DNA of 64,000 bases from Lepidostoma basale. Lineage: Eukaryota > Arthropoda > Insecta > Trichoptera > Lepidostomatidae. Location: contig JAHDVF020000997.1 in assembly GCA_022606425.2 (NCBI GenBank), forward strand, positions 186,001 through 250,000, given 5' to 3'. Below the pieces are notes generated by a model. The model was not told the origin of the DNA, did no database searches, and saw only the letters and a list, made by a program, of their open reading frames with translations. A program made the translations under genes and the position numbers. Positions 1 to 64,000 of this stretch are shown piece by piece (the stretch's first letter is position 1; every line of letters begins with the position of its first letter).

Positions 1-21
1 GTTGATTATTACGAAAACAAC

Positions 22-140
22 AAATCATCACATCGTTTTTCCGGTAGGATAGGCAGGAAGAATGAACCGCCAAACTACTCTATCCTGACATATCTCTCTA
101 GATTACTCAATATTCATACAGCTAGTCATATAGGTAGAGT
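22..140 (-). mobile_element. RTE-TTAG LINE, decayed 3' end
   Basis: The reverse complement resembles the last 110 bases of the RTE-TTAG family described at 59345-60050. It retains the segment for a CMTRC-like carboxy end and the AYPFG-like end. The tail side is eroded and no TTAG repeat remains. It is a non-functional fragment. Confidence 0.55.
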
Positions 141-477
141 TCATTCACAAATTGAAGATCTCGTAACGATGTATGAGTGCAGTGATAGTTTTTGCAATTT
201 GATCGGTTGCCGAATCAAATGAGCCGCGCGGCGTCAGTACGTTCCGAGACATGGAGGGAACCGCGCGTATTTGGCAACTCGTATACTCGGTGATTCGAAA
301 AATACTCGTTTTGCAGGAGTATTTTTGAAATATTATTTTTATTATTGATTAATCCCATTTTGACTGAGTCAGCTCTGTACACTTTAAACACATAATCCAG
401 AAATAATTTTTATAATATACTAGAGATAAACACCTGCAAGGATCAAATATTGTAATAATAAAAACCAATAAAGGGAC
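140..477. other. No gene or repeat recognised
   Basis: AT-rich except for a short CpG-containing patch at about 220-290. I see no open frame and no similarity to other parts of the window. Confidence 0.4.
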
Positions 478-600
478 GTCGTGAACGCACGTCGATTCTT
501 CCGACTTCTATCATGGCCGACTCTGTGTTCCATTCACATCGTAAACATAATAATTCACATAAAACTAAAGAAAACTTCTAGAATACAGACGTTTTATTCA
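478..600 (-). mobile_element. Short RTE-TTAG and FB-A fragments
   Basis: At 480-525 the minus strand matches the GHVRS to ACMTRC segment of RTE-TTAG. At 570-597 the plus strand matches the FB-A terminal region (AAACTTCTAGAA, then a CAGACGTTTT-like motif). Both are small relics, identified only by similarity to better copies in this window. Confidence 0.4.
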
Positions 601-634
601 GTATCAGGTATTTTATATAGATTTATTTTTTAAT

Positions 635-815
635 TTTATAATAGTAAACACGATTGTTTAATGGTTTTACTTGGATTTATTTTACAAAAATAGTGACAAA
701 TTTATTTCGCCTTGCGAGGTCATTCTCAAACTCAGCAGTTTGAGAATGCCATCGCTAGGCAAAACTAATTTGTCACTACTATTTATAAATTAATAATCGA
801 GTTTTAAAAAACCTC
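635..815. repeat. Foldback family FB-J, palindromic copy
   Basis: Inverted arms meet at about 735. Each arm contains TTGAGAAT, a helix-II-like segment (GCC/GGC) and GAAA or AAAA, followed by an AAATTTGTC-like end. The outer arms share TTTTACTTGGATT and TAGTAAACACGATTG with the fuller copy at 31545-31815. The layout is hammerhead-like with U3 and A8 in the core; helix III is degenerate. Confidence 0.6.
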
Positions 816-839
816 AACCATCAATAATATTTTATATAG

Positions 840-1340
840 AGTTTTACATAATTTTTCAAGACTCAAATTTTGTCATTCATATCGTTGGCGATATGTGAAA
901 ATGTTATGTTACCCCTAAATTAGCTTGCAACTTTGCAATAACGCCGTCTCTCCGTCTATAACAATAATAGACGAAGTTTCCATTAATAGTGTAGGTTCAG
1001 GCCGGATACCGAACTTTCAACTTCCCGTTTAAAGCCTGCAAACACACCGCTTAACCGCGCTTTTTGATTTCTCGCCGATGCCTATCGGGCGTTCCCCGAT
1101 CGACGCCAGCGCCGGCTACCAATATCCGTTGGCGTCGCGGCGCCGACTTCCTTCCGCTTTGTACTCGCCTCATTACCCCACCTCGGGGCCAATCTTAATT
1201 TTATCACCCCAAGCCTGTTAGATTGCTATTATTTCATGAAGTCAATATTCAATTTTAATGGGATTTTTATCATATCATGTTGGCGCGAATCAATGGCCTT
1301 TGAAAAATCCTCGTTTGAAAACGTCTTGATATAAGATAAT
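840..1340. other. Unique region with GC-rich island
   Basis: About 1025-1195 is much richer in C and G than its surroundings and contains several CpG-rich blocks. No open frame or splice signal was convincing. It could be a remnant of a regulatory or exonic region, but nothing shows that. Confidence 0.3.
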
Positions 1341-1344
1341 TAAA

Positions 1345-1615
1345 CCTTCTGGGGTCTAAGACACTCAGCCGATGTACGAAACTGTTGTTATACAAAACCA
1401 TCATAAGACCGACACTTACGGCAGTGAAATATGGTCCCTCACGCAGATAGAAGAAAATAGCAAGTCAGCAATTTTTGAAAGGAAAGATCACGAGGAAATT
1501 TTTTAGACCGACACTGGAGGATGGGACTTACAGAATCAAAAGAAATCTTGAACTTGAAGTATTGATTACCTAGGAACCAGTGGTGAGATTCTGTCTCAAC
1601 GTGGGCTGGCAACTG
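1345..1615 (+). pseudogene. LINE reverse transcriptase carboxy fragment
   Basis: Reading the plus strand with frame changes gives KTIIRPTLT, then a FERK-like and a KFFRPTLEDG segment and RIKRNLELEVL. This is the usual order after the palm domain in RTE-clade LINE proteins (LYKT.IRP.L.YGSE..FERK.LR.I). Stops and frameshifts break it. Family placement rests on this motif order only. Confidence 0.5.
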
Positions 1616-1804
1616 TTTAATTTCCAAATGAATTGCCTAAATGTTGTTAGTTTGTAACATATCATTTGTGTAAAATAAAAATAAATAAATAAATAATCAT
1701 TTAGATCAAGACATAATAACTTAGATGAGTCTTGATCTAAACAACATTATACACAATACATTACGTAGAGTTTCTATTGATTTAACATAAATATATCATC
1801 AAAT

Positions 1805-1905
1805 GATTTTACTAAAATCTCTTGATGGAAGTTCACTTTAAAAACTAATTAAAAAAACAATGCTTTTTAACTACTTCCACTTTTATCTTTATTTAAACAG
1901 ATAAT
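1805..1905. repeat. FB-C outer arm, truncated
   Basis: The segment with TTGATGGAAGTTCAC and AACTACTTCCACTTTT matches the outer arm of the FB-C palindromes at 1938-2296 and 52350-52555. It stops before the ribozyme-like core. Confidence 0.45.
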
Positions 1906-1937
1906 TACTGAATACTTTTTTTTTAAATCTAATTATT

Positions 1938-2296
1938 ATCATGACATGTGATAGGTAGTAGAAGCAGTAGTCCTATCGCAAATTTTATGGTATAATTATT
2001 ATATAATATAGTAATTAAATAAAACGGTGTTTTTTTTTTAACTACTTCCACTTTTGTCTCTATTTCGAAAGCGACCGGTTTCGCCAAGCTTGCTGGCATC
2101 GATGACTCTTGACACTGTTATATAAACTTACTCCTTTATGTGTATAAAGGTCTGTCGATGCCAGCGAGCCTGGCGAAACCGGTCGCTGTCGAAATAAAGA
2201 CAAAAATTGAGGTAGTAAAAAAACATCGTTTTATATCATTATATAATATCATAAAAATGGCGATAGGCTAGCTACCTATCACATGTCATAAGAATC
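1938..2296. repeat. Foldback family FB-C, palindrome of about 360 bp
   Basis: Arms of about 170 bases mirror each other, from ATGACATGTGATAGGTAG on the left to its complement on the right, with a spacer near 2105-2145. Each arm holds GCCAG or a variant, a short loop, a CTGGC-like strand, then GAAACCGGTC. The plus core reads CTGTCGAT, so position 6 of the hammerhead core is U rather than A. The outer ends overlap an interspersed sequence also found at 19345-19500. Confidence 0.7.
2150..2190 (+). ncRNA. Hammerhead-like motif, FB-C type
   Basis: Core CTGTCGA at 2152-2158, an unpaired T at 2159, helix II GCCAG with CTGGC, GAAA at 2175-2178, and helix III ACCGGT (self-complementary, no loop), then C2184 as the predicted cleavage-site base. 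The A6-to-U change departs from the functional consensus, so activity is doubtful. The same change recurs in other FB-C copies and in FB-L. Confidence 0.4.
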
Positions 2297-2760
2297 AATA
2301 GCTTAAAAAACATTATACAGTAATTAGGTTCATGTTTTATGAAAAAATGTGGAACACGGTGAGAAACTACCACATTGAAAAGACCCAAGTACTATTTTTT
2401 AAATTTCAAACTGAAAAAACGAAACCGCTGTTCCAAGATCGCTCGCAGAGATTTCCTCATATTCTCTTTAACGAGAAGGTCTCCGTTTTTTCTCGTCGCC
2501 AGCTTAATCAAACCATCAGATGTGCCCCTCACATAATACGTCTTACGTATAATACATCCTGCGCCTGTTAATTATCTCTCTTTTTCTCGTGTCGACTTGA
2601 TTAAAAACATTTATCTCCTCCGAGAGGGGGCGGTGAGGACGGTGGGAGGGGCGTGAGGACGCCCTCAGTGGTAGAGGTGCCCTCATCACTAGTTCCGAGA
2701 CTAATGTAATATGATATCATGTCGTGGATGAGCACGAAGTCGAATTAATTGGTAAAATAA
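2297..2760. other. Interspersed repeat P and GC-rich patch
   Basis: About 2297-2400 resembles 19345-19500 and 26260-26345 (AATCAATAGCT, then GTGGAA and AACTAC.CATT motifs). I take it as a widespread insect repeat of unknown class. About 2615-2690 is a G-rich patch (GAGAGGGGGCGGTGAGGACG). No gene seen. Confidence 0.4.
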
Positions 2761-2859
2761 CACAAAATAGGGATTCATTATCTGTATTCCATATTATTAC
2801 TATTTTTTTTATCATTATTTTGATAATATACTTAGGAAATTGAACATAGCTTTGTTTAA

Positions 2860-3079
2860 TCCCCTAAATATTAAAAAAAATATATATATTTAAAAACACG
2901 ACATGTTTCGGAGGATACCATCTTCAGGTGTAAAAATATAATAAAAACTAAACAAAGAAAGACTATTACAAAAACGCATTTAAAATTCGATACAATAATT
3001 CAAATTTAAAAATTAACCTGGGCTATTTGTTATAAGTACTAATAATTCTATTTTTATTAGTAAGAACTACTAATACATG
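2860..3079 (-). repeat. Foldback family FB-E, single arm
   Basis: The minus strand carries a good hammerhead-like core at 2896-2931. The adjoining 2940-3079 closely matches 47140-47300 (AACTAAACAAAGAAAGACTA, GGGCTATTTGTTATAAG, ending near AATACATGATGAT). A LINE-GRPP fragment begins at the right edge. Confidence 0.6.
2896..2931 (-). ncRNA. Hammerhead-like ribozyme motif, FB-E
   Basis: On the minus strand: helix I strand ACAC, core CUGAAGA (plus positions 2921-2927), one U, a shortened helix II (GG/CC), GAAA, self-complementary helix III ACAUGU, cleavage-site C at 2900, and helix I strand GUGU. All invariant core bases are present. Helix II appears to have lost three bases relative to the copy at 47091. 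Confidence 0.5.
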
Positions 3080-3340
3080 ATGATCTCAGAGATCGGATTA
3101 GAAATGAAATGATAAGGTCTGTCTGTGGTGTTAAGGACATAGTAAGGCGGAGAAGAAGTAGAAGGCGCTTTTGGAGAGACCACGTGGACCGCATGGAGAA
3201 TACAAGAATTGCCAAAATTGTTAAAAAAGAAATCCCAGCGAGAGATTACCAGGAAGGCCACCAAAAAGATGGAGAGATGGCTGGATATCATCATCCCAAG
3301 CAGCTCACCGTTATAAACAGGTCATACGGCCTAAACTAAG
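3080..3340 (+). pseudogene. LINE-GRPP reverse transcriptase carboxy fragment
   Basis: Translation gives DLRDRIRNEMIRSVCGVKD, RRRFWRDHVDRM and, after a frameshift near 3248, a GRPPKRWRDGW-like end. This RDRIRN..I...C...D..R...RR..RY.W..H..RM order marks the family used here as LINE-GRPP. It is 5'-truncated within the RT carboxy region. Confidence 0.6.
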
Positions 3341-3420
3341 AGTAAGAAAAATAAGTTATTTGAACCCAATTATTGTTCACAAATTTTTATCTATTGATTC
3401 TCATGACATTTAAAAGGTAG
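3340..3420 (-). repeat. Repeat P fragment
   Basis: The reverse complement shares AGAATCAATAG and TTGGGTTCAAATAA with 19355-19420. Class unknown. Confidence 0.35.
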
Positions 3421-3607
3421 CTAGTCAAATTAGCTTTAATTTAACTAGTTCCAGGTAATATTTTTCAATATTCTGGATTTATTATTTTCATCAATGTATT
3501 AGACCACGTCAATTATCTTAATTACAGTATTCTGCTCCTTACTCGTGTATAAAAACTAGAAAGCGTTTGATTTTCGCTACAAATAATAGATGTATAGATG
3601 TTTAGAT

Positions 3608-3665
3608 TATAATAAAACTTCTAGAAAACAGACGTTTTTATTTGTATTAATTATCTTTAATTTGT
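3608..3665 (+). repeat. FB-A terminal fragment
   Basis: AATAAAACTTCTAGAAAACA followed by GACGTTTTTATTTGTATTAA matches the distal part of the FB-A right arm. The ribozyme half is absent. Confidence 0.5.
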
Positions 3666-4384
3666 AACAATTGCTTACAATTCTGCAAACCGCTTCTTAC
3701 GTCAGATATACTTCCGAGTCGCCACTGGTTAACTAGCTCCACTTTCAACACTAGCGAAGATCGATTTTAAACATTATTTCATCTGAAACCTTTCCGAAGA
3801 TCTGTTTTCGTAATTTCTAATCAAGCCTTCATTTTATAACTTTATTCAAAGCAGTTTGCGAAAAACACTTTTTATATAGCAGCTTAATTAAATTTACTTC
3901 AAGTTTTCTTACTTTTAGCTTAAATCAATTCATTTTAGTACCTGCAAAGTCACGTTACCAACAGTTCGTGAGGATCCAAAAAGCGCCTAGTAACCTCGCA
4001 ATATTTCAAGTTTGGAAACTAACAAGAAATCCGTTTTATACTCGAGACGTTTTATTATTTGTTCCATCGCCAAACTTTAAGTAAGGAAGTAAAGCATAGT
4101 GCTGGGAAAAAAAGGAATTAGGATATAAGAATGAAATCACTACGAAAAATATGCGAAAAGATGATAGACAAAGGAATGTAAGGTAGATTAATGGAAAGTA
4201 ATGTTGGTTATGGGAATTTCTTGGTTGTTATTTCTTTTGAATTATTATAGACATTGTGCTGAAACCGGATGGTACTTGAATAAGTATAAATGGAATGAAA
4301 CTAAATAAGCTCTAACAATGAAATTCCATTTTTAATTTGAAAGAAAATTTGACAATATGTAAAACCACTCCGTATTAAATGTTA
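3666..4384. other. Unique AT-rich DNA
   Basis: No open frame of note, no recognised repeat, no RNA gene seen. Confidence 0.35.
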
Positions 4385-4580
4385 ATGTTGTAAATATAAA
4401 GAAATGTTTCGGAGATACATTTTGTCTTCAGGTATAACATAACTAAATTTGAATGTAAAACAGTTGTCTTATAATAATTGATAATTATTATATGTAAGGA
4501 ACAACAAACAATTCATTATAAATGGAATATATAAAATTTGGTAAAAAAATGAAGTACAATTAAAATTAGGTACATTAAGT
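4385..4580 (-). repeat. Decayed hammerhead-bearing repeat, FB-E-like
   Basis: The minus strand contains CTGAAGA (plus 4424-4430), a poorly paired helix II segment ending in CTCC, then GAAACATTTC. The invariant core bases remain, but helices II and III are mismatched. Flanking sequence does not match other copies, so this may be a separate family. Confidence 0.4.
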
Positions 4581-4689
4581 AATAAATTTAAATATTAATG
4601 TTGTTATTTGAAATTTCATGGTAGAAGTTCATTGTAAATAATGAAAATAAGACATTTCTTTCTACAATTAATACGAATGAAAACGTCAG

Positions 4690-5277
4690 AAATGAAGACT
4701 CTCCGATCGACACTCCGAGACAGAATAAGAAATTCTGAAATAAGAAAGATCTGCAATGTAGAAGATGTCGTGCGATGGTGAAGACTGAGAAGACGCTACT
4801 GGAGAAATCATGTGGAAAGAGCATGTTCTGAAAGAGCGATAAATATAGCCGCAAATAAAGTACCAACAGGAAATCGACCTGCAGGAAGACCACCTAAAAG
4901 ATGGCGAGACAGTTGGACATATTTTTTATATATTTTTTTAATTACATTTATTTATTTAATTTCATTTATTTATTTAAAAGCATTACTAAAGCATTACAGA
5001 ATTTTTTTCCAATACACTAAAGATACAAGTTAGAGATACACAATACTAAGTAATACATAATAGATTGATAAAAAGAGCGAGAAACGTAAGATGCATGACA
5101 AATTAATAAAATAAATATAACATACAATTATAATAAAGATAGTACTTCCCCCAGATGAGCCAAAGTATCACAAAATATGTCAAACTCCGAGGTGATGCGA
5201 TACGATACATCTGCATCCCAGGAACAAGCTCCGAGAAATAACAGGACACAGTCTTAAATAAAGCAGAATAAGAAGAA
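4690..5277 (+). mobile_element. LINE-GRPP copy in FB-A, 11-bp target duplication
   Basis: GAAAACGTCAG flanks it at 4679-4689 and 5278-5288. The first 230 bases read, with one stop, TLRDRIRNSEIRKICNVEDV, then RRRYWRNHVERA and GRPPKRWRDSW. The element resumes after an inner insertion (4919-5213) and ends in a (GAA)n tail. It is 5'-truncated and inactive. Confidence 0.75.
4919..5213 (-). mobile_element. LINE-VPD 3' end nested in LINE-GRPP
   Basis: On the minus strand RITSEFDIFCDTLAHLGEV and a LSLL stop are followed by a 3' region ending in AAATAAATGAAAT-like repeats at 4935-4975. It matches the copy at 38922-39849. This is the innermost of four nesting levels. Confidence 0.65.
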
Positions 5278-5639
5278 GAAAACGTCAGTTTTCTAGAAAT
5301 TTTATTTTATTTTATGGGAATGACATGTTTTGCGCTTCTAAGGCATTTTTAAATGTCTTGACATTTGATAATGCCTTAGAAGGGCGAAATATATCATACC
5401 CATAAAATGTAATAAAGCTTCTAGAAAACTGACGTTTTCATTCGTATTAATTATTTAATATGGAGTTCAAGAACCAATAAATACATTTCTTTATAGTATA
5501 TTGTAAGTTAAATTCTACTTAAGCTGATAGCTTCGAACGGTTTCGTCACCAGAAGATGGCAGCGAGCTGCCGAAACTGGTTGAAATCATAGACCGAATTT
5601 GAATTAAACAAAATTTATGCTGTAAATATTTTTTTATTA

Positions 5640-5890
5640 TTATTTTTATTATAAGTAACAATTTATTTTAACTTTTATGTAGGTACAAGAATGTAACTAA
5701 CACACTGGAAGGATCATAATAAATAAGTGAATATGAATACAAGGTAATTAAATTATAATACCAACAAAAAAGGAGCAAATTATATTTTATGTAGGTACCA
5801 CAATAACAAAACATTCATATAAAATTAGTAAAAACACTATATATATTTTATTATTATTAAGATTATTTTATCATTACCTAATCATTGAGG
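5640..5890. other. AT-rich spacer
   Basis: Mostly A/T runs; nothing recognised. Confidence 0.35.
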
Positions 5891-5894
5891 AACG

Positions 5895-6050
5895 TTTGGA
5901 TGAAAGAAGAATAGTTGGCATATAAGCAGTTTGAAATGACAAAAGATGTATTATAGAGGAAAACATGGCATGACCAAATTAATCAATTATTACTGAAAGA
6001 CGGTCATGTTCGAAGTTGTAATTATCGGCTAACGTGCGTGTCATGATTGG
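5895..6050 (+). mobile_element. RTE-TTAG LINE, decayed fragment
   Basis: The segment GAGGAAAACATGGCATGACC and the following GGTCATGTTCGAAG match the RGRPRKTWHDQINQIL to GHVRS part of the family, with many substitutions. No tail remains. Confidence 0.5.
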
Positions 6051-6084
6051 TAGCATTGGCGCCGTTTTGTATAATAAAATTTAG

Positions 6085-6310
6085 AATATAATTTTTTTAT
6101 TTAAATTAAAACATATTTTATTTTTCTAATTCTAGCGCAAAAATTTGCATGTTTATGAATCTCAACATGGTTTAATCATTTATTATTATTATTTTGTTGA
6201 ATAGCTCTTTAAATTGAGCCAAATCGATATAAATGGCTAATGCCGATGGGAAGAGGAATCAGTATGTTGGACATGATCACATCGGAAATCGATGTCTTTC
6301 ATACTCGTAT
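6085..6310. other. AT-rich DNA with short repeat Q
   Basis: About 6105-6175 shares AAAATTT...ATGTTTAT.AATCTCAACAT with 52745-52810. Otherwise nothing recognised. Confidence 0.35.
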
Positions 6311-6317
6311 TAGTGAA

Positions 6318-6730
6318 AGTCTTCTTCTACTTCTTCTTCTTCACTTTTGATAGACTCAGTAGTCTGTTATTTCAGGCAGGTTCTCTTGAGACGCTGAACT
6401 CCAGCTTTCTCTCTTTCGTTTCGGGGGTCTTCCTGGTCGGCGTTGTCCGTTTGGCGTTCCATGGAGAGCTATGTATGGTATCCTATTTGAGCTCATTCTT
6501 TCTACATGTCGATGCCAGTATCGCCGTCTTTGACGTCCCCATCTGACCACATCTTCGACCTCACAGATTTCTCGGATTGCTTTATTCCTAACTCGATCAC
6601 GTAGGGTTTTGCCAGCTAGCGCGGAGTGTTTTCATCTCGGTTGTCCTGAGCATGCTCTTTGGCTTGACAGTGTCTGCTCTCGATTCAATGCCATATGTGA
6701 GGATTGGTCGCACACAGGGCTTATAAATGC
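6318..6730 (-). pseudogene. LINE-GRPP carboxy end with (GAA)n tail
   Basis: The minus strand gives KTLRDRVRNKAIREICEVED, VVRWGRQRRRYWHRHVERM, GRPPKRKRESWSS and a stop, then CAAAAGTGAAGAAGAAG as the tail at about 6318-6350. Upstream an IYKPCVRPILTYGIES-like segment is still legible. It is close to the copy at 42055-42294. Confidence 0.7.
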
Positions 6731-6744
6731 GTAGTGAAAGTATT

Positions 6745-6912
6745 TATAAAAAAACATACACCCTTGACTTTGGAGAGTATCATGTCCTCGTAAAGTCGAA
6801 CCATCTCTCATGCGTTCCTGGTATTATATATTATATTTTACCTGTTTTCGATAGATTTCTTAAACCATAATTTTGTTTTTAATACATATTTTGAGAAAAT
6901 AAATTGATTTGA
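6745..6912 (+). mobile_element. LINE-VPD 3' end with (AAATTGATTTG) tail
   Basis: Matches, inverted, the 3' end at 11330-11470: CTTTGGAGAGTATC, CATGCGTTCCTGGTA and AAATAAATTGATTTGATT. Only the 3' region is left. Confidence 0.5.
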
Positions 6913-7174
6913 TTCACAATTCACAAGAATTGTGCAACAACAATACGATTTGTTGAATATAATGTAATACATTTTTTTTACATACAATTTATTGCTTTTG
7001 CGTGGTTTACTTGTGGGATTTCTCGCATAAATCTTCTTCCTATAAATTTAACGCCGGCGTACTTTGACAGGACATTAACCGCACACTATCTCCGATCACC
7101 AATTCCGAAGAATCTAAATCCTAATATTAAGCCCGGTAAGAAATAATATGTGAACACGAAATAATCGTAGAATA
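6913..7174. other. No feature recognised
   Basis: AT-rich DNA with one short mixed patch at 7050-7140. Confidence 0.3.
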
Positions 7175-7260
7175 TTTCAAACAGATGCCAGCGAGCCTGG
7201 CGAAACCGGTCGCTGTCGAAATAAAGACAAAACTGGAAGTAGTTGAAAAACATCAATAGA
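7175..7260 (+). repeat. FB-C single arm
   Basis: CAGATGCCAGCGAGCCTGGC then GAAACCGGTCGCTGTCG and AATAAAGACAAAACTGG. Helix II and helix III match the FB-C consensus, but the 5' part of the core is CAGAT. Solitary arm, no palindrome partner nearby. Confidence 0.6.
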
Positions 7261-7374
7261 TTTAAGTTAAATCATTCGATTATCTTAAAATATCAAGGAC
7301 AGAATAGAAATTGTCAAGATCGTAAAACGCAGGAAACTGAAATACTTCGGGCACATTATGAGTATTTTTTTCTT

Positions 7375-7435
7375 CACACTGTTATCGCTGGGAGTTAAAC
7401 CCGGGACCTTTGGTGTGGCAGATGTGGCAGTTGTT
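7375..7435 (-). repeat. tRNA-derived SINE fragment
   Basis: On the minus strand CCGGGTTTAACTCCC fits a pol III B box, followed by AGCGATAACAGTG. The same downstream module (CCGGCGATGGCAGTG) follows the B box at 18385-18432. No clear A box. Confidence 0.45.
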
Positions 7436-7499
7436 GCAAAAGGTATTATTCTCTGATTGGCCTTTCACGTACCATTACCCAGAGAATAGCATTTGACAC

Positions 7500-7950
7500 T
7501 GTTTGAGACCAAAAGATATTTAATATTGATACTTATATTGACATTTATAAACACCTGAGTTTTCCAATGACGTCTGTGGTAGATTTACAAGTTTTGCATT
7601 AGTACAGCAATACGCTTTAAATTTTATGGTTAAATATTTAGAACTTGACCTTTCTCGAAACGCCATACTGGACGAAACATTGCAAAATCCCTCCTTGCTT
7701 GATCGAGTCTGCTTGCGACAGCCTCCCGAGCCCGCTATCATACAGCCGAGGTAGGAAAAGCTGGTCGTGGCCACAAGGGGGACACCTTCGAGCAAGATTG
7801 GGGTGGAATCATTTGTAGGCACTCGTAGGTTGCCATTGGTCATAGTCATTGGTATGTTAATTTTGAGACCCACTTTCGCCGCTTCCTCGTGAATTCTATG
7901 CAATTTCTGTTCTGCATCCGCCCGGTTTATCGAAAGCAGACACAAGTCGT
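7500..7950 (-). pseudogene. LINE reverse transcriptase palm-thumb fragment
   Basis: The minus frame 7945-7520 reads ADAEQKLHRIHEEAAKVGLK and then ILLEGVPLVATTSFSYLGCM and AGSGG. Helix after the YADD region, conserved lysine-asparagine stretch and the SYLG motif are typical of non-LTR RT. The YADD block itself is not included and the end degenerates. Family not matched to others in this window. Confidence 0.65.
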
Positions 7951-7997
7951 AAGAATAATCGAGATATTATATAAATGCATCCATAAATAAGAGTAAT

Positions 7998-8404
7998 GAG
8001 ATCTCTTAGACGAATGTGTGAATACTCCGTGTATGATAGAGTGTCGAATGAAAATATAAGAAGTGAATGCAGTGCGAACGATGGTGTCATGAACAAAATA
8101 ATGAAAGGATCATTAAGATGGTTTGTACATATGGAAAGAATGAATGTAGAAAGAATGGTAAAAAAATTATGCGTTAACGATGTAAATGGAACCAGAAATG
8201 GAGGAAGACCGAGGAAAACGTGGCACGATCAAATAAATCAAATATTGAATGTCGGCCACGTGAGGAGTCAGAGAAATCGACGCGTGGCATGACACGATGT
8301 ATGAATGTTGAGGAAGCGAGAGAAATATGTCAGGAAAGAAAAGTGTGGCAGTCCATTCTTTCTGCCTACCCCTTCGGAGAGACGGCGTGATGGTTAGTTA
8401 GTGA
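7998..8404 (+). mobile_element. RTE-TTAG LINE 3' end
   Basis: Reads MRSLRRMCEYSVYDRVSNEN, NKIMKGSLRWFVHMERM, GRPRKTWHDQINQILNVGHV, then after a frameshift ACTRC-like and AYPFGETA-like ends, GCGTGATGGTTAGTTAG. 5'-truncated at the start of the post-palm domain. Confidence 0.75.
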
Positions 8405-8474
8405 GTTTTTGAATAATAGTTAATATTGTAAGGATCTAGGTAAAGCACAGATAATTCACCTTTCGTTAATCAAG

Positions 8475-8780
8475 AATGAAAGGGATAAAATAATGAGAGG
8501 ATCATTAAAATGGTTTGGACACATGGAAATAATGAATGAAGAAAGAATGGTAAAAAAGTATATTTTAACGATGTTAATAGAATTATAAATAGAGGAAAAC
8601 GTGGCATGATCAAATAAATCAAATATTGAATGTCAGCCACGTGAGGAGTCGGAGAAATTGACGTGCGTGCATGACACGATGTATGAATGTTGAGGAAGCG
8701 ACAGAAGTATGTCAGGAAAGAAAAGTGTGGCAGTCCATTCTTTCTGCCTACACTTTCGGGGAGACGGTTAGTTAATTAGT
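8475..8780 (+). mobile_element. RTE-TTAG LINE 3' end, second adjacent copy
   Basis: Begins in the MRGSLKWFGHM segment and repeats the same order as the copy 80 bases upstream, with several indels, ending GAGACGGTTAGTTAATTAG. Confidence 0.7.
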
Positions 8781-8799
8781 TTCCGAGAACGTTAACTTA

Positions 8800-9310
8800 T
8801 TTCACAGAATATGCAATGAACGTTCACTCGTGCTTTAAAAGTATTTTTATTTTTTGCCTCATTATATCTCTTGTTCCTTGTTATAAGATATTATAAAAAT
8901 GTCCTTAAAGTTTGTCAGGAACATGAAACGTCATTATAAATGAAATAAGTTGTATATATAATTATACGTATTCAGATACAGAACTCACAAGTAAAAAAAA
9001 AATTAATTTAATAATTTGATAGGCGACTGTGAATGAGTCGAAACTTGAAGAAAGTTCCTAAACGAAACTTCACATTTGAGCTTTAATTACCCGAGTTTCC
9101 GTTTTCAATTTATCCAAAGCCATCCCCGAGAACTACGGACCGCTCTGTACAAAGTTCAATTAAGTTCAATTAGCGTATTTGCCAGCAAGTCACCTTAACA
9201 ATTGCTGAGCAGATGTCTTAGAAATTAACCGGCATTTTGCTCACTTTTTTAATATTACGAAGAGCCTTTGCACATAGCATTTTGTTAATAAAATATAATT
9301 CATCTATCTA
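8800..9310. other. Unique DNA
   Basis: No open frame, repeat or RNA gene recognised. Confidence 0.35.
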
Positions 9311-9312
9311 TA

Positions 9313-9410
9313 CCAGAGGTCCCCAAACTTTTTTTTCCCGTAGACCCTTGCTGTATTTTTCTGTTTTGTGTAGACCCCTGCTTTCCTAATATAGATTTTT
9401 TTTTACAAAT
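9313..9410. repeat. hAT-like terminal fragment
   Basis: CAGAGGTCCCCAAACTTTTT followed by GTAGACCC resembles ends of non-autonomous hAT elements (CAG.GGTTCCCAAACT). A second sequence of this sort is at 15817-15880. No matching opposite end or transposase was seen. Confidence 0.3.
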
Positions 9411-9460
9411 TCATCAACTTTAAATTTGTTTTTGAATCTAACACAGAGCTACTCACTATG

Positions 9461-9890
9461 ATCTTCTTCTTCTTCTTCTTCTTTTTGTCCTGTCACACCT
9501 CCGTGGTGCATAGGGCCTCAAGGAATCTTCTCCACCCGAACTCCACCCGTGTGGTCTGGGGAACATTCCCAGAGGCAAAGCCGCGGATAATGGGGCGGTT
9601 CACCAGAGGGGCGCTGGGGAGCATGTGGCAAGGTATACCCCTACAAAGTGGTGTAAAAACTCGATGAAGGTGGACGACAGTGGCGAGCCCATGCCGCCAC
9701 TCAAATATAAGCATGTAGCCTGGAGAGTTGGACCCCATTAACTTATTAACTAATACACTGGTAGCCCAAGTAGGAGAAGGAACTCACTGCAAAACCTGGC
9801 ATGTTCATAGGCCACAAAGGTGGCAGCCTTACCAATGAACTCGGGCTCTGTGGGTTAATAACTTGCAAGTCCTAAAATTAAACATATTAA
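9461..9890 (-). mobile_element. Probable LINE 3' end with (GAA)n tail
   Basis: The minus strand ends in AAAAAGAAGAAGAAGAAG at 9461-9485 after an 81-codon frame ending LEALCTTEV. The higher GC content and tail suggest a (GAA)n-tailed LINE, but the protein segment is not one I recognise. Confidence 0.35.
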
Positions 9891-9940
9891 AGAAACTAAA
9901 AGGAAAGAGACTCACTATGATAGGGAAAGAAAATTTAAAT

Positions 9941-10420
9941 TTTTAATTGTATCTCAATAGAGACGAAGAAACAAACTGGAAACTGAATATGGATGATCAA
10001 GGTGTTTACAGGACTTATGACCTGTCATTGGTTGGGTTAAGCGCACGCTTTATGTAATTACAACATTCCCCATTCCACCATTGTTATTATGATCATGCAT
10101 GATACATTTTTGGAAGTTGTATATATACTCCAAATCCATACCTATCTTCACGTGTCAGTTCCAGTTAGCCATCTATGTAGATTTGATTGTACTAATTAAT
10201 TTTTTAAGATTAATCTATACAATCCACCCACTAACGCCATCTATGAAGAATGATTGTTTAGCATTTAGCAAACTACTTTATTAACACAATGCGAAGAGGC
10301 TACCGCCTCCTAGCGCACTGTTTAGAAGTCGCCTGGAGTAACACTCCTATTTTATACGCCAAAGAATTGACCAGAATATTTACAAATATTTGTGAAATGT
10401 ATACATTTCACAAATATGGG
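9941..10420 (+). repeat. REP-B unit
   Basis: Starts ATTGTATCTCAATAGAGACG, passes a conserved hairpin ACAGG-acttatga-CCTGT, the GGTTGGGTTAAGCGCACGC block, ACATTCCCCATTCC, two GCCATCTATG boxes, and ends AATATTTGTGAAATGTATAC. It matches the array units at 62810-64000. Coding capacity is absent; mobility class is unknown. Confidence 0.7.
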
Positions 10421-10444
10421 AAAGAAAATCTTTAAAATATAACA

Positions 10445-10555
10445 TATTATGTTAAGTTTTATTTTTATGCATTTTAACTGTTAAATTTACAACACTGTTA
10501 TAATATAATTTCACAATTTTATATTATACACTTTTTGAATAATTTAATTATTTTA
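10445..10555 (+). repeat. FB-D variant outer arm
   Basis: AACTGTTAAATTTACAACACTG, written here as two overlapping short motifs (AACTGTTAAATTTAC and ACAACACTGTT), then CACTTTTTGAATAAT, match the outer FB-D arms at 16440 and 42040. The ribozyme core is lost. Confidence 0.5.
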
Positions 10556-10559
10556 TGTG

Positions 10560-10915
10560 TTAATGGGAAACGGGCATATTTTAAGGTGAACGTCTCTTTT
10601 TAAAGTTTTTTTCTTCAATATAGTATCAAACACCATTAACTATCATTACAATACATTTCTTCTAACATGAGTAAATTTATTACGGAAAGAAGTCTCGTTA
10701 GCGGGATAATAAATTATTAATATTACCCCATGAATACCGCATTACGATTATTCAAGAATTGAAGACGGCCATTGGGTGAACTATTTATTCCTGCTGAAAT
10801 TTATTAATTCCAGAATATTACATTAAAATTCAGATAAAAAGAAGTCGGTTTCCTGTAAATTAAACAATGGTCAATGATTCTTTGGGGAAAATTTTTATAA
10901 GTTTGAACAGTTTTG
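10560..10915. other. Unique AT-rich DNA
   Basis: No feature recognised. Confidence 0.35.
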
Positions 10916-10924
10916 AAACTATAT

Positions 10925-11275
10925 ACAGTAGTTTTTTGTGAATGTATACTTATACTTGTAGACGGACTGGATTTCACCCACCGTGGGTTATCAATTCATG
11001 ATTTAAATGTTTGGCATATAGATAGGAGTGTGACATCTCCAGGCGGCTTCTAACAATGCGCTAATGGCGGGGTAGCCTTTCACATTGAGTTAAAAATATG
11101 TTCTGCTTAATGCTTAATAAACATAAATCTCCATAGATGACGTTAGTATGTAGATTATATATAGAGTAATCTTAAAAATATTAACATATGTAATCAAAAT
11201 CTTCATAGATGGCACATTGAAACTGACATGTGAAATCTGACATAGGACTTTAACATATATACAACTTCCAAACCG
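10925..11275 (-). repeat. REP-B, part palindromic
   Basis: A plus-strand REP-B end (10938-11020, with CACCCACCGTGGGTTATC) is joined to a minus-strand unit (11012-11275) carrying CATCTCCAGGCGGCTTCTAA and two CATAGATG boxes. It ends in ACTTCCAA next to an FB-C fragment. Confidence 0.6.
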
Positions 11276-11318
11276 GTTTCACCAGGCTTGCTTGCATAGA
11301 CAGACTAGTTACAAAATG
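11275..11318 (-). repeat. FB-C core fragment
   Basis: On the minus strand CTGTCTATGCAAGCAAGC, CTGGTGAAACCGGTTTGG. The helix III palindrome ACCGGT is intact; helix II is partly mismatched. Confidence 0.5.
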
Positions 11319-11329
11319 TTATTATCAAA

Positions 11330-11690
11330 TCAAATCAAATCAGTTTATTTTCTAAAAGATATTACAAACAATTATTAAAGTTCCAGACATCTATTGAGAA
11401 CAGGTAAAATATAATAAATATATAATACCAGGAACGCACGAGAGATGGTTCGACATTAAGAATACAAGATACTCTCCAAAGTCAAGAGTATTTGTCTTCT
11501 GAACGTACTTTCACGAATATGAAAGACATCGATATCCGAAGCGACCATGTTCAGCAGTTTGATTGCTCTCCCCACCGGCATCACCAGAGGCAGGTTGGTT
11601 CTGCATGCTGGGAGATAAAACAGTCTGTGCTGACGCTGTCGAAGATAACTATCCGGAACATAAAGATTGATAGCCTCCAAGATGACGGAA
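11330..11690 (-). pseudogene. LINE-VPD carboxy end and 3' tail
   Basis: The minus frame reads INLYVPDSYLRQRQHRLFYL, PACRTNLPLVMPVGRAIKLL and ASDIDVFHIRE. This R...RTNLP..PVGRAI.LLN...SD.D.F order is a frequent terminal domain of insect LINE RT proteins. The tail at 11330-11345 is (ATCAA)n on the plus strand. Confidence 0.65.
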
Positions 11691-11691
11691 T

Positions 11692-11745
11692 TTATTCATA
11701 TGTGAATCCGCAGTAAAAAAGTGAGGGCGAATATTGAATAAATTC
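11692..11745 (+). repeat. FB-M tail fragment
   Basis: GTGAATCCGCAGTAAAAAAG then GAGGGCGAATATTGAA matches the 45-base tail of FB-M (compare 52895-52930 and 62770-62805). Confidence 0.4.
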
Positions 11746-11819
11746 TTAATTAATTGTGTAAGCTATTTTTAATAATTTTAAATTATAAGAAACAAAAATT
11801 CAAATTACTAAATGTCTGT

Positions 11820-11975
11820 GACGGCTACGTGAGTGGTCGGAGAAATCGACGTGCGTGCATGACACGATGTATAAATGTTGAGAAAGCGAGATAAGTATGT
11901 CAGGATAGAAACGTGTGGCAGCCCATTATTTCTGCCTATCTTTCCGCGAGACGGCGTGATGGTAAGTCAGTTAGT
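11820..11975 (+). mobile_element. RTE-TTAG LINE 3' end
   Basis: Short copy beginning at the GHVRS segment, with CATGACACGATGTATAAATG and GCGTGATGGTAAGTCAGTTAG. Only the last 150 bases of the family. Confidence 0.65.
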
Positions 11976-12026
11976 TAGTTATTTTTAAAATTATAATTAA
12001 TCTAAAATTATAATTAATCTAAATAC

Positions 12027-12105
12027 AAATTCTGTTATCTAGAAATTTTATTATGTTTTATGGGAATGACATGTTTCGCCTTGCTAGGCATTATCAAATG
12101 CATTT
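12027..12105 (-). repeat. FB-A single arm
   Basis: Plus strand reads TTATCTAGAAATTTTATTAT to GGCATTATCAAATG, the left FB-A arm. No right arm follows. It carries the cleanest FB-A ribozyme-like motif (12064-12101). Confidence 0.65.
12064..12101 (-). ncRNA. Hammerhead-like motif, FB-A (U3-A8 type)
   Basis: On the minus strand: UUGAUAA (plus 12091-12097), one U, helix II GCCU-AGCA-AGGC fully paired, GAAA, helix III ACAUGU, cleavage-site C at 12068. Compared with CUGANGA, both bases of the C3-G8 tertiary pair are changed, to U3 and A8, which could still pair. Confidence 0.45.
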
Positions 12106-12109
12106 CATA

Positions 12110-12374
12110 TTCTTGCACTCTTCCTTTATTTATGTTCTCACTACAAAGATCTAACTGGGATTTTTAGTTATGAAAGAACCAGTGTGTTATTATTCAATTT
12201 TTGTATTGTTATTTGGCTACTCGGGTTCATGACCTCTACCATTGACCCTGCTGTCTGAGAATCTTTCTCATCTCTCTAGATTGAACGTTATAACTACTTA
12301 CGTTAGATCTAATCGACGGATGTAACTAAGACAATACAGTTAAGTAGCCAGTACATGTGATTAACGTGTTCACC
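12110..12374. other. No feature recognised
   Basis: Unique DNA without an open frame. Confidence 0.3.
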
Positions 12375-13345
12375 GTCACTTCGTATTGTGAATAACTTTG
12401 GAGAAACATCGTATTTTCACAACACTTTTTTGCACTTTTCGCAAACACGTATGTTAAAAATATGTAGGTTAAAAACATACTTTTTATATATATTTATACA
12501 TATTTAAATTTAAGAATAAAGGAGCAAATAAATTATCTCCCAAATAAGATCTTTTCGAAGTTCGCTTACCACCTCTTTGAAAAAGAGCATTCGTTCATTA
12601 AGATAGCTACGTTTAAATTTTACACGTTAACAATAGAAACAATAGTGCTGAGAAAATACAAGTGACCCAAAGAGCCATGGAAAGAGCCATGCTAGGATTA
12701 AGCCTAAGAGACAGAGTCAGAAACGATACGGTGAGAGAAAAAACAAAGGTCACTGACATCATCCACCGGGTGGCGACTCTAAAATGGCAATGGGCAGGTC
12801 ACGTAGCCATAAGCTCAGATGAAAAGTGGACAAGAAGACTGCTGACTTAGAGACCGTGGACGGCAAAGAAAAGTGCAGGGCGACCGCAACTACGGTTAAA
12901 GGATGATCTGAACAGACACGTCGGAATAACCTGGATGCAGTCTGCACAGGACAGAGTGACATGGAAGCGAATGGAGGAGGCCTTTGTCTAGGAGTGGACG
13001 GAAATAGGCTGAGGGAGAAGAAGAGAAGAACAATAGAAACAAAACATTAAATAACATTGATAATGTTGAGTCATTTTAAATAAAGAAATGTTATGAACAA
13101 CCAAATAATCTTATTTTCAAGCGCAATTTTTGATTTGTTTCCATTGCCCCACAATCGTAATTTAACAATTACCCCTACTTCTAGAACTAACTTTACCCAC
13201 TATCATGTGATATACGAGTATACAATGTTAAGATAATTTGATCATTTTATTGTTATTTTTTATGCAGAAGAAGGAAATGTACAGTCCGAAACATGTTTGT
13301 GAAAAGTGTAAATATGCTACAATGTTATTCAAATATAACATTTAT
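12375..13345. repeat. FB-M palindrome split by a LINE
   Basis: The left arm (12380-12460) with TTTTCACAACACTTTTTTGC and the right arm (13265-13345) with GTCCGAAACATGTTTGTG mirror each other as in 34335-34690. Between them lies AT-rich DNA and an RTE fragment (12655-13025). The right arm has GAAA and helix III ACATGT, but the 5' core is lost. Confidence 0.45.
12655..13025 (+). pseudogene. RTE-GHV carboxy end
   Basis: Reads TQRAMERAMLGLSLRDRVRN, TKVTDIIHRVATLKWQWAGH, then with stops RPWTAKKSAGRPQLRLKDDL and TWMQSAQDRVTWKRMEEAFV. This is the standard RTE-clade end (MER.MLG.SLRD..RN, LKWQWAGH, GRP..RW.DD). It ends in an AGAAGAAGAGAAGAA tail and is near-identical to 60862-61160. Confidence 0.7.
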
Positions 13346-13384
13346 TAATGTTTTTTAATAATTAAAACACTGTTTTTACCACTT

Positions 13385-13565
13385 TTAAGTTTATTTTTCT
13401 TGGTATCTTTCGAAGGCTTTACACCTTTATCATCGGAAGAACGATAGTTTATATCGTTCTCCCAATTGTGGAAGTGTAAAATCATTGAAACATGTCGAGA
13501 AAAATAAAATCAATAACGGAGAAAACAGTGTTTAAATTCATAAAAAATCGTCATCATGGAATTCC
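13385..13565. repeat. Foldback family FB-K palindrome
   Basis: Arms from AAACACTGTTTTTACCAC to GAGAAAACAGTGTTTAAATT with a centre near 13445. The minus arm has CCGATGAT, AAGG...CCTT helix II and CGAAAGATACC. The plus arm has GAAACATGTCGAGAA preceded by a degenerate helix II. The palindrome is followed by GGAATTCCACAGTGTTGACG, also present near 47020 and 52165. Confidence 0.5.
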
Positions 13566-13569
13566 ACAG

Positions 13570-13955
13570 TGTTGACGCCCTAAGTTTATCTAAAATTAAG
13601 ATACGTTGTTTTTTTACGAAACTTTATTTTCTTTTGTAAACTACCAACCGGTTTAGACCAAATAGAACGAGTTAACGAGAAAAGAATGGTTGAATATTTA
13701 CCCACAAGCAAACGCGAATGAAAAAATAAAAAATGTCGTAATCTAATACTTTCTAATAAAACTTTTTCACCATTATTCTCGAAAGAAAATTAAACGCTTG
13801 AATCGATTTTACATTAGTTTAATCGAGTTTCTGACAATTTGACTAAACTTCTTCAATTTTGGATTTGTATTGCACGAGGCGTAATATCAATTTAACGGTC
13901 AGGGCGAGTGGCGAATCAATTCACCGTCCAGCGAGTGGACGGTATCGCGAGGGCT
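13570..13955. other. Unique DNA
   Basis: No gene or repeat recognised. Confidence 0.3.
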
Positions 13956-13959
13956 AATG

Positions 13960-14066
13960 CCTGTACATCACTCCTGATTGGTCGTCCGTCATCCCCAGAC
14001 CGTGACGTCACGAAGCGTTATCGAAACTTGGCGCCGACTTTAAATTAACTTCCTGCTCCATAAATA
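13960..14066 (+). promoter_or_regulatory. Possible promoter-like cluster
   Basis: Within a CpG-containing unique stretch, an inverted CCAAT box (CTGATTGGTCG), the palindromic CRE consensus TGACGTCA (in GTGACGTCAC near 14002) and a TATA-like CCATAAATAGC near 14058 occur in promoter-like order. No transcript or exon could be identified downstream, so this is suggestive only. Confidence 0.25.
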
Positions 14067-14330
14067 GCTTATTTTATTGCGAAGTATCGTAAGTTATACG
14101 TCAGAGGCCTTTTTTTATAATCCATAGAACCAAAACGCAATATCTTTTTTAATTATCTTTTTGGTTGCACATATTAACAATTTCCTGACAATGTTAGACA
14201 TATTAGACATGTCACTCCTACAAAACATACTTCTTTTTTAAATATTAACCCTTATCGGACACCAGCTTTTGTATCTTTTGTAAATGTTATTCTATCAATA
14301 ATAATTTTAAAAAGGCACCATGTGTGTTAA
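14067..14330. other. Unique AT-rich DNA
   Basis: Nothing recognised downstream of the possible promoter cluster. Confidence 0.3.
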
Positions 14331-14334
14331 TTAA

Positions 14335-14440
14335 TTGATTGAGATTTATTATATTTTGTGGAATTTGTTTCGCGTTGCTAAGAAATTATAAAATGTCTGA
14401 TAATAACTGTGAAACGTGATATTATATTATAAAGTAGTGT
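14335..14440. repeat. FB-A-like decayed palindrome
   Basis: TTTGTTTCGCGTTGCTAAG on the left mirrors CTGATAATAACTGTGAAAC on the right, flanked by ATTATATT arms. The layout is that of FB-A, but helix II no longer pairs. Confidence 0.4.
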
Positions 14441-14479
14441 GAATGGAAAAATAAATCGAGGAAAACAACACCAATTGTT

Positions 14480-14642
14480 AAATGGCGGCCATATTCAAGT
14501 CGGAATAATCGAGAAGCGTGTATGTTACGCTGTATGAATGTAGAAAAAGTGCGAGAGTTGTATCATGAAGACGGCATGGCGGTCCATCCTCTATGCCTAC
14601 TCCTACAAAAAATCGACGTAATGGTAAGTTGGTTAGTTAGAT
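14480..14642 (+). mobile_element. RTE-TTAG LINE 3' end, divergent
   Basis: Begins near GGCGGCCATATTCAAGTCGG, contains TGTATGAATGTAGAAAAAGT and ends CGTAATGGTAAGTTGGTTAG. Diverged subfamily. Confidence 0.6.
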
Positions 14643-14697
14643 CATTGCTTCAGAAACGATAAATGTATATTATGTTAAATGTAAATTTTAACACTCA

Positions 14698-14880
14698 ACT
14701 GAACTAACTAACCAACACGCCGTCTCCCCAAAAGGGTAGGCAGGAAACTGCCACACTTTAACCGATGCGGCACTCCATCCTTCTCTTTTCGCCCCGCGAG
14801 AGATGCGGTGTGATGGGTTGCGAACCTCATCGCCACCAATAGGCATCTCCGACGCACAATTCGATCGTCCAACGTCCACA
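14698..14880 (-). mobile_element. RTE-TTAG tail fused to an unrelated 5' segment
   Basis: The minus strand ends with the RTE-TTAG tail (CCCTTTTGGGGAGACGGCG, then TTAG repeats). The preceding 115 bases do not match that family and contain GGTTCGCAACCC, weakly B-box-like. It may be a SINE that borrowed the LINE tail, or a template-switch chimera. Confidence 0.4.
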
Positions 14881-15059
14881 AAATAAATCTTAAACAAATA
14901 ATTTAAAATACAATGATATAAAATAAAATTAAAATAATAAAAAAATATCACAAAATGTTCTTTTTAGATGGTACAAAACAGTACGTGCACATATTGTCTA
15001 TTTAATTTATGTTCCACGTATCCACGTTTTTTTAATAAGCAGTAATTAGGCACTTTAAA

Positions 15060-15150
15060 CAAATCCACACCAGCAAGAACTTAAAAATAATATTGAAGAA
15101 ATTATTCAAATTGTCATTGGAACAAAATAAAAATATTTTTTTACACCTGT
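15060..15150 (+). repeat. FB-D internal fragment
   Basis: CAGCAAGAACTTAAAAATAA, GAAATTATTCAAATTGTCAT and TTACACCTG match the internal part of FB-D at 28140-28257. It is cut before the ribozyme core is complete. Confidence 0.45.
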
Positions 15151-15384
15151 CAAAATTCTTTATATACACGAAAAAACTTGTATAATTTTAACATCAAAAC
15201 AGTACAAACGTATTACGTGTCACAAATAACTATTATAAAGTGCGGCAACAATCAAACATTCAACTGTCATTGTACTTTTCACGATTACGGTGTAAAAAGC
15301 CTATTTTATTTAATCTATTTATTCATATTTACACTGATACTCTACGAATGTTTTCGTAACTGCACAAATATGGCAAGTACGAGA
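15151..15384. other. Unique DNA
   Basis: A 69-codon frame (15178-15387) has no recognisable motif and is probably chance. Confidence 0.3.
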
Positions 15385-15455
15385 TAACTCGTTGTTGGTA
15401 TCCTAGGCAATAACACAAACTACGAGTTATCTCGTAGTTGGCATTCAACGTGTTA
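15385..15455. repeat. Possible piggyBac-like end
   Basis: Two copies of the 14-base dyad ACGAGATAACTCGT / ACGAGTTATCTCGT stand in opposite orientation, and the right one continues AGTTGGCATTCAACGTGTTAA. A TTAA edge next to CACGTTGAATGCC is reminiscent of piggyBac termini (TTAACCCT..GCC). No left end or transposase seen. Confidence 0.3.
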
Positions 15456-15816
15456 ATAACACTACAATCTCAGTATATAGCCAGTATACAGTTCTTTTCT
15501 ATATTTTTGAGATAGTTGGAGTTCTAAGCAACAGACAAGTCGATCTAAAAGACCCCAGAAATAGTCCATTGTTCAGCTTTGAATCGGGGGTGGTTGACAA
15601 TGTTCACGTCTTTGAATGCGTCTTTAGAAATGTTCAACCCATGTATTTATGTATATAAAAGATTCCCGAGACTTTTTGTGTAGTTTTTTGCCGCACATAT
15701 GTGTACACTTAAAACATCAAGTTAAACCAATTAAACCGAACCCCTATTATCTACATTGTGATACTATTAATTAACGAGTTGATTTCGTGTAATCAAGTAG
15801 ATATCACTCACTCTAG
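15456..15816. other. Unique DNA
   Basis: No feature recognised. Confidence 0.3.
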
Positions 15817-15880
15817 AACAGCGGTTCCCAAACTTGTTTAACTCAAAGACCCCTTCTCATACCAAAGACCTGACCATTAA
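15817..15880. repeat. hAT-like terminal fragment
   Basis: CAGCGGTTCCCAAACTTGTT followed by AAAGACCCC resembles a hAT element end. Solitary. Confidence 0.3.
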
Positions 15881-15957
15881 ATTCATTGTTAACTAACTCT
15901 ATATACGGTGTGCTTTATACATAAAAGCTACATTATATATTAACATTTAATGTATGT

Positions 15958-16302
15958 GATGGTGAATTTCTCCTGGCTTTGTCTAGCTAATGTAGCCTTT
16001 CACATTGCATTAATAAAGATTTTCTGCTTAATGCTTACACCTATTCTTAATAGATGGCGCTAGTGAAGTTTGAACTAAAAATGTGAGGTGTGGTGTAACA
16101 TAGTAGCATATATACAACTTCCAAATATTTGTCAGACGCGGTGGTCGTAAGAAGGGCGGAATGGGGTATGTTGTTAACATAAAGCGATCGCTTAACCCAA
16201 CCAATGACAGGTCATAAGTCCTGTAAACGCCTTGACCACCATATTCTGTTTCCAAATAAACAATTTACATCTTCGTCTCTATTGAGATACAATCAATCCT
16301 TA
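15958..16302 (-). repeat. REP-B unit, variant B'
   Basis: Minus-strand unit ending at TCTATTGAGATACAAT, with AAGCGATCGCTTAACCC in place of the usual GCGCACGC block, plus AATAGATGGCGCTAGTG. It shares these changes with 45510-45885 and so defines a subfamily. Confidence 0.65.
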
Positions 16303-16402
16303 AAAATGATAATCATCTCAAAGTGTTTCTACAACTGAGATGAGAAGCACTACTTTACTGAAAATCCAGACAAAATAATCGAAAAATTTACATAAGTTAA
16401 GA

Positions 16403-16530
16403 TATTCCATTGTTTTGGCCGATACACTATGATACTTCAACATTATTAACTGTTAAAATTTATAACACTGTTATGCTATCACATTTTTTTACTATTCACT
16501 TTTTGAGTGTCGCGACAGCTATTTTGCCAA
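16403..16530 (+). repeat. FB-D variant arm
   Basis: Starts at the FB-D constant end (CCATTGTTTTGGCCGATACA), then AACTGTTAAAATTTATAACA and CGCGACAGCTATTTTGCCAA. On the minus strand only the 3' half of the hammerhead core is present. Confidence 0.55.
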
Positions 16531-16784
16531 CTGAAGTTGAATTTCTATTATCAGAATGTAATCTGTCATTTACGTCATGTGCAGAAATGTTATGAAAAGA
16601 AAGATTATGTAATTTCTTTATGAACATTTATTTATAATTCGTGTTTCGGTATTAACACATTTATTATTATTGTCTATTTACAGCTTATTTCAAAATTTTT
16701 TTTTCTTCTATTTCTTCTATTTGTAAATACTTAGAATTTACAAATTTGTATACTATACTTCTATTTGTAAATACTTAAATACTT

Positions 16785-17210
16785 AGTTTCTTGGTAGAAG
16801 TTCATTTTAAATAATAAAAACAAAAACAATTGATGCAAAATTTCTTTATTATGTATTTAGTGTGCTTCCACTTGTGTTTATGTTCGACTGGTTTCGGCAG
16901 CTTGCTTGTTTATTATAATAAATGATAGTGGTGGGGGTTAAACATTTTTTCCCTGATTCTAAATAATGTAATACTGTTATTAAGTTGTAGTTAAAATGAC
17001 CCAAACCCAAAATTTACATTATATAGAATCATTTCAACTACAATTTAATAACAGTAATACATTGTTTAGAATCCGGGGAAAAATGTTTAACCCCCACCAC
17101 TATCATTTACTATATAAACCAAATGGATTTTGATGTAGGTACCAGAAGCACACTAAATACATAAAGAAATTTTGTATAATTTTTTTTTTCATTATTTACA
17201 AGAACAAGAG
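16785..17210. repeat. Foldback family FB-I, long palindrome
   Basis: The outer arms mirror over TTTATTATGTATTTAGTGTG and TACATAAAGAAATTT, and the inner arms over GTGGTGGGGGTTAAACATTT with its complement at about 17075-17105. The left arm has a minus-strand CTGCCGAAACCAGTC motif. The right arm lacks the ribozyme half, so the two arms differ in content. Confidence 0.6.
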
Positions 17211-17376
17211 TTTGATGACGCAGAAAATAATCTTTTGTATAGATTTAAAATGCGCCTAAAATGGGATTTAAAATCAATTAATTTAGAAAGGTAAAAACTC
17301 TTTTTATCCTGAAAAATATATAATCGTGACCCTCTACAAATATTATAACATTAAAAAGTCGGATGGGCTTGCCTTA

Positions 17377-17635
17377 AAGGCGGGTCACACTGTTTTAAAC
17401 AAGCTCTCCACATCGGTCTCCACCAACGGTTTAAAACTGTGTAGACACTTGTTTGAAACCAAAATTTGTTTGACCTTCAACAAACTTTGTGGACGGATGC
17501 GCGTTTAAACACGCATTTCACGTGTGGAGAGCTTGTTTTAAACCAAGTGTGGAAGCTACACCAACCGCGGGCTCCACAGCTCTCCACCAAGGTCACCCCT
17601 GTGGAGAGTTTGTATCAAACAGTGCGGCCCGCCTT
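17377..17635. mobile_element. Harbinger-like MITE with TTA target duplication
   Basis: A 259-bp element flanked by TTA at 17374-17376 and 17636-17638. Terminal inverted repeats AAGGCGGGTCACACTG and AAGGCGGGCCGCACTG (complement of the right end) continue with weaker symmetry through GCTCTCCAC. The TTA duplication, imperfect inverted repeats and lack of coding fit PIF/Harbinger-type non-autonomous elements; piggyBac (TTAA) is a less good fit because the right side is TTAC. Confidence 0.7.
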
Positions 17636-17693
17636 TTACTGGTTGACTCTAGGCACGCCACTGGTCCGGATACCTAATGTTATATCCTATCCA

Positions 17694-17790
17694 TAACTAA
17701 CCATCACACCGTTTCGCTAGGACTGGTAAGTAGGGAGGATGGAGCGCCACGCTGTCCTAATATAACTTTCGCACTTCCGCATTCGATTAT
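17694..17790 (-). mobile_element. RTE-TTAG LINE tail, decayed
   Basis: Plus strand AACTAACCATCACACCGTTT then GGATGGAGCGCCACGCTGTC matches the family's last 90 bases in reverse. Confidence 0.55.
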
Positions 17791-18384
17791 TCCGCTTTGT
17801 TGATTTTGCTCTTTGCTTTAAAGCGTTTGGATTATTTGAAAATTTACATAAAGACAGCATCCGAATCAACCAAGCAAAGTTCAACGACAATTAGACACTG
17901 TTGAAAAACACCGGACACATTTTTTTGTAACATAAAAAGTTATCTTTGTTTTATACAAATTTAACGGGCTTTCTTAAACTTGACCTGAATGCATTTCCCA
18001 TGAAGTGTGGCACTCTCAAGCATGACCTGAGTAGTGTTACGAATTGATGGTACAATTTTTTTGCAAGTTGACTTTAGTAAACCGTTGCTCGCACGTTGCT
18101 GCACAAAGGGGGAACTTCATGCCATTAGTAACGGTGTGTTTGCCGGTTGAATTAAACTTATGTGACAACATTATTTAGGACTTTAAATTGCTCCATAACT
18201 TGAACGTGTACAATGATTCTGTATTATGATAACATACACCTTATTAAGTTTATTGTTCCAACGGAAATTTAAACCAGAGAATCCCAATAATTTATGTTAT
18301 TGAATTATTTTTACCTGTAATTATTGTATGAGAAAAACAGGAAGCCTTTTTATTGTGCATAGTATTCTTGAGTTTATCTTTTAT
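17791..18384. other. Unique DNA
   Basis: No gene, repeat or RNA seen. Confidence 0.35.
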
Positions 18385-18432
18385 AGACGATCTTCACACC
18401 GAAAGCTCCGGTTCGATTCCCGGCGATGGCAG
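18385..18432 (+). repeat. tRNA-derived SINE fragment
   Basis: CTCCGGTTCGATTCCCGG is a good pol III B box, followed by CGATGGCAGTG and a T/A-rich tail. No A box is visible, so it is a 5'-truncated SINE rather than a tRNA. Confidence 0.5.
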
Positions 18433-18461
18433 TGTTATTTTTATTTTATTTTTATATTTCT

Positions 18462-18832
18462 TTATTTACAAAACAAACAAACCATCCGAATGGACCGCCA
18501 CTCTATCCTGGTAAACCTCTCTAGCTTCCTCCATATTCATACAACGAGTCATACACGCACGTCGATTCCTCCGACTTCTAACATGACCAACATTTAAAAT
18601 TTGATTAATTTGGTCATGCCGTGTTTTCCTCGGTCTGCCTCGACTCCGTATCCCATTTACATTATAAACGTATACTTTCTTAACCATTCTTTCTCCATCC
18701 ATGCGTTCCATATGTCCGAACCAACGCAGCGATCCTTTCATAATTTTGTTCATAATACCTTCTTCCGCTCTACATTCCTTTCTTATATCAGCATTTGAGA
18801 TTCTGTCGTATATCGTTCTACCACACATACGT
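18462..18832 (-). mobile_element. RTE-TTAG LINE, (GTTT)n subfamily
   Basis: The minus frame 18828-18466 reads MCGRTIYDRISNADIRKECR, NKIMKGSLRWFGHMERMDGE, RGRPRKTRHDQINQILNVGH, ACMTRCMNMEEAREVYQDR. The tail is GTTTGTTTTG instead of TTAG. It is an open frame of 120 codons, hence relatively young. Confidence 0.75.
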
Positions 18833-18837
18833 CTTTA

Positions 18838-19345
18838 TTTTGTTATAAAAAATTACATATTTCTTACAACTAGTATATGACATTTTTAAATACATATTAG
18901 CTAAATTTATAATGAAAATAAATTTAAAAAGAGCAATTAGGTCCAAAACACACAAAGAAGAAATTTAACAAGAAAAAAAAAATAACTTTAAAACTTAAAA
19001 ATGTGACCGGACGTACACTATACATTGGTTGCGGAATTCGTGAACATTATCTGAGCCCTTCATGATTTGCGGCAAGCTATTAAATACTTTCAAACCCTTA
19101 TAAAAAAATCTGTTTTCGGAACCCCTTGATAATTTTCTATTAATTCTAAAATTTGTTTTGTCTCTCGTTGGGTACCCATGTATTTCATAATTGTAAGCAG
19201 CCTGGTCACACAAATATTTTGGAAGAAGCCCACCCCTCATAAGAAAAAAAGGGTATTTAAGGTGACCCTCTGTCTTATTGATAGCATCTTCAAATCTTCA
19301 AGCATCGTCTTAATTCGTGGTTTGGTGCAGAATTCAGGTAGCGAT
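18838..19345 (-). pseudogene. LINE RT carboxy domain with 3' region
   Basis: The minus strand reads EDLKMLSIRQRVTLNTLFFL, then after a frameshift GLLPKYLCDQAAYNYEIHGY, TNFRINRKLSRGSENRFFYK, GLKVFNSLPQIMKG and a stop at 18995. The QRV..N.L...GLLP.YL and FY.GLK.FN.LP motifs are usual at the end of non-LTR RT proteins. This family occurs once in the window. Confidence 0.65.
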
Positions 19346-19500
19346 AGATTAGCTACCTATCACATGTCATGAGAATCAATAGCTAAAAAAGTTATATAGA
19401 GTAGTTTGGTTCAAATAACCTGCTGTATACAAATGTGGAAAGAAACGGGAAACTACCCCATTAAAAACTCAAGTGACATCCCAAGAACTAGCAAAAAAGC
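19346..19500 (+). repeat. Repeat P
   Basis: CTACCTATCACATGTCATG, AGAATCAATAGCT, GGTTCAAATAACCTGCTGTA and GTGGAAAGAAACGGGAAAC. Parts recur at 2280-2390, 3345-3410, 26270-26345 and 48005-48060. Class unknown; no ribozyme core seen. Confidence 0.45.
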
Positions 19501-19935
19501 CCCTTGGATTTAAAGTAGCGAAGGAGATGTTTATTCAAGTCTAGTGGTTTTTTGTTTAACCAATGTTTCATAGATTATTTACGTAGTTTGTTTGATTGGC
19601 AATGTGTACTTAGCTATGCAATGGTTATACCGTACCGCAGGCAATATCAAATCAAATAACATTTGCCCCGTTTTTGACACAAGTAAGCGGGTAAAATAAA
19701 AAAAATGGGAACAATACAATGAATGTTTTGGGGGTATGTCTGGTTGATATCATTGGGGGCGAGATCTGAAGGCATTTAAAAAACGATGGCATCCGCGTCC
19801 GCCCTAAATGCCGGCCGGTAGAGAAGGTGTGTTTTTAGAATTCACTAACAATGATAATAACTAACATTATAAAAACTGAGCTAAAGCTTTTTTTCATATC
19901 GTAAGTAATTATTTTTCTTTTGTTAACTATTATAG
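19501..19935. other. Unique DNA
   Basis: No feature recognised. Confidence 0.3.
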
Positions 19936-19939
19936 TTAC

Positions 19940-20215
19940 AATATTTTTTTGTTAATGTATACTTATACTTGTATACGAATACTGGATTTCACCCACCGTG
20001 GGTTATTAATTCATGATTTAATTGTACGTAATTGTTATTTAATTATACAATTAAATCATGAATTAATAACCCACGGTGGGTGACATTCAGTATTCGTATA
20101 TAAGTATAAGTATACATTCACAAAAAAATATTGTAATCATACTGGTCAAATTCTTTGGCATATAGATAGGAGTGACATCTCCAGGCGGCTTCTAACTTTG
20201 AGTGAAACTCTAATA
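19940..20215. repeat. REP-B end-to-end palindrome
   Basis: Arms of about 80 bases: TGTATACTTATACTTGTATA, CACCCACCGTGGGTTATTAA and TCATGATTTAATTGTA on the left are mirrored to the right of about 20030. A stub of the unit body (ATCTCCAGGCGGCTTCTAAC) follows. Confidence 0.65.
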
Positions 20216-20307
20216 TGAAGATATCAACCTTAGGCATTCTTTTGTTAACATGTTTAAGATTTACCTAATTGAGTTAAGAAATAATATTTTAAAATATTTA
20301 CCTATTT

Positions 20308-20655
20308 ATGGAAAGAGTCATGCTTGGAATAACCTTGAGGGACAGATTTAGAAACGAATTCATTCGACAACAAACCAAGGTGACTGAGGTGGCTCTACGG
20401 ATAGGCGGGTTGAAGTGGCGATGGGCTGGCCATATCTGTCGGAGAACCGACAGCCGATGGGGAAGACAGGTTCTGGAATGGAGACCGCGTACAGGATTCC
20501 GTAGAGTTGGGCGTCCCCCTGCCCGCTGGACCGACGATCTGAAGAGGATTGTTGGACATGGATGGATGGGAGCGGCAATGGATAGGGGACGGTGGCGGGT
20601 TTTGGGAGAGGCCTACATTCAGCAGTGGATGACAGATGGCTGATGATGACCTATT
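20308..20655 (+). pseudogene. RTE-TGATG carboxy end
   Basis: A 111-codon open frame reads MERVMLGITLRDRFRNEFIR, GGLKWRWAGHICRRTDSRWG, VGRPPARWTDDLKRIVGHGW and EAYIQQWMTDG, ending at 20643 in GGCTGATGATGAC. The order and TGATG tail are typical of RTE-clade elements. It is 5'-truncated just before the post-palm domain; the intact frame suggests recent insertion. Confidence 0.75.
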
Positions 20656-21189
20656 GATAGCATTAGAAAGCCCCTTCAAAGAGTTTTCCATGGACGTAAA
20701 TAATTTAAAAACGAAAATTTCGATTCAACTAGCTTAAGTATTCAGCCGATCATACTATGAAGACAAAGTATTTAACTGTACCGAATAGACAATACTCTTT
20801 TCTCTCCACTTTTCCTAAAGCCGTTTAAAAACACGGTTGTGCGTGCATGTCACTAGTTTTTCTACAAAATGCTGTACACCCGAAGCTCTGTTATATTGTA
20901 ACCAATAATAAATTACTCGTAATACTACAATTCCTAGCGTAAGTTTAATGTAAAATAATCGCTTTAATGTAAATTAACGTAACCAGTAATATCTTGTAAT
21001 TCCATAAATAACAGTCCGCATTAGAAATGAAAGAACCAGCCGCGCATAAATTTAAATTTAAACATTTATAATATCGTATTTAAATAATTTGCATATTAAT
21101 AAAGAGGGTACGAATCCGTTTACATAGAAATCATTCGACTGAAAACCCAAACATAAAGAGGCAACAATTAATCATTTTTATTGCATCGA
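20656..21189. other. Unique DNA
   Basis: No feature recognised. Confidence 0.3.
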
Positions 21190-21600
21190 AAAAAAAATCG
21201 TTTTATTTTCGTCTAACAGGCACTAAACAGGCCCATTCGTCATAGTAATGTCGCCATTGTGTTCCGATTACTATCGACAGTCGACATCTCTGTCCCCTCC
21301 CTCCATAGAGTGCACTAAACGTATTATTTGTCGGTGAAATGCAGTTAGATAATGGGTGCCTACCTAGAAACACGAATGCACCAAGGGCGTACGTACCCCG
21401 CCAGCTCATGGCGGGGTACCTCAAGGATCAAGAATAGGACCTTTATCAATGTAAAAAAAATAATTCATATAAGTAATGGAATCATTAAAAATAATTTTAT
21501 AATTTTTTTTTTACTCCACTCTATTTATTTTGTTGGTCCGTAAAGTAAATGAAGTGGTGTAAAACATTTTTTTTAAACTATTTTTATTACCTATATTTAA
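21190..21600. other. Unique region with strong hairpin
   Basis: At about 21392-21421, GTACCCCGCCA and TGGCGGGGTACC form an 11-bp stem with a short loop (GCTCA). The surrounding 21200-21430 is less AT-rich than its neighbours and might be a decayed transposon, but no family could be named. Confidence 0.35.
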
Positions 21601-21672
21601 TAATAATTAAATTTAAATAAGATAATAAGAATATTCTCATTGATCATATAAAATCTGAAATATGTCACCACA

Positions 21673-21745
21673 TTCAAGTGATGGTCTAGGGGACAAAAAG
21701 CTTGGTTCCTAATCCAGGGACTATGGTTCAATTCTGGATATGACC
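21673..21745 (+). repeat. tRNA-like SINE head
   Basis: GATGGTCTAGGGGACAAAA resembles a pol III A box and ATGGTTCAATTCTGG a B box, about 40 bases apart. Acceptor pairing is poor, so it is probably a SINE relic rather than a tRNA gene. Confidence 0.45.
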
Positions 21746-21787
21746 CGGTTCCTTCTTTACTACGAGTATAAATTATATTATAATAGT

Positions 21788-22091
21788 CCATTGTTTTGGC
21801 CGAAACACTATGATACTTTAACATGATAAACTGATAAATAAAAATAAATTAAATGTTTTATGTATCACAATTGTATTTTTATTTTACAAGATAGCTGTTT
21901 CGTAAACCTATGTTGACATCATCAGGATATATTAAAATAATATATCAGACGTGTATTTGTTCCTATGTAAATTTGATTAATTTAATTGATATAATTTTGA
22001 AGTTCTTGCTGGAGTCGAGTTGGTACCTAATTATTTTAATTGTCGCGAAAAATTATAATACATTAAACAAAGTTTTTTAATTTAACAGTTT
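21788..22091 (-). mobile_element. FB-D insertion with 16-bp target duplication
   Basis: ATTATATTATAATAGT is found at 21772-21787 and 22092-22107. The left edge is the constant FB-D end (CCATTGTTTTGGCCGAAACA), the 3' tail on the minus strand. The right edge is the arm end (TTTAACAGTTT). The body matches 27436-28350 with a much shorter centre. The ribozyme core is on the minus strand. Confidence 0.8.
21887..21931 (-). ncRNA. Hammerhead-like ribozyme motif, FB-D
   Basis: Minus strand: CUGAUGA (plus 21919-21925), one U, helix II GUCAAC/GUUUAC with one mismatch, GAAA, then CAGCUAUC, in which helix III has one mismatch against the ACAGCUGU of the better copy at 59099. Confidence 0.45.
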
Positions 22092-22109
22092 ATTATATTA
22101 TAATAGTTT

Positions 22110-23065
22110 TAAATCATTGGTAATACCATGATTTAAACATTTCAATGCATTTAGCATCAAAAAATTAAGTTTGAAGAATGGCGTACTAAACTGAATGGCG
22201 TACGTATTATTTTACAATTTACAAAGTAATCCGATGTTTTCATTGTTTTCTCCAGTTATAATAGAAAACGTATCGTTTCACTTACCAAATGGACCTACCA
22301 GAAGTTGTACACATTTATTTTTAACATTGCCATGTTCTCTGATTCCTACACAAACTCATTATTTCATGGAATATATAGTATGTAGGAATAACGATATTTT
22401 TATTGACATTTTAAATAAAAATCTGAATTGGGCTCGGAAAACATCTCATACATAATAATATGATATAAAAACTTTTGTTGTCAAAATGTCTATAATGTTT
22501 TATAAGATATCCTAAAGAGACAGAATCAAACTTACGTCACAAATAATAAAATTCCGTTTCCCACATCATCATATTGTTAGAAACATATGTAGTTTATATA
22601 TTTTTAATAACTAAAACTAAACGTAAATGCTAAATTATATAAAACAACATTTGAATTATTCCAAAGCTTCTGTTCCAAAAAATAATAGCTACCCTACACC
22701 CCTGGTACCTACCTCACATATGACATGTGTTGAATTTTGTTTATTGCAACATTTAAGTTGCCATTGTAATGAAATCGAATGCCGGTTGTTGAACGAAATG
22801 ACTCGAGATTTCACGCTTGGTAACACACAGTTTTTTGCCTGTATATTTTTAAGGGCGTTCGGTATTCCCTCCAATATCAAAATCGATAGTAATGTTTCGA
22901 AATATTTCACATTTTACACGGTTTGCTAAGCTTTGTTCCTCCCTCTTCCTGTGTCAATTTAAAATAATGTCATTTTGAGCATTATTTTCAGTAAGACCTC
23001 TTACTTACCCCCTTCAGTATTCACCCCCTTCATTTAATTGTAAATTTACTCAGCCTACACAACCG
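22110..23065. other. Unique AT-rich DNA
   Basis: Two small open frames (22195-22455, 22627-22929) have no recognisable motif or codon signal. I do not call them genes. Confidence 0.35.
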
Positions 23066-23069
23066 CTTT

Positions 23070-23225
23070 TCTGTTTTCCAGAAGTTTTATTACAATTTAT
23101 GGGAATGGCATGTGATAATGCGTTAGACAATGCATTATCAAATGATATTCGATAGGTGAAACATGTAATTTCCATAACAAATAATAAAACATCGAAAAAA
23201 TAGACGTTTTCATTCTTATTAATTG
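23070..23225. repeat. FB-A palindrome, divergent
   Basis: TTCCAGAAGTTTTATTA on the left mirrors AATAATAAAACATCGAAAAA on the right, around a centre with GCATTATCAAATGATATTC and GTGAAACATGTAATTTCC. Helix II is rearranged. Confidence 0.55.
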
Positions 23226-23252
23226 AAGTTAACGTATAATTTCATAAACATT

Positions 23253-23450
23253 ATTTCTTTATCCATGCGTTCCATGTGTCTAAACCAACCCTGTGATCCT
23301 TTCATAAATTTGTTCATAATATAATACTTTCTTCCGCTCTACATTCCTTCCTTATAATCAGCATTTGAAATACTACCGTACATTGTTTTAACACGCATTC
23401 GTCTAAGTGATCTTATCTCCACTGCTCTTATTCTGCTTGTATTATATTGT
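23253..23450 (-). mobile_element. RTE-TTAG LINE internal fragment
   Basis: Reverse complement covers RRMRVKTMYGSISNAD-like to MKGSQGWFRHMERMDK-like residues, with stops. Both ends are missing. Confidence 0.6.
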
Positions 23451-23679
23451 ATCAATGTAAATTAGTTATTAAATTAAAAAAACACATTTTTTAATTTTTA
23501 AGTTTTATTTGTCTATATACTAGTATTATAACTTACATAACATGCCTATAGATGTACAATATTTTTTTAAAACAATAGTGTTTTATGACATAAGAAGCAA
23601 CATTATGGATTTCTACAATGCTTACTCTTTAAGTTTATTTAAAAAAAAAAATAGAGTAACTTGTTAAGGGCATTATTTA

Positions 23680-23785
23680 TGGTGAAAATCAAACAATTGA
23701 TAGTGCCCTAGTAGGGCGAAACACGTCCGTCCCATAAAATATATTAAAACTTCTAGAAATTTCTATTGTATTTGTGTTATAGTAT
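23680..23785 (+). repeat. FB-A right arm, GC-richer helix
   Basis: ATTGATAGTGCCCTAGTAGG then GCGAAACACGTCCGTCCC and AAACTTCTAGAAATTTC. Helix II GCCC/GGGC pairs perfectly and helix III is ACACGT. The core reads UUGAUAG, so A9 is G here. Confidence 0.55.
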
Positions 23786-23827
23786 TGCCTAATAAACAAT
23801 AGATAAATCATAACACCATTCTTAATT

Positions 23828-24205
23828 AATATTTCCGGTCTTCCTTCTCCGGTCTTAATCTAAAGATTGGTCTGCAGCAAGGCGATGCATCTCCTCTTCC
23901 ACCCGCTCGGTCCTCGGCAACTCTCTTCAACTCCGCATAGGAAGTGCAGCCCATATCTCGGCAAATCTGGTCTAGGAACTCCTGGTGAGGTCGTCCTCTG
24001 TCAATCGATCCCTCGACCATTCCCTCCAATACATCATGCAGGAAACATTCGTGTCGCAACACAGGATCAATCCATCTCGCGCGCCTCTCCGCTTTGGTGT
24101 TCAATATGTGCCTGTTCTCTATAACTCTGCTGAGAACCTCTTCATTTGTAACATGAATATTTACCAGCGGGTAAATATTGTTTGGATCCATAAAAATATT
24201 CGACA
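23828..24205 (-). pseudogene. LINE-GA reverse transcriptase carboxy end
   Basis: The minus frame reads VTNEEVLSRVIENRHILNTK, AERRARWIDPVLRHECFLHD, VLEGMVEGSIDRGRPHQEFL, DMGCTSYAELKRVAEDR. It has the same domain order as 50905-51255 (NEEVL, ER.ARWIG, GRPR.E.L, SYA..KR). This copy is one of two in the window. Confidence 0.65.
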
Positions 24206-24571
24206 CTTTGATCAATATCCACCCCCTTTAAAATATACAGATATTTTTTTTGTACGTGCGTTTATATATTCATTTTTATTTTACAAAAATATAAGCCTTG
24301 GCGAAGTCGTAAAGAGAAAACATTTGACAGTACCTACTGTAGATAGTAGATAGGGAGTAATTCTTTGGGTTGTATAAGCTTATCTCGCTTTGTGTCCAAC
24401 AAGCGCTGTGTAAAACAAACATTCTCTTAATTTTCTGTGTGATTTCGGGAGTGATTGTACATAATTACACATGGTAATGTTTAAACCTTCGCTTACCGAC
24501 GCTGTGTAGATGGTACACATTTATTTATTTATTTTTAAACAACGGGTCGTTTGAACTCAATTACTATAAAC
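24206..24571. other. Unique DNA with repeat P trace
   Basis: About 24540-24570 (GGGTCGTTTGAACTCAATTA) resembles 48008-48035, part of repeat P. Nothing else recognised. Confidence 0.3.
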
Positions 24572-24702
24572 AATTTGTTTTTATTTCTTCTATATTCGCC
24601 TTCACTTTGTGCTGTGGATTCATATTTGAAAAAATATAGCTATACTTTGCATTACAACAATTAGAAAGTTTAAAAATTTAAAAAGCAATTCCCATGCTAG
24701 AT

Positions 24703-24815
24703 ATGTTCCCGTTACATTTACCCTCTCTTCAATCCTTATTATACACCTTCCACTCTATATGTTCCCGTTACATCTCTCCTCTCTTCAATCCTAATTATAC
24801 TCCTTCCATTTTTAT
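24703..24815 (+). repeat. Two-copy 56-bp tandem repeat
   Basis: ATGTTCCCGTTACAT starts at 24703 and again at 24759, each followed by a CCTCTCTTCAATCC-like block. It lies in the FB-M centre and might be slippage or element structure. Confidence 0.6.
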
Positions 24816-24880
24816 ACATAACTCGATCTCCATTTAGTATATAAGTGACCGCTCTGTTTTATTTGACTGTTATAATTGTA

Positions 24881-24922
24881 TACATTGATAAAGGTTACTT
24901 GTAACCGAAACATGTCTGAGTT
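24881..24922 (+). ncRNA. Hammerhead-like motif, FB-M (U3-A8 type)
   Basis: UUGAUAA at 24885-24891, one A, helix II GGUUA-CUUG-UAACC fully paired, GAAA at 24907-24910, helix III ACAUGU and cleavage-site C24916. It has the same U3/A8 replacement of C3/G8 as FB-A, although the two families differ elsewhere. Confidence 0.45.
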
Positions 24923-24984
24923 CAGTAAAAATAAAAAGTATTGTAATACAAAGTATAACTATATTTATTCAAATTTGTTTTTAG

Positions 24985-25270
24985 TTCAGCTTCTTCTCCT
25001 GTTCTTTACCCGTCTCTTCGCTGCCGGATATAGACCTCTTCAAATGTACGAGTATCTATCCTGTAAACTCTCATCTATCTTAATCCCTCGACTGGAATTA
25101 GGTCGTCAGCCGATCTTCTTTGGAATCGACCGATGTTACTTCTTTCCTCCCACGGTCTCCACGTTAAGCCACCGGATGCCCATCTTTCTATCCCCTGTCT
25201 AGCGACATATCCTTCTCATTTCCACTTCAGTTTGGCAACGCGGTTCATTATATCGACATTTTTAGCTATT
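24985..25270 (-). pseudogene. RTE-GHV carboxy end, divergent
   Basis: The minus strand reads VDIMNRVAKLKWK then a stop, EGYVARQGIERWASGG, WRPWEERSNIGRFQRRSADD and an EEVYIRQR-like end followed by GAAGAAGC. The order LKW..GY.AR, WRPW, DD is RTE-type. Confidence 0.5.
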
Positions 25271-25329
25271 ATATTGAATCTCATCACATGTAAAGAGAAT
25301 AACGAAAATCTATCACAATTTTATTGTCA

Positions 25330-25887
25330 AGGACAGTGAGAAAAACACTGTCATCGCCGGGAATCGAACCCAGGACCGTCTGTGTGACAGTATTAACGCT
25401 TGCCACTCTGCAACGAAAGTCGTCTAATAACGTTAATATTTCTATAAATAAAAATACGGTGGTTAGATAATCGTAAGATGATGAGGTCTGACTATCTATA
25501 AAAATAAAAATAGGAAATTAGATACAAAAGCGTTTAAATCTCACAATAATGAAAAAAAATCCGAAAAATGCTTCAGCCACCGACTTAATTTATATTGTAC
25601 GTTTCACAGATGACAGTGTTTTTCTCACTGTCCTTGCCGGGAATCGAACCCAGGACCGTCTGTGTGACAGTATTAACGCTTGCCACTCTGCAACGAAAGT
25701 CGTCTAATAACGTTAATATTTCTATAAATAAAAATACGGTGGTTAGATAATCGTAAGATGATGAGGTCTGACTATCTATAAAAATAAAAATAGGAAATTA
25801 GATACAAAAGCGTTTAAATCTCACAATAATGAAAAAAAATCCGAAAAATGCTTCAGCCACCGACTTAATTTATATTGTACGTTTCAC
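25330..25887 (-). repeat. tRNA-derived SINE in a 280-bp tandem duplication
   Basis: 25356-25607 and 25636-25887 look identical over 252 bases. On the minus strand each has an A-box-like TTGCAGAGTGGCAAGCG and a B box GGGTTCGATTCCCGGC about 40 bases on. The 28-base segments next to each copy (25328-25355 and 25608-25635) are inverted relative to each other; each forms a hairpin (GGACAGTG with CACTGTC). Confidence 0.7.
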
Positions 25888-25889
25888 TT

Positions 25890-26890
25890 ATTAAACTTTG
25901 AATTATTTTATATTGTAATACAATTCATTCTCATTTCAAGATAACACTCAAAATATTTAGAATTAAATGAGGTATCTAGAAAGTATTTTGTTTAAATTGG
26001 GCGAATGTTTACTTTCGTATGTGGATTATTTTTGTCCCTACAAACAAAATTAAAACTTTATCTAAGGCAACTCGCGATAGAGTCCTTTGAGGATTTCGCA
26101 GAGGCGGGACCTTTGTAAATAAACAAATAAATAAACATTAAATGTAAATCTGTGCTTACACGAAAAGCTTTAGAGGACTTTTCTTACCCATCGCTGAAAT
26201 AATACATTGGGTAGATAGTGTGGGATTCCGAAACATTTAAGCCTTTAAAATATAGAGGCTGTGTTTTATAATTTAACACATACATTTACATGTGGAAAGC
26301 AACGGAAAACTAACACATAGAACCCAAGTGGGATCCGTAGCGACATTTTGTAGAGGCATGCTTTCCAGCAAAACATACCCCATCGTAGCCCTACTACTCC
26401 TGAAATTAAACAATGGAATTAATTGAATTATATTCCATAATAATACTTGAATAAGAAGATAATAGTAGGAATTTGTTATTTATGGAAGTATTCCAATTAA
26501 TTATTTATTAAAAACGTGTAGACTAAATATCTTGTTTACGAAAATTGTATAAATCTTTGAATAACTCTATGCGTGTTTAATTTATTTTCACGATTTCACG
26601 CGGAGAGGAACAGATTACGCTTCTTGATTATTCCGGAAGACCTACTAAAAGCTTCGTTAATTATATTTAAGATTGGATAATTAAAATCCTTTTATAAACG
26701 GTAATAGAAAATGTATTCATTCATGAAAATGATGAAAATCTGTGCACCGGTTTTTCATGGACGCTTAGTAAATATGACTGAAGGCAGCAAATATATTTTG
26801 GATTAAGTTTTTTTATTTTATTTAACGACTGTTTTTTCCGCGAGATTATTATTATCGACGTCTTTCAAAGATATCATGCCTTCTTCATCG
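25890..26890. other. Mostly unique DNA
   Basis: About 26265-26345 (ATGTGGAAAGCAACGGAAAA, AACCCAAGTGGGATCC) is a repeat P relative. The remainder has no open frame or motif I recognise. Confidence 0.35.
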
Positions 26891-26894
26891 GTAA

Positions 26895-27370
26895 AATATG
26901 TCATATGTGACATATGGTTCTGAGTCGTGGACAATGATTGTAAAAGAACAACAAAGAATCTACTGGTTTGAGAATAGAATGCTTAGAATTATCCTGGGAC
27001 CCAGACCCGGTGTTGCAGCGGGAACTTGGAGGCATAGGACCAACCAAGATATCCATAAGATGACTCAACAGTCCATTATAACGAGCACCGTGAGAGCCGG
27101 TCCTCTAGCACGGATTGGGCACGTATGCCGAGCCGAAGAGACCAGAGCAATCAAGACCCTGTACGCGTCTAGACCGACTGGAGTAAGACCTCTAGGAAGG
27201 CCTAGACAGCGCCTAATGGACAATGTTCTGGCTGACCTGGCTAGGTTGAGCGAATCGGACAGCTGGGAGCAAAAGGTTCAGGATCGAGGAGCTTGGCAAA
27301 AAATCATCAAGGAGGCTAAAACTCTTCAAGAGTTGTATGGCCATGGGAAGTAAGTTAGTAAGTAAGTCAT
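26895..27370 (+). pseudogene. LINE-TAAG carboxy end
   Basis: A frame open for over 140 codons reads YVTYGSESWTMIVKEQQRIY, FENRMLRIILGPRPG, ARIGHVCRAEETRAIKTLYA, RPLGRPRQRLMDNVLADLAR and KEAKTLQELYGHGK, then TAAGTTAGTAAGTAAG. Thumb to carboxy end of a non-LTR RT with a distinct terminal domain. 5'-truncated. Confidence 0.75.
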
Positions 27371-27526
27371 CGGTTAAATAATATAAGCTAAACAAAAAAA
27401 ATATTAAACATAATGCAATTACCAAAAAATAATGTCCGTTGTTTTGGCCGAAACACTATGATACCTTAACATTTTAAACTGTTAAATTAAATAACTTTGT
27501 TTTATGTATCACAATTGTATTTTATT

Positions 27527-27574
27527 TTACGCGACAGCTGTTTCATCCACCTATGTTACCATCATCAGGTGTTA
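27527..27574 (-). ncRNA. Hammerhead-like ribozyme motif, FB-D left arm
   Basis: Minus strand: CUGAUGA (plus 27562-27568), one U, a partly mismatched helix II, GAAA, perfect self-complementary helix III ACAGCUGU, cleavage-site C at 27533, then GCGUAAAA. Confidence 0.45.
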
Positions 27575-28249
27575 CAATAATATATCAAATGTCAAATTTT
27601 TCGAACCTTTATGTGTATTTGTTCCTATGTCAATTTGAATAATTTCTTTGATATAATTTCGGAAATGGCCAATCATTGTGTGAATTTTGACCATCATTTC
27701 GAGACCAACAACACATTTTTTTTACATACAGCAAATAATCCTCAAAAATTAGAGAAAATAAGAGAAAATAAGAAAAAATTGAAATTTTAAAGGCAAAAAA
27801 ATATAAACCAAATTTTATAAATAACCAAATTCCAGCTTATTACCCATTAGTATATAGCACATTAAAAACGTTTCCCCTATACAATCTAGCTAAAAAATAA
27901 TAATGCTACCTTCAACTTTTGACACCTTTCTTATTAATATTATCTACTTCCTGTTATTGTTTATCGTTTTTAATTTATTATGTTTCATCGTTTTTGACTC
28001 TATACTATGTGTAATTGTTCCTTCTAACTATTGTTTTATTATTATTTTTTATTATTATATTTTCCACCTTTAATATTTTCTCCTATAAATAGTAACTTAC
28101 CGTTCTTTTATATAAAATATTTAGGTAACTAATTCAATTACAGCAAGAACTTCAAAATTATTTCAAAGAAATTATTCAAATTGACATAGGAACAAATACA
28201 CATAAATGTTCGAAAAATCACGAAAATTTGACATTTAATATATTATTGT

Positions 28250-28294
28250 AACACCTGATGATGTCAACATAGGTTGATGAAACAGCTATCTCGT
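28250..28294 (+). ncRNA. Hammerhead-like ribozyme motif, FB-D right arm
   Basis: CUGAUGA at 28255-28261, one U, helix II GUCAAC-AUAG-GUUGAU, GAAA at 28279-28282, then CAGCUAUC with one helix III mismatch. Core invariant bases are intact. Confidence 0.5.
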
Positions 28295-28384
28295 AAAATA
28301 AAATACAATTGTAATACATAAAACAAAGTTTTTTAATTGAACAGTTTAATAAATAATGTGCTTTTATGTATAAAAAAAATAAAT

Positions 28385-28468
28385 GCTGGCGACAGGAGTA
28401 CGTGCAGAAATATGGGGGAGGCCTATGTCCAGCAGTGGACGACTACAGCTGTTTAAGTAAGTAAGTAT
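28385..28468 (+). mobile_element. RTE 3' end, last 80 bases
   Basis: GGGGGAGGCCTATGTCCAGC then AGTGGACGACTACAGCTG encodes a GEAYVQQWTTTAV-like RTE carboxy end, followed by TAAGTAAGTAAG. Confidence 0.6.
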
Positions 28469-28469
28469 A

Positions 28470-28800
28470 TTCATGTCGCTAACTTCTCATGCCATTATTG
28501 TGTTAATTTGGTTATACCCGGCACTAATTGTCAATATACGATGTTTACCAACATTTGACTGTCACAGTAATGAGTCTTAACTTGCAGCGGGAGACGAACT
28601 GAGTCTGTAAACGTTCCCGCAATCTCCTGGGAGGGGTAGGCACCCGCCCGTCCCGGGAGGGTTGGCGACTTTATGTGACGAGGGTAGTCCATACTCCGTC
28701 ATGGAATATCTAGTAAGGCCTGATACACACCATATATTTTTATTTATTTGGGGTAACAAACAGCGATTACAGTACTGTAAATAAAATACATAGAAACAAT
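28470..28800. other. Unique DNA with a GC-rich patch
   Basis: About 28585-28660 is GC-rich (CCTGGGAGGGGTAGGCACCC). A 77-codon frame on the minus strand lacks any recognisable domain. Confidence 0.3.
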
Positions 28801-28802
28801 AA

Positions 28803-29350
28803 AATCGCAAACAAAAACCTATCCAATAAAGCTAGAATGGCAGTGCATAATGGTGTTCTTCTACCGACCCTTATACGGAAGCGAAGCATGGAACTGGCAA
28901 AAGAAGGATGAAAGTAGAATAAATGCAGTAGAAATGAGATCTCTTAGATGAATGTGTAGATACTCTTTGTATGATAGAGTGTCAAATGAAAATATAAGAA
29001 GTGAATGCGGTGCGAATGATGGTGTTATGAACAAAATAATGAAAGGATCATTAAGATGGTTTGGACATATGAAAATAATGAATGAAGAAAGAATGGTAAA
29101 AAATTATATTTTAACGATGTAAATGGAACTAGAAACAGAGGAAGACCGAGGAAAACGTGGTACGATAAAATAAATCAAATATTGAATGTCGGCCACGTGA
29201 GGAATCAGAGAAATCGACGCGCGTGCATGACACGATGTATGAATGTTGAGGAAGCGAGAGAAATATGTCAGGAAAGAAAAGTGTGGCAGTCCATTATTTC
29301 TGCCTACCCCTTCGGGGAAACGGCGTGATGGTTAGTTAGTTAGTTAGAAA
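28803..29350 (+). mobile_element. RTE-TTAG LINE 3' end, long copy
   Basis: Begins upstream of the usual truncation at IANKNLSNKARMAVHNGVLL, then with frameshifts GSEAWNWQKKDESRINAVEM, SVSNENIRSECGANDG, GRPRKTW and ACMTRCMNVEEAREICQER, ending GTGATGGTTAGTTAGTTAG. Confidence 0.75.
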
Positions 29351-29754
29351 CAATAAATAAAGACTAAAATCATGTAACCACAAGTATAAATGATAATAAT
29401 AGTTAATAGTACATACTAGTGAATCGAAATTGATTTCTTTTTAAAGACTAACACGAAAGATTTACATCAATGATATTAAAAATTATTTTACAATCTTCGT
29501 AGTTCGGATTTGTTTATTTTAAAGCATATAATTTTGTGAAGCAACATCATATCATTAGATCTATTTTCAAGAGAGTATTTTCATATTAAACAAGATTAAA
29601 AAAAACGCACAGAAATGTTTGGTAGATTCTGACGTAAAGCACTACTACAATAAATCCATCAAATAAATATATAAGAAAAAAATAATGGCGTTTTAATTCA
29701 CTTTAAATGATTTTTGATATACCTTAAAAGTTGTGGGTTTTAATTATGATTCTA
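29351..29754. other. Unique AT-rich DNA
   Basis: No feature recognised. Confidence 0.3.
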
Positions 29755-29835
29755 TGATTTAAAACAATATTTTTTCAACAAATATGTTTCAAAGGTTTTA
29801 TAACTTCATCACCTGGAGAACGATATAATGATGCA
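29755..29835 (-). repeat. FB-K single arm
   Basis: Minus strand reads CGTTCTCCAGGTGATGAAG, then AACCTTTGAAACATATTTG. Helix II AAG/CTT with GAAA as in 13385-13565; the first core base is G rather than C. Confidence 0.4.
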
Positions 29836-29839
29836 TTAA

Positions 29840-30549
29840 TATTTCAAATATATGCTAAACTTGTAATTGAAACAACAACGCAGTTTAAGTCCAGTTTTAT
29901 TTATTAAATATACACCTGTAATTCCACACGTCATAGAGTAAAATATGTGCGTTAACTTTTTAAAGCTAACTGAATAATTCGTTGAATTTAGGAAGTGTTC
30001 ATGTCTAGGTATTATTTTTTTCAATAGATTTACGTTCATCAGACAGAGGTTCAATTCGCATACTAAATGTTATCATTCGGTTCAGACAAACTGTTGCGAA
30101 ATAGAACGCGGCAGTTGTGTGTAGCCGCCCTAATGGAATACAGTTTCTGCGGCCCTAGATGTCGCAGCAGCCTCCAAGACCCTTTCAAGTGCAGATTACA
30201 AGAGTACTTCGTTTACTCTTGAAGTTTGTTTCCGTCAATGAAGTGAGAACGTCACGATATATTCTAGCAGCGGCGGTCGGTGAACCTGAAAGAAAGCTAC
30301 ATTAAAAAAAGATTCCCTACTTGGCCAATTTCATCAGTAAGAGAATATAGTCACTCTTGGAATGATCTTAGAAATAAAAGTGTATTAGAGGTCCTATGCT
30401 TTATGAAACTTGAAATTGAAACAGTATTCTTGCAATTAATTGCGTGTATTTTCACGACATGCGTACGGACATCTAAAAGTCAAATGAACGTCTTATAATG
30501 ACATATGAAATATAAACGAGAGCTGACACCATCAGAACAAAAAGTCTCA
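29840..30549. other. Unique DNA
   Basis: About 30100-30280 is of balanced composition and might derive from coding sequence, but no frame or homologue could be established. The 72-codon frame at 30280-30498 has no known motif. Confidence 0.3.
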
Positions 30550-30660
30550 TAAGAACCACAAAAAATAAAGACTCTTCGATCCGTTGCGGAAACGACACTC
30601 TGAGACAGAGTAAGAAATTCGGAAATACGAAAATCTACAATGTGGAAGATGTCGTGGGCA
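30550..30660 (+). pseudogene. LINE-GRPP internal fragment
   Basis: ACACTCTGAGACAGAGTAAG and AATGTGGAAGATGTCGTG match 4700-4775 of the window (TLRDRVRNSEIRKIYNVEDV-like). Cut at the right by an RTE-GAA fragment. Confidence 0.5.
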
Positions 30661-30667
30661 GCCAAGA

Positions 30668-30985
30668 GATCTGCCTTCTCCCTGCCCCCGTGCGACCCTC
30701 AATTTTTCCTTTCAAAATTAGATGCATCAGGCGATATTTTTCTCCTCGTAGAACGTGACCCAGATATGAAATCTTGCGGACTTTGATCAATGTCAGTAGC
30801 TCTCTATTTACTCCTGCACGATTCAGGACTTCTGTGTTCGTCATTCTGTCTGTCCATGGGATTCTGAACATTCTTCAGTGAAGCCACATTTCAAATGCCT
30901 CTAACCGGTTCATTGTATTTACATTTAATGTCCATATCTCACACCCATATAACAGAACATACCACACATAACACCTTAAATTTGA
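30668..30985 (-). pseudogene. RTE-GAA carboxy fragment
   Basis: The minus strand reads MFRIPWTDRMTNTEVLNRAG, NRELLTLIKVRKISYLGHVL, RGEKYRLMHLILKGKIEGRT. It corresponds to residues of about 430-500 of the RT at 42396, with an upstream stretch that is legible but broken. Confidence 0.7.
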
Positions 30986-31544
30986 AATATATTAACGTTT
31001 TAAATTACTAAAAGAAAGCTCTTATAATTTTTGTTTTAAAACATTCAGCCAATTTTCTTTTTCTTCAAATTTCGAATGTTTTAATTGTACAGTGGATTAT
31101 CGTGTTCTGCCACTGGCATTTTGCTGGTATCAGTTTGATCGGGTTATTATCCCCCGAAGAGGGTAAATAGCGATGAAGGAAGCATCCGTTATCTGAATGC
31201 ATATTACTAAATCTATTTATGTGCATTCGTCAGCTCGTCACAGACGTAGAAATGTAATTTGGCATAGGAGAAAAATAAGGAAATATATTGGGATGCTGAA
31301 GGGGAAAAAAAGGATCACGATTCTTATCTAGTTTGGTCGTTGTTTTGATTTAAGAAGAAACCTATTTAGTCTTGGCAATCTAAGGTTTGCTTGTCCTTTT
31401 GTGCGTTTTATAATTGAAAATATGTGCCTCTAAACTCAAGTAAATATTATCAATCTATGGCATAAAGGGTAAATGTTTCGACTCTCTTTTGGGGTAATTT
31501 ACAGAAGAAGGAAAAACTGCTCAGTTATGTTTGAATAATTGAGC
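30986..31544. other. Unique DNA
   Basis: No feature recognised. Confidence 0.3.
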
Positions 31545-31815
31545 CATTAATAATTTTTATTTTATAATAGTAAACACGATTGTTTAGTGGTTTTACTTGG
31601 ATTTAATTTATATACATTATATAAATTCGGAGAAATTTGTTTCGCCTTGCGAGGGCATTCTCAAACAATCCTAGTTTGAAAATGCCCTCGCAAGGCGAAA
31701 TAAATTTGTCACAATTTATATAATTTATATAAATGAAATCCAAGTAAAACCACTAAACAATTGTGTTTATTATTATAAATTATTAATAGGGTTTTACAAA
31801 ACTCAACTCAACCAT
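31545..31815. repeat. Foldback family FB-J, fullest copy
   Basis: Arms of about 120 bases mirror around 31670 (TAGTAAACACGATTG, GTGGTTTTACTTGGATTT, TTTCGCCTTGCGAGGGCATT). Both arms hold helix II GCC/GGC and GAAA; cores read TTGAGAA and TTGAAAA, again U3 with A8. A 25-base extension (GTTTTACAAAACTCAACTCA) is seen on the right only. Confidence 0.7.
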
Positions 31816-31942
31816 CAATGAACCATTCATATATGTACAATACACACACATACTCGTACAATATATGTTATACTATACAAACATTACGAAGACTTGATTT
31901 AAAGATGCCATTTTTGCCGATAAATGTATTTAAATATAGGGA

Positions 31943-32290
31943 ACTTACTTACTTTCTTACTTCATATGGCCACACATCTCTTAAAGAGTTTAAGCCTACT
32001 TGATGATTTTCGTTCAAGCTTCTCGATCCTGCGCCTTTTGCTCCCAGCATTCTGATTCGCCAAACTTAGCTAGATCAGCCAGAACATTATCAATTAGGCG
32101 CTGTTTAGACCTCCCTAGAGGTTTTACCCAGGTTGGTTTTGATGCGTGCAGGGTCTTGATGGCTCTGGCCTCTCCAACTCGGCACACGTGGCCAATGAAG
32201 CTAGGCAATAAGATATGGACCAGCTCTTACGATGCTCGTTATAAGGAACTGCAGGGTCATCGTACGGTGTCTAGGTATCTGGGTCATCGT
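31943..32290 (-). pseudogene. LINE-TAAG carboxy end, second copy
   Basis: Minus strand reads PSFIGHVCRVGEARAIKTLH, WVKPLGRSKQRLIDNVLADL, then an EKLERK-like end and a tail AAGTAAGAAAGTAAGTAAG at 31943-31961. The left part is closely similar to 26895-27370. Confidence 0.7.
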
Positions 32291-32523
32291 AGGGTATAAT
32301 GTAGTAAAAGGGTAGGCAGAAAGAATTGACTGCCACACTTTTATTTTCTAACAAACTTGTCTTGCTTCCTCAATATTCATATATCCTGCACAGACGTTCA
32401 TTTCTCCAACTCCTCACGTAGCCGACATTTGATTTATTTGATCGTGCCACGTTTTCCTCGGTCTTTCTCAATTTCTAGATCCATTTACATCGTTAACGTA
32501 TTCTTTTTTACCGTCCTCTTTTC

Positions 32524-32731
32524 GGTTTTCTAGAAATTTTATTATATTTTATGGGAATGACATGTTTCGCCCTTCTAAGGTATTATCAGATGTGACATTT
32601 GATAATGCCTTAGTAGGGCGAAACATGCAATTCCCATTAAATATAATAAAACTTCTATAAAATTGACGTTTTCATTCGTATTGATTATTTAATATGGAGT
32701 TTTACATCAATGTTCAAGAAACAATAAATAC
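32524..32731 (+). mobile_element. FB-A insertion with 11-bp target duplication
   Basis: GTCCTCTTTTC at 32513-32523 and GTTCTCTTTTC at 32732-32742 (one mismatch). The left arm is shortened by about 20 bases relative to other copies; the right arm is complete and carries the 45-base tail ending CAAGAAACAATAAATA. The minus core reads CUGAUAA, the plus core UUGAUAA. Confidence 0.8.
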
Positions 32732-32822
32732 GTTCTCTTTTCATTTATTATTTTCATGAATCCAAACCATCTTAAAATTACTATCATCATTTTGTTCATA
32801 ACTCTTTCATTCACACTTCGTT

Positions 32823-33067
32823 CAATTGTAAATAAAACGCTTGTTTTTCACCACTTGAGTATTATATTTTACACGACTAGTTTCGGAAGTTACAGATGCT
32901 TCCATCTACAGGTTTAAATATAAAGTTTATATTTAAACCTGTAGATGGAAGCATCTGTAGGTTCCGAAACTAGTGTAAAATATAATACTCGAGTGGTGAA
33001 AAACAAGTGTTTTATTTACAATTTAATCATGTCCTGCCACAAAGTGAATGCCGAAACAATAAATAAT
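32823..33067 (+). mobile_element. Foldback family FB-L with 10-bp target duplication
   Basis: ACACTTCGTT lies at 32813-32822 and 33068-33077. A 245-bp element: arms of about 95 bases (AATTGTAAATAAAACGCTTG mirrored at 33000-33019), each with GGAAG/CTTCC helix II, GAAACTAGT and core CUGUAGA. A 48-base tail follows only on the right and ends GAAACAATAAATAAT. Confidence 0.8.
32871..32915 (-). ncRNA. Hammerhead-like motif, FB-L
   Basis: Minus strand: CUGUAGA (plus 32905-32911), one U, helix II GGAAG/CUUCC, GAAA, self-complementary helix III ACUAGU, cleavage-site C at 32875, then GUGU pairing partly with AAAC upstream. The base at core position 6 is U, not A, so activity is uncertain. Confidence 0.4.
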
Positions 33068-33141
33068 ACACTTCGTTTACTTCCTATATTTTCATTTGAC
33101 ACTATATCATACACAGATTTCCACACATTGGTCTAAAAGAT

Positions 33142-33749
33142 CTCATAAAGAATGAATCTAAATAGATATGTTAATATTTTTTATTTTCATAAACTTGTTG
33201 GAGATGTTTAATTCTGGTTTAACGGACGTAGCGTAGCTGTCACGTGATCCTGCCGTAGACTTGCTTGGCGAAATGTTTGTGACGTTATAATGAACCTCCC
33301 GATGGCCGCAGCCCCCCGCCCCCCACGCCGCCCCTCGCCACAGCGCACTTTACATCGATTTCACCCCTCCCCGCCCCGTGAGTTATTCTTAAATTACGTA
33401 ACTTCTAGCCTTGGCCGAAAGCGACTGGAGTAGCCTGATATCGATGTGGACATTTTTAGCTTTACTTCAAATCCTCACGAACGCTTTGCCGAGGGCTTTC
33501 TACATCAAAAGCTATATTGAACTACGTGATATTGCTCCTTGAAGTAATAATTTTTTTAATAACGTAGATTGAATTGTAAACGTATTGTAATCTTGTGCAA
33601 TATGTGTTGTATCGGACGTATGCGAGTAGTTTTTAATTTTATTAATTTTTTATTATATTATTAATTTTTTATTATTTTTAACTATGCTAATTTTATTATT
33701 TAATTCATGTTTGTTATTTTGTATTAATCTAATTTAATTTGTTTATGTT
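33142..33749. other. Unique DNA
   Basis: Apart from the G/C-run patch at 33310-33382, no feature recognised; 33530-33750 is low-complexity A/T. Confidence 0.35.
33310..33382 (-). other. G-rich strand with quadruplex potential
   Basis: The minus strand has runs of four to six G (GGGGCGGGGAGGGG near 33365-33380; GGGGGGCGGGGGGC near 33310-33324) separated by short loops. Such runs can form G-quadruplexes. It is the strongest G-run patch in this AT-rich window. Confidence 0.5.
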
Positions 33750-34272
33750 TTCTTAAAATAAATAAGGCAGTCGGTAGTCGCGTGAAAGCGCATAGCAACG
33801 AGATTTTGCAGTAGCTCAATCGAGATTATTCTCGGAATTTATTTGCCGTTGCTCGCTCGATTTTAACAGCCAATCATAAAGGCCGTAGTACCACAGCAGC
33901 TGCGACTGAAATTCTCCGAAGCTAAAAAAAACGTTAATAACCGTTATCGCTAGTTTTACGGAGGCTATATAAGCGGGTCTTGTAAGGACTCGGCCCCTCA
34001 CTCTTCCTTCAAATTCTGACACGCGTAGACACGCTGCGCGTAAGGAGGCTTGGCGCTCCTAACTACGTAAAAACCAGTATTTGAGCTACTGCACACTTCT
34101 CTTCGCTTCTACCCTGCACCGATTGCCGCATATAATAAAACTTTGTTTTATTACACAATCATCATCACGCCGTATTCTCCGTTTTACCATCCACACCACA
34201 TCGGAGACGACAAGCAGTCAGCGGCCAAAATAAATATTAATAGTACGGGGGGAGCAATCTGTCCCGTACATG
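33750..34272 (+). mobile_element. Possible solo LTR
   Basis: Sharp change to balanced composition, a TATA box (GCTATATAAGCGGG at about 33965), an initiator-like CCTCACTC about 30 bases on, and AATAAAACTTTG near 34135 as poly(A) signal, in LTR order. A terminal dyad GTACGGG/CCCGTAC sits at about 34244-34270. Ends and target duplication were not defined and no gag/pol is nearby. A cellular promoter fragment is the alternative. Confidence 0.35.
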
Positions 34273-34334
34273 TGTCGTTATTAGAAAATACTAGCAAATT
34301 GATCATCTTCACTGTTTAGGAAAATGATTTTCGG

Positions 34335-34690
34335 AAAACACTATTTTATTACTTCTAATTCGCGATCACCGCGAGTTGTGGATTCACATTTGAATAACTT
34401 TTTGAAAACATTGTATTTTCCCAACACTTATTTCCACCTTTCACAAACATGTTTCGGGACACAGACTTCCCTACTTTAGTGTAGGAATTAATACATTTTA
34501 ACCGGATTAATAATATAAAAATGAATTTTAAAGAATTAAATTAATGCATTTTAAAGGTCAAAATTCATTATTCATACACTGGAGAGGTGAAGTCTGTGTC
34601 CCGAAACATGTTTGTGAAAGGTGCAAAAAAGTGTTGTGAAAATACAATGTTTTCAAAAAATTATTCAAATCACAATTTTATTCATTGAGA
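34335..34690. repeat. FB-M palindrome
   Basis: The left arm (GTGGATTCACATTTGAATAA, ACATTGTATTTTCC, ACAAACATGTTTCGGGACAC) mirrors the right arm at 34580-34680 around a centre near 34520. The plus core reads CUGGAGA with GAAACATGTT. A6 is replaced by G. Confidence 0.65.
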
Positions 34691-34704
34691 AAATTAAAAT
34701 ATTT

Positions 34705-34960
34705 AATTACATAATCCATTGTTTCGGCCGAAACACTATGAAACTTCATAATTATCAAATGTTTTAATTATAAAAGTGTTATTATAAATAGTCCACTGTT
34801 TTGGCCGATGAAACTATCATTATTGGTATCATCAGGTGTTACAAACAACTCTTTTTTGTTTATAACACTTGATGATGCCAACGTCGGTGGGCGAAACAGC
34901 TGTCGCGACATTCTCAAAAAGTGAATAATTAAAAATTAAATTAAGTTAATACTGTTGTTA
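34705..34960. repeat. FB-D variant palindrome
   Basis: The constant end CCATTGTTTCGGCCGAAACA begins at about 34717, and a second CCACTGTTTTGGCCGATG at 34789. The right arm has UUGAUGA, helix II GCCAAC/GGUGGGC with one mismatch, GAAA, ACAGCUGU and GUCGCGACA. The left arm is recombined: its CUGAUGA is not followed by the usual helix II. Confidence 0.6.
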
Positions 34961-35842
34961 TGCATATCACTATTTTTTTTTAATATTTTTTAATTGGATT
35001 GCTATATACATTATGATGTTATTTTTTTAATGCGATTATTAATAATGAAATGATACTCATATATGTTTAATATAATTTAAATGACTTTATTGTGTTAAAA
35101 ACAAGCTTATTATTTATTATAGTGTGGGATTTATTATTGTTTTTGATAACACGTTTCAGGTTATTTGTCTTCTTCCATAATGTTGTTATATAATTCATTT
35201 GACATAAAACTTCAAAAATATGAAATTCTTAAATTTATAAAAAATGAAGATATGTATATTTGCTGAATTATGAAAATTAGTATTATCGTGGAAAGTCCGT
35301 GGAATTATATATGCTGGAATTCTATTCAGTTACCCCGTTAAATATTAGGTCAATTTGTCAAATTAAGATCATTGAACATATGCCCCTGAAATCAACCGCC
35401 CTTGACTAATCGATAGGTTTTCTTGCATTTAGAACTGATGGTTTCGACACAAACATTTATTGAGCTTTCAAAATTTAATGTCAATATTACATCCCTCTGA
35501 TGAGTTTCCCTCCCTTTGTTTGCAAACAACACCAGATGGCGCAATGCCCGCAGCTTATTAATTCATCCCTTCTAATTTAGAACGCATATTTTGCAAAACC
35601 GTTCATCAACATTTTTTTTTAAATATAATTCTTTTTTTTTTATTTTTCTTCTTCATATTCTTCAACCTATTGTATACTTACGAGTATGTTATTGCAAGAT
35701 TCTCGTCCTGTGAGCTCAAGCTATTTCTTCACCGTTTTGGGATCTCTCTATAAAACCCCGTTCATATAAATGTTTGTGGGATTCATTATTTTTTAAATTC
35801 TATGGTCATGTACTTGATAACATCAGGATCAATGTTCACTTA
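34961..35842. other. AT-rich unique DNA
   Basis: At 35140-35185 the minus strand has GAAGAAGAC, ACCTGAAACGTGTTATC, which recalls a hammerhead arm but lacks convincing helices. Nothing else recognised. Confidence 0.3.
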
Positions 35843-35978
35843 TTTATCGTTTCTTGAACAATGATTTAGGTACTATAAAATTCCATATTAAGTAATTAAT
35901 ACGAATGAAAATGTCTGTTTCCTAGAAGTTTTGTTATATTTTATGTGAATGAGATCAAGGCATTATCAAATGTCATTT
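35843..35978. repeat. FB-A left part with inverted tail
   Basis: CGTTTCTTGAACAATGATTT and ATTCCATATTAAG (tail in reverse) precede AATTAATACGAATGAAAATG and the left arm. The copy stops at GGCATTATCAAATG. It shows that the tail can also occur on the left side. Confidence 0.55.
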
Positions 35979-36047
35979 GTTTGTGTTTACATAAATACTT
36001 ATGTAAGAAGCGTTAAAGTCTATACCAATATACATATATAAACATAT

Positions 36048-36262
36048 CTGTTGGAGAACTGACGGTCGATGGGGGAGACGAGTTCTGGATTGGAGACCGC
36101 GTACAGGATTCCGCAGAGTTGGACGTCCCCCTGCCCGGTGGACCGATGATCTGAAGAGGATTGCTGGACATAGATGGATGGGAGCGGCAATGTACAGGGG
36201 GAGGTGGCGGGCTTTGGGAAAGGCTTTCATTCAGCAGTGGATGGCAGACGGCTGATGATGAA
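36048..36262 (+). pseudogene. RTE-TGATG carboxy end, second copy
   Basis: Starts at RTDGRWGRRVLDWRPRTGFR, then with near-identity to 20440-20655 VGRPPARWTDDLKRIAGH and AFIQQWMADG, ending GACGGCTGATGATGAA. Confidence 0.75.
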
Positions 36263-36343
36263 TATAAATTTAATACTGAAGCGATATCTATGATAGGTCC
36301 CCTTTCGTCTACGGCTCGAGGAAAGAAGTACCTAAATCTTTAA

Positions 36344-36567
36344 TTAATACGAATGAAAACGTCAGTTTTCTAGAATTTTTATTATTTTTTATAGGAATGA
36401 CATGTTTCGCCCTTCTAAGGCATTATCAAATGTTCAGACATTTGATAATGCCTTAGAAGGGCGAATCATGTCATTCCCATAAAATAAAAAAAAACTTCTA
36501 GAAAACTGACGTTTTCATTCGTATTAATTATTTAATATGGAGTTTTACATCATTGTTCAAGAAACCT
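36344..36567. repeat. FB-A, best palindrome
   Basis: Arms of about 88 bases mirror around 36436, from TACGAATGAAAACGTCAG to CTGACGTTTTCATTCGTA, then the tail GGAGTTTTACATCATTGTTC and AAGAAACC. The minus motif is intact (UUGAUAA at plus 36423-36429, helix II GCC/GGC, GAAA, ACAUGU, C); in the plus motif GAAA has become GAAT. Confidence 0.75.
36394..36433 (-). ncRNA. Hammerhead-like motif, FB-A (U3-A8 type)
   Basis: Minus strand UUGAUAA, U, GCC UUAGAAG GGC, GAAA, ACAUGU, C (plus 36399). The three-base-pair helix II makes this weaker than 12064-12101. Confidence 0.4.
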
Positions 36568-36577
36568 ATATATTTCA

Positions 36578-36985
36578 TGATTTAATTGTATCTCAATAGA
36601 GACGAAGATGCAAATTGGAAACTGAATATGGTTGATCAAGGTGTTTACAGGACTTATGACCTGTCATTGGTTGGGTTAAGCGCACGCTTTATGTAATTAC
36701 AACATTCCCCATTCCACATTTCTTTATGATCATGTATGAAAAAATTTTGGAAGTTGTATATACGAGTATGTTATTGAAAGGTGGAATGGGGAATGTTGTA
36801 ATTACATAAAGCGTGCGCTTAACCTAACCAATGACAGGTCATAAGTCCTGTAAACACCTTGATCAACCATATTTTGTTTCCAATTTGCATCTTCGTCTCT
36901 ATTGAGATACAATTAAATCATGAATTGATAACCCACGGTGGGTGAAATCCAGTATTCGTATACAAGTATTAGTATACATAAAAAC
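36578..36985. repeat. REP-B palindrome
   Basis: A plus-strand half (36580-36775) and a minus-strand half (36780-36985) mirror each other from TTGTATCTCAATAGAGACGA through GCGCACGCTTTATGTAATTA. The minus half continues into CACCCACCGTGGG reversed and the TATACAAGTATTAGTATACA end. Confidence 0.7.
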
Positions 36986-37640
36986 AAAAAATACCTATAT
37001 ATTTAATTACTTACACTATTATATATTATTTTATTTATAATATTTTATTTCTCGTTACCAAATGATAGCAAATTTCATTTTAAAAAGTTATTATCAAAAA
37101 GGAATTATTATAAATAACTCCATTGTCAAAATACATTAGTTTGATTTCTATTTTAAACTTAATACGAGTATTACAGGAAGGGCATTTTTTAATGGAAGTA
37201 CCCTAAAAGAGACCTTATTTTAGTAATATGATGTTGCGGCTTTCAAAAGGTTTCTCTACAACCCTTTACTTCACTTGATATCTCGCAAAAATAACGCGTT
37301 TAAATTCACATATGAAGTAAACAACATATTGATCATTGTTTAAACAAAGGTTGTATTAAGGTTTTATTTTCATACTATAATATTGGGCAAATGCATACAA
37401 GTCATTTTTTCGCAATTTACAGGAGAGTTTTAAGTTTAAAGAGCTTTCACAATGAAATATGAAAGTGTTCTGTTTTTTTAATCACATATTTGCTGTCTAA
37501 AAAATTAAAATAAAATTATAGATGAGTTAATAAGCTTATAATGGCATGTAGTGTTTTGACATATCATTGACCATTTTGCCACGTTCGAGATCAGTATTTT
37601 ATGGAATGGATTTTGTGCAAAATCTATAAGTTCTATAAAC
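36986..37640. other. AT-rich unique DNA
   Basis: No feature recognised. Confidence 0.35.
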
Positions 37641-37651
37641 ATAAGCTTATG

Positions 37652-37996
37652 CTATTAATATGTATGAAAAACGATAGTTTTCAAGGAGTTTTATTATAAT
37701 ATTTATGTTTGACATGTTTCGCCCTTCTAAGGCATTTTCAAAATGTGGCGAGAATCAGTTCGTGGTTGCTTTTATACCCGAGCCGAAGTAGCAGAATTCG
37801 GGTTACTCAATAAATGTTTACAGTAATTAATATGTAAGACCGAAAAATATTGGATTACAATTCCTGAAAATACTTAGCAAATATTTTGACTACTTATGTT
37901 TACACATGGAAGTTATAATATTATATATAAATAATAAATGTACAGGTAGATTCAACCGAAGTATTTTCTCAGAAATACATGTTCGAGAAACAATAA
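37652..37996 (-). mobile_element. FB-A long form with 11-bp target duplication
   Basis: ATAAGCTTATG lies at 37641-37651 and 37997-38007. The left arm has a minus-strand motif (UUGAAAA, U, GCC/GGC, GAAA, ACAUGU, C). Instead of a right arm there is about 190 bases of other sequence (TATACCCGAGCCGAAGTAGC), related to 45930-46000, then the tail ending TTCGAGAAACAATA. This may be closer to a parental element. Confidence 0.75.
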
Positions 37997-38007
37997 ATAA
38001 GCTTATG

Positions 38008-38127
38008 CCTTATTGTGTAGTTGGTATTTAATGACAATTTGTCATTAAATCGACAAATTCTGACATGTGTACTTTTGCTAAATGGGTATAGACTTACATA
38101 TTTTAATATATATCTACTTTTTCTTCA
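38008..38127. other. Unique DNA
   Basis: Short spacer; nothing recognised. Confidence 0.3.
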
Positions 38128-38375
38128 AGTACCCTGTCGGGTCCCCCCAACCTTGGCGATCACCTCGGCGAACCTGTCCCTGTCCTCTACCGCTCGGAAC
38201 AGCTCCTCCACACTTCGGATGCCGGTCCACTCCCTCACGTTTCGCATCCAGGACATTTGTCTGCTTCCGGGCCCTCGGCGTCCCTCAATTTTCTCCTCCA
38301 ATATCAGTTGGAGGCAGAAGCATACAATTGATACCGTGTCCTGGAGCATGCTGCCGTGATGGCGAGCGTGCGCAT
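38128..38375 (-). pseudogene. RTE-GAA carboxy end
   Basis: The minus frame reads LILEEKIEGRRGPGSRQMSW, MRNVREWTGIRSVEELFRAV, EDRDRFAEVIAKVGGTRQGT. It supplies the uninterrupted version of the carboxy end that is frameshifted in 42327-44049. Confidence 0.75.
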
Positions 38376-38909
38376 TAATCTGTCGTGACGGGCTCGAGAT
38401 TCCGAGATCTGAATACCGAGACTATAAATAACTTATTATGTTAATAATTTGATGCTTTTTTTTGGTTACAGGTAATATTTCGAGTTCTTTCTATTTTCGA
38501 GAAAACATCTTGAATTCTTGTACCACGATACATGGTGAGTATAAAGTTTATTTTTATTTTTATTTGGGTATTTGAAACAATTTTTGGAAATTATTTTATC
38601 ATCATAATATTGCGATTGTGTTCATCTCAAAGTAATTAAAAATATTATGATTTATACTGTGATTGTTTAATGGATAATTGTTCTTAATGTTAATACTTTA
38701 AATCTGGATATTACTACAATCCTATCAATCAATGCACATCTCTTTAAGTGGTAAGCAGAGAAGGCGATATTGTTCCAAGATAAACCGCTTGAGTTCATCA
38801 TGTTTTTTCAAACTTTTTCGAACCCCGAAGAAGACATTAATTTTGTTAATAAAAAGAAAGCTTACGTAAAGCTGACCTTCAATATTAAATGTATTGTGGC
38901 ACTAGCATA
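38376..38909. other. Unique DNA
   Basis: Contains the exon-like segment at 38472-38534; otherwise nothing recognised. Confidence 0.35.
38472..38534 (+). other. Exon-like segment
   Basis: A T-rich tract and TTTTTTTTGGTTACAG precede position 38472 (acceptor-like). The 63-base segment ends ACGATACATG and is followed by GTGAGTATA (donor-like). An exon ending directly in ATG before GTGAGT would be a leader exon carrying only the start codon. No neighbouring exon could be found, and such pairs occur by chance. Confidence 0.25.
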
Positions 38910-38921
38910 AGAAATCAGTAT

Positions 38922-39849
38922 TTCATTTCATTTATTTATTTAAATATATCCTAAGCATTACATAATTATTTTATAATACACTAAGGATACAAGTTGGAGA
39001 TACACAACAATAAGTTAAACATAATAAAATAGTAAAAGAGCGAGAAACATAAGATACATGACAAATTAATAAAATGAATATACAATTATAATAAGGACAG
39101 TGCTTCCCTCAGGTGAGCCAGACTATCACAAAACACGTCAAATTCCGAGGTGATACGATTTAGCAAAGATATTGATCTACCTACCGGCATAATCATTGGC
39201 AGGTTGGTTCTGCATCGTGGGAGATAAAACAATCTATGGCCCCTTTGTCGAAGATAATTATCAGGGACGAACAAACTTGTATCACTCAGGATTTCTGAGT
39301 TGTGTATACAACCGCCTATCAGTCGAAAGAAGTGAACACCCAAGTAGATGTATCGTCTCCTCTCGAGTGACTGGTAATTGACTGGTAGACACGGGTAATA
39401 CCCATACTCAGAGGTAACGCAGAATATTCTTCTTCTTCAGCCTTTGTGGCCGTAAACTCTTGGACGTAAGGCTCCTCTCATATTTTCCACTCCCTTCTAT
39501 CCTGAGCGATTCGTATCCAGGCACTTCGTATCCACATTCTTCCGGATATCATGGCGCCAACGCAACTGTGGGCGTCCAACTCCACGGTTTGCCGTTCTCG
39601 GACACCAGCACAGCAGTTTCCTTTTCATATGGGTCACGAGCGACGTGTTCACTTAAGGGTTGTGGCCAATTTAATGAGATCGGAGTCTATTGTCCTGGCT
39701 CATATGTCTTCATTTCTGAGTGTCCCGCAAGCTAATACCCAACATGTCTCTCTATGTTGCTCTCTGTGTGACTCTCAGCTTGATGGCACTTTTTGTGACA
39801 TTGTGACTGCGTCAATACCAGAATATATAGAACACGGTCTTTGAATACG
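38922..39849 (-). mobile_element. LINE-VPD copy with 12-bp target duplication
   Basis: AGAAATCAGTAT occurs at 38910-38921 and 39850-39861. The 3' tail (ATTTATTTATTTAAATAT on the plus strand) is at the left. The minus frame reads TSLFVPDNYLRQRGHRLFYL, RTNLPMIMPVGRSISLLNRI, SEFDVFCDSLAHLREALSLL. It is interrupted at 39428-39818 by another LINE. Confidence 0.75.
39428..39818 (-). mobile_element. (GAA)n-tailed RTE end nested in LINE-VPD
   Basis: CAGAATAT flanks it at 39420-39427 and 39819-39826. The minus strand ends QDRREWKI, stop, EEPYVQEFTATKAEEE, with the (GAA)n tail at about 39428-39437. Upstream reading is broken. Confidence 0.6.
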
Positions 39850-39861
39850 AGAAATCAGTAT

Positions 39862-40224
39862 CAATAAAAAATCTACATAACTTTTCATCTAACTTTGATA
39901 AAGTTTCCCAGTAGTTGTCCGAATACAAATTAATTCGACCATCGATCAATTAATAACCATTCCCTTTTCAAATTTGAATTTATCGTTCTTGTTACCATCC
40001 CCCCTGTAATTTCCCCTCCCCAACCTGCCATCGCTTGACCAAGGTGGAAATAAATTGAAATTATTGATTTCAAATTATTCATGTATTCAAATTTAGTTAT
40101 TTTTAACACAATTTTGACTGTAATCTCCGAAATGAATTGTTACTTTATAAATAACATTTATTTCGAGATAACGCTAAAGTATTGTACAGTATATTATTTT
40201 TATAAACTGGTATATTTACGAGTT
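39862..40224. other. Unique DNA
   Basis: No feature recognised. Confidence 0.3.
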
Positions 40225-40400
40225 AATCACTGCCTATTTTCAGCTCGTTGCCATCTTCTCGATACTGTAGAAGATGGCAGCTAGCTGCCAAAACCGGTCG
40301 AAGACACAAACATTAGTGGATTTTAACTAAATATACATTTTAAACAGATATTTTATTATTTTAATTATTTACAATGAACTTCTTCCATGAAATTTATGGT
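40225..40400. repeat. FB-I centre and right arm
   Basis: GTTGCCATCTTCTCGATACT mirrors GTAGAAGATGGCAGC around 40260. The plus strand then has GCTGCCAAAACCGGTCGAAG (GAAA changed to AAAA) and the outer arm AATGAACTTCTTCCATGAAA. Confidence 0.55.
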
Positions 40401-40444
40401 TTTGGTAATTATTATTACATTATTTTAAATTTTATTTCCAAATA

Positions 40445-40900
40445 TACGAGTATATATGAGAATGACATGTTTTCCCCTTCTAAGACATTAAACTAACCCA
40501 CTAACTAACTAACCAGCACGCCGTCTCCCCGAAGGGATAGGCAGAACGAATGGACTGCCACACTTTTCTTTCCCGATATATTTCTCTCGCTTCCTCAACA
40601 TTCATACATCGTGTCATGCATGCGCGAAGATTTCTCTGACTCCTTACGTGGCCGACATTCAATATTTGATTTATTTGATCGTGCAACGTTTTCCTCGGTC
40701 TTCCACTATTTCTAGTTCCATTTATATCGTTAACATATATTTTTTTTACCATTCTTTCTTCATTCATTCTCTCCATATGTCCAAACCATCTTAATAATCC
40801 TTTCATTATTTTGTTCCTAACACCATCATTTGCACCGCATTCACTTCTTATATTTTCATTCGACACTCTATCATACACGGAGTATTCACTCGTCTAAAAG
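40445..40900 (-). mobile_element. RTE-TTAG LINE next to FB-A stub
   Basis: 40445-40492 is an FB-A left arm ending CCTTCTAAGACATTA. From 40494 the minus LINE runs from the tail (AACTAACTAACCAGCACG) through CMTRCMNVEEAREIYRERKV, GRPRKTLHDQINQILNVGHV, GLLRWFGHMERMNEERMVKK to MYDRVSNENIRSECGAND, 125 codons open. Confidence 0.75.
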
Positions 40901-40934
40901 TATACATATATTCAGAAAAATATGAAAGGAAAGG

Positions 40935-41055
40935 GATTGAGGTTAGTGTCTGTCTGTTGATGCCACCAAGCCTGGCGAGACCGTACTCTGTCGGAATAAA
41001 GACAAAAAATATCGTTTTATTTAAATGTAACTAAATTATTCACTAGATAATTTTT
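40935..41055 (+). repeat. FB-C single arm
   Basis: CTGTTGATGCCACCAAGCC, TGGCGAGACCGTACTCTGTC then AATAAAGACAAAAAATATCG. GAAA is changed to GAGA and helix III is broken. Confidence 0.55.
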
Positions 41056-41099
41056 ATATTCTTCTATCTGGCATTCCCCTCGTTATATTTCCTTTATAT

Positions 41100-41488
41100 T
41101 CCTGTGTATGATAGAGTGTCGAATGAAAATATAAGAAGTGAATGCGGTGCAAATGATGGTGTTGTGAATAAAATAATGAAAGGATCATTAAGATGGTTTA
41201 GACATATGGAAAGAATGAATGAATAAAGAATTGGAAAAAAATTATATTTTAACGATGTAAATGGAACCAGAAATAGAGGAAGACCGAGGAAAACGTGGCA
41301 CGATCGAATAAATCAAATATTGAATGTCGGCCATGTGAGGAGTCAGAGAAATTGACGCGCGTGCATGACACGATGTATGAATGTTGAGGAATCGAAAGAA
41401 ATATGCCAGGAAAGAAAAGTGTGACAGTCCATTCTTTCTACCTACCCCTTCGGGGAGACGGCTTGATGGTTAGTTAGTTAGTTATATG
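41100..41488 (+). mobile_element. RTE-TTAG LINE 3' end
   Basis: YDRVSNENIRSECGANDGV, NKIMKGSLRWF, then with stops GRPRKTWHDRINQILNVGHV and the GCTTGATGGTTAGTTAG tail. Near-identical to 7998-8404 over most of its length. Confidence 0.75.
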
Positions 41489-41883
41489 TCCTTTAAATTT
41501 GCTAACTTTTGCATAAAAACATTGTTTATTTAAAATATTGTATGCCCTTTGTGATACATGGAGTACTCTATGTATTTGGAATGTTGATTTCAGGGCAAGA
41601 TGCTCCAGAATTTCCTAATTTCACAAAATTTGTTTACTCCCCCAGAAAATTTGAAAGAAAATCCCGCATCGGGCTGTGGACTTACAACGCTTTAGCAAAC
41701 TTTGGACAACATTTGCTGTAATTTAAAATTTTCCTCGTTTATTCGCCACATCCCATCCCCGGGGAGATGTCTCCTACTCTACTAGGTATATCAGCCCAGT
41801 GACGTGCACTGGTCTTTGATATTAAAAAAACAATCGTTATCGGGTGTGGCAAGTTTTATTCTCAAACTGCCTAGTTAAATATT
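41489..41883. other. Unique DNA
   Basis: A 70-codon frame (41509-41721) has no known motif. At about 41810 CAGTGACGTGCACTGG resembles a hAT terminus, alone. Confidence 0.3.
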
Positions 41884-42005
41884 TTCGTATTGTTTCTTGA
41901 ACAATGATGTAAAATTCCATATTAAAATTATATTATTGATGAAAGCGAAACATGTACCTCGCATAAAATATATTGAATCTTCTAGATAACTAATATTGTC
42001 ATTAA
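41884..42005. repeat. FB-A, rearranged
   Basis: Reversed tail (TTGTTTCTTGAACAATGATG) is followed directly by GATGAAAGCGAAACATGTAC and the right-arm end (AATCTTCTAGATAACTAAT). The left arm has been lost. Confidence 0.5.
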
Positions 42006-42054
42006 TATTTACTGTATTGTCAGAATATTATTTTTATGAACTGTTAAATTTACA

Positions 42055-42294
42055 GTTTAGTTTCGAAGATGTGGTCAGATGGGGACGTCAAAGACGGCGA
42101 TACTGGCATCAACACGTAAAAAGGATGAGCTCAAATAGGATACCACACATAGCTCTCCATGGAACGCCAAACGGACAACGCCGACCAGGAAGACCCCCGA
42201 AACGGTGGAGAGAAAGCTGGAGTTCAGCGTCTCAAGAGAACCCGCCTGAAATAACAGACTCCTGAGTCTACCAAAAGTGAAGAAGAAGAAGAAT
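42055..42294 (+). mobile_element. LINE-GRPP in FB-D, 11-bp target duplication
   Basis: TTAAATTTACA at 42044-42054 and 42295-42305. Reads EDVVRWGRQRRRYWHQHVKR, GRPPKRWRESWSSASQENPP, EITDS and stop, then GTGAAGAAGAAGAAGAA. A 240-bp 5'-truncated copy. Confidence 0.8.
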
Positions 42295-42326
42295 TTAAAT
42301 TTACAACACTGTTACATTATCACAAT

Positions 42327-44026
42327 GCATTCGGGCTTCACAAAAAAGTAAAGGAAATATCTGGGACAACAAGGAAGGCTACACCTACATGTCTGATGGA
42401 CGATTCCAATAAATTAATATTGGTTGAAAAAGAAATCCTTAAGACATGGGAAGATCACATTGAAAAGTTATTCAAAGATAATAGAACTGACTTCACAATT
42501 GACGGTGAATTAGAGGGACCCTCCATCCTCAGATCTGAAGTTATACATGCCATCAGAACTTCTCCTAACAGAAAAGCATGTGGTCCTGACGAAATCCCTG
42601 CGGAATTATTGAAATTGATTAATGAGGAAAATATTCACTACCTGCTGAGGCTATTTAATAAGATTTATGACACAGGGATTATCCCCCAAGAATGGCTGAA
42701 ATCGATATTTGTCACCTTACCTAAGAAGCAGCACCCAAAGAATTGTAATGACTATCGCATGATTAGCCTAATGAGTCATGTACTAAAACTGTTTCTTAAA
42801 ATTATACATGCCCGAATAAGAAACAAGTGCGAGCAAGATCTAGATGACACACAATTCGGATTCCGAAATGCATTCGGAACCAGAGAAGCGCTACTGGCAG
42901 TCAATGTCCTGCTACAGAAGTGTCGAGATCAACGCAAAGAGGTGTTTGCATGCTTCATCGATTATGAAAAAGCGTTTGACAGGGTAAGGCACACGACACT
43001 CATGGAGATGCTCAAAGACTGTAACATTGACTCCAAAGACCTGAATTTCATAAGAAACCTCTACTGGTGTCAAACGGCAAAGATCAGATATGGAAGTGGA
43101 AATACAGAGGCTATAGCTATACAAAGAGGAGTTCGACAAGGTTGTATTCTGTCACCTCTATTGTTTAATCTGTACTCCAATAAAGTTTTCCAAAGAACTC
43201 TAGAAAACTCTAGCCTTGGAGTGAAGATCAATGGAGTCGTTATAAATAATATCAGATATGCTGACGATACAGTCATATTGGCTGAAAGTATACCTGATCT
43301 CCAAGAACTCCTAAATAAGATTGACACGGCTGGAGAAGAATTGGGTCTGACAATAAATGTCGCTAAGACCAAGTGGATGTCGTTTGGAAGACTTGATTAT
43401 TCTGGATCATCTTTGCGACTAAAAGGAGTAAATATCGAAATGGTTGACCAGTTTAAATATCTCGGCAGTATCATTACTAAAACACTCGACCCAGATACAG
43501 AAGTAAAATGTAGAATAGAAGTTGCACGTGCTGCATTTAATAAGATGAGACCCTTCTTCTGTGACGATAATTTAAATCTTAAACTTCGACAAAGAATGAT
43601 AAAAGCTTACATATGGTCAGCTCTATTATACGGAAGTGAAACATGGACTCTAAAAGTGAACGTAATGAATCGGTTAGAAGCATTCGAAATGTGGATACAC
43701 AGAAGAATGCTTCGTATACCTTGGACCGAAAAGGTCAGTAACGTCGAAGTACTTAGGAGAGCCGGAGCCAAGAGAGAGCTGTTGTCGAATGTCAAAGTGA
43801 AAAAGGTCTCATATTTGGGTCACGTGCTGCGTGGAGAAAAGTACCGCCTCCTCCGACTTATATTGGAGGGCAAGATAGAGGGAAGACGGGAGTTGGCAGA
43901 AAACAGATGTCCTGGCTGCGCAACATTAGAGAGTGGACCGGAATGAGGACGGTGGATGACCTGTTTCGGGCAGCGCAGGACAGGGAGGTTTTCGCCGGAG
44001 TGATCGCCAACGTCGGGGGGACCTGA
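42327..44026 (+). pseudogene. RTE-clade reverse transcriptase, 5'-truncated, one frameshift
   Basis: Open from the insertion edge; the first ATG is at 42396. Counting from it: ACGPDEIPAELLK (61-73), RMISL (121-125), FGFR (154-157), motif A FIDYEKAFD (187-195), GVRQGCILSPLLFN (245-258), catalytic YADD (288-291), KTKWMSF (about 324-330), FKYLG (353-357), then GSETW and the post-palm GHVLRGEKYRL. A frameshift near 43885 diverts the frame; the original one resumes as QMSWLRN and ends at TGA 44024-44026. It would copy RNA into DNA at the nicked target. The amino-terminal endonuclease is missing, so it cannot act alone. Confidence 0.9.
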
Positions 44027-44049
44027 CACGGCACAGGAAGAAGAAGAAG
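42327..44049 (+). mobile_element. RTE-GAA retrotransposon, 15-bp target duplication
   Basis: TTACATTATCACAAT at 42312-42326 and TTACATTATCAGAAT at 44050-44064 (one mismatch) bound a 1723-bp, 5'-truncated element. It carries most of the RT domain and ends GGGGGACCTGA, a short 3' stretch and a (GAA)n tail. Lack of the 5' half (endonuclease) fits target-primed reverse transcription that stopped early. The small number of frame breaks suggests it is young. Confidence 0.9.
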
Positions 44050-44247
44050 TTACATTATCAGAATTGTAACTTTTCATCTTTTTAGAATGCAAAGACAGCT
44101 AATTTGCACACTGATGTTGGCATCATCAGAATTTATAAAAAACTCAGTTGTTTGTTACACCTTATAATGCCAACATCGGTTGGCAAAATGTCTGTAGCGT
44201 TATTCTTAAAAAGTGGATGGTAAAAAATATTATATTATAACAGTGTT

Positions 44248-44400
44248 AATACGAATGAATTCGTCAGTTTTCTAGAAGTTTTATTATATTTTATGGGAAT
44301 GATATGTTTTACCCTTCTAAGACATTATCGATTGTACCTTAGAATGGCGATTATGTATTAATTATTTAATATGGAGTTTTACATCATTGTTCAAGAAACA
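44248..44400 (+). mobile_element. FB-A short copy with 14-bp target duplication
   Basis: ATTATAACAGTGTT (44234-44247) and ATTATAACAATGTT (44401-44414), one mismatch. The element begins AATACGAATGAATTCG and ends TTCAAGAAACAA. The centre and ribozyme halves are decayed (ATGTTTTACCCTTC). Confidence 0.75.
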
Positions 44401-44449
44401 ATTATAACAATGTTGTTAATTTAACAGTAAATAATGTTGAAGTGTCACA

Positions 44450-44680
44450 ATGCAATTTAAAAAACGCACATTTAATAATGGTGAAGTAAGAAAAATATAT
44501 CTTCCTTTAGAATTGGTTATTTAACTTCTGTAATTTATTATTTCCTGAACAGTATAATTTGAAATTTCTAGCAAGAAATTTCAAATTACAACATCAATAC
44601 TCTTTTTAATATTAATGAAAAGGTCTGGTTTTAAGAAATTATGATATAGAATACAATAGATGTTTTTACAACATTTTGAA
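44450..44680. other. AT-rich DNA with small dyad
   Basis: TTGAAATTTCTAGC and AAGAAATTTCAA form a short dyad near 44560-44590. Nothing else recognised. Confidence 0.3.
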
Positions 44681-45485
44681 TGTATACAAATACTTACGAC
44701 CACCATGTCTGACAAATTTTTGGAAGTTGTACAAACAAACAAACAGACCATCACGCCGTTTCCCCGCAGGGGTAGGCAGAGAGAATGGACCGCCACACTA
44801 CTCTATCCTGGCAAACCTCTCTAGCTTCCTCTACATTCATACAACGAGTCATACACGCACGTCGATTCCTCCGACTTCTAACATGACCAACCTTAAAAAT
44901 TTAATTACTTTGGTCATGCCATGTTTTCCTCGGTCTGCCTCGACTTCTTACCCCATTTATATCATTATAGTATAAGTTGTATATATGTTAATATGTAACA
45001 ACACACTTTACATGTTATTTTCAACCTACACAGTAGCGCCATCTATGAAGATTAGATTTAATAAGACAATAGATGTTCAACAACATTTTGAATGTATACA
45101 AATTCTTGTAGACAAATACTGGATTTCACCCATTGCGGATAAATTATTTTTATTTTACAAGGATTAATTGTATCTCAATAGAGACGAAGATGCAGTTTTC
45201 TGGAAACAGAAGGTGGTGGCCGAGGCGCTTACAGGACTTATGACCTGTCATTGGTTGGGTTGAGCGATCGCTTCACGTTTAACAACATTCCCCATTCCGC
45301 CGTTATGACCACCACGTCTGACAAACTTTTTGAAAACGCCTCGGCCACCACCTTCTGTTCCCAGAAAACAATTTGCATCTTCGTCTCTATTGAGATACAA
45401 TTAATCCTTGTAAAATAAAAATAATTTATCCGCAATGGGTGAAATCCAGTATTTGTCTACAAGAATTTGTATACATTCAAAATGT
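44680..45485. repeat. REP-B' palindromes interrupted by a LINE
   Basis: A minus/plus composite of variant B': GACCACCATGTCTGACAAAT and AATTTTTGGAAGTTGTA at the left, split by a LINE (44732-44973), then a palindrome centred near 45325, whose arms mirror from TGTATACAAATTCTTGTAG through ATTGTATCTCAATAGAGACG to CAGAAGGTGGTGGCCGAGGC. Confidence 0.65.
44732..44973 (-). mobile_element. RTE-TTAG LINE, (GTTT)n subfamily
   Basis: AAGTTGTA flanks at 44724-44731 and 44974-44981. The minus strand reads NGVRSRGRPRKTWHDQSN-like, GHVRSRRNRRACMTRCMNVE, EAREVCQDR, a YPCGETA-like end and a GTTTGTTTGTTT tail. Confidence 0.75.
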
Positions 45486-45509
45486 TGTTGTATAAATATA
45501 ACTGGTACA

Positions 45510-45885
45510 TGCAGGCAAAAAATTGGAGAGACATCTCCAGGCGAAATCTAGTACTGTATGATTTGCATAGACTTTCACAGTACATTAATAAAGGTTTTCT
45601 GCTTAATGCTTTCTAATCTTAATATAGATGACGCTAGTGTAGAGTGAACATAAAAATGTGAAAATAGGTGTAGAAACCTACCATATATACAAGTTCCAAA
45701 AAGTTTGTCAGACGTGGTGGTCATAACGGCGGAATGGGGAATGTTGTTAAACGTGAAGCGATCGCTCAACCCAACCAATGACAGGTCATAAGTCCTGTAA
45801 GCGCCTCGGCCACCACCTTCTGTTCCCAGAAAACAATTTGCATCTTCGTCTCTATTGAGATACAATTAATCCTTGTAAAATAACA
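45510..45885 (-). repeat. REP-B' unit
   Basis: From ACATCTCCAGGCGAAATC through ATAGATGACGCTAGTG and AAGCGATCGCTCAACCC to TCTATTGAGATACAATTAAT. Same orientation and variant as 15958-16302. Confidence 0.65.
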
Positions 45886-45892
45886 ATAGATG

Positions 45893-46015
45893 TTGTATTT
45901 TATGGGAGTGACATATTTCGCCTCTTCAAATCTGTCGAGAATAAAATCCGTAGTTGTTTATAAACCCGAGCTGATACAATATAGATGTATAGATTTATTT
46001 GTTTGTCTTGTTTTA
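45893..46015 (-). repeat. FB-A long-form fragment
   Basis: TATTTTATGGGAGTGACATA and TTTCGCCTCTTCAAATCTGT then AAACCCGAGCTGATAC match the left arm and internal part of the long FB-A at 37652-37996. Confidence 0.5.
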
Positions 46016-46019
46016 TTAA

Positions 46020-46994
46020 TACCAGGAGTCGATTAAATTGATTGAACGTTTTCACAATTAATATGATTTGTGACAAATAAACATGATACAATATACCGAC
46101 GCGCGCTACTGCATACCTTGCCGTACTTTAAGGGCGATGTATTCCCACTGACAATTGAATGATACGAATTCTGTCGAAGCGGCAGCAAAGGTACCGGGTA
46201 TAAATATGGAATATCAGTATAGCACACAAGCTATGTTATGTACCCAATGGGAGTATAAAATTAAGAGTAAATCTCGCAAGGACCAGAGAAGAGATCCGGT
46301 TGTTTGAATATGCGTATCTGAAAAAGAGCAATCACACAGTTTCCGGAAATTCGGTTGGTAATTTTTTATTATCTAAGATGAAAGTATACGAATCTACCCT
46401 TATTGAAAACATACTAAATGCTAAAGGGTTTACATCTCATAAGCATAGTAATATATTATACACCATTATAAAACGTCAGATTTTAAAATACTATATATTT
46501 TTTCCATGGTTAAAATATAAATATTTACCAGCGGACACGGCAGACGTTTTCTGAAGCTTGTCTGCTATTTCAATATGTTTTGTCGATGAATAATACACTC
46601 AATACGTATGTAATTGTGTTACATGCCATACATGGAATATCGAAACACAGCGAACAGAATTTTAAATCTACGCGACGCTACAACGCAAGTGATTTGCATG
46701 CTCAAACACAGAATTCGACATCAGCGACATCTATGATAAACAAACATAACTATGAATTATTCTCATAAAATCAATTAGTCATGAGCTTTCTGTGTTTTAA
46801 CGGTCACCTACCGAGTCCAATTGTGATTGTAAACCATCAAACTCCACTCAAACACACACATTAAAAAAAATCTAAATCGGTCTAACAGTCTAGAAGGAGT
46901 TCAACTACATACGCCCGTGCATAAGAATTATATATGTAAAGATATATAACTAATTTTTACGTATTTATGAATTTACATAATACCAACTTATTGA
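46020..46994. other. Unique DNA, TATA-like site, repeat end
   Basis: GGGTATAAATATGG near 46197 is a good TATA box, but no supported gene follows (the 84-codon frame 46300-46554 lacks known motifs and its first codon is TTG). About 46865-46950 (ATCTAAATCGGTCTAACAGT, ACATACGCCCGTGC) resembles a common arthropod transposon terminal block of uncertain class. Confidence 0.3.
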
Positions 46995-47310
46995 AAGTTA
47001 AGGCATTAACACTGTGGAATTCCATAGTAACCTACTTTGAGAATTAAAAAAACACTGTTTAAACCACTTTTTAATAAAAAAATAATAAAATACACGACAT
47101 GTTTCAGAGGATACCTCCATCCTCAGGTGTAAAAATATAACAAAAACTAAACAAAGAAAGACTAATAAAAAACGCCTTATAAATTCGATACAAAAATTCA
47201 AAATTAAAAATTAAGTTGGGCTATTTGTTATAAGCAGGTACTAACAATTTTTTTTTACCAGTAAAATTATAAATAACATTAAATAATAATAATACATGAT
47301 GATAATATAA
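46995..47310 (-). repeat. FB-E, best ribozyme-bearing copy
   Basis: CACTGTGGAATTCCATAG and AAACACTGTTTAAACCAC (shared with FB-K and 52150-52200) lead to the minus-strand ribozyme-like motif at 47091-47131. The interior 47140-47300 matches 2940-3079. Single arm. Confidence 0.65.
47091..47131 (-). ncRNA. Hammerhead ribozyme-like motif, near-consensus
   Basis: Forty-one bases on the minus strand: helix I UACAC with GUGUA (5 bp), core CUGAGGA (plus 47119-47125), one U, helix II of five pairs including one G-U wobble (GGAGG-UAU-CCUCU with register G-U, G-C, A-U, G-C, G-C), GAAA, self-complementary helix III ACAUGU, cleavage-site C at 47096. All invariant hammerhead bases are present. The loopless helix III implies that it would work best as a dimer, as proposed for the minimal hammerheads of Penelope-like elements and some satellites. 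Confidence 0.6.
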
Positions 47311-48004
47311 TTTAGAAAAAACGTACATTTAAAAAGATATAATTTATATAGAAATTAATAAATGATTAATTTGCATTTGGTTGGGAATGGGAGCTTGGGA
47401 GATTAAAAGTAGAATTTATTCTCTACTCGTAGTTTCTCGACACTTTGTTTGGACAATGTTACAGTTTCAAGAACATAAGTACCAACTGGCAGAACACAGG
47501 CTTGTTTATACATAAATATATAATGTTTTAATTGCTTAAAAAATATATTTCCTCTTCCAATATGATTAAGTTTTCATGTACTGTATATTGTTTTATCTCT
47601 ATCCTTTAATTAACTATAAGAAAGACAATCCCACTGAGCGGAATATTTTAAGAGGATTGTTATCAATAAACATTCGAGCTTGAACTACATTATGTACTAC
47701 CCTTTCAGGAGCCGAAATTTGGCTTTGAAAATTTTACATTTCACTTAAAATTTTCATTTCACGTAAAACTGTATAATTAATTTTGTCGGAATTGTCGCCG
47801 CAGTCCGCCCATCCTGGGTTCCCAAGGATCCAGTAATTACCGGAAAGCTTTTAGCAGAATTAGTCCAAACTTGGACCGGGCCCACCACGAAAGAAAATTT
47901 GCCAATCAAAAGTGAAGCGGAGCGCGGTGGTCCGTTTCATACAAGTTACACGACAAAATTCTAAGATTTTTTTTAGTAATATATGTTTAATTTTTATAAC
48001 ATGT
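47311..48004. other. Unique DNA
   Basis: No feature recognised; about 47790-47950 has balanced composition but no frame. Confidence 0.3.
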
Positions 48005-48204
48005 ATATTGTACAACAGGTCGTTTGAACCCAATTACTAAATACAGTTTGTTTTAGCTATTATATTGTGTGTTACATCTTAATGAAAGTGATTTTAAAAA
48101 AAATGATTGGAACAACCCTTCGGGGCGAATGAAACTAGTTCGTCTATTTTTTCTTTTCTTTTTTTACATTTTTGAATTACATTTCATCTTTAAAATTTTT
48201 AACA

Positions 48205-49835
48205 AATCTCTTCTAACAGGACAAGCCCCTTTTTGCTCAAGAAAGCTAATGTTTCTCCCATATTAAAAAAACCTCAACTAGATTCCGAAAATCTTAGTAA
48301 CTTCCGGCCCGTCTCAAATCTACCTTTCATCTCTAAAGTTCTTGAAAAAATTGTAGCCTCCCAAATTTCTAATCACCTTGCGACAAATAATATTTTGTCT
48401 AAATTACAATCCGCCTACAGACGTTTTCATTCAACGGAGACGGGATTGCTTAGAGTCATGTCAGATTTAGTACTGGCAAACGAATCGGGCAAATTGGCAC
48501 TGCTTTCCCTTCTGGACATGAGCGGTGCGTTTAACACAATTGATCACTCATATCTTATCCAACGATTAGCGATCACGTATGGTTTTAGAGGTAATGCCAT
48601 AGACTGACTAAATTCATATCTGTCGGATCGTTCACAAGCTGTGCAGCTAGCAGGTAAAAAATCCTCATTTACTAATATCCAATCTGGTGTGCCACAAGGC
48701 TCTGTTTTAGGACCCCTTTTATTTATCATGTTTACGAATGACGTTGCCAAAATAATCGAATACTTTGGCCTCCTCTCACATTGCTATGCTGATGATCAGC
48801 AACTTTATTTTTTCTGCAACCCTGATGACACCAAACATCTTACGTCAATAACTGTCAACTGCATTGAAGCCATATCCAGATGGATGGCATCAAACAAACT
48901 TAAACTAAATCCATCCAAAACGGAATTTCTCTGGACTTCTTCCGCAAAGCGTCAACATCTTACCGATCATTCCTCAATTTCAACAGCTGACAATGATATC
49001 GTTCCCAAAAACTCCACAAAGCTTCTTGGTGTTTATCTTGACGCAAATCTGTCTCTAAAATCCCAAATTAATAACACGGTCAGCGCTAGTTTCTTCCACC
49101 TAAGACGATTAAAATCCGTCAAAAGGAGTATTCCCCATGACACTTTCAAAACTCTTGTAAATTCCTTCGTTGTGTCACGACTTGATTATTGTAATGGAAT
49201 TCATGCAAACATTCCAAAACAACAAATAAACAAACTTCAATCTGCGTTCAATGCAGCAGCAAGGCTCATTAAAGGCATTCCAAAAAAGTCACATATAACA
49301 CAACATCTCAAAGAACTTCACTGGCTTAAAAGTCCAGAAAGAATCCAGTATAAACTCTGCTGGACAGTCTTCAAAGCGCTACATGGAATGGCACCAAGTT
49401 ATATATCTGAACTCTGTATAACGGACAGCCTAAATTCACGGAAATCCACACTTCGCTCGGCAAACTCCTCAGCAATAGGAAGATTAGTTGAGCCGAAGCG
49501 TTGCCCCAGTACAAATTTCGGGGATCGAGCGTTCGCGGTAGCCGGTCCATCAGCTTGGAACAATCTCCCTTCACACCTTAGATGCATAAATGATCCGACA
49601 GATTTCAGATCTAAATTAAAAACCCATCTTTTTCATATTTCATACCCAAGTTAAACATTTATACTTTGTTCTACTATACTTTTAAACCGATCGCTTTTTA
49701 AGCGGTCACATTTAGATTTTTAGATTTAAAACACGTCTTAATGCGCCCTTGAGGTGATTACATCACAAAAACGGCGCTTTAAAAGTTAGCATATTATTGT
49801 TATTATTATTATTTAATTATTTATTATTACTAGTG
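48205..49835 (+). mobile_element. L2/CR1-like LINE, 5'-truncated
   Basis: Begins within the RT (a NKSLLTGQ-like segment) and runs to a 3' end with AAACGGCGCTTTAAAAG and a (ATT)n tract at about 49795-49830. The GCGCTTTA...(ATT)n end is usual for L2-type elements. Repeat P sequence lies just upstream (48005-48060). Confidence 0.8.
48233..49654 (+). pseudogene. L2/CR1-like reverse transcriptase with one TGA
   Basis: Frame of 473 codons interrupted only by TGA at 48605-48607, where relatives usually have tryptophan (W..SYLS.R). The listed start is a TTG; the true frame continues upstream after an indel near 48230. Motifs: NFRPVSNLPFISKVLEK, motif A LLDMSGAFNTIDH, GVPQGSVLGPLLF, catalytic YADD, NPSKTEFL, LLGVYLD, then RRLKSVKRSIP, NAAARLIKG, and the carboxy FGDRAFAVAGPSAWNNLPSH with THLFHI. 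Motif A has N in place of the usual D in AFD. Endonuclease absent. Near-intact, so a recent arrival. Confidence 0.85.
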
Positions 49836-50904
49836 ATACTACTGATATTATTAGAATTAGGCGTTCATACGACATTAACCGGTCTATGATATATTTGATT
49901 TAGAAAAACAAGAGTAAAATAAAGGTGTACGTTCAAAATTGTGGAAATGTATTTAAAAAAAAAATTCCAAAAGACACGGCATGTTATATATTTATGTAAC
50001 TCTCTATCAGGAAAAGAAAAAAAAGGGTATTCAACAATCTCTTGACAAATTCGTAAAGAAGATTACAAAGTCCTAATTCGTTTCGTTATTCTATTATGTT
50101 TGTATGAATGTGATTGATCAAAAAATATGTAACTGAAAATACTCATCTAAGTGGTGTTTTTTTTATATGACCTCTTATTTCGTACATTCAAATTTCGCAC
50201 ACATTTTCAGGATCAATTAAGTGCGAAAGTCGAGGGCCGCCTGTAATCCACTTAGTTTTCGTAAAGCAGGACACTGTGCAGTTCCACCTTGTTTTGTGTC
50301 AAAATATTTGTTTGGTTAATAGACAAAACCTTGTTTTGTGTTTGTCTGTCGCCCTGGAAGCCCATTGAATCCTTTCTTTTTCAAATCCTTTAAATATGAC
50401 TTGTTTTGTTTTCCGAACAAAGTGTCTTTAAACTCCCAAGAATCGGCGAGTTTTCTTAAATAAAAGTTAGGATTGGTCGTAAAGGGAAATTTCTTTTCCT
50501 TCCTTTTTTAATGAGAGAAAGTTTGCATAATAATGGTATTAGTTTTCTCATTATTTATATAAGTACTCGATATTCTCCATTTTTATATATTCACGGTCAT
50601 TTTTCCAAAATCAAATAGTAAAATTAGTTGTTGCACTCATGGCACGCTAGAATTTCTCAACGAATACTTTCTTTGGTAGCTATATTATAATTAGACTATT
50701 CGTATAATTTACAAACAAAAGGGTAAACACAATAACGAATATAAGAAATCCTTCTTACTTATGTACATATAATTGAAATAACAACGCTGTTTACATTCCA
50801 CTTTAATCATAATATTAATAGGCAAAAACGAATGTCATCAAGAAAGAGTACGAGAATATTTTGAATACAATAGAGCGATAGAGGAATACTTCTTTGAATT
50901 TTGT
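49836..50904. other. Unique DNA
   Basis: No gene, RNA or repeat recognised. Confidence 0.35.
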
Positions 50905-51285
50905 TCTGATTATTGTTGTATGATAGAAGACTATTAGGAATTTCTTGGAGAGACCACATTACAAATGAGGAGGTTCTCCAAATAATCAAAGGAGGAAGGC
51001 ACCTGCTCAGGAGCTTGTCCGAAAGGCGTGCAAGATGGATCGGCCATGTAATACGACAAGATGGACTCTTGCAAGCCATAATGGAGGGTATGACCGAGGG
51101 GACAAACTCTAGGGGACGCCCACGCCGAGAGTACCTGGAGGACCTGTTGGTGGACGTGGGCTGCTCATCATATGCAGATTTCAAAAGAGCCGCACAATAC
51201 AGGGAAGAATGGAAGAGAAGAATAAAGGAAATTGCTGCAAACCAATCCTAGGATTGAAATCAGAGAGAGAGAGAGAGAGAAAGAG
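50905..51285 (+). pseudogene. LINE-GA carboxy end with (GA)n tail
   Basis: Reads LGISWRDHITNEEVLQIIKG, SERRARWIGHVIRQDGLLQA, IMEGMTEGTNSRGRPRREYL, CSSYADFKRAAQYREEWKRR and a stop, then GATTGAAATC and (GA)n at 51263-51285. Open over 112 codons. Paired with the copy at 23828-24205. Confidence 0.7.
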
Positions 51286-51434
51286 ATAGAAATGTAGAAA
51301 GCAAAAGGCCAACAATTTGGTGTTGTTAATTGAGAATTTTTAATGTGTGAAAAAATGTATTTACATTAAAAGTTAAAACTTAATACTGATTACGATTGTA
51401 TATTGAACGAAGTTTCTAAATGGTAGAAAATCTT
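51286..51434. other. AT-rich spacer
   Basis: Nothing recognised. Confidence 0.3.
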
Positions 51435-51605
51435 TTCTTTCGTGAATATTTCACTAGTTTATTAAATATTTTTATAAAATAAATATGTCAACCACGACAA
51501 ATTTCGCAGGTGACCTCCATTCTCATTTACACCTGAAAATGGAAGTCACCTCCGAAACATGTCGTGGTTGATATTTTTATTTTATAAAAATATATAAAAA
51601 AATAA
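51435..51605. repeat. FB-E palindrome
   Basis: Left arm (TTTTTATAAAATAAATATG, CAACCACGACAAATTTCG) mirrors the right arm (CATGTCGTGGTTGATATTTT) around 51520. The plus motif reads CTGAAAA, U, GGA...TCC, GAAACATGTC, GTGG, with helix I CAC/GTG. G8 is replaced by A without a change at C3, so it is probably inactive. Confidence 0.65.
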
Positions 51606-51611
51606 AGTATA

Positions 51612-52110
51612 ATATTTTAATTGTATCTCAATAGAGACGAAGACGTAAACTGGAAACTGAACATGGATGATCAAGGTGTTTACAGGACTTATGACCTGTC
51701 ATTGGTTGGGTTAAGCGCACGCTTTATGTAATTACAACATTCCCCATTCCACCTTTGTTATTGTGATCATGCATGACAAATTTTTTGGAAGATGTATATA
51801 TACTTCGAAATCCATATTTATCTTCACGTGTCAGTTTCAGTCAGCCATCTATGTAGATTTGGTTGCACTTGTGAATTTATTCAAGAATTAACCTATGCAA
51901 CCGACCCACTAACGCCATCTATGGAGAATGATTTTCGGCATTTAGCAAACTACCTTATTAACACAATGCGAAGGCTGTCGCCTAACATATTGTTAGAAGC
52001 CGCTAGGAGTATTATTCCATTATATATGCCAAAGAATTTGACCAGAATATTTGAAGAACAAATATTTGTGAATGTATACTTATACCTGTATACAAATCCT
52101 GGATTTACAA
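51612..52110 (+). repeat. REP-B unit
   Basis: Complete unit from TTGTATCTCAATAGAGACGA through two GCCATCTATG boxes to TGTGAATGTATACTTATACC. Near-identical to 54953-55400, which has the same GGAGAATGATTTTCGG variant. Confidence 0.75.
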
Positions 52111-52349
52111 TTCGTATAATATTCGCGAACAGCATTGTTATTTCAATTTCAATTGTATAACATTGGAATTCCACAGTGTTAACCTCTTAACTTTCAATAA
52201 AATAATGAAGATATTCTTGCACGGGATCAAACCCATATTATTTGGACCAAGAATTTGTATTTTATTTTTTAGACCACACGAACACGTTACCGAATAATCA
52301 AAAAAAATATACGATATAATTTTTGGGAAAATCAACTTATTTTACTTAA
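52111..52349. other. Short repeat end and unique DNA
   Basis: GGAATTCCACAGTGTTAAC and TCTTAACTTTCAATAA at 52165-52200 repeat the block next to FB-K (13555) and FB-E (47000). No gene seen. Confidence 0.35.
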
Positions 52350-52555
52350 ATCTCTTGATAGATTAAACTTAAATAATAATAAAAAACAATGTTTTTTAAT
52401 GACCGTCTACATTTTTCCTAATTTCGACAGCGACTGTTTTCGCCAGGCTGACTGGCATCTACAGACTCTACAATCTATCGATGCTAGCCAGCCTGGTGAA
52501 ACCGGTCGTTGTCAAAATAAAGACAGTGGAAATAGTTGATAAAAACATCGTTTTA
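52350..52555. repeat. FB-C palindrome
   Basis: The minus arm has CUGUAGA, U, GCCAG-UCAGC-CUGGC and GAAAACAGTC. The plus arm has CTATCGA, U, GCTAGCCAGCCTGGT and GAAACCGGTC. Outer arms share AAAAACAATGTTTTTTAA. As in other FB-C copies, core position 6 is U. Confidence 0.65.
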
Positions 52556-52603
52556 TTTATTATTTCGTTATCTCTGTTTCCTGGAAGTTTTGTTATAATT
52601 TAT

Positions 52604-52645
52604 CTAAAGGACATGTTTCGCCTGTGTAAGGCATTATCAAATGTT
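52604..52645 (-). ncRNA. Hammerhead-like motif (U3-A8 type)
   Basis: Minus strand: UUGAUAA (plus 52634-52640), one U, helix II GCCU-UACAC-AGGC fully paired, GAAA, ACAUGU, cleavage-site C at 52610. Confidence 0.45.
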
Positions 52646-52680
52646 TGAAAATGCCTTAGACAGGTGAAACATGTCGTTCT
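52641..52680 (+). ncRNA. Hammerhead-like motif (U3-A8 type)
   Basis: UUGAAAA at 52645-52651, one U, helix II GCCU-UAGAC-AGGU (G-U closing), GAAA 52666-52669, ACAUGU, cleavage-site C52675. Confidence 0.45.
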
Positions 52681-52819
52681 CATAAATCATAACAAAACAT
52701 CTAGAAAACAGTCGTTTTCTATTCGTATTAGTTATCGTTTTATTTAATTATTTATTTCAATGAAATTCTATTTTATTGCGAGCGTAAAATTTCAGATGTT
52801 TATTAATCTCAACATATTA

Positions 52820-52935
52820 CATAAAACATGTATGTGTTAAGTGAAATAAAGTGTTGTAATACCAAGTATAATTATATTTATTCAAATTTGAATCCACAAC
52901 ACAAAATGAAGGCGAATATAGAAGAAATATCACCT
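52820..52935 (+). repeat. FB-M right arm and tail
   Basis: AAAGTGTTGTAATACCAAGT, TTATTCAAATTTGAATCCAC, then the tail ACAAAATGAAGGCGAATATA and GAAGAAAT. It gives the clearest tail sequence of this family. No ribozyme core. Confidence 0.55.
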
Positions 52936-53732
52936 CTAACAAAATTGATTATTTACAAAGAACTTCTTCTAGAAATTTTAATTAACAATATAAATATTTA
53001 CATTATTCTCGTACTAATATTTAGTTTGCTGAATTTGATTTGTAAACCATTGTCTCTGGGATCAAAAATATTTTAACATTTAATTAAACGAATAAAAAAA
53101 AACATCAAAACAAACATTGCTTTCATCCCCAACGAATAATCTCCGCCAACAGCTCACATGTCACGAACATCCCTACTCCAATCCAAATGCGACCTCAAAT
53201 TCTTGCTTCTCTAAGGGGATTGCAGACGTAATCCTAATCGAATCCCTATTATACTTTAATATTACCCAAATTTAATAAAAACAACTCACAAAACAAACTC
53301 TAAAGCGACATTTTTTTGTGCTTTCAACAATGGATGGGAAAAAAAACGTGTTATGGAAATTTATAATGAAAAATGGCGCGAACGACAAAGCTGAATTATT
53401 TCCATTGTATATGCCCATTGACTATTTTCAGGGGATTTATTTGCTAAACGGATTATAGTCTGGCAATGTTTACACGTTTGCTCCTGGTCCCGCATTGTCT
53501 CCTGGTACCAGGCCATAGAATTGGGGTCGTGTGGCCAACTTACGGTTGCTACAATGTTACCGGTTCTAATCGAATAGGGTTGTTACATTATAATATATTA
53601 AAAGGGGAGATTTAGTGTGGATACTATAAATGAATTATACATTTTTTATTTTATTTAAGTTACACTCTTAAATAATGAAAATAACAAAATAAAAACGTTA
53701 TATCATTATATAATATATAAGATATATTTAAC
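52936..53732. other. Unique DNA
   Basis: No feature recognised; 53465-53580 is of balanced composition but without an open frame of note. Confidence 0.3.
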
Positions 53733-54183
53733 ATTCTGATTCAAAAGTCTGTTCCTCCAGAAATTAATAATACAATCAGAGATTTAAATATGAGAGGCAA
53801 TACCAGAATTAGATGCAATTATGAACTAAGTAAGACAATACCCGTACTGACAGGTATACGACAAGGAGACAGCCTAAGCGCTTTTCTGTTCAATCTGATA
53901 ATGGACAAACTTATAGAGGAGACCCAATCGCTACAACTGGGATATAGGATGGGAGAGCAAATTGTCAATGTGGTCTGTTATGCAGATGATGCTATAATCA
54001 TACCTGAAAACAATTATGACCTACAAAAAATGCTAGACAGACTACATCACGCATGTAAGAAATACATCATGACGATCGCTATCGAAAAAACAAAATGTAT
54101 AACCTTTTCCAAAACACCCAAAACATGTAACCTGGTTATAGAAAATCAACCTATAGAACAGGTCAGGACCTTCAAGTATCTAG
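53733..54183 (+). pseudogene. Non-LTR reverse transcriptase palm fragment
   Basis: A frame open for 150 codons reads SVPPEINNTIRDLNMRGNTR, VLTGIRQGDSLSAFLFNLIM, CYADDAIIIPENNYDLQKML, IAIEKTKCITFSKTPKT, PIEQVRTFKYLG. It covers RT motifs B to E with the YADD catalytic block. It ends abruptly at FKYLG, exactly where an FB-D arm begins. Different family from the other RTs here. Confidence 0.8.
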
Positions 54184-54303
54184 GCATAGGTTGATGAAAC
54201 AGCTGTCGCGTAATATAAAATACAATTGTGATACTGAAACAAAGTTATTTAATTTAACAGTTTAAAATGTTAAGGTGTCATAGTGTTTCGGCCAAAACAA
54301 TGA
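54184..54303 (+). repeat. FB-D right arm and tail, fused to RT fragment
   Basis: ATAGGTTGATGAAACAGCTG, TCGCGTAATATAAAATAC, TTTAACAGTTTAAAATG and GTGTTTCGGCCAAAACAATG. It has the 3' half of the hammerhead core, helix III ACAGCTGT and the full tail, but lacks CUGAUGA. Confidence 0.65.
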
Positions 54304-54952
54304 AATATTTAGTTTAAAAAATTTACATTTAAAGGATGTAATTTTTTTATATGCATTTTTGGTTACCATATGATCTATTAGAAATAAAACATATCTTCTA
54401 CCCCTATATATTTTTGACATAATATAATATATGTACGTCACTTTGAATTGATAATATTCTAAATTCAAATTATTCAACAGCATTCATGTTACAAGTACTA
54501 CAGTAATCCATGACGGAGAACCAGTAAGCCATATATATGAGGTTAAAAAATGACGTGTTGTACAAGTCATTTAATATGGCATTAGTTCTGACGTTACATA
54601 ATGAACCTCGCATTGTTCGGGCCTACCCTATCCCCGTTGGATAGGTACTACTAACTTTATCGGTAGCTCCTGCTACTGAGGTGAGAACTCTGCTTCGTCC
54701 CATTCCTATTTGTCCAGTGGCGGATCTTCAACTTTTCAAATAAATCTATTTTTTCATACGACTCGAGGAACAATAGATAACTGCCATTAACTTGCCACTC
54801 CATTATTTATAAAAAATACATATAAATTGGAAATATTTTGAATATTAGGATTAAATATAATATATACGTATGTAGATTATCACGATATTATGTGGACCAT
54901 CATATTTTTTATTCTCAAGTTTCAAAGTCAGAGGAATAATATTTCAAATTTT
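54304..54952. other. AT-rich unique DNA
   Basis: About 54715-54740 has CCAGTGGCGGATC, resembling a hAT end, alone. No gene seen. Confidence 0.3.
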
Positions 54953-55400
54953 TAATTGTATCTCAATAGAGACGAAGACGTAAACTGGAAACTGAACATG
55001 GATGATCAAGGTGTTTACAGGACTTATGACCTGTCATTGGTTGGGTTAAGCGCACGCTTTATGTAATTACAACATTCCCCATTCCACCTTTGTTATTATG
55101 ATCATGCATGACAAATTTTTGGAAGATGTATATATACTTCAAAATCCATATCTATCTTCACGTGTCAGTTTCAGTCAGCCATCTATGTAGATTTGGTTGC
55201 ACTTGTGAATTTTTCAAGATTAACCTATACAACCGACCCACTAACGCCATCTATGGAGAATGATTTTCGGCATTTAGCAAACTACCTTATTAACACAATG
55301 CGAAGGCTGCCGCCTAACATATTGTTAGAAGCCGCTAGGAGTATTATTCCATTCTATATGCCAAATAATTTGACCAGAATATTTGAAGAACAAATAATAT
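54953..55400 (+). repeat. REP-B unit
   Basis: Complete unit, close to 51612-52110 apart from a short deletion after TTGTGAATTTTTCAAG and a changed 3' end. Confidence 0.75.
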
Positions 55401-55414
55401 TTCACTTGGTATTC

Positions 55415-55570
55415 CAAATAAGTAATTCATGTTTCTTGAACATTGAATCCATATTAAATATTTTTATATTGATGAAGGCGTCAGTTTTCTTTCTTTAAGT
55501 TTTTTATGTTTTATGAGTGCGACACGTTTTGCGTTGATAGGTCATTATCACATTAAATAATGCCCCAGTT
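55415..55570. repeat. FB-A, divergent left part
   Basis: Reversed tail CATGTTTCTTGAACATTGAA precedes GGCGTCAGTTTTCTTTCT, GAGTGCGACACGTTTTGCGT and TCATTATCACATTAAATAAT. Helix pairing is lost. Confidence 0.45.
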
Positions 55571-55654
55571 TGACAAAGCAATGGTATATAAAAATGAAAA
55601 TAAATTAAATAATAAAATATTTTGTTTTAACTATATTTCCTTAAATGAAGCTTT

Positions 55655-55740
55655 GCTTCGAGCTAAACCGGTTGGTAGTGTTATAAAATATAAAATAAAA
55701 ATTGTGATACATAAACAAAATTTTATAATTTAACAGTAAA
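55655..55740 (+). repeat. FB-D arm fragment
   Basis: AATTGTGATACATAAACAAA and TTTATAATTTAACAGT match the distal arm of FB-D; AAACCGGTTGG just upstream is not FB-D-like and may come from another family. Confidence 0.45.
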
Positions 55741-55868
55741 AACAAATTGGTATTAGAATAATATATATTAGTTTCTTCTATGTTTGCATTACTTTGTGTT
55801 GTAGATGTTTTATATTTTTCTTTTTCGTTTTGTATACAACACTCACTTTTTAAACAAATTAATCGTAA

Positions 55869-55912
55869 ATATCAAACATGTTTCGGACAACCCGGTCCTT
55901 CCTCAGAGATAT
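55869..55912 (-). ncRNA. Hammerhead ribozyme-like motif, near-consensus, FB-N
   Basis: Minus strand: helix I AUAUC with GAUAU (5 bp, after one U-U at the junction), core CUGAGGA (plus 55900-55906), one A, helix II GGAC-CGGGUU-GUCC, GAAA, self-complementary helix III ACAUGU, cleavage-site base U at plus 55875. All invariant bases are present. Site base U is allowed in natural hammerheads (any base but G). Confidence 0.6.
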
Positions 55913-56038
55913 GATATAGATATTTAAAATATTATAAAATTGTTTACAAATATGATCAGTTTTGACAGATGTCTTTATATCATCTATCAAAACTGATCAT
56001 ATTTGTAAACAAATTTATAATATTTTAAATATCTATAT

Positions 56039-56084
56039 AATATCTCTGAGGAAAGACCGGGTTGTCCGAAATATGTTTGATATT
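56039..56084 (+). ncRNA. Hammerhead-like motif, FB-N right arm
   Basis: CUGAGGA at 56045-56051, helix II GAC...GUC after AA, GAAA, then UAUGUU (one helix III change) and GAUAU pairing with AUAUC upstream. Core intact. Confidence 0.5.
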
Positions 56085-56147
56085 TAATTTTAATTTGTTT
56101 AAAAAGTGAGTGTTGTATACAAAGTACATAAAAAAGAAAAATAAATA

Positions 56148-56500
56148 TATAAGTGTTTAAATATATTGTTCAAATGTCACCACAAATCAAATGCTTCATT
56201 CGAATGCATCAAAATGATAATTCGTTAGCGAACAAAACAAAACATTGTTGGGTTAAAACAAATATGTAAGTGTTTAAATATTTTTTTAAATGTCACCACA
56301 AATCAAATTCTTCATTCGAATGTACGTATATTAATGATAATTCGTTAGCTAACCAAACAAAACAAAATGGTAATAAAACAAACTATATAGCATAAGTGTT
56401 TAAATACTCTTTTTTAAAAGTCACCACTAATTAAGTGCTTTATACTTAAGTGTAAATGATAATAAGTTGATAAGAAATGATAATAAACATTTTAAACCGA
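56148..56500 (+). repeat. Three-copy tandem repeat, about 117-126 bp
   Basis: AAGTGTTTAAATA starts at 56151, 56268 and 56394. Each unit has GTCACCAC.AATCAA-like and GATAATTCGTTAGC-like blocks and ends in an AAACAAAACA run. The third unit is more diverged. It abuts the FB-N palindrome. Confidence 0.7.
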
Positions 56501-56837
56501 TTCATGTTGTATAAAGAATGTGGAATTGTGGCATTGATTTTTTTCACACCTATACACTTCATCTTGCAAAAAAAAATACACGTTACGCCCTGCTACTTAC
56601 ATCCCTTTTTATTCAGACATTTTTGTATTTGTACGTGTGTGTTTGCATTATAAATACGTCACACGACCTTTGCCGGTTAGTATTTGTTTAATTCAGGTGT
56701 TCTTAGCACATGCGGGGCGTTTGAGCAAACTGACGACTCTTTTCATTCCGAAGGGAGCCTTAATAACAAGTTACTTGCAGAATTTTAGAAAAAAAAGCGT
56801 ACACTTTACATAACTAGTTTTTTTTTGTTTACAAAAA
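56501..56837. other. Unique DNA
   Basis: No feature recognised. Confidence 0.3.
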
Positions 56838-56945
56838 TATAAACTTCTTATTATTCTTCCTTGCTGTAGACCTATGTGGCATATTTTCCAGAGTGTTGCT
56901 CCTTCCCAGCTGTCCTTCCATCTTTTAGGAGGTCTTCCACGAAGA
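56838..56945 (-). pseudogene. LINE-GRPP carboxy fragment
   Basis: The minus strand reads GRPPKRWKDSWEGATLWKIC and LQQGRIIR, followed by AAGAAG. Short copy of the last 100 bases. Confidence 0.55.
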
Positions 56946-56980
56946 CGAGTCCCATGAGCTGATTATGCAATGCAATATTA

Positions 56981-57290
56981 AATCAAATCAGTTTATTAAC
57001 TCAAAAGACATTGCAAACAGGAAAAAGTTTAAGGCATCTTATGATGGGTATCTTATAATCCATTTCTTTAGATTACTCAGGGGATATTTCGAGAACTCGG
57101 CCGTGCTGGAGAGTGTTCGGCTTTTTGTCCCTGATAGATATTTCCGACAGCATATATTGTTTTACCTACCGGGCGCCAGAACCAACCTGCCTCTGGTGAC
57201 AACGGTGGGAAGAGCAATTAATCTTCTGAACGCGGTCCCCTCGGAGTTTAACGTCTTTCAATAATGAAATAAACTGATTTGATTTGATTT
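56981..57290 (+). pseudogene. LINE-VPD carboxy end between inverted tails
   Basis: The plus frame reads FFRLLRGYFENSAVLESVRL, FVPDRYFRQHILFYLPGART, NLPLVTTVGRAINLLNAVPS and EFNVFQ, ending AATAAACTGATTTGATTTG. The left edge (56983-57020) is the same 3' tail in reverse, so two copies meet head to head or the insertion was inverted at its 5' end. Confidence 0.65.
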
Positions 57291-57292
57291 AA

Positions 57293-57785
57293 AAATGTCC
57301 TTTATACCGACGTACGAGAACAAGTCAGTAAAGCCTCCGCCGTGTCAGGATGCCTGAAGGATCTGGTCTGGAAGAACAAGCACATGCGTATCGACAGCAA
57401 GATCAGAATTTATAAAACATACGTGCGACCTATCATGACGTACGCCTTGCGAACCAAGTGACTACTAAGAACATCAGAGATGAAGGTCCTAATTACTGGA
57501 AAAACTCTCCGAGATCGTGTCCGCAACGTAGACATAAGAAAAACTTGCGAAATAGTGGATATCGTTCAATGGAGAAGATTCAGAAGAAGATACTGGAGGG
57601 ACCATGTAGCCTGAATGGATGGTGACAGACTTGCATATACAGCCGCTTATGAAATCCCCTCCGGACACCGCCCACCTGGAAGACCGCCTAAGAGATGGAA
57701 AGACAGCTGGACATCATTATCCGACAAGACATGATTTCCGTGTCACAGATCGTCAGATTTATTAAAAGAAGAAGAAGAAGAAGAA
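57293..57785 (+). pseudogene. LINE-GRPP, longest carboxy copy
   Basis: Reads YTDVREQVSKASAVSGCLKD, MRIDSKIRIYKTYVRPIMTY, then TLRDRVRNVDIRKTCEIVDI, RRFRRRYWRDHVA, GRPPKRWKDSWTSLSDKT and a (GAA)n tail at 57767-57785. Two stops. It shows the family's thumb region (YKTYVRP..TYA.RT). Confidence 0.75.
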
Positions 57786-58189
57786 AGAAGAGATGATTTG
57801 ATATAAAAAAGTCGTTTTCTAAATAGCTAATCGTATTTCTACCCTTAGATACCTGCCTAAGATACTAATCTACGTACCTTGGCAATATGTATGCAGATTG
57901 CATGCAGTACGTGCCCTTACTAGGAGTAAGGTCTTCGGGGACTTGTAGCGACGACAAAATGCAATTTGTAAATGTTATAAAGTTCTTTGTTGTATTTGAC
58001 ATCAAAATGGAAATGCGTTTATGTTAAACACGAAAAAGATAAGCCCTCTTTATACATATATTATTCACGAAATAAAACTACCTATGTTGCGTGCATGCTT
58101 GGATGAGTCACATCTAGGTTTTGATACCCTATAATTTTGAAAAATGTGAAGCAGGAAATTTTTACATGTAATACGTGGGCTTAATACTA
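57786..58189. other. Unique DNA
   Basis: No feature recognised. Confidence 0.3.
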
Positions 58190-58612
58190 ACTAACTAACT
58201 AACCATCACACCGTCTCTCCAGAGGGATAGGCAGAGAGGATAAACCGCCACAACGTTCTATCCTGACATACCCTTCTATCTTCCTCTACATTCATACATC
58301 GTAACATGCATGATCGTCGATTCTTTCGACTTCGAAAGTGGCCGACTTTCAGTATTTGATTAATTCATGTCATGCTTTCCCTGGTCTTCCACGACTTCTC
58401 TTCCCACTCACACTGCTTGTATACAACATTTTAACCATTCTTCTCTCGTCCATTCGTTTCATATATCTAAATCATCTCAGAGACCCTTTTTTAATTTTAC
58501 TTATGATGTAATTATCTGCCTTACATTTCTTCCTTATTTCGTCGTTCGGTATTCTATCATGTATTGTTTTCCCGCACATTCTTCTTAGAGATATCATTTC
58601 TATGGCTTGATA
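58190..58612 (-). mobile_element. RTE-TTAG LINE, divergent copy
   Basis: Tail AACTAACTAACTAACCATCA at the left. The minus strand gives CMLRCMNVEEDRRVCQDRT-like, GSGREVVEDQGKHDMN-like and MCGKTIHDRIPNDEIRKKCK segments. More diverged than its neighbour at 59345. Confidence 0.65.
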
Positions 58613-58699
58613 CTAAACTGACGAAATCAATTTACACACATGAAATGATACGTATTAATCAAATATAAAATAAGGAATAAATAGAATGTCAATGAAATA

Positions 58700-58960
58700 T
58701 AAATGATGAGTGTTGAGAATCTGTTCCAAGTAGCGCAATAAAGAGATGCTTTCGCTGCAATGATCTCCAATGTTGGGGGGATCTAACAAAGCACCAGAAG
58801 AAAAATACACCCAGCTAATGGAAGGTAACCCCGACAGAAAATCCTCCAGAGAAGGCAAGGGGATACCACTCTATTTTTCCCCAGGTCATCACCATGAGGC
58901 CTACTCAAGGCTGATAGTCAACGTTAGGGAGACCTGACAAGACACAGAAAGAAGAAGAAT
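58700..58960 (+). pseudogene. RTE-GAA 3' ends, two in tandem
   Basis: ENLFQVAQ then RDAFAAMISNVGGI and stop, followed by CACCAGAAGAAAAA; a second GGGAGACCTGACAAGACACA with AAAGAAGAAGAA closes at 58960. Two truncated 3' ends appear to stand next to each other. Confidence 0.55.
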
Positions 58961-58980
58961 GTAATATAAAATTTTATTAA

Positions 58981-59205
58981 ATCATCCATTGTTTTTGGCC
59001 GAAACACCTTAACATTTTAAAGTGTTAAATTAAATAACTTTGTTTTATATATCACAATTTATTTTATTTTACGCGACAGCTGTTTCGTCAACCTATGTTA
59101 ACACCTGATGATGTCAACATAGGTTGACGAAACAGCTGTCGCGTACAATTAAATAAATTGTGATACATTAAACAAAGTTATTTGATTTAACAGTTTAAAA
59201 TTATC
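58981..59205. repeat. FB-D palindrome, best motif
   Basis: Left arm from CCATTGTTTTTGGCCGAAAC (constant end) to ACGCGACAGCTGTTTCGTCA; right arm from 59105 to GTTATTTGATTTAACAGTTT. The arms meet at about 59100, so the plus strand has a full core whereas the left arm has only the 3' half. Confidence 0.75.
59099..59145 (+). ncRNA. Hammerhead ribozyme-like motif, FB-D
   Basis: CUGAUGA 59105-59111, U59112, helix II GUCAAC-AUAG-GUUGAC fully paired (59113-59128), GAAA 59129-59132, helix III ACAGCUGU self-complementary, cleavage-site C59140, then GCGU. Helix I is the weak part: C-G, an A-C mismatch, C-G and A-U. Confidence 0.55.
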
Positions 59206-59344
59206 TTAAATCTTATACATTGGTAACAATAAGTTGTTAGGGAAATACGAGTACCATATATATTTTTTGAAAACACTGTGTTTCTACTTATTGGTAAAAT
59301 TTGATAAATTTAATGATTTCTGTACATAAAAAAAAATTATTTCT

Positions 59345-60050
59345 GTTAACTAACTAACTAACTAACCATCACGCCGTCTCCCCGAAGGGGTAGGCAGAAA
59401 GAATGGACTGCCACACCTTTCTTTCCTGACATATTTCTCTCGATTCCTCAACATTCATACATCGTGTCATTCACGCGCGTCGATTTCTCTGACTCCTCAC
59501 ATGGCCGACATTCAATATTTGATTTATTTGATCGTGCCACGTTTTCCATGGTCTTCCTCTATTTCTGGTTCCATTTACGTCATTAATAGATAATTTTTTT
59601 ACCATCCTTTCTTCATTCATTCTTTCAATATGTCCAAACCATCTTAATGATCCTTTCATTATTTTGTTCATGACACCATCATTCGCACCGCATTCACTTC
59701 TTATATTTTCATTCGACACTCTATCATACACAGAGTATCCACACATTCGTCTAAGAGATCTCATTTCTACTGCATTTATTCTACTTTCATCCTTCTTTGC
59801 CAGTTCCATGCTTCGCTTCCATACATAAGGGTCGGTAGAAGAACACCATTGTGCACTGCCATTCTAGCTTTTTTGGATAGGTTTTTGTTTGCGATGACAA
59901 CTTTAAATGCACCATTCACTTTGTTGCCTGCCCCAACCCTTCTTTCAATATCCCTCCCATCTCTTGTAAACATACTACCTATTATTTCTGTTATAAGTTC
60001 GTATTTAAGAAATCTAGGACTAGTTTCGTCTTTTAAGGACAAATTTAACT
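59345..60050 (-). mobile_element. RTE-TTAG LINE, longest copy
   Basis: Reference copy of the family. From the 5' side: MSLKDETSPRFLKYELITEI, IGSMFTRDGRDIERRVGAGN, KVNGAFKVVIANKNLSKKAR, VLLPTLMYGSEAWNWQ, then after a frameshift MELAKKDESRINAVEMRSLR, GYSVYDRVSNENIRSECGAN, NKIMKGSLRWFGHIERMNEE, RKTWHDQINQILNVGHVRSQ, and a YPFGETA-like end with a (TTAG)n tail. It starts after the palm domain, so no catalytic residues remain. Confidence 0.8.
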
Positions 60051-60127
60051 GATTATCAACGGCGTGTTTACAGGTTTTTAATATTATAGACGAAGATACG
60101 CTACCTGTTATTTTACCATTATTATAT
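60051..60127. other. AT-rich spacer
   Basis: Nothing recognised. Confidence 0.3.
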
Positions 60128-60345
60128 TTTCTTCTTCTTTCGGTGCCGTGTCAGGTCCTCCCAACGTTGTCATCTCATCATGTCATCACTGCAGCAAAGG
60201 CATCTCTATCCCGCGCTACTTGGAATAGGATCTGAACTCTTGTAATTCCTGTCCACTTTTTAATGTTCCGCAGCCAGGACAGCTGCTTTATACCAACTCC
60301 CCGAGGTACCTTCACTTTACCCATTAATATCAGTCGAAGGAGGTG
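60128..60345 (-). pseudogene. RTE-GAA carboxy end
   Basis: The minus strand has LILMGKVKVPRGVGIKQLSW, LRNIKKWTGITRVQ and a DAFAAVMT-like end, followed by CACGGCACCGAAAGAAGAAG. Same end as 42327-44049, with frame breaks. Confidence 0.65.
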
Positions 60346-60861
60346 GTATTATATTTTACCTGTTCTAAAATACGAGTATTAAGCTTTGCAGTCCAGCCAG
60401 TTATGCCAACTATTGTCGCAGAGACAAAGAGGCTAGGGTGTTTTTCACCTTCTAGTGCCTGGCTATCTGCGGAGGCATTTTATATTGGTGCTGCTGTTCG
60501 CATACCTCGCAGAATGCAATTAGAAATTCCATCGATTTCAATCGCTCCGTTCTGCGACAAATATGCCAGTAAATGCACTGCTCGCCCCAACTGACCTACA
60601 TACACTTGCCTCCGACTATTATTATGTACCTATAATATGAACTCACGGCAAAATATACCGGCAAACGTGAACCACTAGAACAGTGACGGTAAAAAGTTAA
60701 TAATTTTAAACAAATTTAAAAACAGCCAATCAGTGAGTTATAGCCATTCCTATCCATTTTGTTGTTCCTCGTTTTAATTCACTGATGAAAAACTTTTTTG
60801 TGTTATACTTCTATACAAAAATATAGCATAAATAGCACATTCTGAAAGTATTCTCTTGAAA
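60346..60861. other. Unique DNA
   Basis: 60395-60600 is of balanced composition with an 83-codon frame on the plus strand (start near 60343) without a motif I recognise. Possibly a coding relic. Confidence 0.3.
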
Positions 60862-61160
60862 GAATCCTAAGAGAAAAAACAAAGGTCACTGACATCCACC
60901 GGGTGGCGATTCTAAAATGGCAATGGGCAGGTCACGTAGCCAGCTCAGATGAAAAATGGACAAGAAGACTGCCGATTTGGAGACCGTGGACGGCAAAGAG
61001 AAGTGCAGGGCGATCGCAACTACGGTGGAAGGATGATCTGAGCAAACACGTCGGAATAACCTGGATGCAGTCTGCACAAGACAGAGTGACATAAAAGCGA
61101 ATGGAAGAGGCCTTTGTCCAGGAGTGGACGGGAATAGGCTGAGGAAGTATAAGAAGAAGA
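60862..61160 (+). pseudogene. RTE-GHV carboxy end
   Basis: Reads MAILKWQWAGHVASSDEKWT, RRLPIWRPWTAKRSAGRSQL, RWKDDLSKHVGITWMQSAQD, a stop and EEAFVQEWTGIG, then AGAAGAAGACGAAG. Near-identical to 12655-13025. Confidence 0.75.
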
Positions 61161-61189
61161 CGAAGAAATCAAAAACGTGCTTTTCTTCA

Positions 61190-61745
61190 ATATTAAAATT
61201 CCCCAATATTAAAAATCATGCGAATGGAGCTTTAAAAATAGTTATTGAAAACAAGAATTTAACAATGAAAGCGAAAACGGCCGTTCACAATGGAGTTCTG
61301 GTCCCAACCCTAATGTATGGAAGCGAAGCATGGAACTGGCAGAAGAAGGATGAGAGTAGAATAAATGCGGTAGAGATGAGGTCCCTAAGACGTATGTGTG
61401 GTAGAACGATATACGACAGAATCTCAAATACTGATATAAGAAAGGAATGTAGAGCGGAAGAAGGTATTATGAACAAAATTATGAAAGGATCGCTGCGTTG
61501 GTTCGGACATATGGAACGCATGGATGGAGAAAGAATGGTTAAGAAAGTATACGTCAATGATGTAAATGGGGTACGAAGTCGAGGCAGACCGAGAAAAACA
61601 TGGCATGACCAAATTAATCAAATTTTAAGGGTTGCTCATGTTAGAAGTCGGAGGAATCGATTTGCGTGTATGACTCGTTGTATGAATGTGGAGGAATCTA
61701 GAGAGGTTTGCCAGGATAGAGTAATGTGGTTTGTTTGTTTGTTTT
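61190..61745 (+). mobile_element. RTE-TTAG LINE, (GTTT)n subfamily, long open frame
   Basis: A frame open from 61124 to 61813 covers NHANGALKIVIENKNLTMKA, GVLVPTLMYGSEAWNWQKKD, RRMCGRTIYDRISNTDIRKE, GSLRWFGHMERMDGERMVKK, GRPRKTWHDQINQILRVAHV and TRCMNVEESREVCQDRVMW, then GTTTGTTTGTTTGTTTTT. The frame starts in the preceding RTE-GHV end. Probably the youngest copy of this subfamily here. Confidence 0.8.
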
Positions 61746-61795
61746 TAAAAATCATTATTCAAGCAACATTCTTTCAAAATATATGTACATTTATA

Positions 61796-61826
61796 AAACG
61801 GCGTGATGGTTAGTTAGTTAGTTACT
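61796..61826 (+). mobile_element. RTE-TTAG tail only
   Basis: AACGGCGTGATGGTTAGTTA and GTTAG: just the last 30 bases of the family. Confidence 0.55.
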
Positions 61827-61829
61827 ATG

Positions 61830-62250
61830 AATATTGTTGATTATTGTGTAAACTCGCGTTCCTTTTGATGGCCGCCTCTGTTTATTGGGTACAAAACCAT
61901 TAGGGACCCATAAACCCATACACCCCAGGCTCTGGTTACTTCAAGTACTGCGGGGTTTATTTATAGAAAATAAAAGATCGATTCAAGCCGCTTGACAGAT
62001 TTGACCCCACGAGGGCCGACCATACGCTTCCCCTGGGTGGTTCTCTTAGGGACTATTGCGGCGTAACATTTCAACTAACACACTACACCCCTTCTCCCTC
62101 GGACGGGCCTGGAATATTATTAGGGCAGCTTTTAGGACAGTCCATAACTTTGAAAATCCTTCGAAATCGAACTGTTTTAATTGGGACCCTCGTTATACAA
62201 CTGAATTTTAAGGTGTTATGTTCAAGTTGTCCATTATATAATATAAGAAA
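61830..62250. other. Unique DNA
   Basis: Balanced composition over about 61870-62140, no open frame or repeat recognised. Confidence 0.3.
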
Positions 62251-62254
62251 TACT

Positions 62255-62735
62255 TATGCATGGTAACGAAGCATGAAACTGGCAAAATAATGATGAAAGA
62301 ATAATAAATGCAATAGAAATGAGATCTCTTAGACGGATGCGTGGAAAAACTATGTACGATATCGTGTCGAATGAAAGTATATGAAGTGAATGCGGTGCGA
62401 ATGAAAGTGTTATGAAAAATATAATAATAGGATTATTAAGATGATTTTGACACATGGAAAAAAATAATGAAGAAATAATGGTAAAAAATGTATATGTAAA
62501 CGGAACTAGAAATAGAGGAAGACCGAGGAAAACGGGGCACGATCAAATAATTCAAATATTAAATGTCGGTCATGTGAGGAGTCAAAGAAATCGACGCGCG
62601 TGCATGACACGATGTATGAATGTTGAGGAAGCGAGAGAAATATGTCAGGAAAGAAAAGTGTGGCAGTCCATTATTTCTGCCTGCCCCTTCGGGGAGACGG
62701 CGTGATGGTTAGTTAGTTAGTTAGTTAAGTTTTTT
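62255..62735 (+). mobile_element. RTE-TTAG LINE 3' end
   Basis: GNEA, NAIEMRSLRRMRGKTMYDIV, then after frame breaks NVYVNGTRNRGRPRKTGHDQ, NVGHVRSQRNRRACMTRCMN, VEEAREICQERKVWQSIISA, CPFGETA and GTGATGGTTAGTTAGTTAG. Confidence 0.75.
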
Positions 62736-62744
62736 TACAAAATG

Positions 62745-62805
62745 CAGAGTTTTCCAAAATGTATTCAAACGTGAATCCACAGCAAAAAGCGATGGCGAAT
62801 ATAGA
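62745..62805 (+). repeat. FB-M arm end and tail
   Basis: TATTCAAACGTGAATCCACA and GCAAAAAGCGATGGCGAATA with TAGAAGAA. It directly abuts the REP-B array. Confidence 0.45.
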
Positions 62806-62809
62806 AGAA

Positions 62810-64000
62810 TATTTGTGAAATGTATACTTACATCTGTATACGAATCCTGGATTTTCACCTGTGGGTGGTTAATTTAAATTTTTAATTGTATCTCAATAGA
62901 GACGAAGAAACAAACTGGAAACTGAATATGGATGATCAAGGGGTTTACAGGACTTATGACCTGTCATTGGTTGGGTTAAGCGCACGCTTTATGTAATTAC
63001 AACATTCCCCATTCCATTGTTATTATGATCATGTATGATACATTTTTGGAAGTTGTATATATACTCCAAATTCATACTTATCTTCACGTGGCAGTTCCAG
63101 TTAGCCATCTATGTAGATTTGATTGTACTAATTAATTTTTAAGATTAATCTATACAATCCATCCACTAACGCCATCTATGAAGAATGATTGTTTAGCATT
63201 TAGCAAACTACTTTATTAACACAATGTGAAGAGGCTACCGCCTCCTATCGCACTGTTAGAAGTCGCCTGGAGTATCCACTCCTATTTTATACGCCAAATA
63301 ATTGACCAGAATATTTACAAATATTTGTGAAATGTATACTTATATCTGTATACGAATCCTGGATTTTCACCTGTGGGTGGTTAATTTTAAATTTTTAATT
63401 GTATCTCAATAGAGACGAAGAAACAAACTGGAAACTGAATATGTATGATCAAGGTGTTTACAGGACTTATGACCTGTCATTGGTTGGGTTAAGCGCACGC
63501 TTTATGTAATTACAACATTCCCCATTCCACCATTGTTATTATGATCATGTATGATACATTTTTGGAAGTTGTATATATACTCCAAATTCATACTTATCTT
63601 CACGTGGCAGTTCCAGTTAGCCATCTATGAAGAATGATTGTTTAGCATTTAGCAAACTACTTTATTAACACAATGCGAAGAGGCTACCGCCTCCTATCGC
63701 ACTGTTAGAAGTCGCCTGGAGTATCCACTCCTATTTTATACGCCAAATACTTGACCAGAATATTTACAAATATTTGTGAAATGTATACTTACATCTGTAT
63801 ACGAATCCTGGATTTTCACCTGTGGGTGGTTAATTTAAATTTTTAATTGTATCTCAATAGAGACGAAGAAACAAACTGGAAACTGAATATGGATGATCAA
63901 TATGGATGATCACCTTGATCATCCATATTCAGTTTCCAGATGTAAGTATACATTTCACAAATATTTGTAAATATTCTGGTCAATTATTTGGCGTATAAAA
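62810..64000 (+). repeat. REP-B tandem array with terminal inversion
   Basis: ATCTCAATAGAGACGAAG recurs at 62890, 63403 and 63851: repeat periods of 513 and 448 bp. The second full unit lacks about 65 bases between two GCCATCTATG boxes, leaving one box. Near 63905 the array turns into its own inverted copy (63920-64000, reading back through CAGTTTCCAG and TGTATACATTTCAC), which runs off the window. Confidence 0.8.

Follow-up and report, generated by a model that had tools for sequence, protein, structure and literature searches.

Short foldback repeats with a hammerhead-like core in the Lepidostoma basale genome: probable ends of Penelope-like elements

The short foldback repeats found in a 64,000-nucleotide stretch of the Lepidostoma basale genome (hereafter the window) are very probably ends or short insertions of Penelope-like elements (PLEs), made by priming two templates on both target strands. 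A hammerhead-like RNA is supported as their common core, far above chance, and two of the families are ends of PLEs: F3 with reverse transcriptase (RT) and GIY-YIG domains, and F4 with GIY-YIG. PLE ends themselves are of a known kind; the pairing of a long with a short arm may be new.

A descriptor consisting of a YUGANRA core, zero or one nucleotide, helix II (at least 3 bp with at least 2 G-C), GAAA and a palindromic helix III detected 13 motifs on both strands, compared to a mean of 0.1 (palindrome of at least 4) or 0.05 (at least 6) in 40 dinucleotide shuffles. Allowing one core mismatch gave 17 motifs against 0.8 or 0.25, respectively, and dropping the helix III requirement likewise gave 17, against a shuffle mean of 0.47 and a maximum of 2 in 60 shuffles, which confirms the earlier observation of such a core in the foldback repeats here. 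The internal grammar proposed there was retained in part: exactly one base separates the core from helix II in 17/17 motifs, although the descriptor allowed 0–1, and a palindromic helix III of at least 6 nt occurs in 13/17 with helix III unselected, but the core is not always YUGANRA and helix III of F2 has 10 nt. The motif at 10758 (plus strand), a 29-nt helix-loop without the palindrome, looks like a chance match.

A covariance model built from 11 window motifs marked 36 places at E < 0.1 in the window, the 11 seeds included. Removal of the place at 60010 (minus strand), located inside a LINE frame, and addition of two weaker palindrome-borne matches (687, minus, E 0.52; 34571, plus, E 3.1) resulted in a final set of 37 motif copies. 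These belong to about 12 families or subfamilies, grouped by reading, compared to at least ten in the earlier description; no one-to-one correspondence of the labels F1 to F11 with the earlier letters FB-A to FB-N was established. The window holds 21 inverted-repeat pairs. The motif was seen by eye in 12 of the 18 palindromes listed, and no partner arm was found for 9 of the 37 copies. The suggested check with known hammerhead models was negative, no Rfam hammerhead model matching at E ≤ 1 across the window. The copies and elements are as follows (TSD, target-site duplication).

625–827: F2 head-to-head, motifs 687–737 (minus) and 732–782 (plus); TSD 609–621/828–840, 0/300 controls as good; fits the long/short pattern described below only if the right arm is internally deleted (+82 versus +99)
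2034–2223: F3 head-to-head ends, motifs 2065–2112 (minus) and 2144–2192 (plus)
2892–2935: F4 motif, minus, no partner arm found
5278–5439: F1 head-to-head, motifs 5314–5360 (minus) and 5357–5403 (plus), longer tail on right arm; no significant TSD found
5542–5589: F11 motif, plus, CAGAAGA core, weak (covariance model E 0.005)
7177–7220: F3 end, plus, truncated in core
12060–12105: F1 motif, minus, no partner arm found
13257–13305: F8 motif, plus, no partner arm found
13351–13547: F9 decayed head-to-head, motif by eye only, tail reads ATGGAATTCCAC
23104–23175: F1 motif, plus, insertion in helix II, inverted F1 piece adjoining
23689–23735: F1 motif, plus, no partner arm found
24877–24924: F10 motif, plus, inverted tail partner 219–256 nt upstream
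28247–28300: F7 motif, plus, core CUGAUGA
31549–31813 (edges approximate): F2 head-to-head, motifs 31626–31672 (minus) and 31668–31718 (plus); weak TSD, p 0.15
32524–32730: F1 head-to-head, motifs 32551–32597 (minus) and 32591–32637 (plus); TSD 32512–32523/32731–32742, p 0.01; arm ends +60 and +126
32823–33067: F5 head-to-head, motifs 32867–32919 (minus) and 32931–32980 (plus); TSD 32813–32822/33068–33077, p 0.003; arm ends +83 and +123
34388–34670: F8 head-to-head, motif 34571–34620 (plus), E 3.1
34861–34912: F7b motif, plus, no partner arm found
36345–36563 (edges approximate): F1 head-to-head, motifs 36391–36437 (minus) and 36434–36480 (plus); weak TSD, p 0.09
37653–37999: F1 element, minus arm motif 37703–37749, short plus-strand tail ending GAGAAACAATAAATA; by eye, 9-nt direct repeat at both edges
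44293–44339: F1 motif, minus; inverted tail arm at about 44355–44401 (plus), internally deleted
47088–47134: F4 motif, minus, core CUGAGGA, helix I ACAC/GUGU
51455–51604: F4b head-to-head, motifs 51488–51532 (minus) and 51525–51571 (plus)
52424–52515: F3 motif pair, 52424–52472 (minus) and 52467–52515 (plus)
52560–52733: F1 head-to-head, beside or in the end of the F3 copy 52424–52515, motifs 52602–52648 (minus) and 52637–52683 (plus); TSD 52547–52559/52734–52746, p 0.003; both arms short (+75, +83)
55808–56144: F6 head-to-head, motifs 55867–55914 (minus) and 56038–56085 (plus), helix I AUAUC/GAUAU
59014–59201: F7 head-to-head, motif 59097–59148 (plus), core CUGAUGA, helix II 6 bp, helix III ACAGCUGU

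Among the 12 family representatives, the exact CUGANGA...GAAA core is present in F4, F6 and F7 and a YUGANRA core in F1, F2, F4b, F7b and F10; F3 and F5 (CUGU-GA) and F8 and F11 (CAGAAGA) show one departure each. U-A replaces C-G at core positions 3 and 8 in three representatives. A U at core position 6, as in F3 and F5, is expected to impair hammerhead catalysis. Base changes between families are compensatory in helices I and II, the covariation that had been proposed as a check: helix II, for which the descriptor selects, pairs in 44/48 cells against 28.0 in shuffles, and the unselected helix I in 35/48 against 21.0. This helix I value is obtained at shift 0, the correct register; other shifts give 3/12, 14/24 and 8/36, then 8, 22 and 16 of 48. 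Several families have a weak helix I. Since helix III is self-complementary, the active hammerhead form would probably need two RNAs.

Linkage searches and match counts covered the 769-Mb genome from which the window comes. Of five patterns counted, three have approximately 8,000–20,000 matches, with 19,861 for F1 and 10,335 for F7. The motif model matches 27 of 30 GIY-YIG loci (59 matches at E ≤ 0.1; none in L017–L019). Motif density in the genome is high, so that co-occurrence with GIY-YIG alone proves little. The F3 hammerhead is located 407–464 nt downstream of GIY-YIG on the same strand in 17 of 30 matches, 15 of them at 451–457, and the F4 motif 356–590 nt downstream in 5 loci. A 600-aa F3 frame contains two domains scoring above their cut-offs, RVT_1 at E 1e-13 and GIY-YIG at E 4.7e-5, and has relatives in insects. 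The longest F3 frame, 758 aa from stop to stop, looks 5'-truncated, and none of the genome loci showed a complete PLE combining a hammerhead, an entire ORF and the second end in direct order. Of the families F1–F11, linkage to a protein-coding copy was found for F3 and F4; a length-limited peptide search for F5 gave no match. Others share the PLE end architecture, and the tail in some resembles, by eye, the first PLE codons. The families had been regarded as independent members of a foldback superfamily of its own, a view that F3 and F4 do not support, and their shared order had been ascribed to selection on the RNA rather than common descent of the entire sequence. Selection on the RNA is kept here, but the common order is best explained by it together with common descent of a PLE end module, not by convergence, and the palindrome as a product of the insertion mechanism, not as a part of the ribozyme.

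One short-ended and one long-ended arm were present in 15/15 independent two-armed F3 insertions found in the genome (14 by coordinates, L047 by reading). The short ends cluster at reference positions 2961–2976 in 14/14 measured, and F3 arms of L028, L029, L040 and L055 end in the same zone, with no partner seen there. In 7 of the 15 insertions, the short-ended arm extends 31–875 nt further 5' than the tailed arm, which means that neither arm was copied from the other unless deletions followed; in two of the 15 (L043 and L046), one arm is not long enough to include the motif. Palindromes are deletion-prone and F1 arms show internal deletions, so later loss could account for some of the inequality between F3 arms. 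For F1, where loci were chosen for one long arm, an inverted arm was found within 200 nt of 22 of the 30 long-tail arms, and no partner within this distance of the other 8. A short end was present in 21/22 of these partner arms, 13 of the 21 ending within U 92–100, and the inner ends of the two arms are nearly equal in the copies read. Exceptions are the F1 element 52560–52733, with two short arms, and F1 locus L073, with two long arms. Target duplications reached p ≤ 0.05 in 11 of 14 tested F3 loci and 10 of 22 F1 loci, and, where zones were set by eye for 8 window elements, p ≤ 0.01 in 4; an earlier pass with rough zones gave p ≤ 0.05 in 2 of 15. The duplications measure 10–16 nt in four clear window cases, and the left end varies from +60 to +110 across six window elements.

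According to the preferred reading, each arm would be a cDNA of the PLE end, carrying the hammerhead-like ribozyme, a leader and, in the longer arm, apparently the first dozen codons. The PLE endonuclease would cut both target strands, and each of the two 3' ends would prime reverse transcription on an RNA template of its own, starting inside the template: at a downstream site on one strand, giving the long arm with the tail, and on the opposite strand about 33–48 nt upstream of it in F3 or 44 nt in F1, giving the short arm. Joining of the cDNAs at the ends matching the templates' 5' side would then produce a head-to-head palindrome flanked by a TSD. The template would be RNA uncut at the hammerhead, because every motif-bearing arm continues across the cleavage site predicted from sequence, and the ribozyme may act as a dimer. 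As reported in the part of PMC11167929 used here, a PLE protein in vitro cuts and extends both strands, starting inside the template, and the tail corresponds to the sequence lying between two start sites; since the start site there is the same on both strands, the strict long/short pairing is not predicted by that study. A more speculative proposal, to which we give limited credence, is that the palindromic helix III dimerises two PLE RNAs that become both templates, one with the long and one with the short start, the hammerhead being kept mainly as a dimerisation site with cleavage secondary. If true, it would unite the hammerhead with its weak helix III, the head-to-head copies and the one-arm tail in one mechanism.

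Snap-back of a single target-primed cDNA of the same PLEs, folding on its own 3' end and copying itself, would account for the nearly common inner end of the F1 arms, and the centre of F7 59014–59201 looks, by eye, like priming at a 6-nt self-match; self-priming on an antisense template has been proposed for Adineta Penelope in the available part of PMC3846280. However, it does not predict the clustered short F3 ends, and the seven F3 insertions with the further-reaching untailed arm refute it for those cases unless each long-ended arm later lost an inner part, which makes it unlikely overall. Metazoan retrozymes are non-autonomous elements with circular RNA and type I hammerheads. They share the type I order and small size, co-occur with PLEs as described in part of PMC7761336, and might be suggested by two arrays of tandem F1 motifs, one in L009 (three, spaced by 249 nt) and one in L014 (two, spaced by 146 nt). 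Such tandem groups were limited to these two loci among 100 places listed, the arms continue across the cleavage site, F1 copies read start about 5 nt upstream of the core instead of at that site, and the portion consulted of PMC3846280 describes the tailed head-to-head arrangement as that of PLEs; a retrozyme origin is therefore very improbable. Least credible of all are MITE-like DNA transposons (foldback or TIR) with an incidental hammerhead-like sequence, which the short palindromes, the target duplications and the many thousands of matches recall, but whose fixed equal inverted ends are contradicted by the unequal ends, by F5 inter-motif spacing of 14 to 76 nt in 16 inverted pairs among 100 matches listed and by one-armed copies, and which are refuted for F3 and F4 by the GIY-YIG or RT/GIY-YIG frames preceding their motifs.

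The proposed two-template priming would bear on the route of PLE insertion, on the inversion of the ends, on the confinement of the tail to one of them and on the role of the hammerhead. Tens of thousands of end matches, including nearly identical F3 copies, make possible a statistical test of the long/short, two-template rule, and self-priming is already disfavoured by the different extent to which the two arms are truncated. The data also show that PLE ends can take the form of short foldback repeats in an insect genome; such repeats are best inspected before they are classified as MITEs.

In L1 twin priming, two primers on two strands likewise give an inverted arrangement, but from one RNA, with only the 5' part inverted, whereas both arms here carry the 3' end. 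A close counterpart is the Anolis Penelope/Poseidon PLE (PAc), which, in the consulted portion of its description, has a hammerhead at the element end, an ORF with RT and GIY-YIG as in F3, internal template start with cutting and extension of both target strands, a comparable tail of 30–40 nt between two start sites, and unprocessed RNA as the main template, as proposed here (PMC11167929). Its main start codon is in stem II, whereas here it is apparently in the tail, about 90–100 nt downstream of the hammerhead core; the pairing of a long and a short start within an insertion and the mostly short head-to-head palindromes of the window also differ from PAc. Adineta vaga Penelope, as far as the part of PMC3846280 used here describes it, similarly has inverted pLTRs head to head with a junction palindrome, a tail on one inverted pLTR, the first codons inside the pLTR and a TSD (8–10 nt); it is low-copy, in contrast to the thousands of matches counted here, and the self-priming proposed for it fits the present data less well than two-template priming. 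Metazoan retrozymes resemble the repeats in their type I hammerhead, non-autonomy and repetition, but are tandem and circular in the available part of PMC7229834, whereas head-to-head insertions from uncut RNA are proposed here. Small PLE hammerheads cleave as dimers (Cervera and de la Pena 2014; Lunse et al. 2017, as cited in parts of PMC7761336 and PMC6155905), and, in the same citing papers, are minimal type I hammerheads that, with their weak helix III, lend themselves to action as two molecules and occur scattered through non-coding DNA and in PLE ends, as here; compared with them through these citing papers, the window families are marked by the extra base between core and helix II in all 12 representatives and by the U-A at core positions 3 and 8 in three.

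The foldback elements with a hammerhead-like core, which the original prediction had described as a superfamily of at least ten families, proved to be a real and well-conserved feature of the window. The sequence contains 21 inverted-repeat pairs with arms of at least 30 nt, and a hammerhead-like motif was recognised by eye in 12 of the 18 palindromes printed. A descriptor composed of YUGANRA, at most one spare base, helix II, GAAA and a self-complementary helix III was matched at 13 places, dinucleotide shuffles giving 0.1; when helix III was no longer required, 17 places were found against 0.47 in shuffles, all of them with exactly one spare base and 13 with a palindrome after GAAA, which was then not a search condition. 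The match at 10758 (+) is probably due to chance. An unfiltered search with a covariance model built from 11 motifs gave 36 places at E < 0.1, but no hammerhead was found in the Rfam search of the window (E ≤ 1). The 32 Rfam matches at E ≤ 1 were to microRNA families and one snoRNA, every one under the gathering score and mostly on palindromes. After 57720 (-) and 60010 (-) had been dropped as chance matches, 37 copies were kept, which fall into some 12 families or subfamilies: F1 (13 copies), F2 (4), F3 (5), F4 (2), F4b (2), F5 (2), F6 (2), F7 with F7b (3), F8 (2), F10 (1) and F11 (1). One family was recognised by eye only:

13351-13547, F9, decayed

Palindromes without the motif lie at 16906-17122, 19923-20149, 36574-36924, 45069-45499 and 63734-64000; some share pieces by eye, and they are probably other element families. 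A 120-nt tandem repeat (56138-56440, 2.5 copies) starts from the right edge of an F6 element, and a 280-nt repeat (25346-25887, 1.9 copies, 99% matches) begins, by eye, like a reversed tRNA T-arm; ARAGORN found no tRNA in the window.

In the 769-Mb genome, where the window is G000:C72:186001-250000, counts with up to two mismatches, for which the reversed-pattern control gave 0 with each pattern, amounted to 19,861 for a 28-mer of the F1 motif, 17,984 for a 34-mer of the F1 tail, 7,928 for an F4 31-mer, 836 for an F5 37-mer and 10,335 for an F7 36-mer. Direct tandem F1 hammerheads, resembling retrozyme arrays, were seen at two genomic loci, three of them 249 nt apart in L009 (G000:C2:1098400-1101400) and two 146 nt apart in L014 (G000:C2:3726000-3727000).

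Helix pairing was counted on 12 representatives, one per family. Helix I, which had not been selected for, was paired in 35 of 48 cells against 21.0 in shuffles, none of 5000 shuffles doing as well, with three to five pair types per position and with the best pairing in the correct register compared with other shifts; this bears out the covariation between families that had been expected in helices I and II. The corresponding value for helix II, 44 of 48 cells against 28.0 in shuffles, is biased by the descriptor, which demands this helix. Core positions 3 and 8 pair in active hammerheads. Among the representatives they are C-G in seven, U-A in three, U-G in one and C-A in one, and pairing in 11 of 12 (shuffle p 0.06) is only suggestive of constraint; the same core pair is used in the Anolis study of Penelope-like retroelements (PLEs) (PMC11167929).

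The elements are most probably PLE ends rather than a superfamily of their own. The GIY-YIG endonuclease domain (PF01541) gave 62 matches among 150 scored candidates in the window's genome, several as inverted pairs, and 27 of the 30 GIY-YIG loci fetched contained hammerhead model matches (59 at E ≤ 0.1; none at this threshold in L017-L019). Such proximity alone proves little because the motifs are dense, with 36 in the 64-kb window. The position of the motif is more telling: the F3 motif lies 407-464 nt downstream of GIY-YIG on the same strand in 17 of the 30 GIY-YIG hits, at 451-457 nt in 15 of these, and the F4 motif lies 356-590 nt downstream in L020, L030, L032, L033 and L034 (among the matches listed, 18 of the 59). 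Same-strand matches in L021 (544 nt, 63-nt motif), L027 (1040 nt), L031 (98 nt, broken core) and L035 (1422 nt) were left out of the F4 count. The F3 frame L047:1981-3783, which counts 600 aa when read from the first ATG, carries a reverse transcriptase domain (RVT_1) and GIY-YIG above the cut-off and has 266 relatives at E ≤ 0.001 among 7999 scored candidates, those with names being mostly from insects among the 120 listed. Because of this fixed position behind GIY-YIG and the two domains in the F3 frame, F3 and F4 are PLE ends, protein linkage being limited to these two families. A regular-expression search of the six window frames, limited to a few PLE motifs, gave none fitting, and a protein search with the F5 leader gave no match. 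The whole pattern belongs to a known kind, that of PLE ends with minimal hammerheads, of which it is a rich example; the palindromes in it are most plausibly traces left by the insertion mechanism.

The window also contains LINE sequences. The best named relatives of the longest LINE frame (42255-43946) come from beetles, psyllids and moths, which marks the window as insect-like, and no relative of the LINE protein was found among viral contigs; inverted LINE-like fragments with 379-nt arms occupy 40500-41482, with a decayed F3-like motif (40946-40990, +, E 0.61) between the arms.

The arms of each two-armed F3 insertion run head to head. Fifteen independent loci were compared (L023-L025, L037, L041, L043, L044, L046, L047 with L048, L049-L054), after removal of L022 and L045 (the L053 insertion) and of L038 and L042 (the L052 insertion) as duplicates; L028, L029, L039, L040 and L055, with one arm in reach, were not counted as two-armed, nor were L036, which is rearranged, and L035, which is partial. 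Both arms carry the motif in 13 of the 15, one arm being too short in L043 and L046. In all 14 insertions whose coordinates are clear, the end lies at reference 2961-2976 for one arm (short-ended, without the tail) and at 3002-3031 for the other (long-ended, with the tail); L047, whose short arm adjoins an AT repeat, shows the same ends by reading. Target site duplications (TSDs) reached p ≤ 0.05 in 11 of the 14 insertions tested and were 8-14 nt and AT-rich in those; L047/L048, flanked by the AT repeat, was excluded. L047 (G000:C742) and L048 (G000:C236), counted together for their equal arm lengths in mirrored order, are apparently one insertion found on two contigs, the arms being nearly identical; they may be alleles that the assembly kept separate. 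At the inner ends, the long-ended arm extends further 5' in seven insertions, the short-ended arm in seven (by 31, 316, 625, 656, 658, 834 and 875 nt), and the two are equal (≤ 2 nt) in one; in L049 the inequality extends to the protein level, one arm having an open frame of 326 residues and the other one of 494.

The short elements of the window are built similarly to the F3 insertions, as seen in the following cases (arm ends counted after core A9):

32524-32730, F1 element, arms ending at +60 and +126, TSD-anchored
32823-33067, F5 element, arms ending at +83 and +123, TSD-anchored
52560-52733, F1 element, an exception with both arms short
625-827, F2 element, arms at +99 and +82, the right arm ending with tail sequence

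The F2 element matches the long/short pattern only if its right arm has an internal deletion. TSDs reached p ≤ 0.05 in 2 of 15 window elements with rough zones, and p ≤ 0.01 in 4 of 8 zones redrawn after edge reading, with some choice by eye. Thirty genomic F1 loci were picked by exact tail match, and the sample is thereby conditioned on one long arm; an inverted arm lay within 200 nt in 22 of them, the partner being short in 21 (13 at U 92-100) and long in one, L073, and TSDs reached p ≤ 0.05 in 10 of the 22. In the F1 arms that were read, the start lies some 5 nt before the core. Independent truncation of F1 arms was considered and rejected, the cases read being mostly internal deletions; such evidence comes from F3 only. 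Among 12 unpaired copies searched for an upstream inverted partner, it was clear for 24877 only and marginal for 7177; the partners of 44293 and 37703 were recognised by reading, and 44293, tried as an asymmetric insertion, proved to be a deletion. The tail arm lies on the + strand in the seven window elements read (5278, 31549, 32524, 32823, 36345, 37653, 44293), which was taken as chance, since it occurs on either side elsewhere (L010, L048, L054).

By eye, the F3 tail reads ATG AAC TTC CAT CAA.. (MNFHQ..), and the other tails give MEFH.. (F4 and F9), MSCHKVNAETI (F5) and MEFYIIVQET (F1). Similar N-termini occur in the database PLE proteins P0129 (MDLHQVTATS), P0130 (MEFHKLK) and P0138 (MNYHKVTAS), and P0127 contains LIMEFHQVEAD; most other PLE N-termini printed are without such a pattern. 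From this likeness by eye, the long start would fall inside the PLE ORF, roughly a dozen codons from its beginning, and the short start no more than ~8 nt from its ATG. An ATG is also present at hammerhead A9-U-G10.1 in 29 of the 37 copies, and out of register in 7177. As the start codon of the PLE, the role it has in PAc, it was rejected: the frame ends after 11 codons in the F3 copies read and after two in most F1 copies, and the tail ATG, with MNFH.. or MEFH.. resembling by eye the N-termini of these four proteins, appears to be the better start. At 24820-24885, the F10 copy has TATATAAG, some 40-50 nt before its hammerhead; it is a possible promoter that would start F10 RNA just before the motif.

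The Anolis PLE protein cuts and extends both target strands and starts inside a template that is mainly RNA uncut at the hammerhead (PMC11167929). The present insertions fit a mechanism of this type because they have ends at two start sites, TSDs and arms crossing the cleavage site; they would use both target strands, two start sites inside the template, and uncut RNA. If the templates are uncut, cleavage would not make the 5' end of the inserted copies. Neither arm includes the whole of the other in 7 of the 15 F3 insertions; these require two cDNAs, each templated by RNA, unless the long-ended arms lost inner parts later. With its palindromic helix III, a working hammerhead would probably need two RNAs, and among the 12 representatives folded the minimum-energy dimer was clearly the two-hammerhead form for F4 and F6; several other families prefer different duplexes. 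Since insertion seems to use two templates, we suggest, as a bold reading with catalysis and dimerisation both predicted, that the hammerhead may be a device holding two PLE RNAs together.

That each insertion strictly pairs a long with a short start is not in the Anolis in vitro report, which gives no start-site difference between strands (PMC11167929); for Adineta, one of the inverted ends is described as optionally carrying the tail (PMC3846280), and a one-long/one-short rule was not found stated in the parts of the open-licence literature consulted. The long and short start positions resemble those in the pLTR and tail published for Adineta, of 12 and 22 codons (PMC3846280), and for Anolis (PMC11167929).
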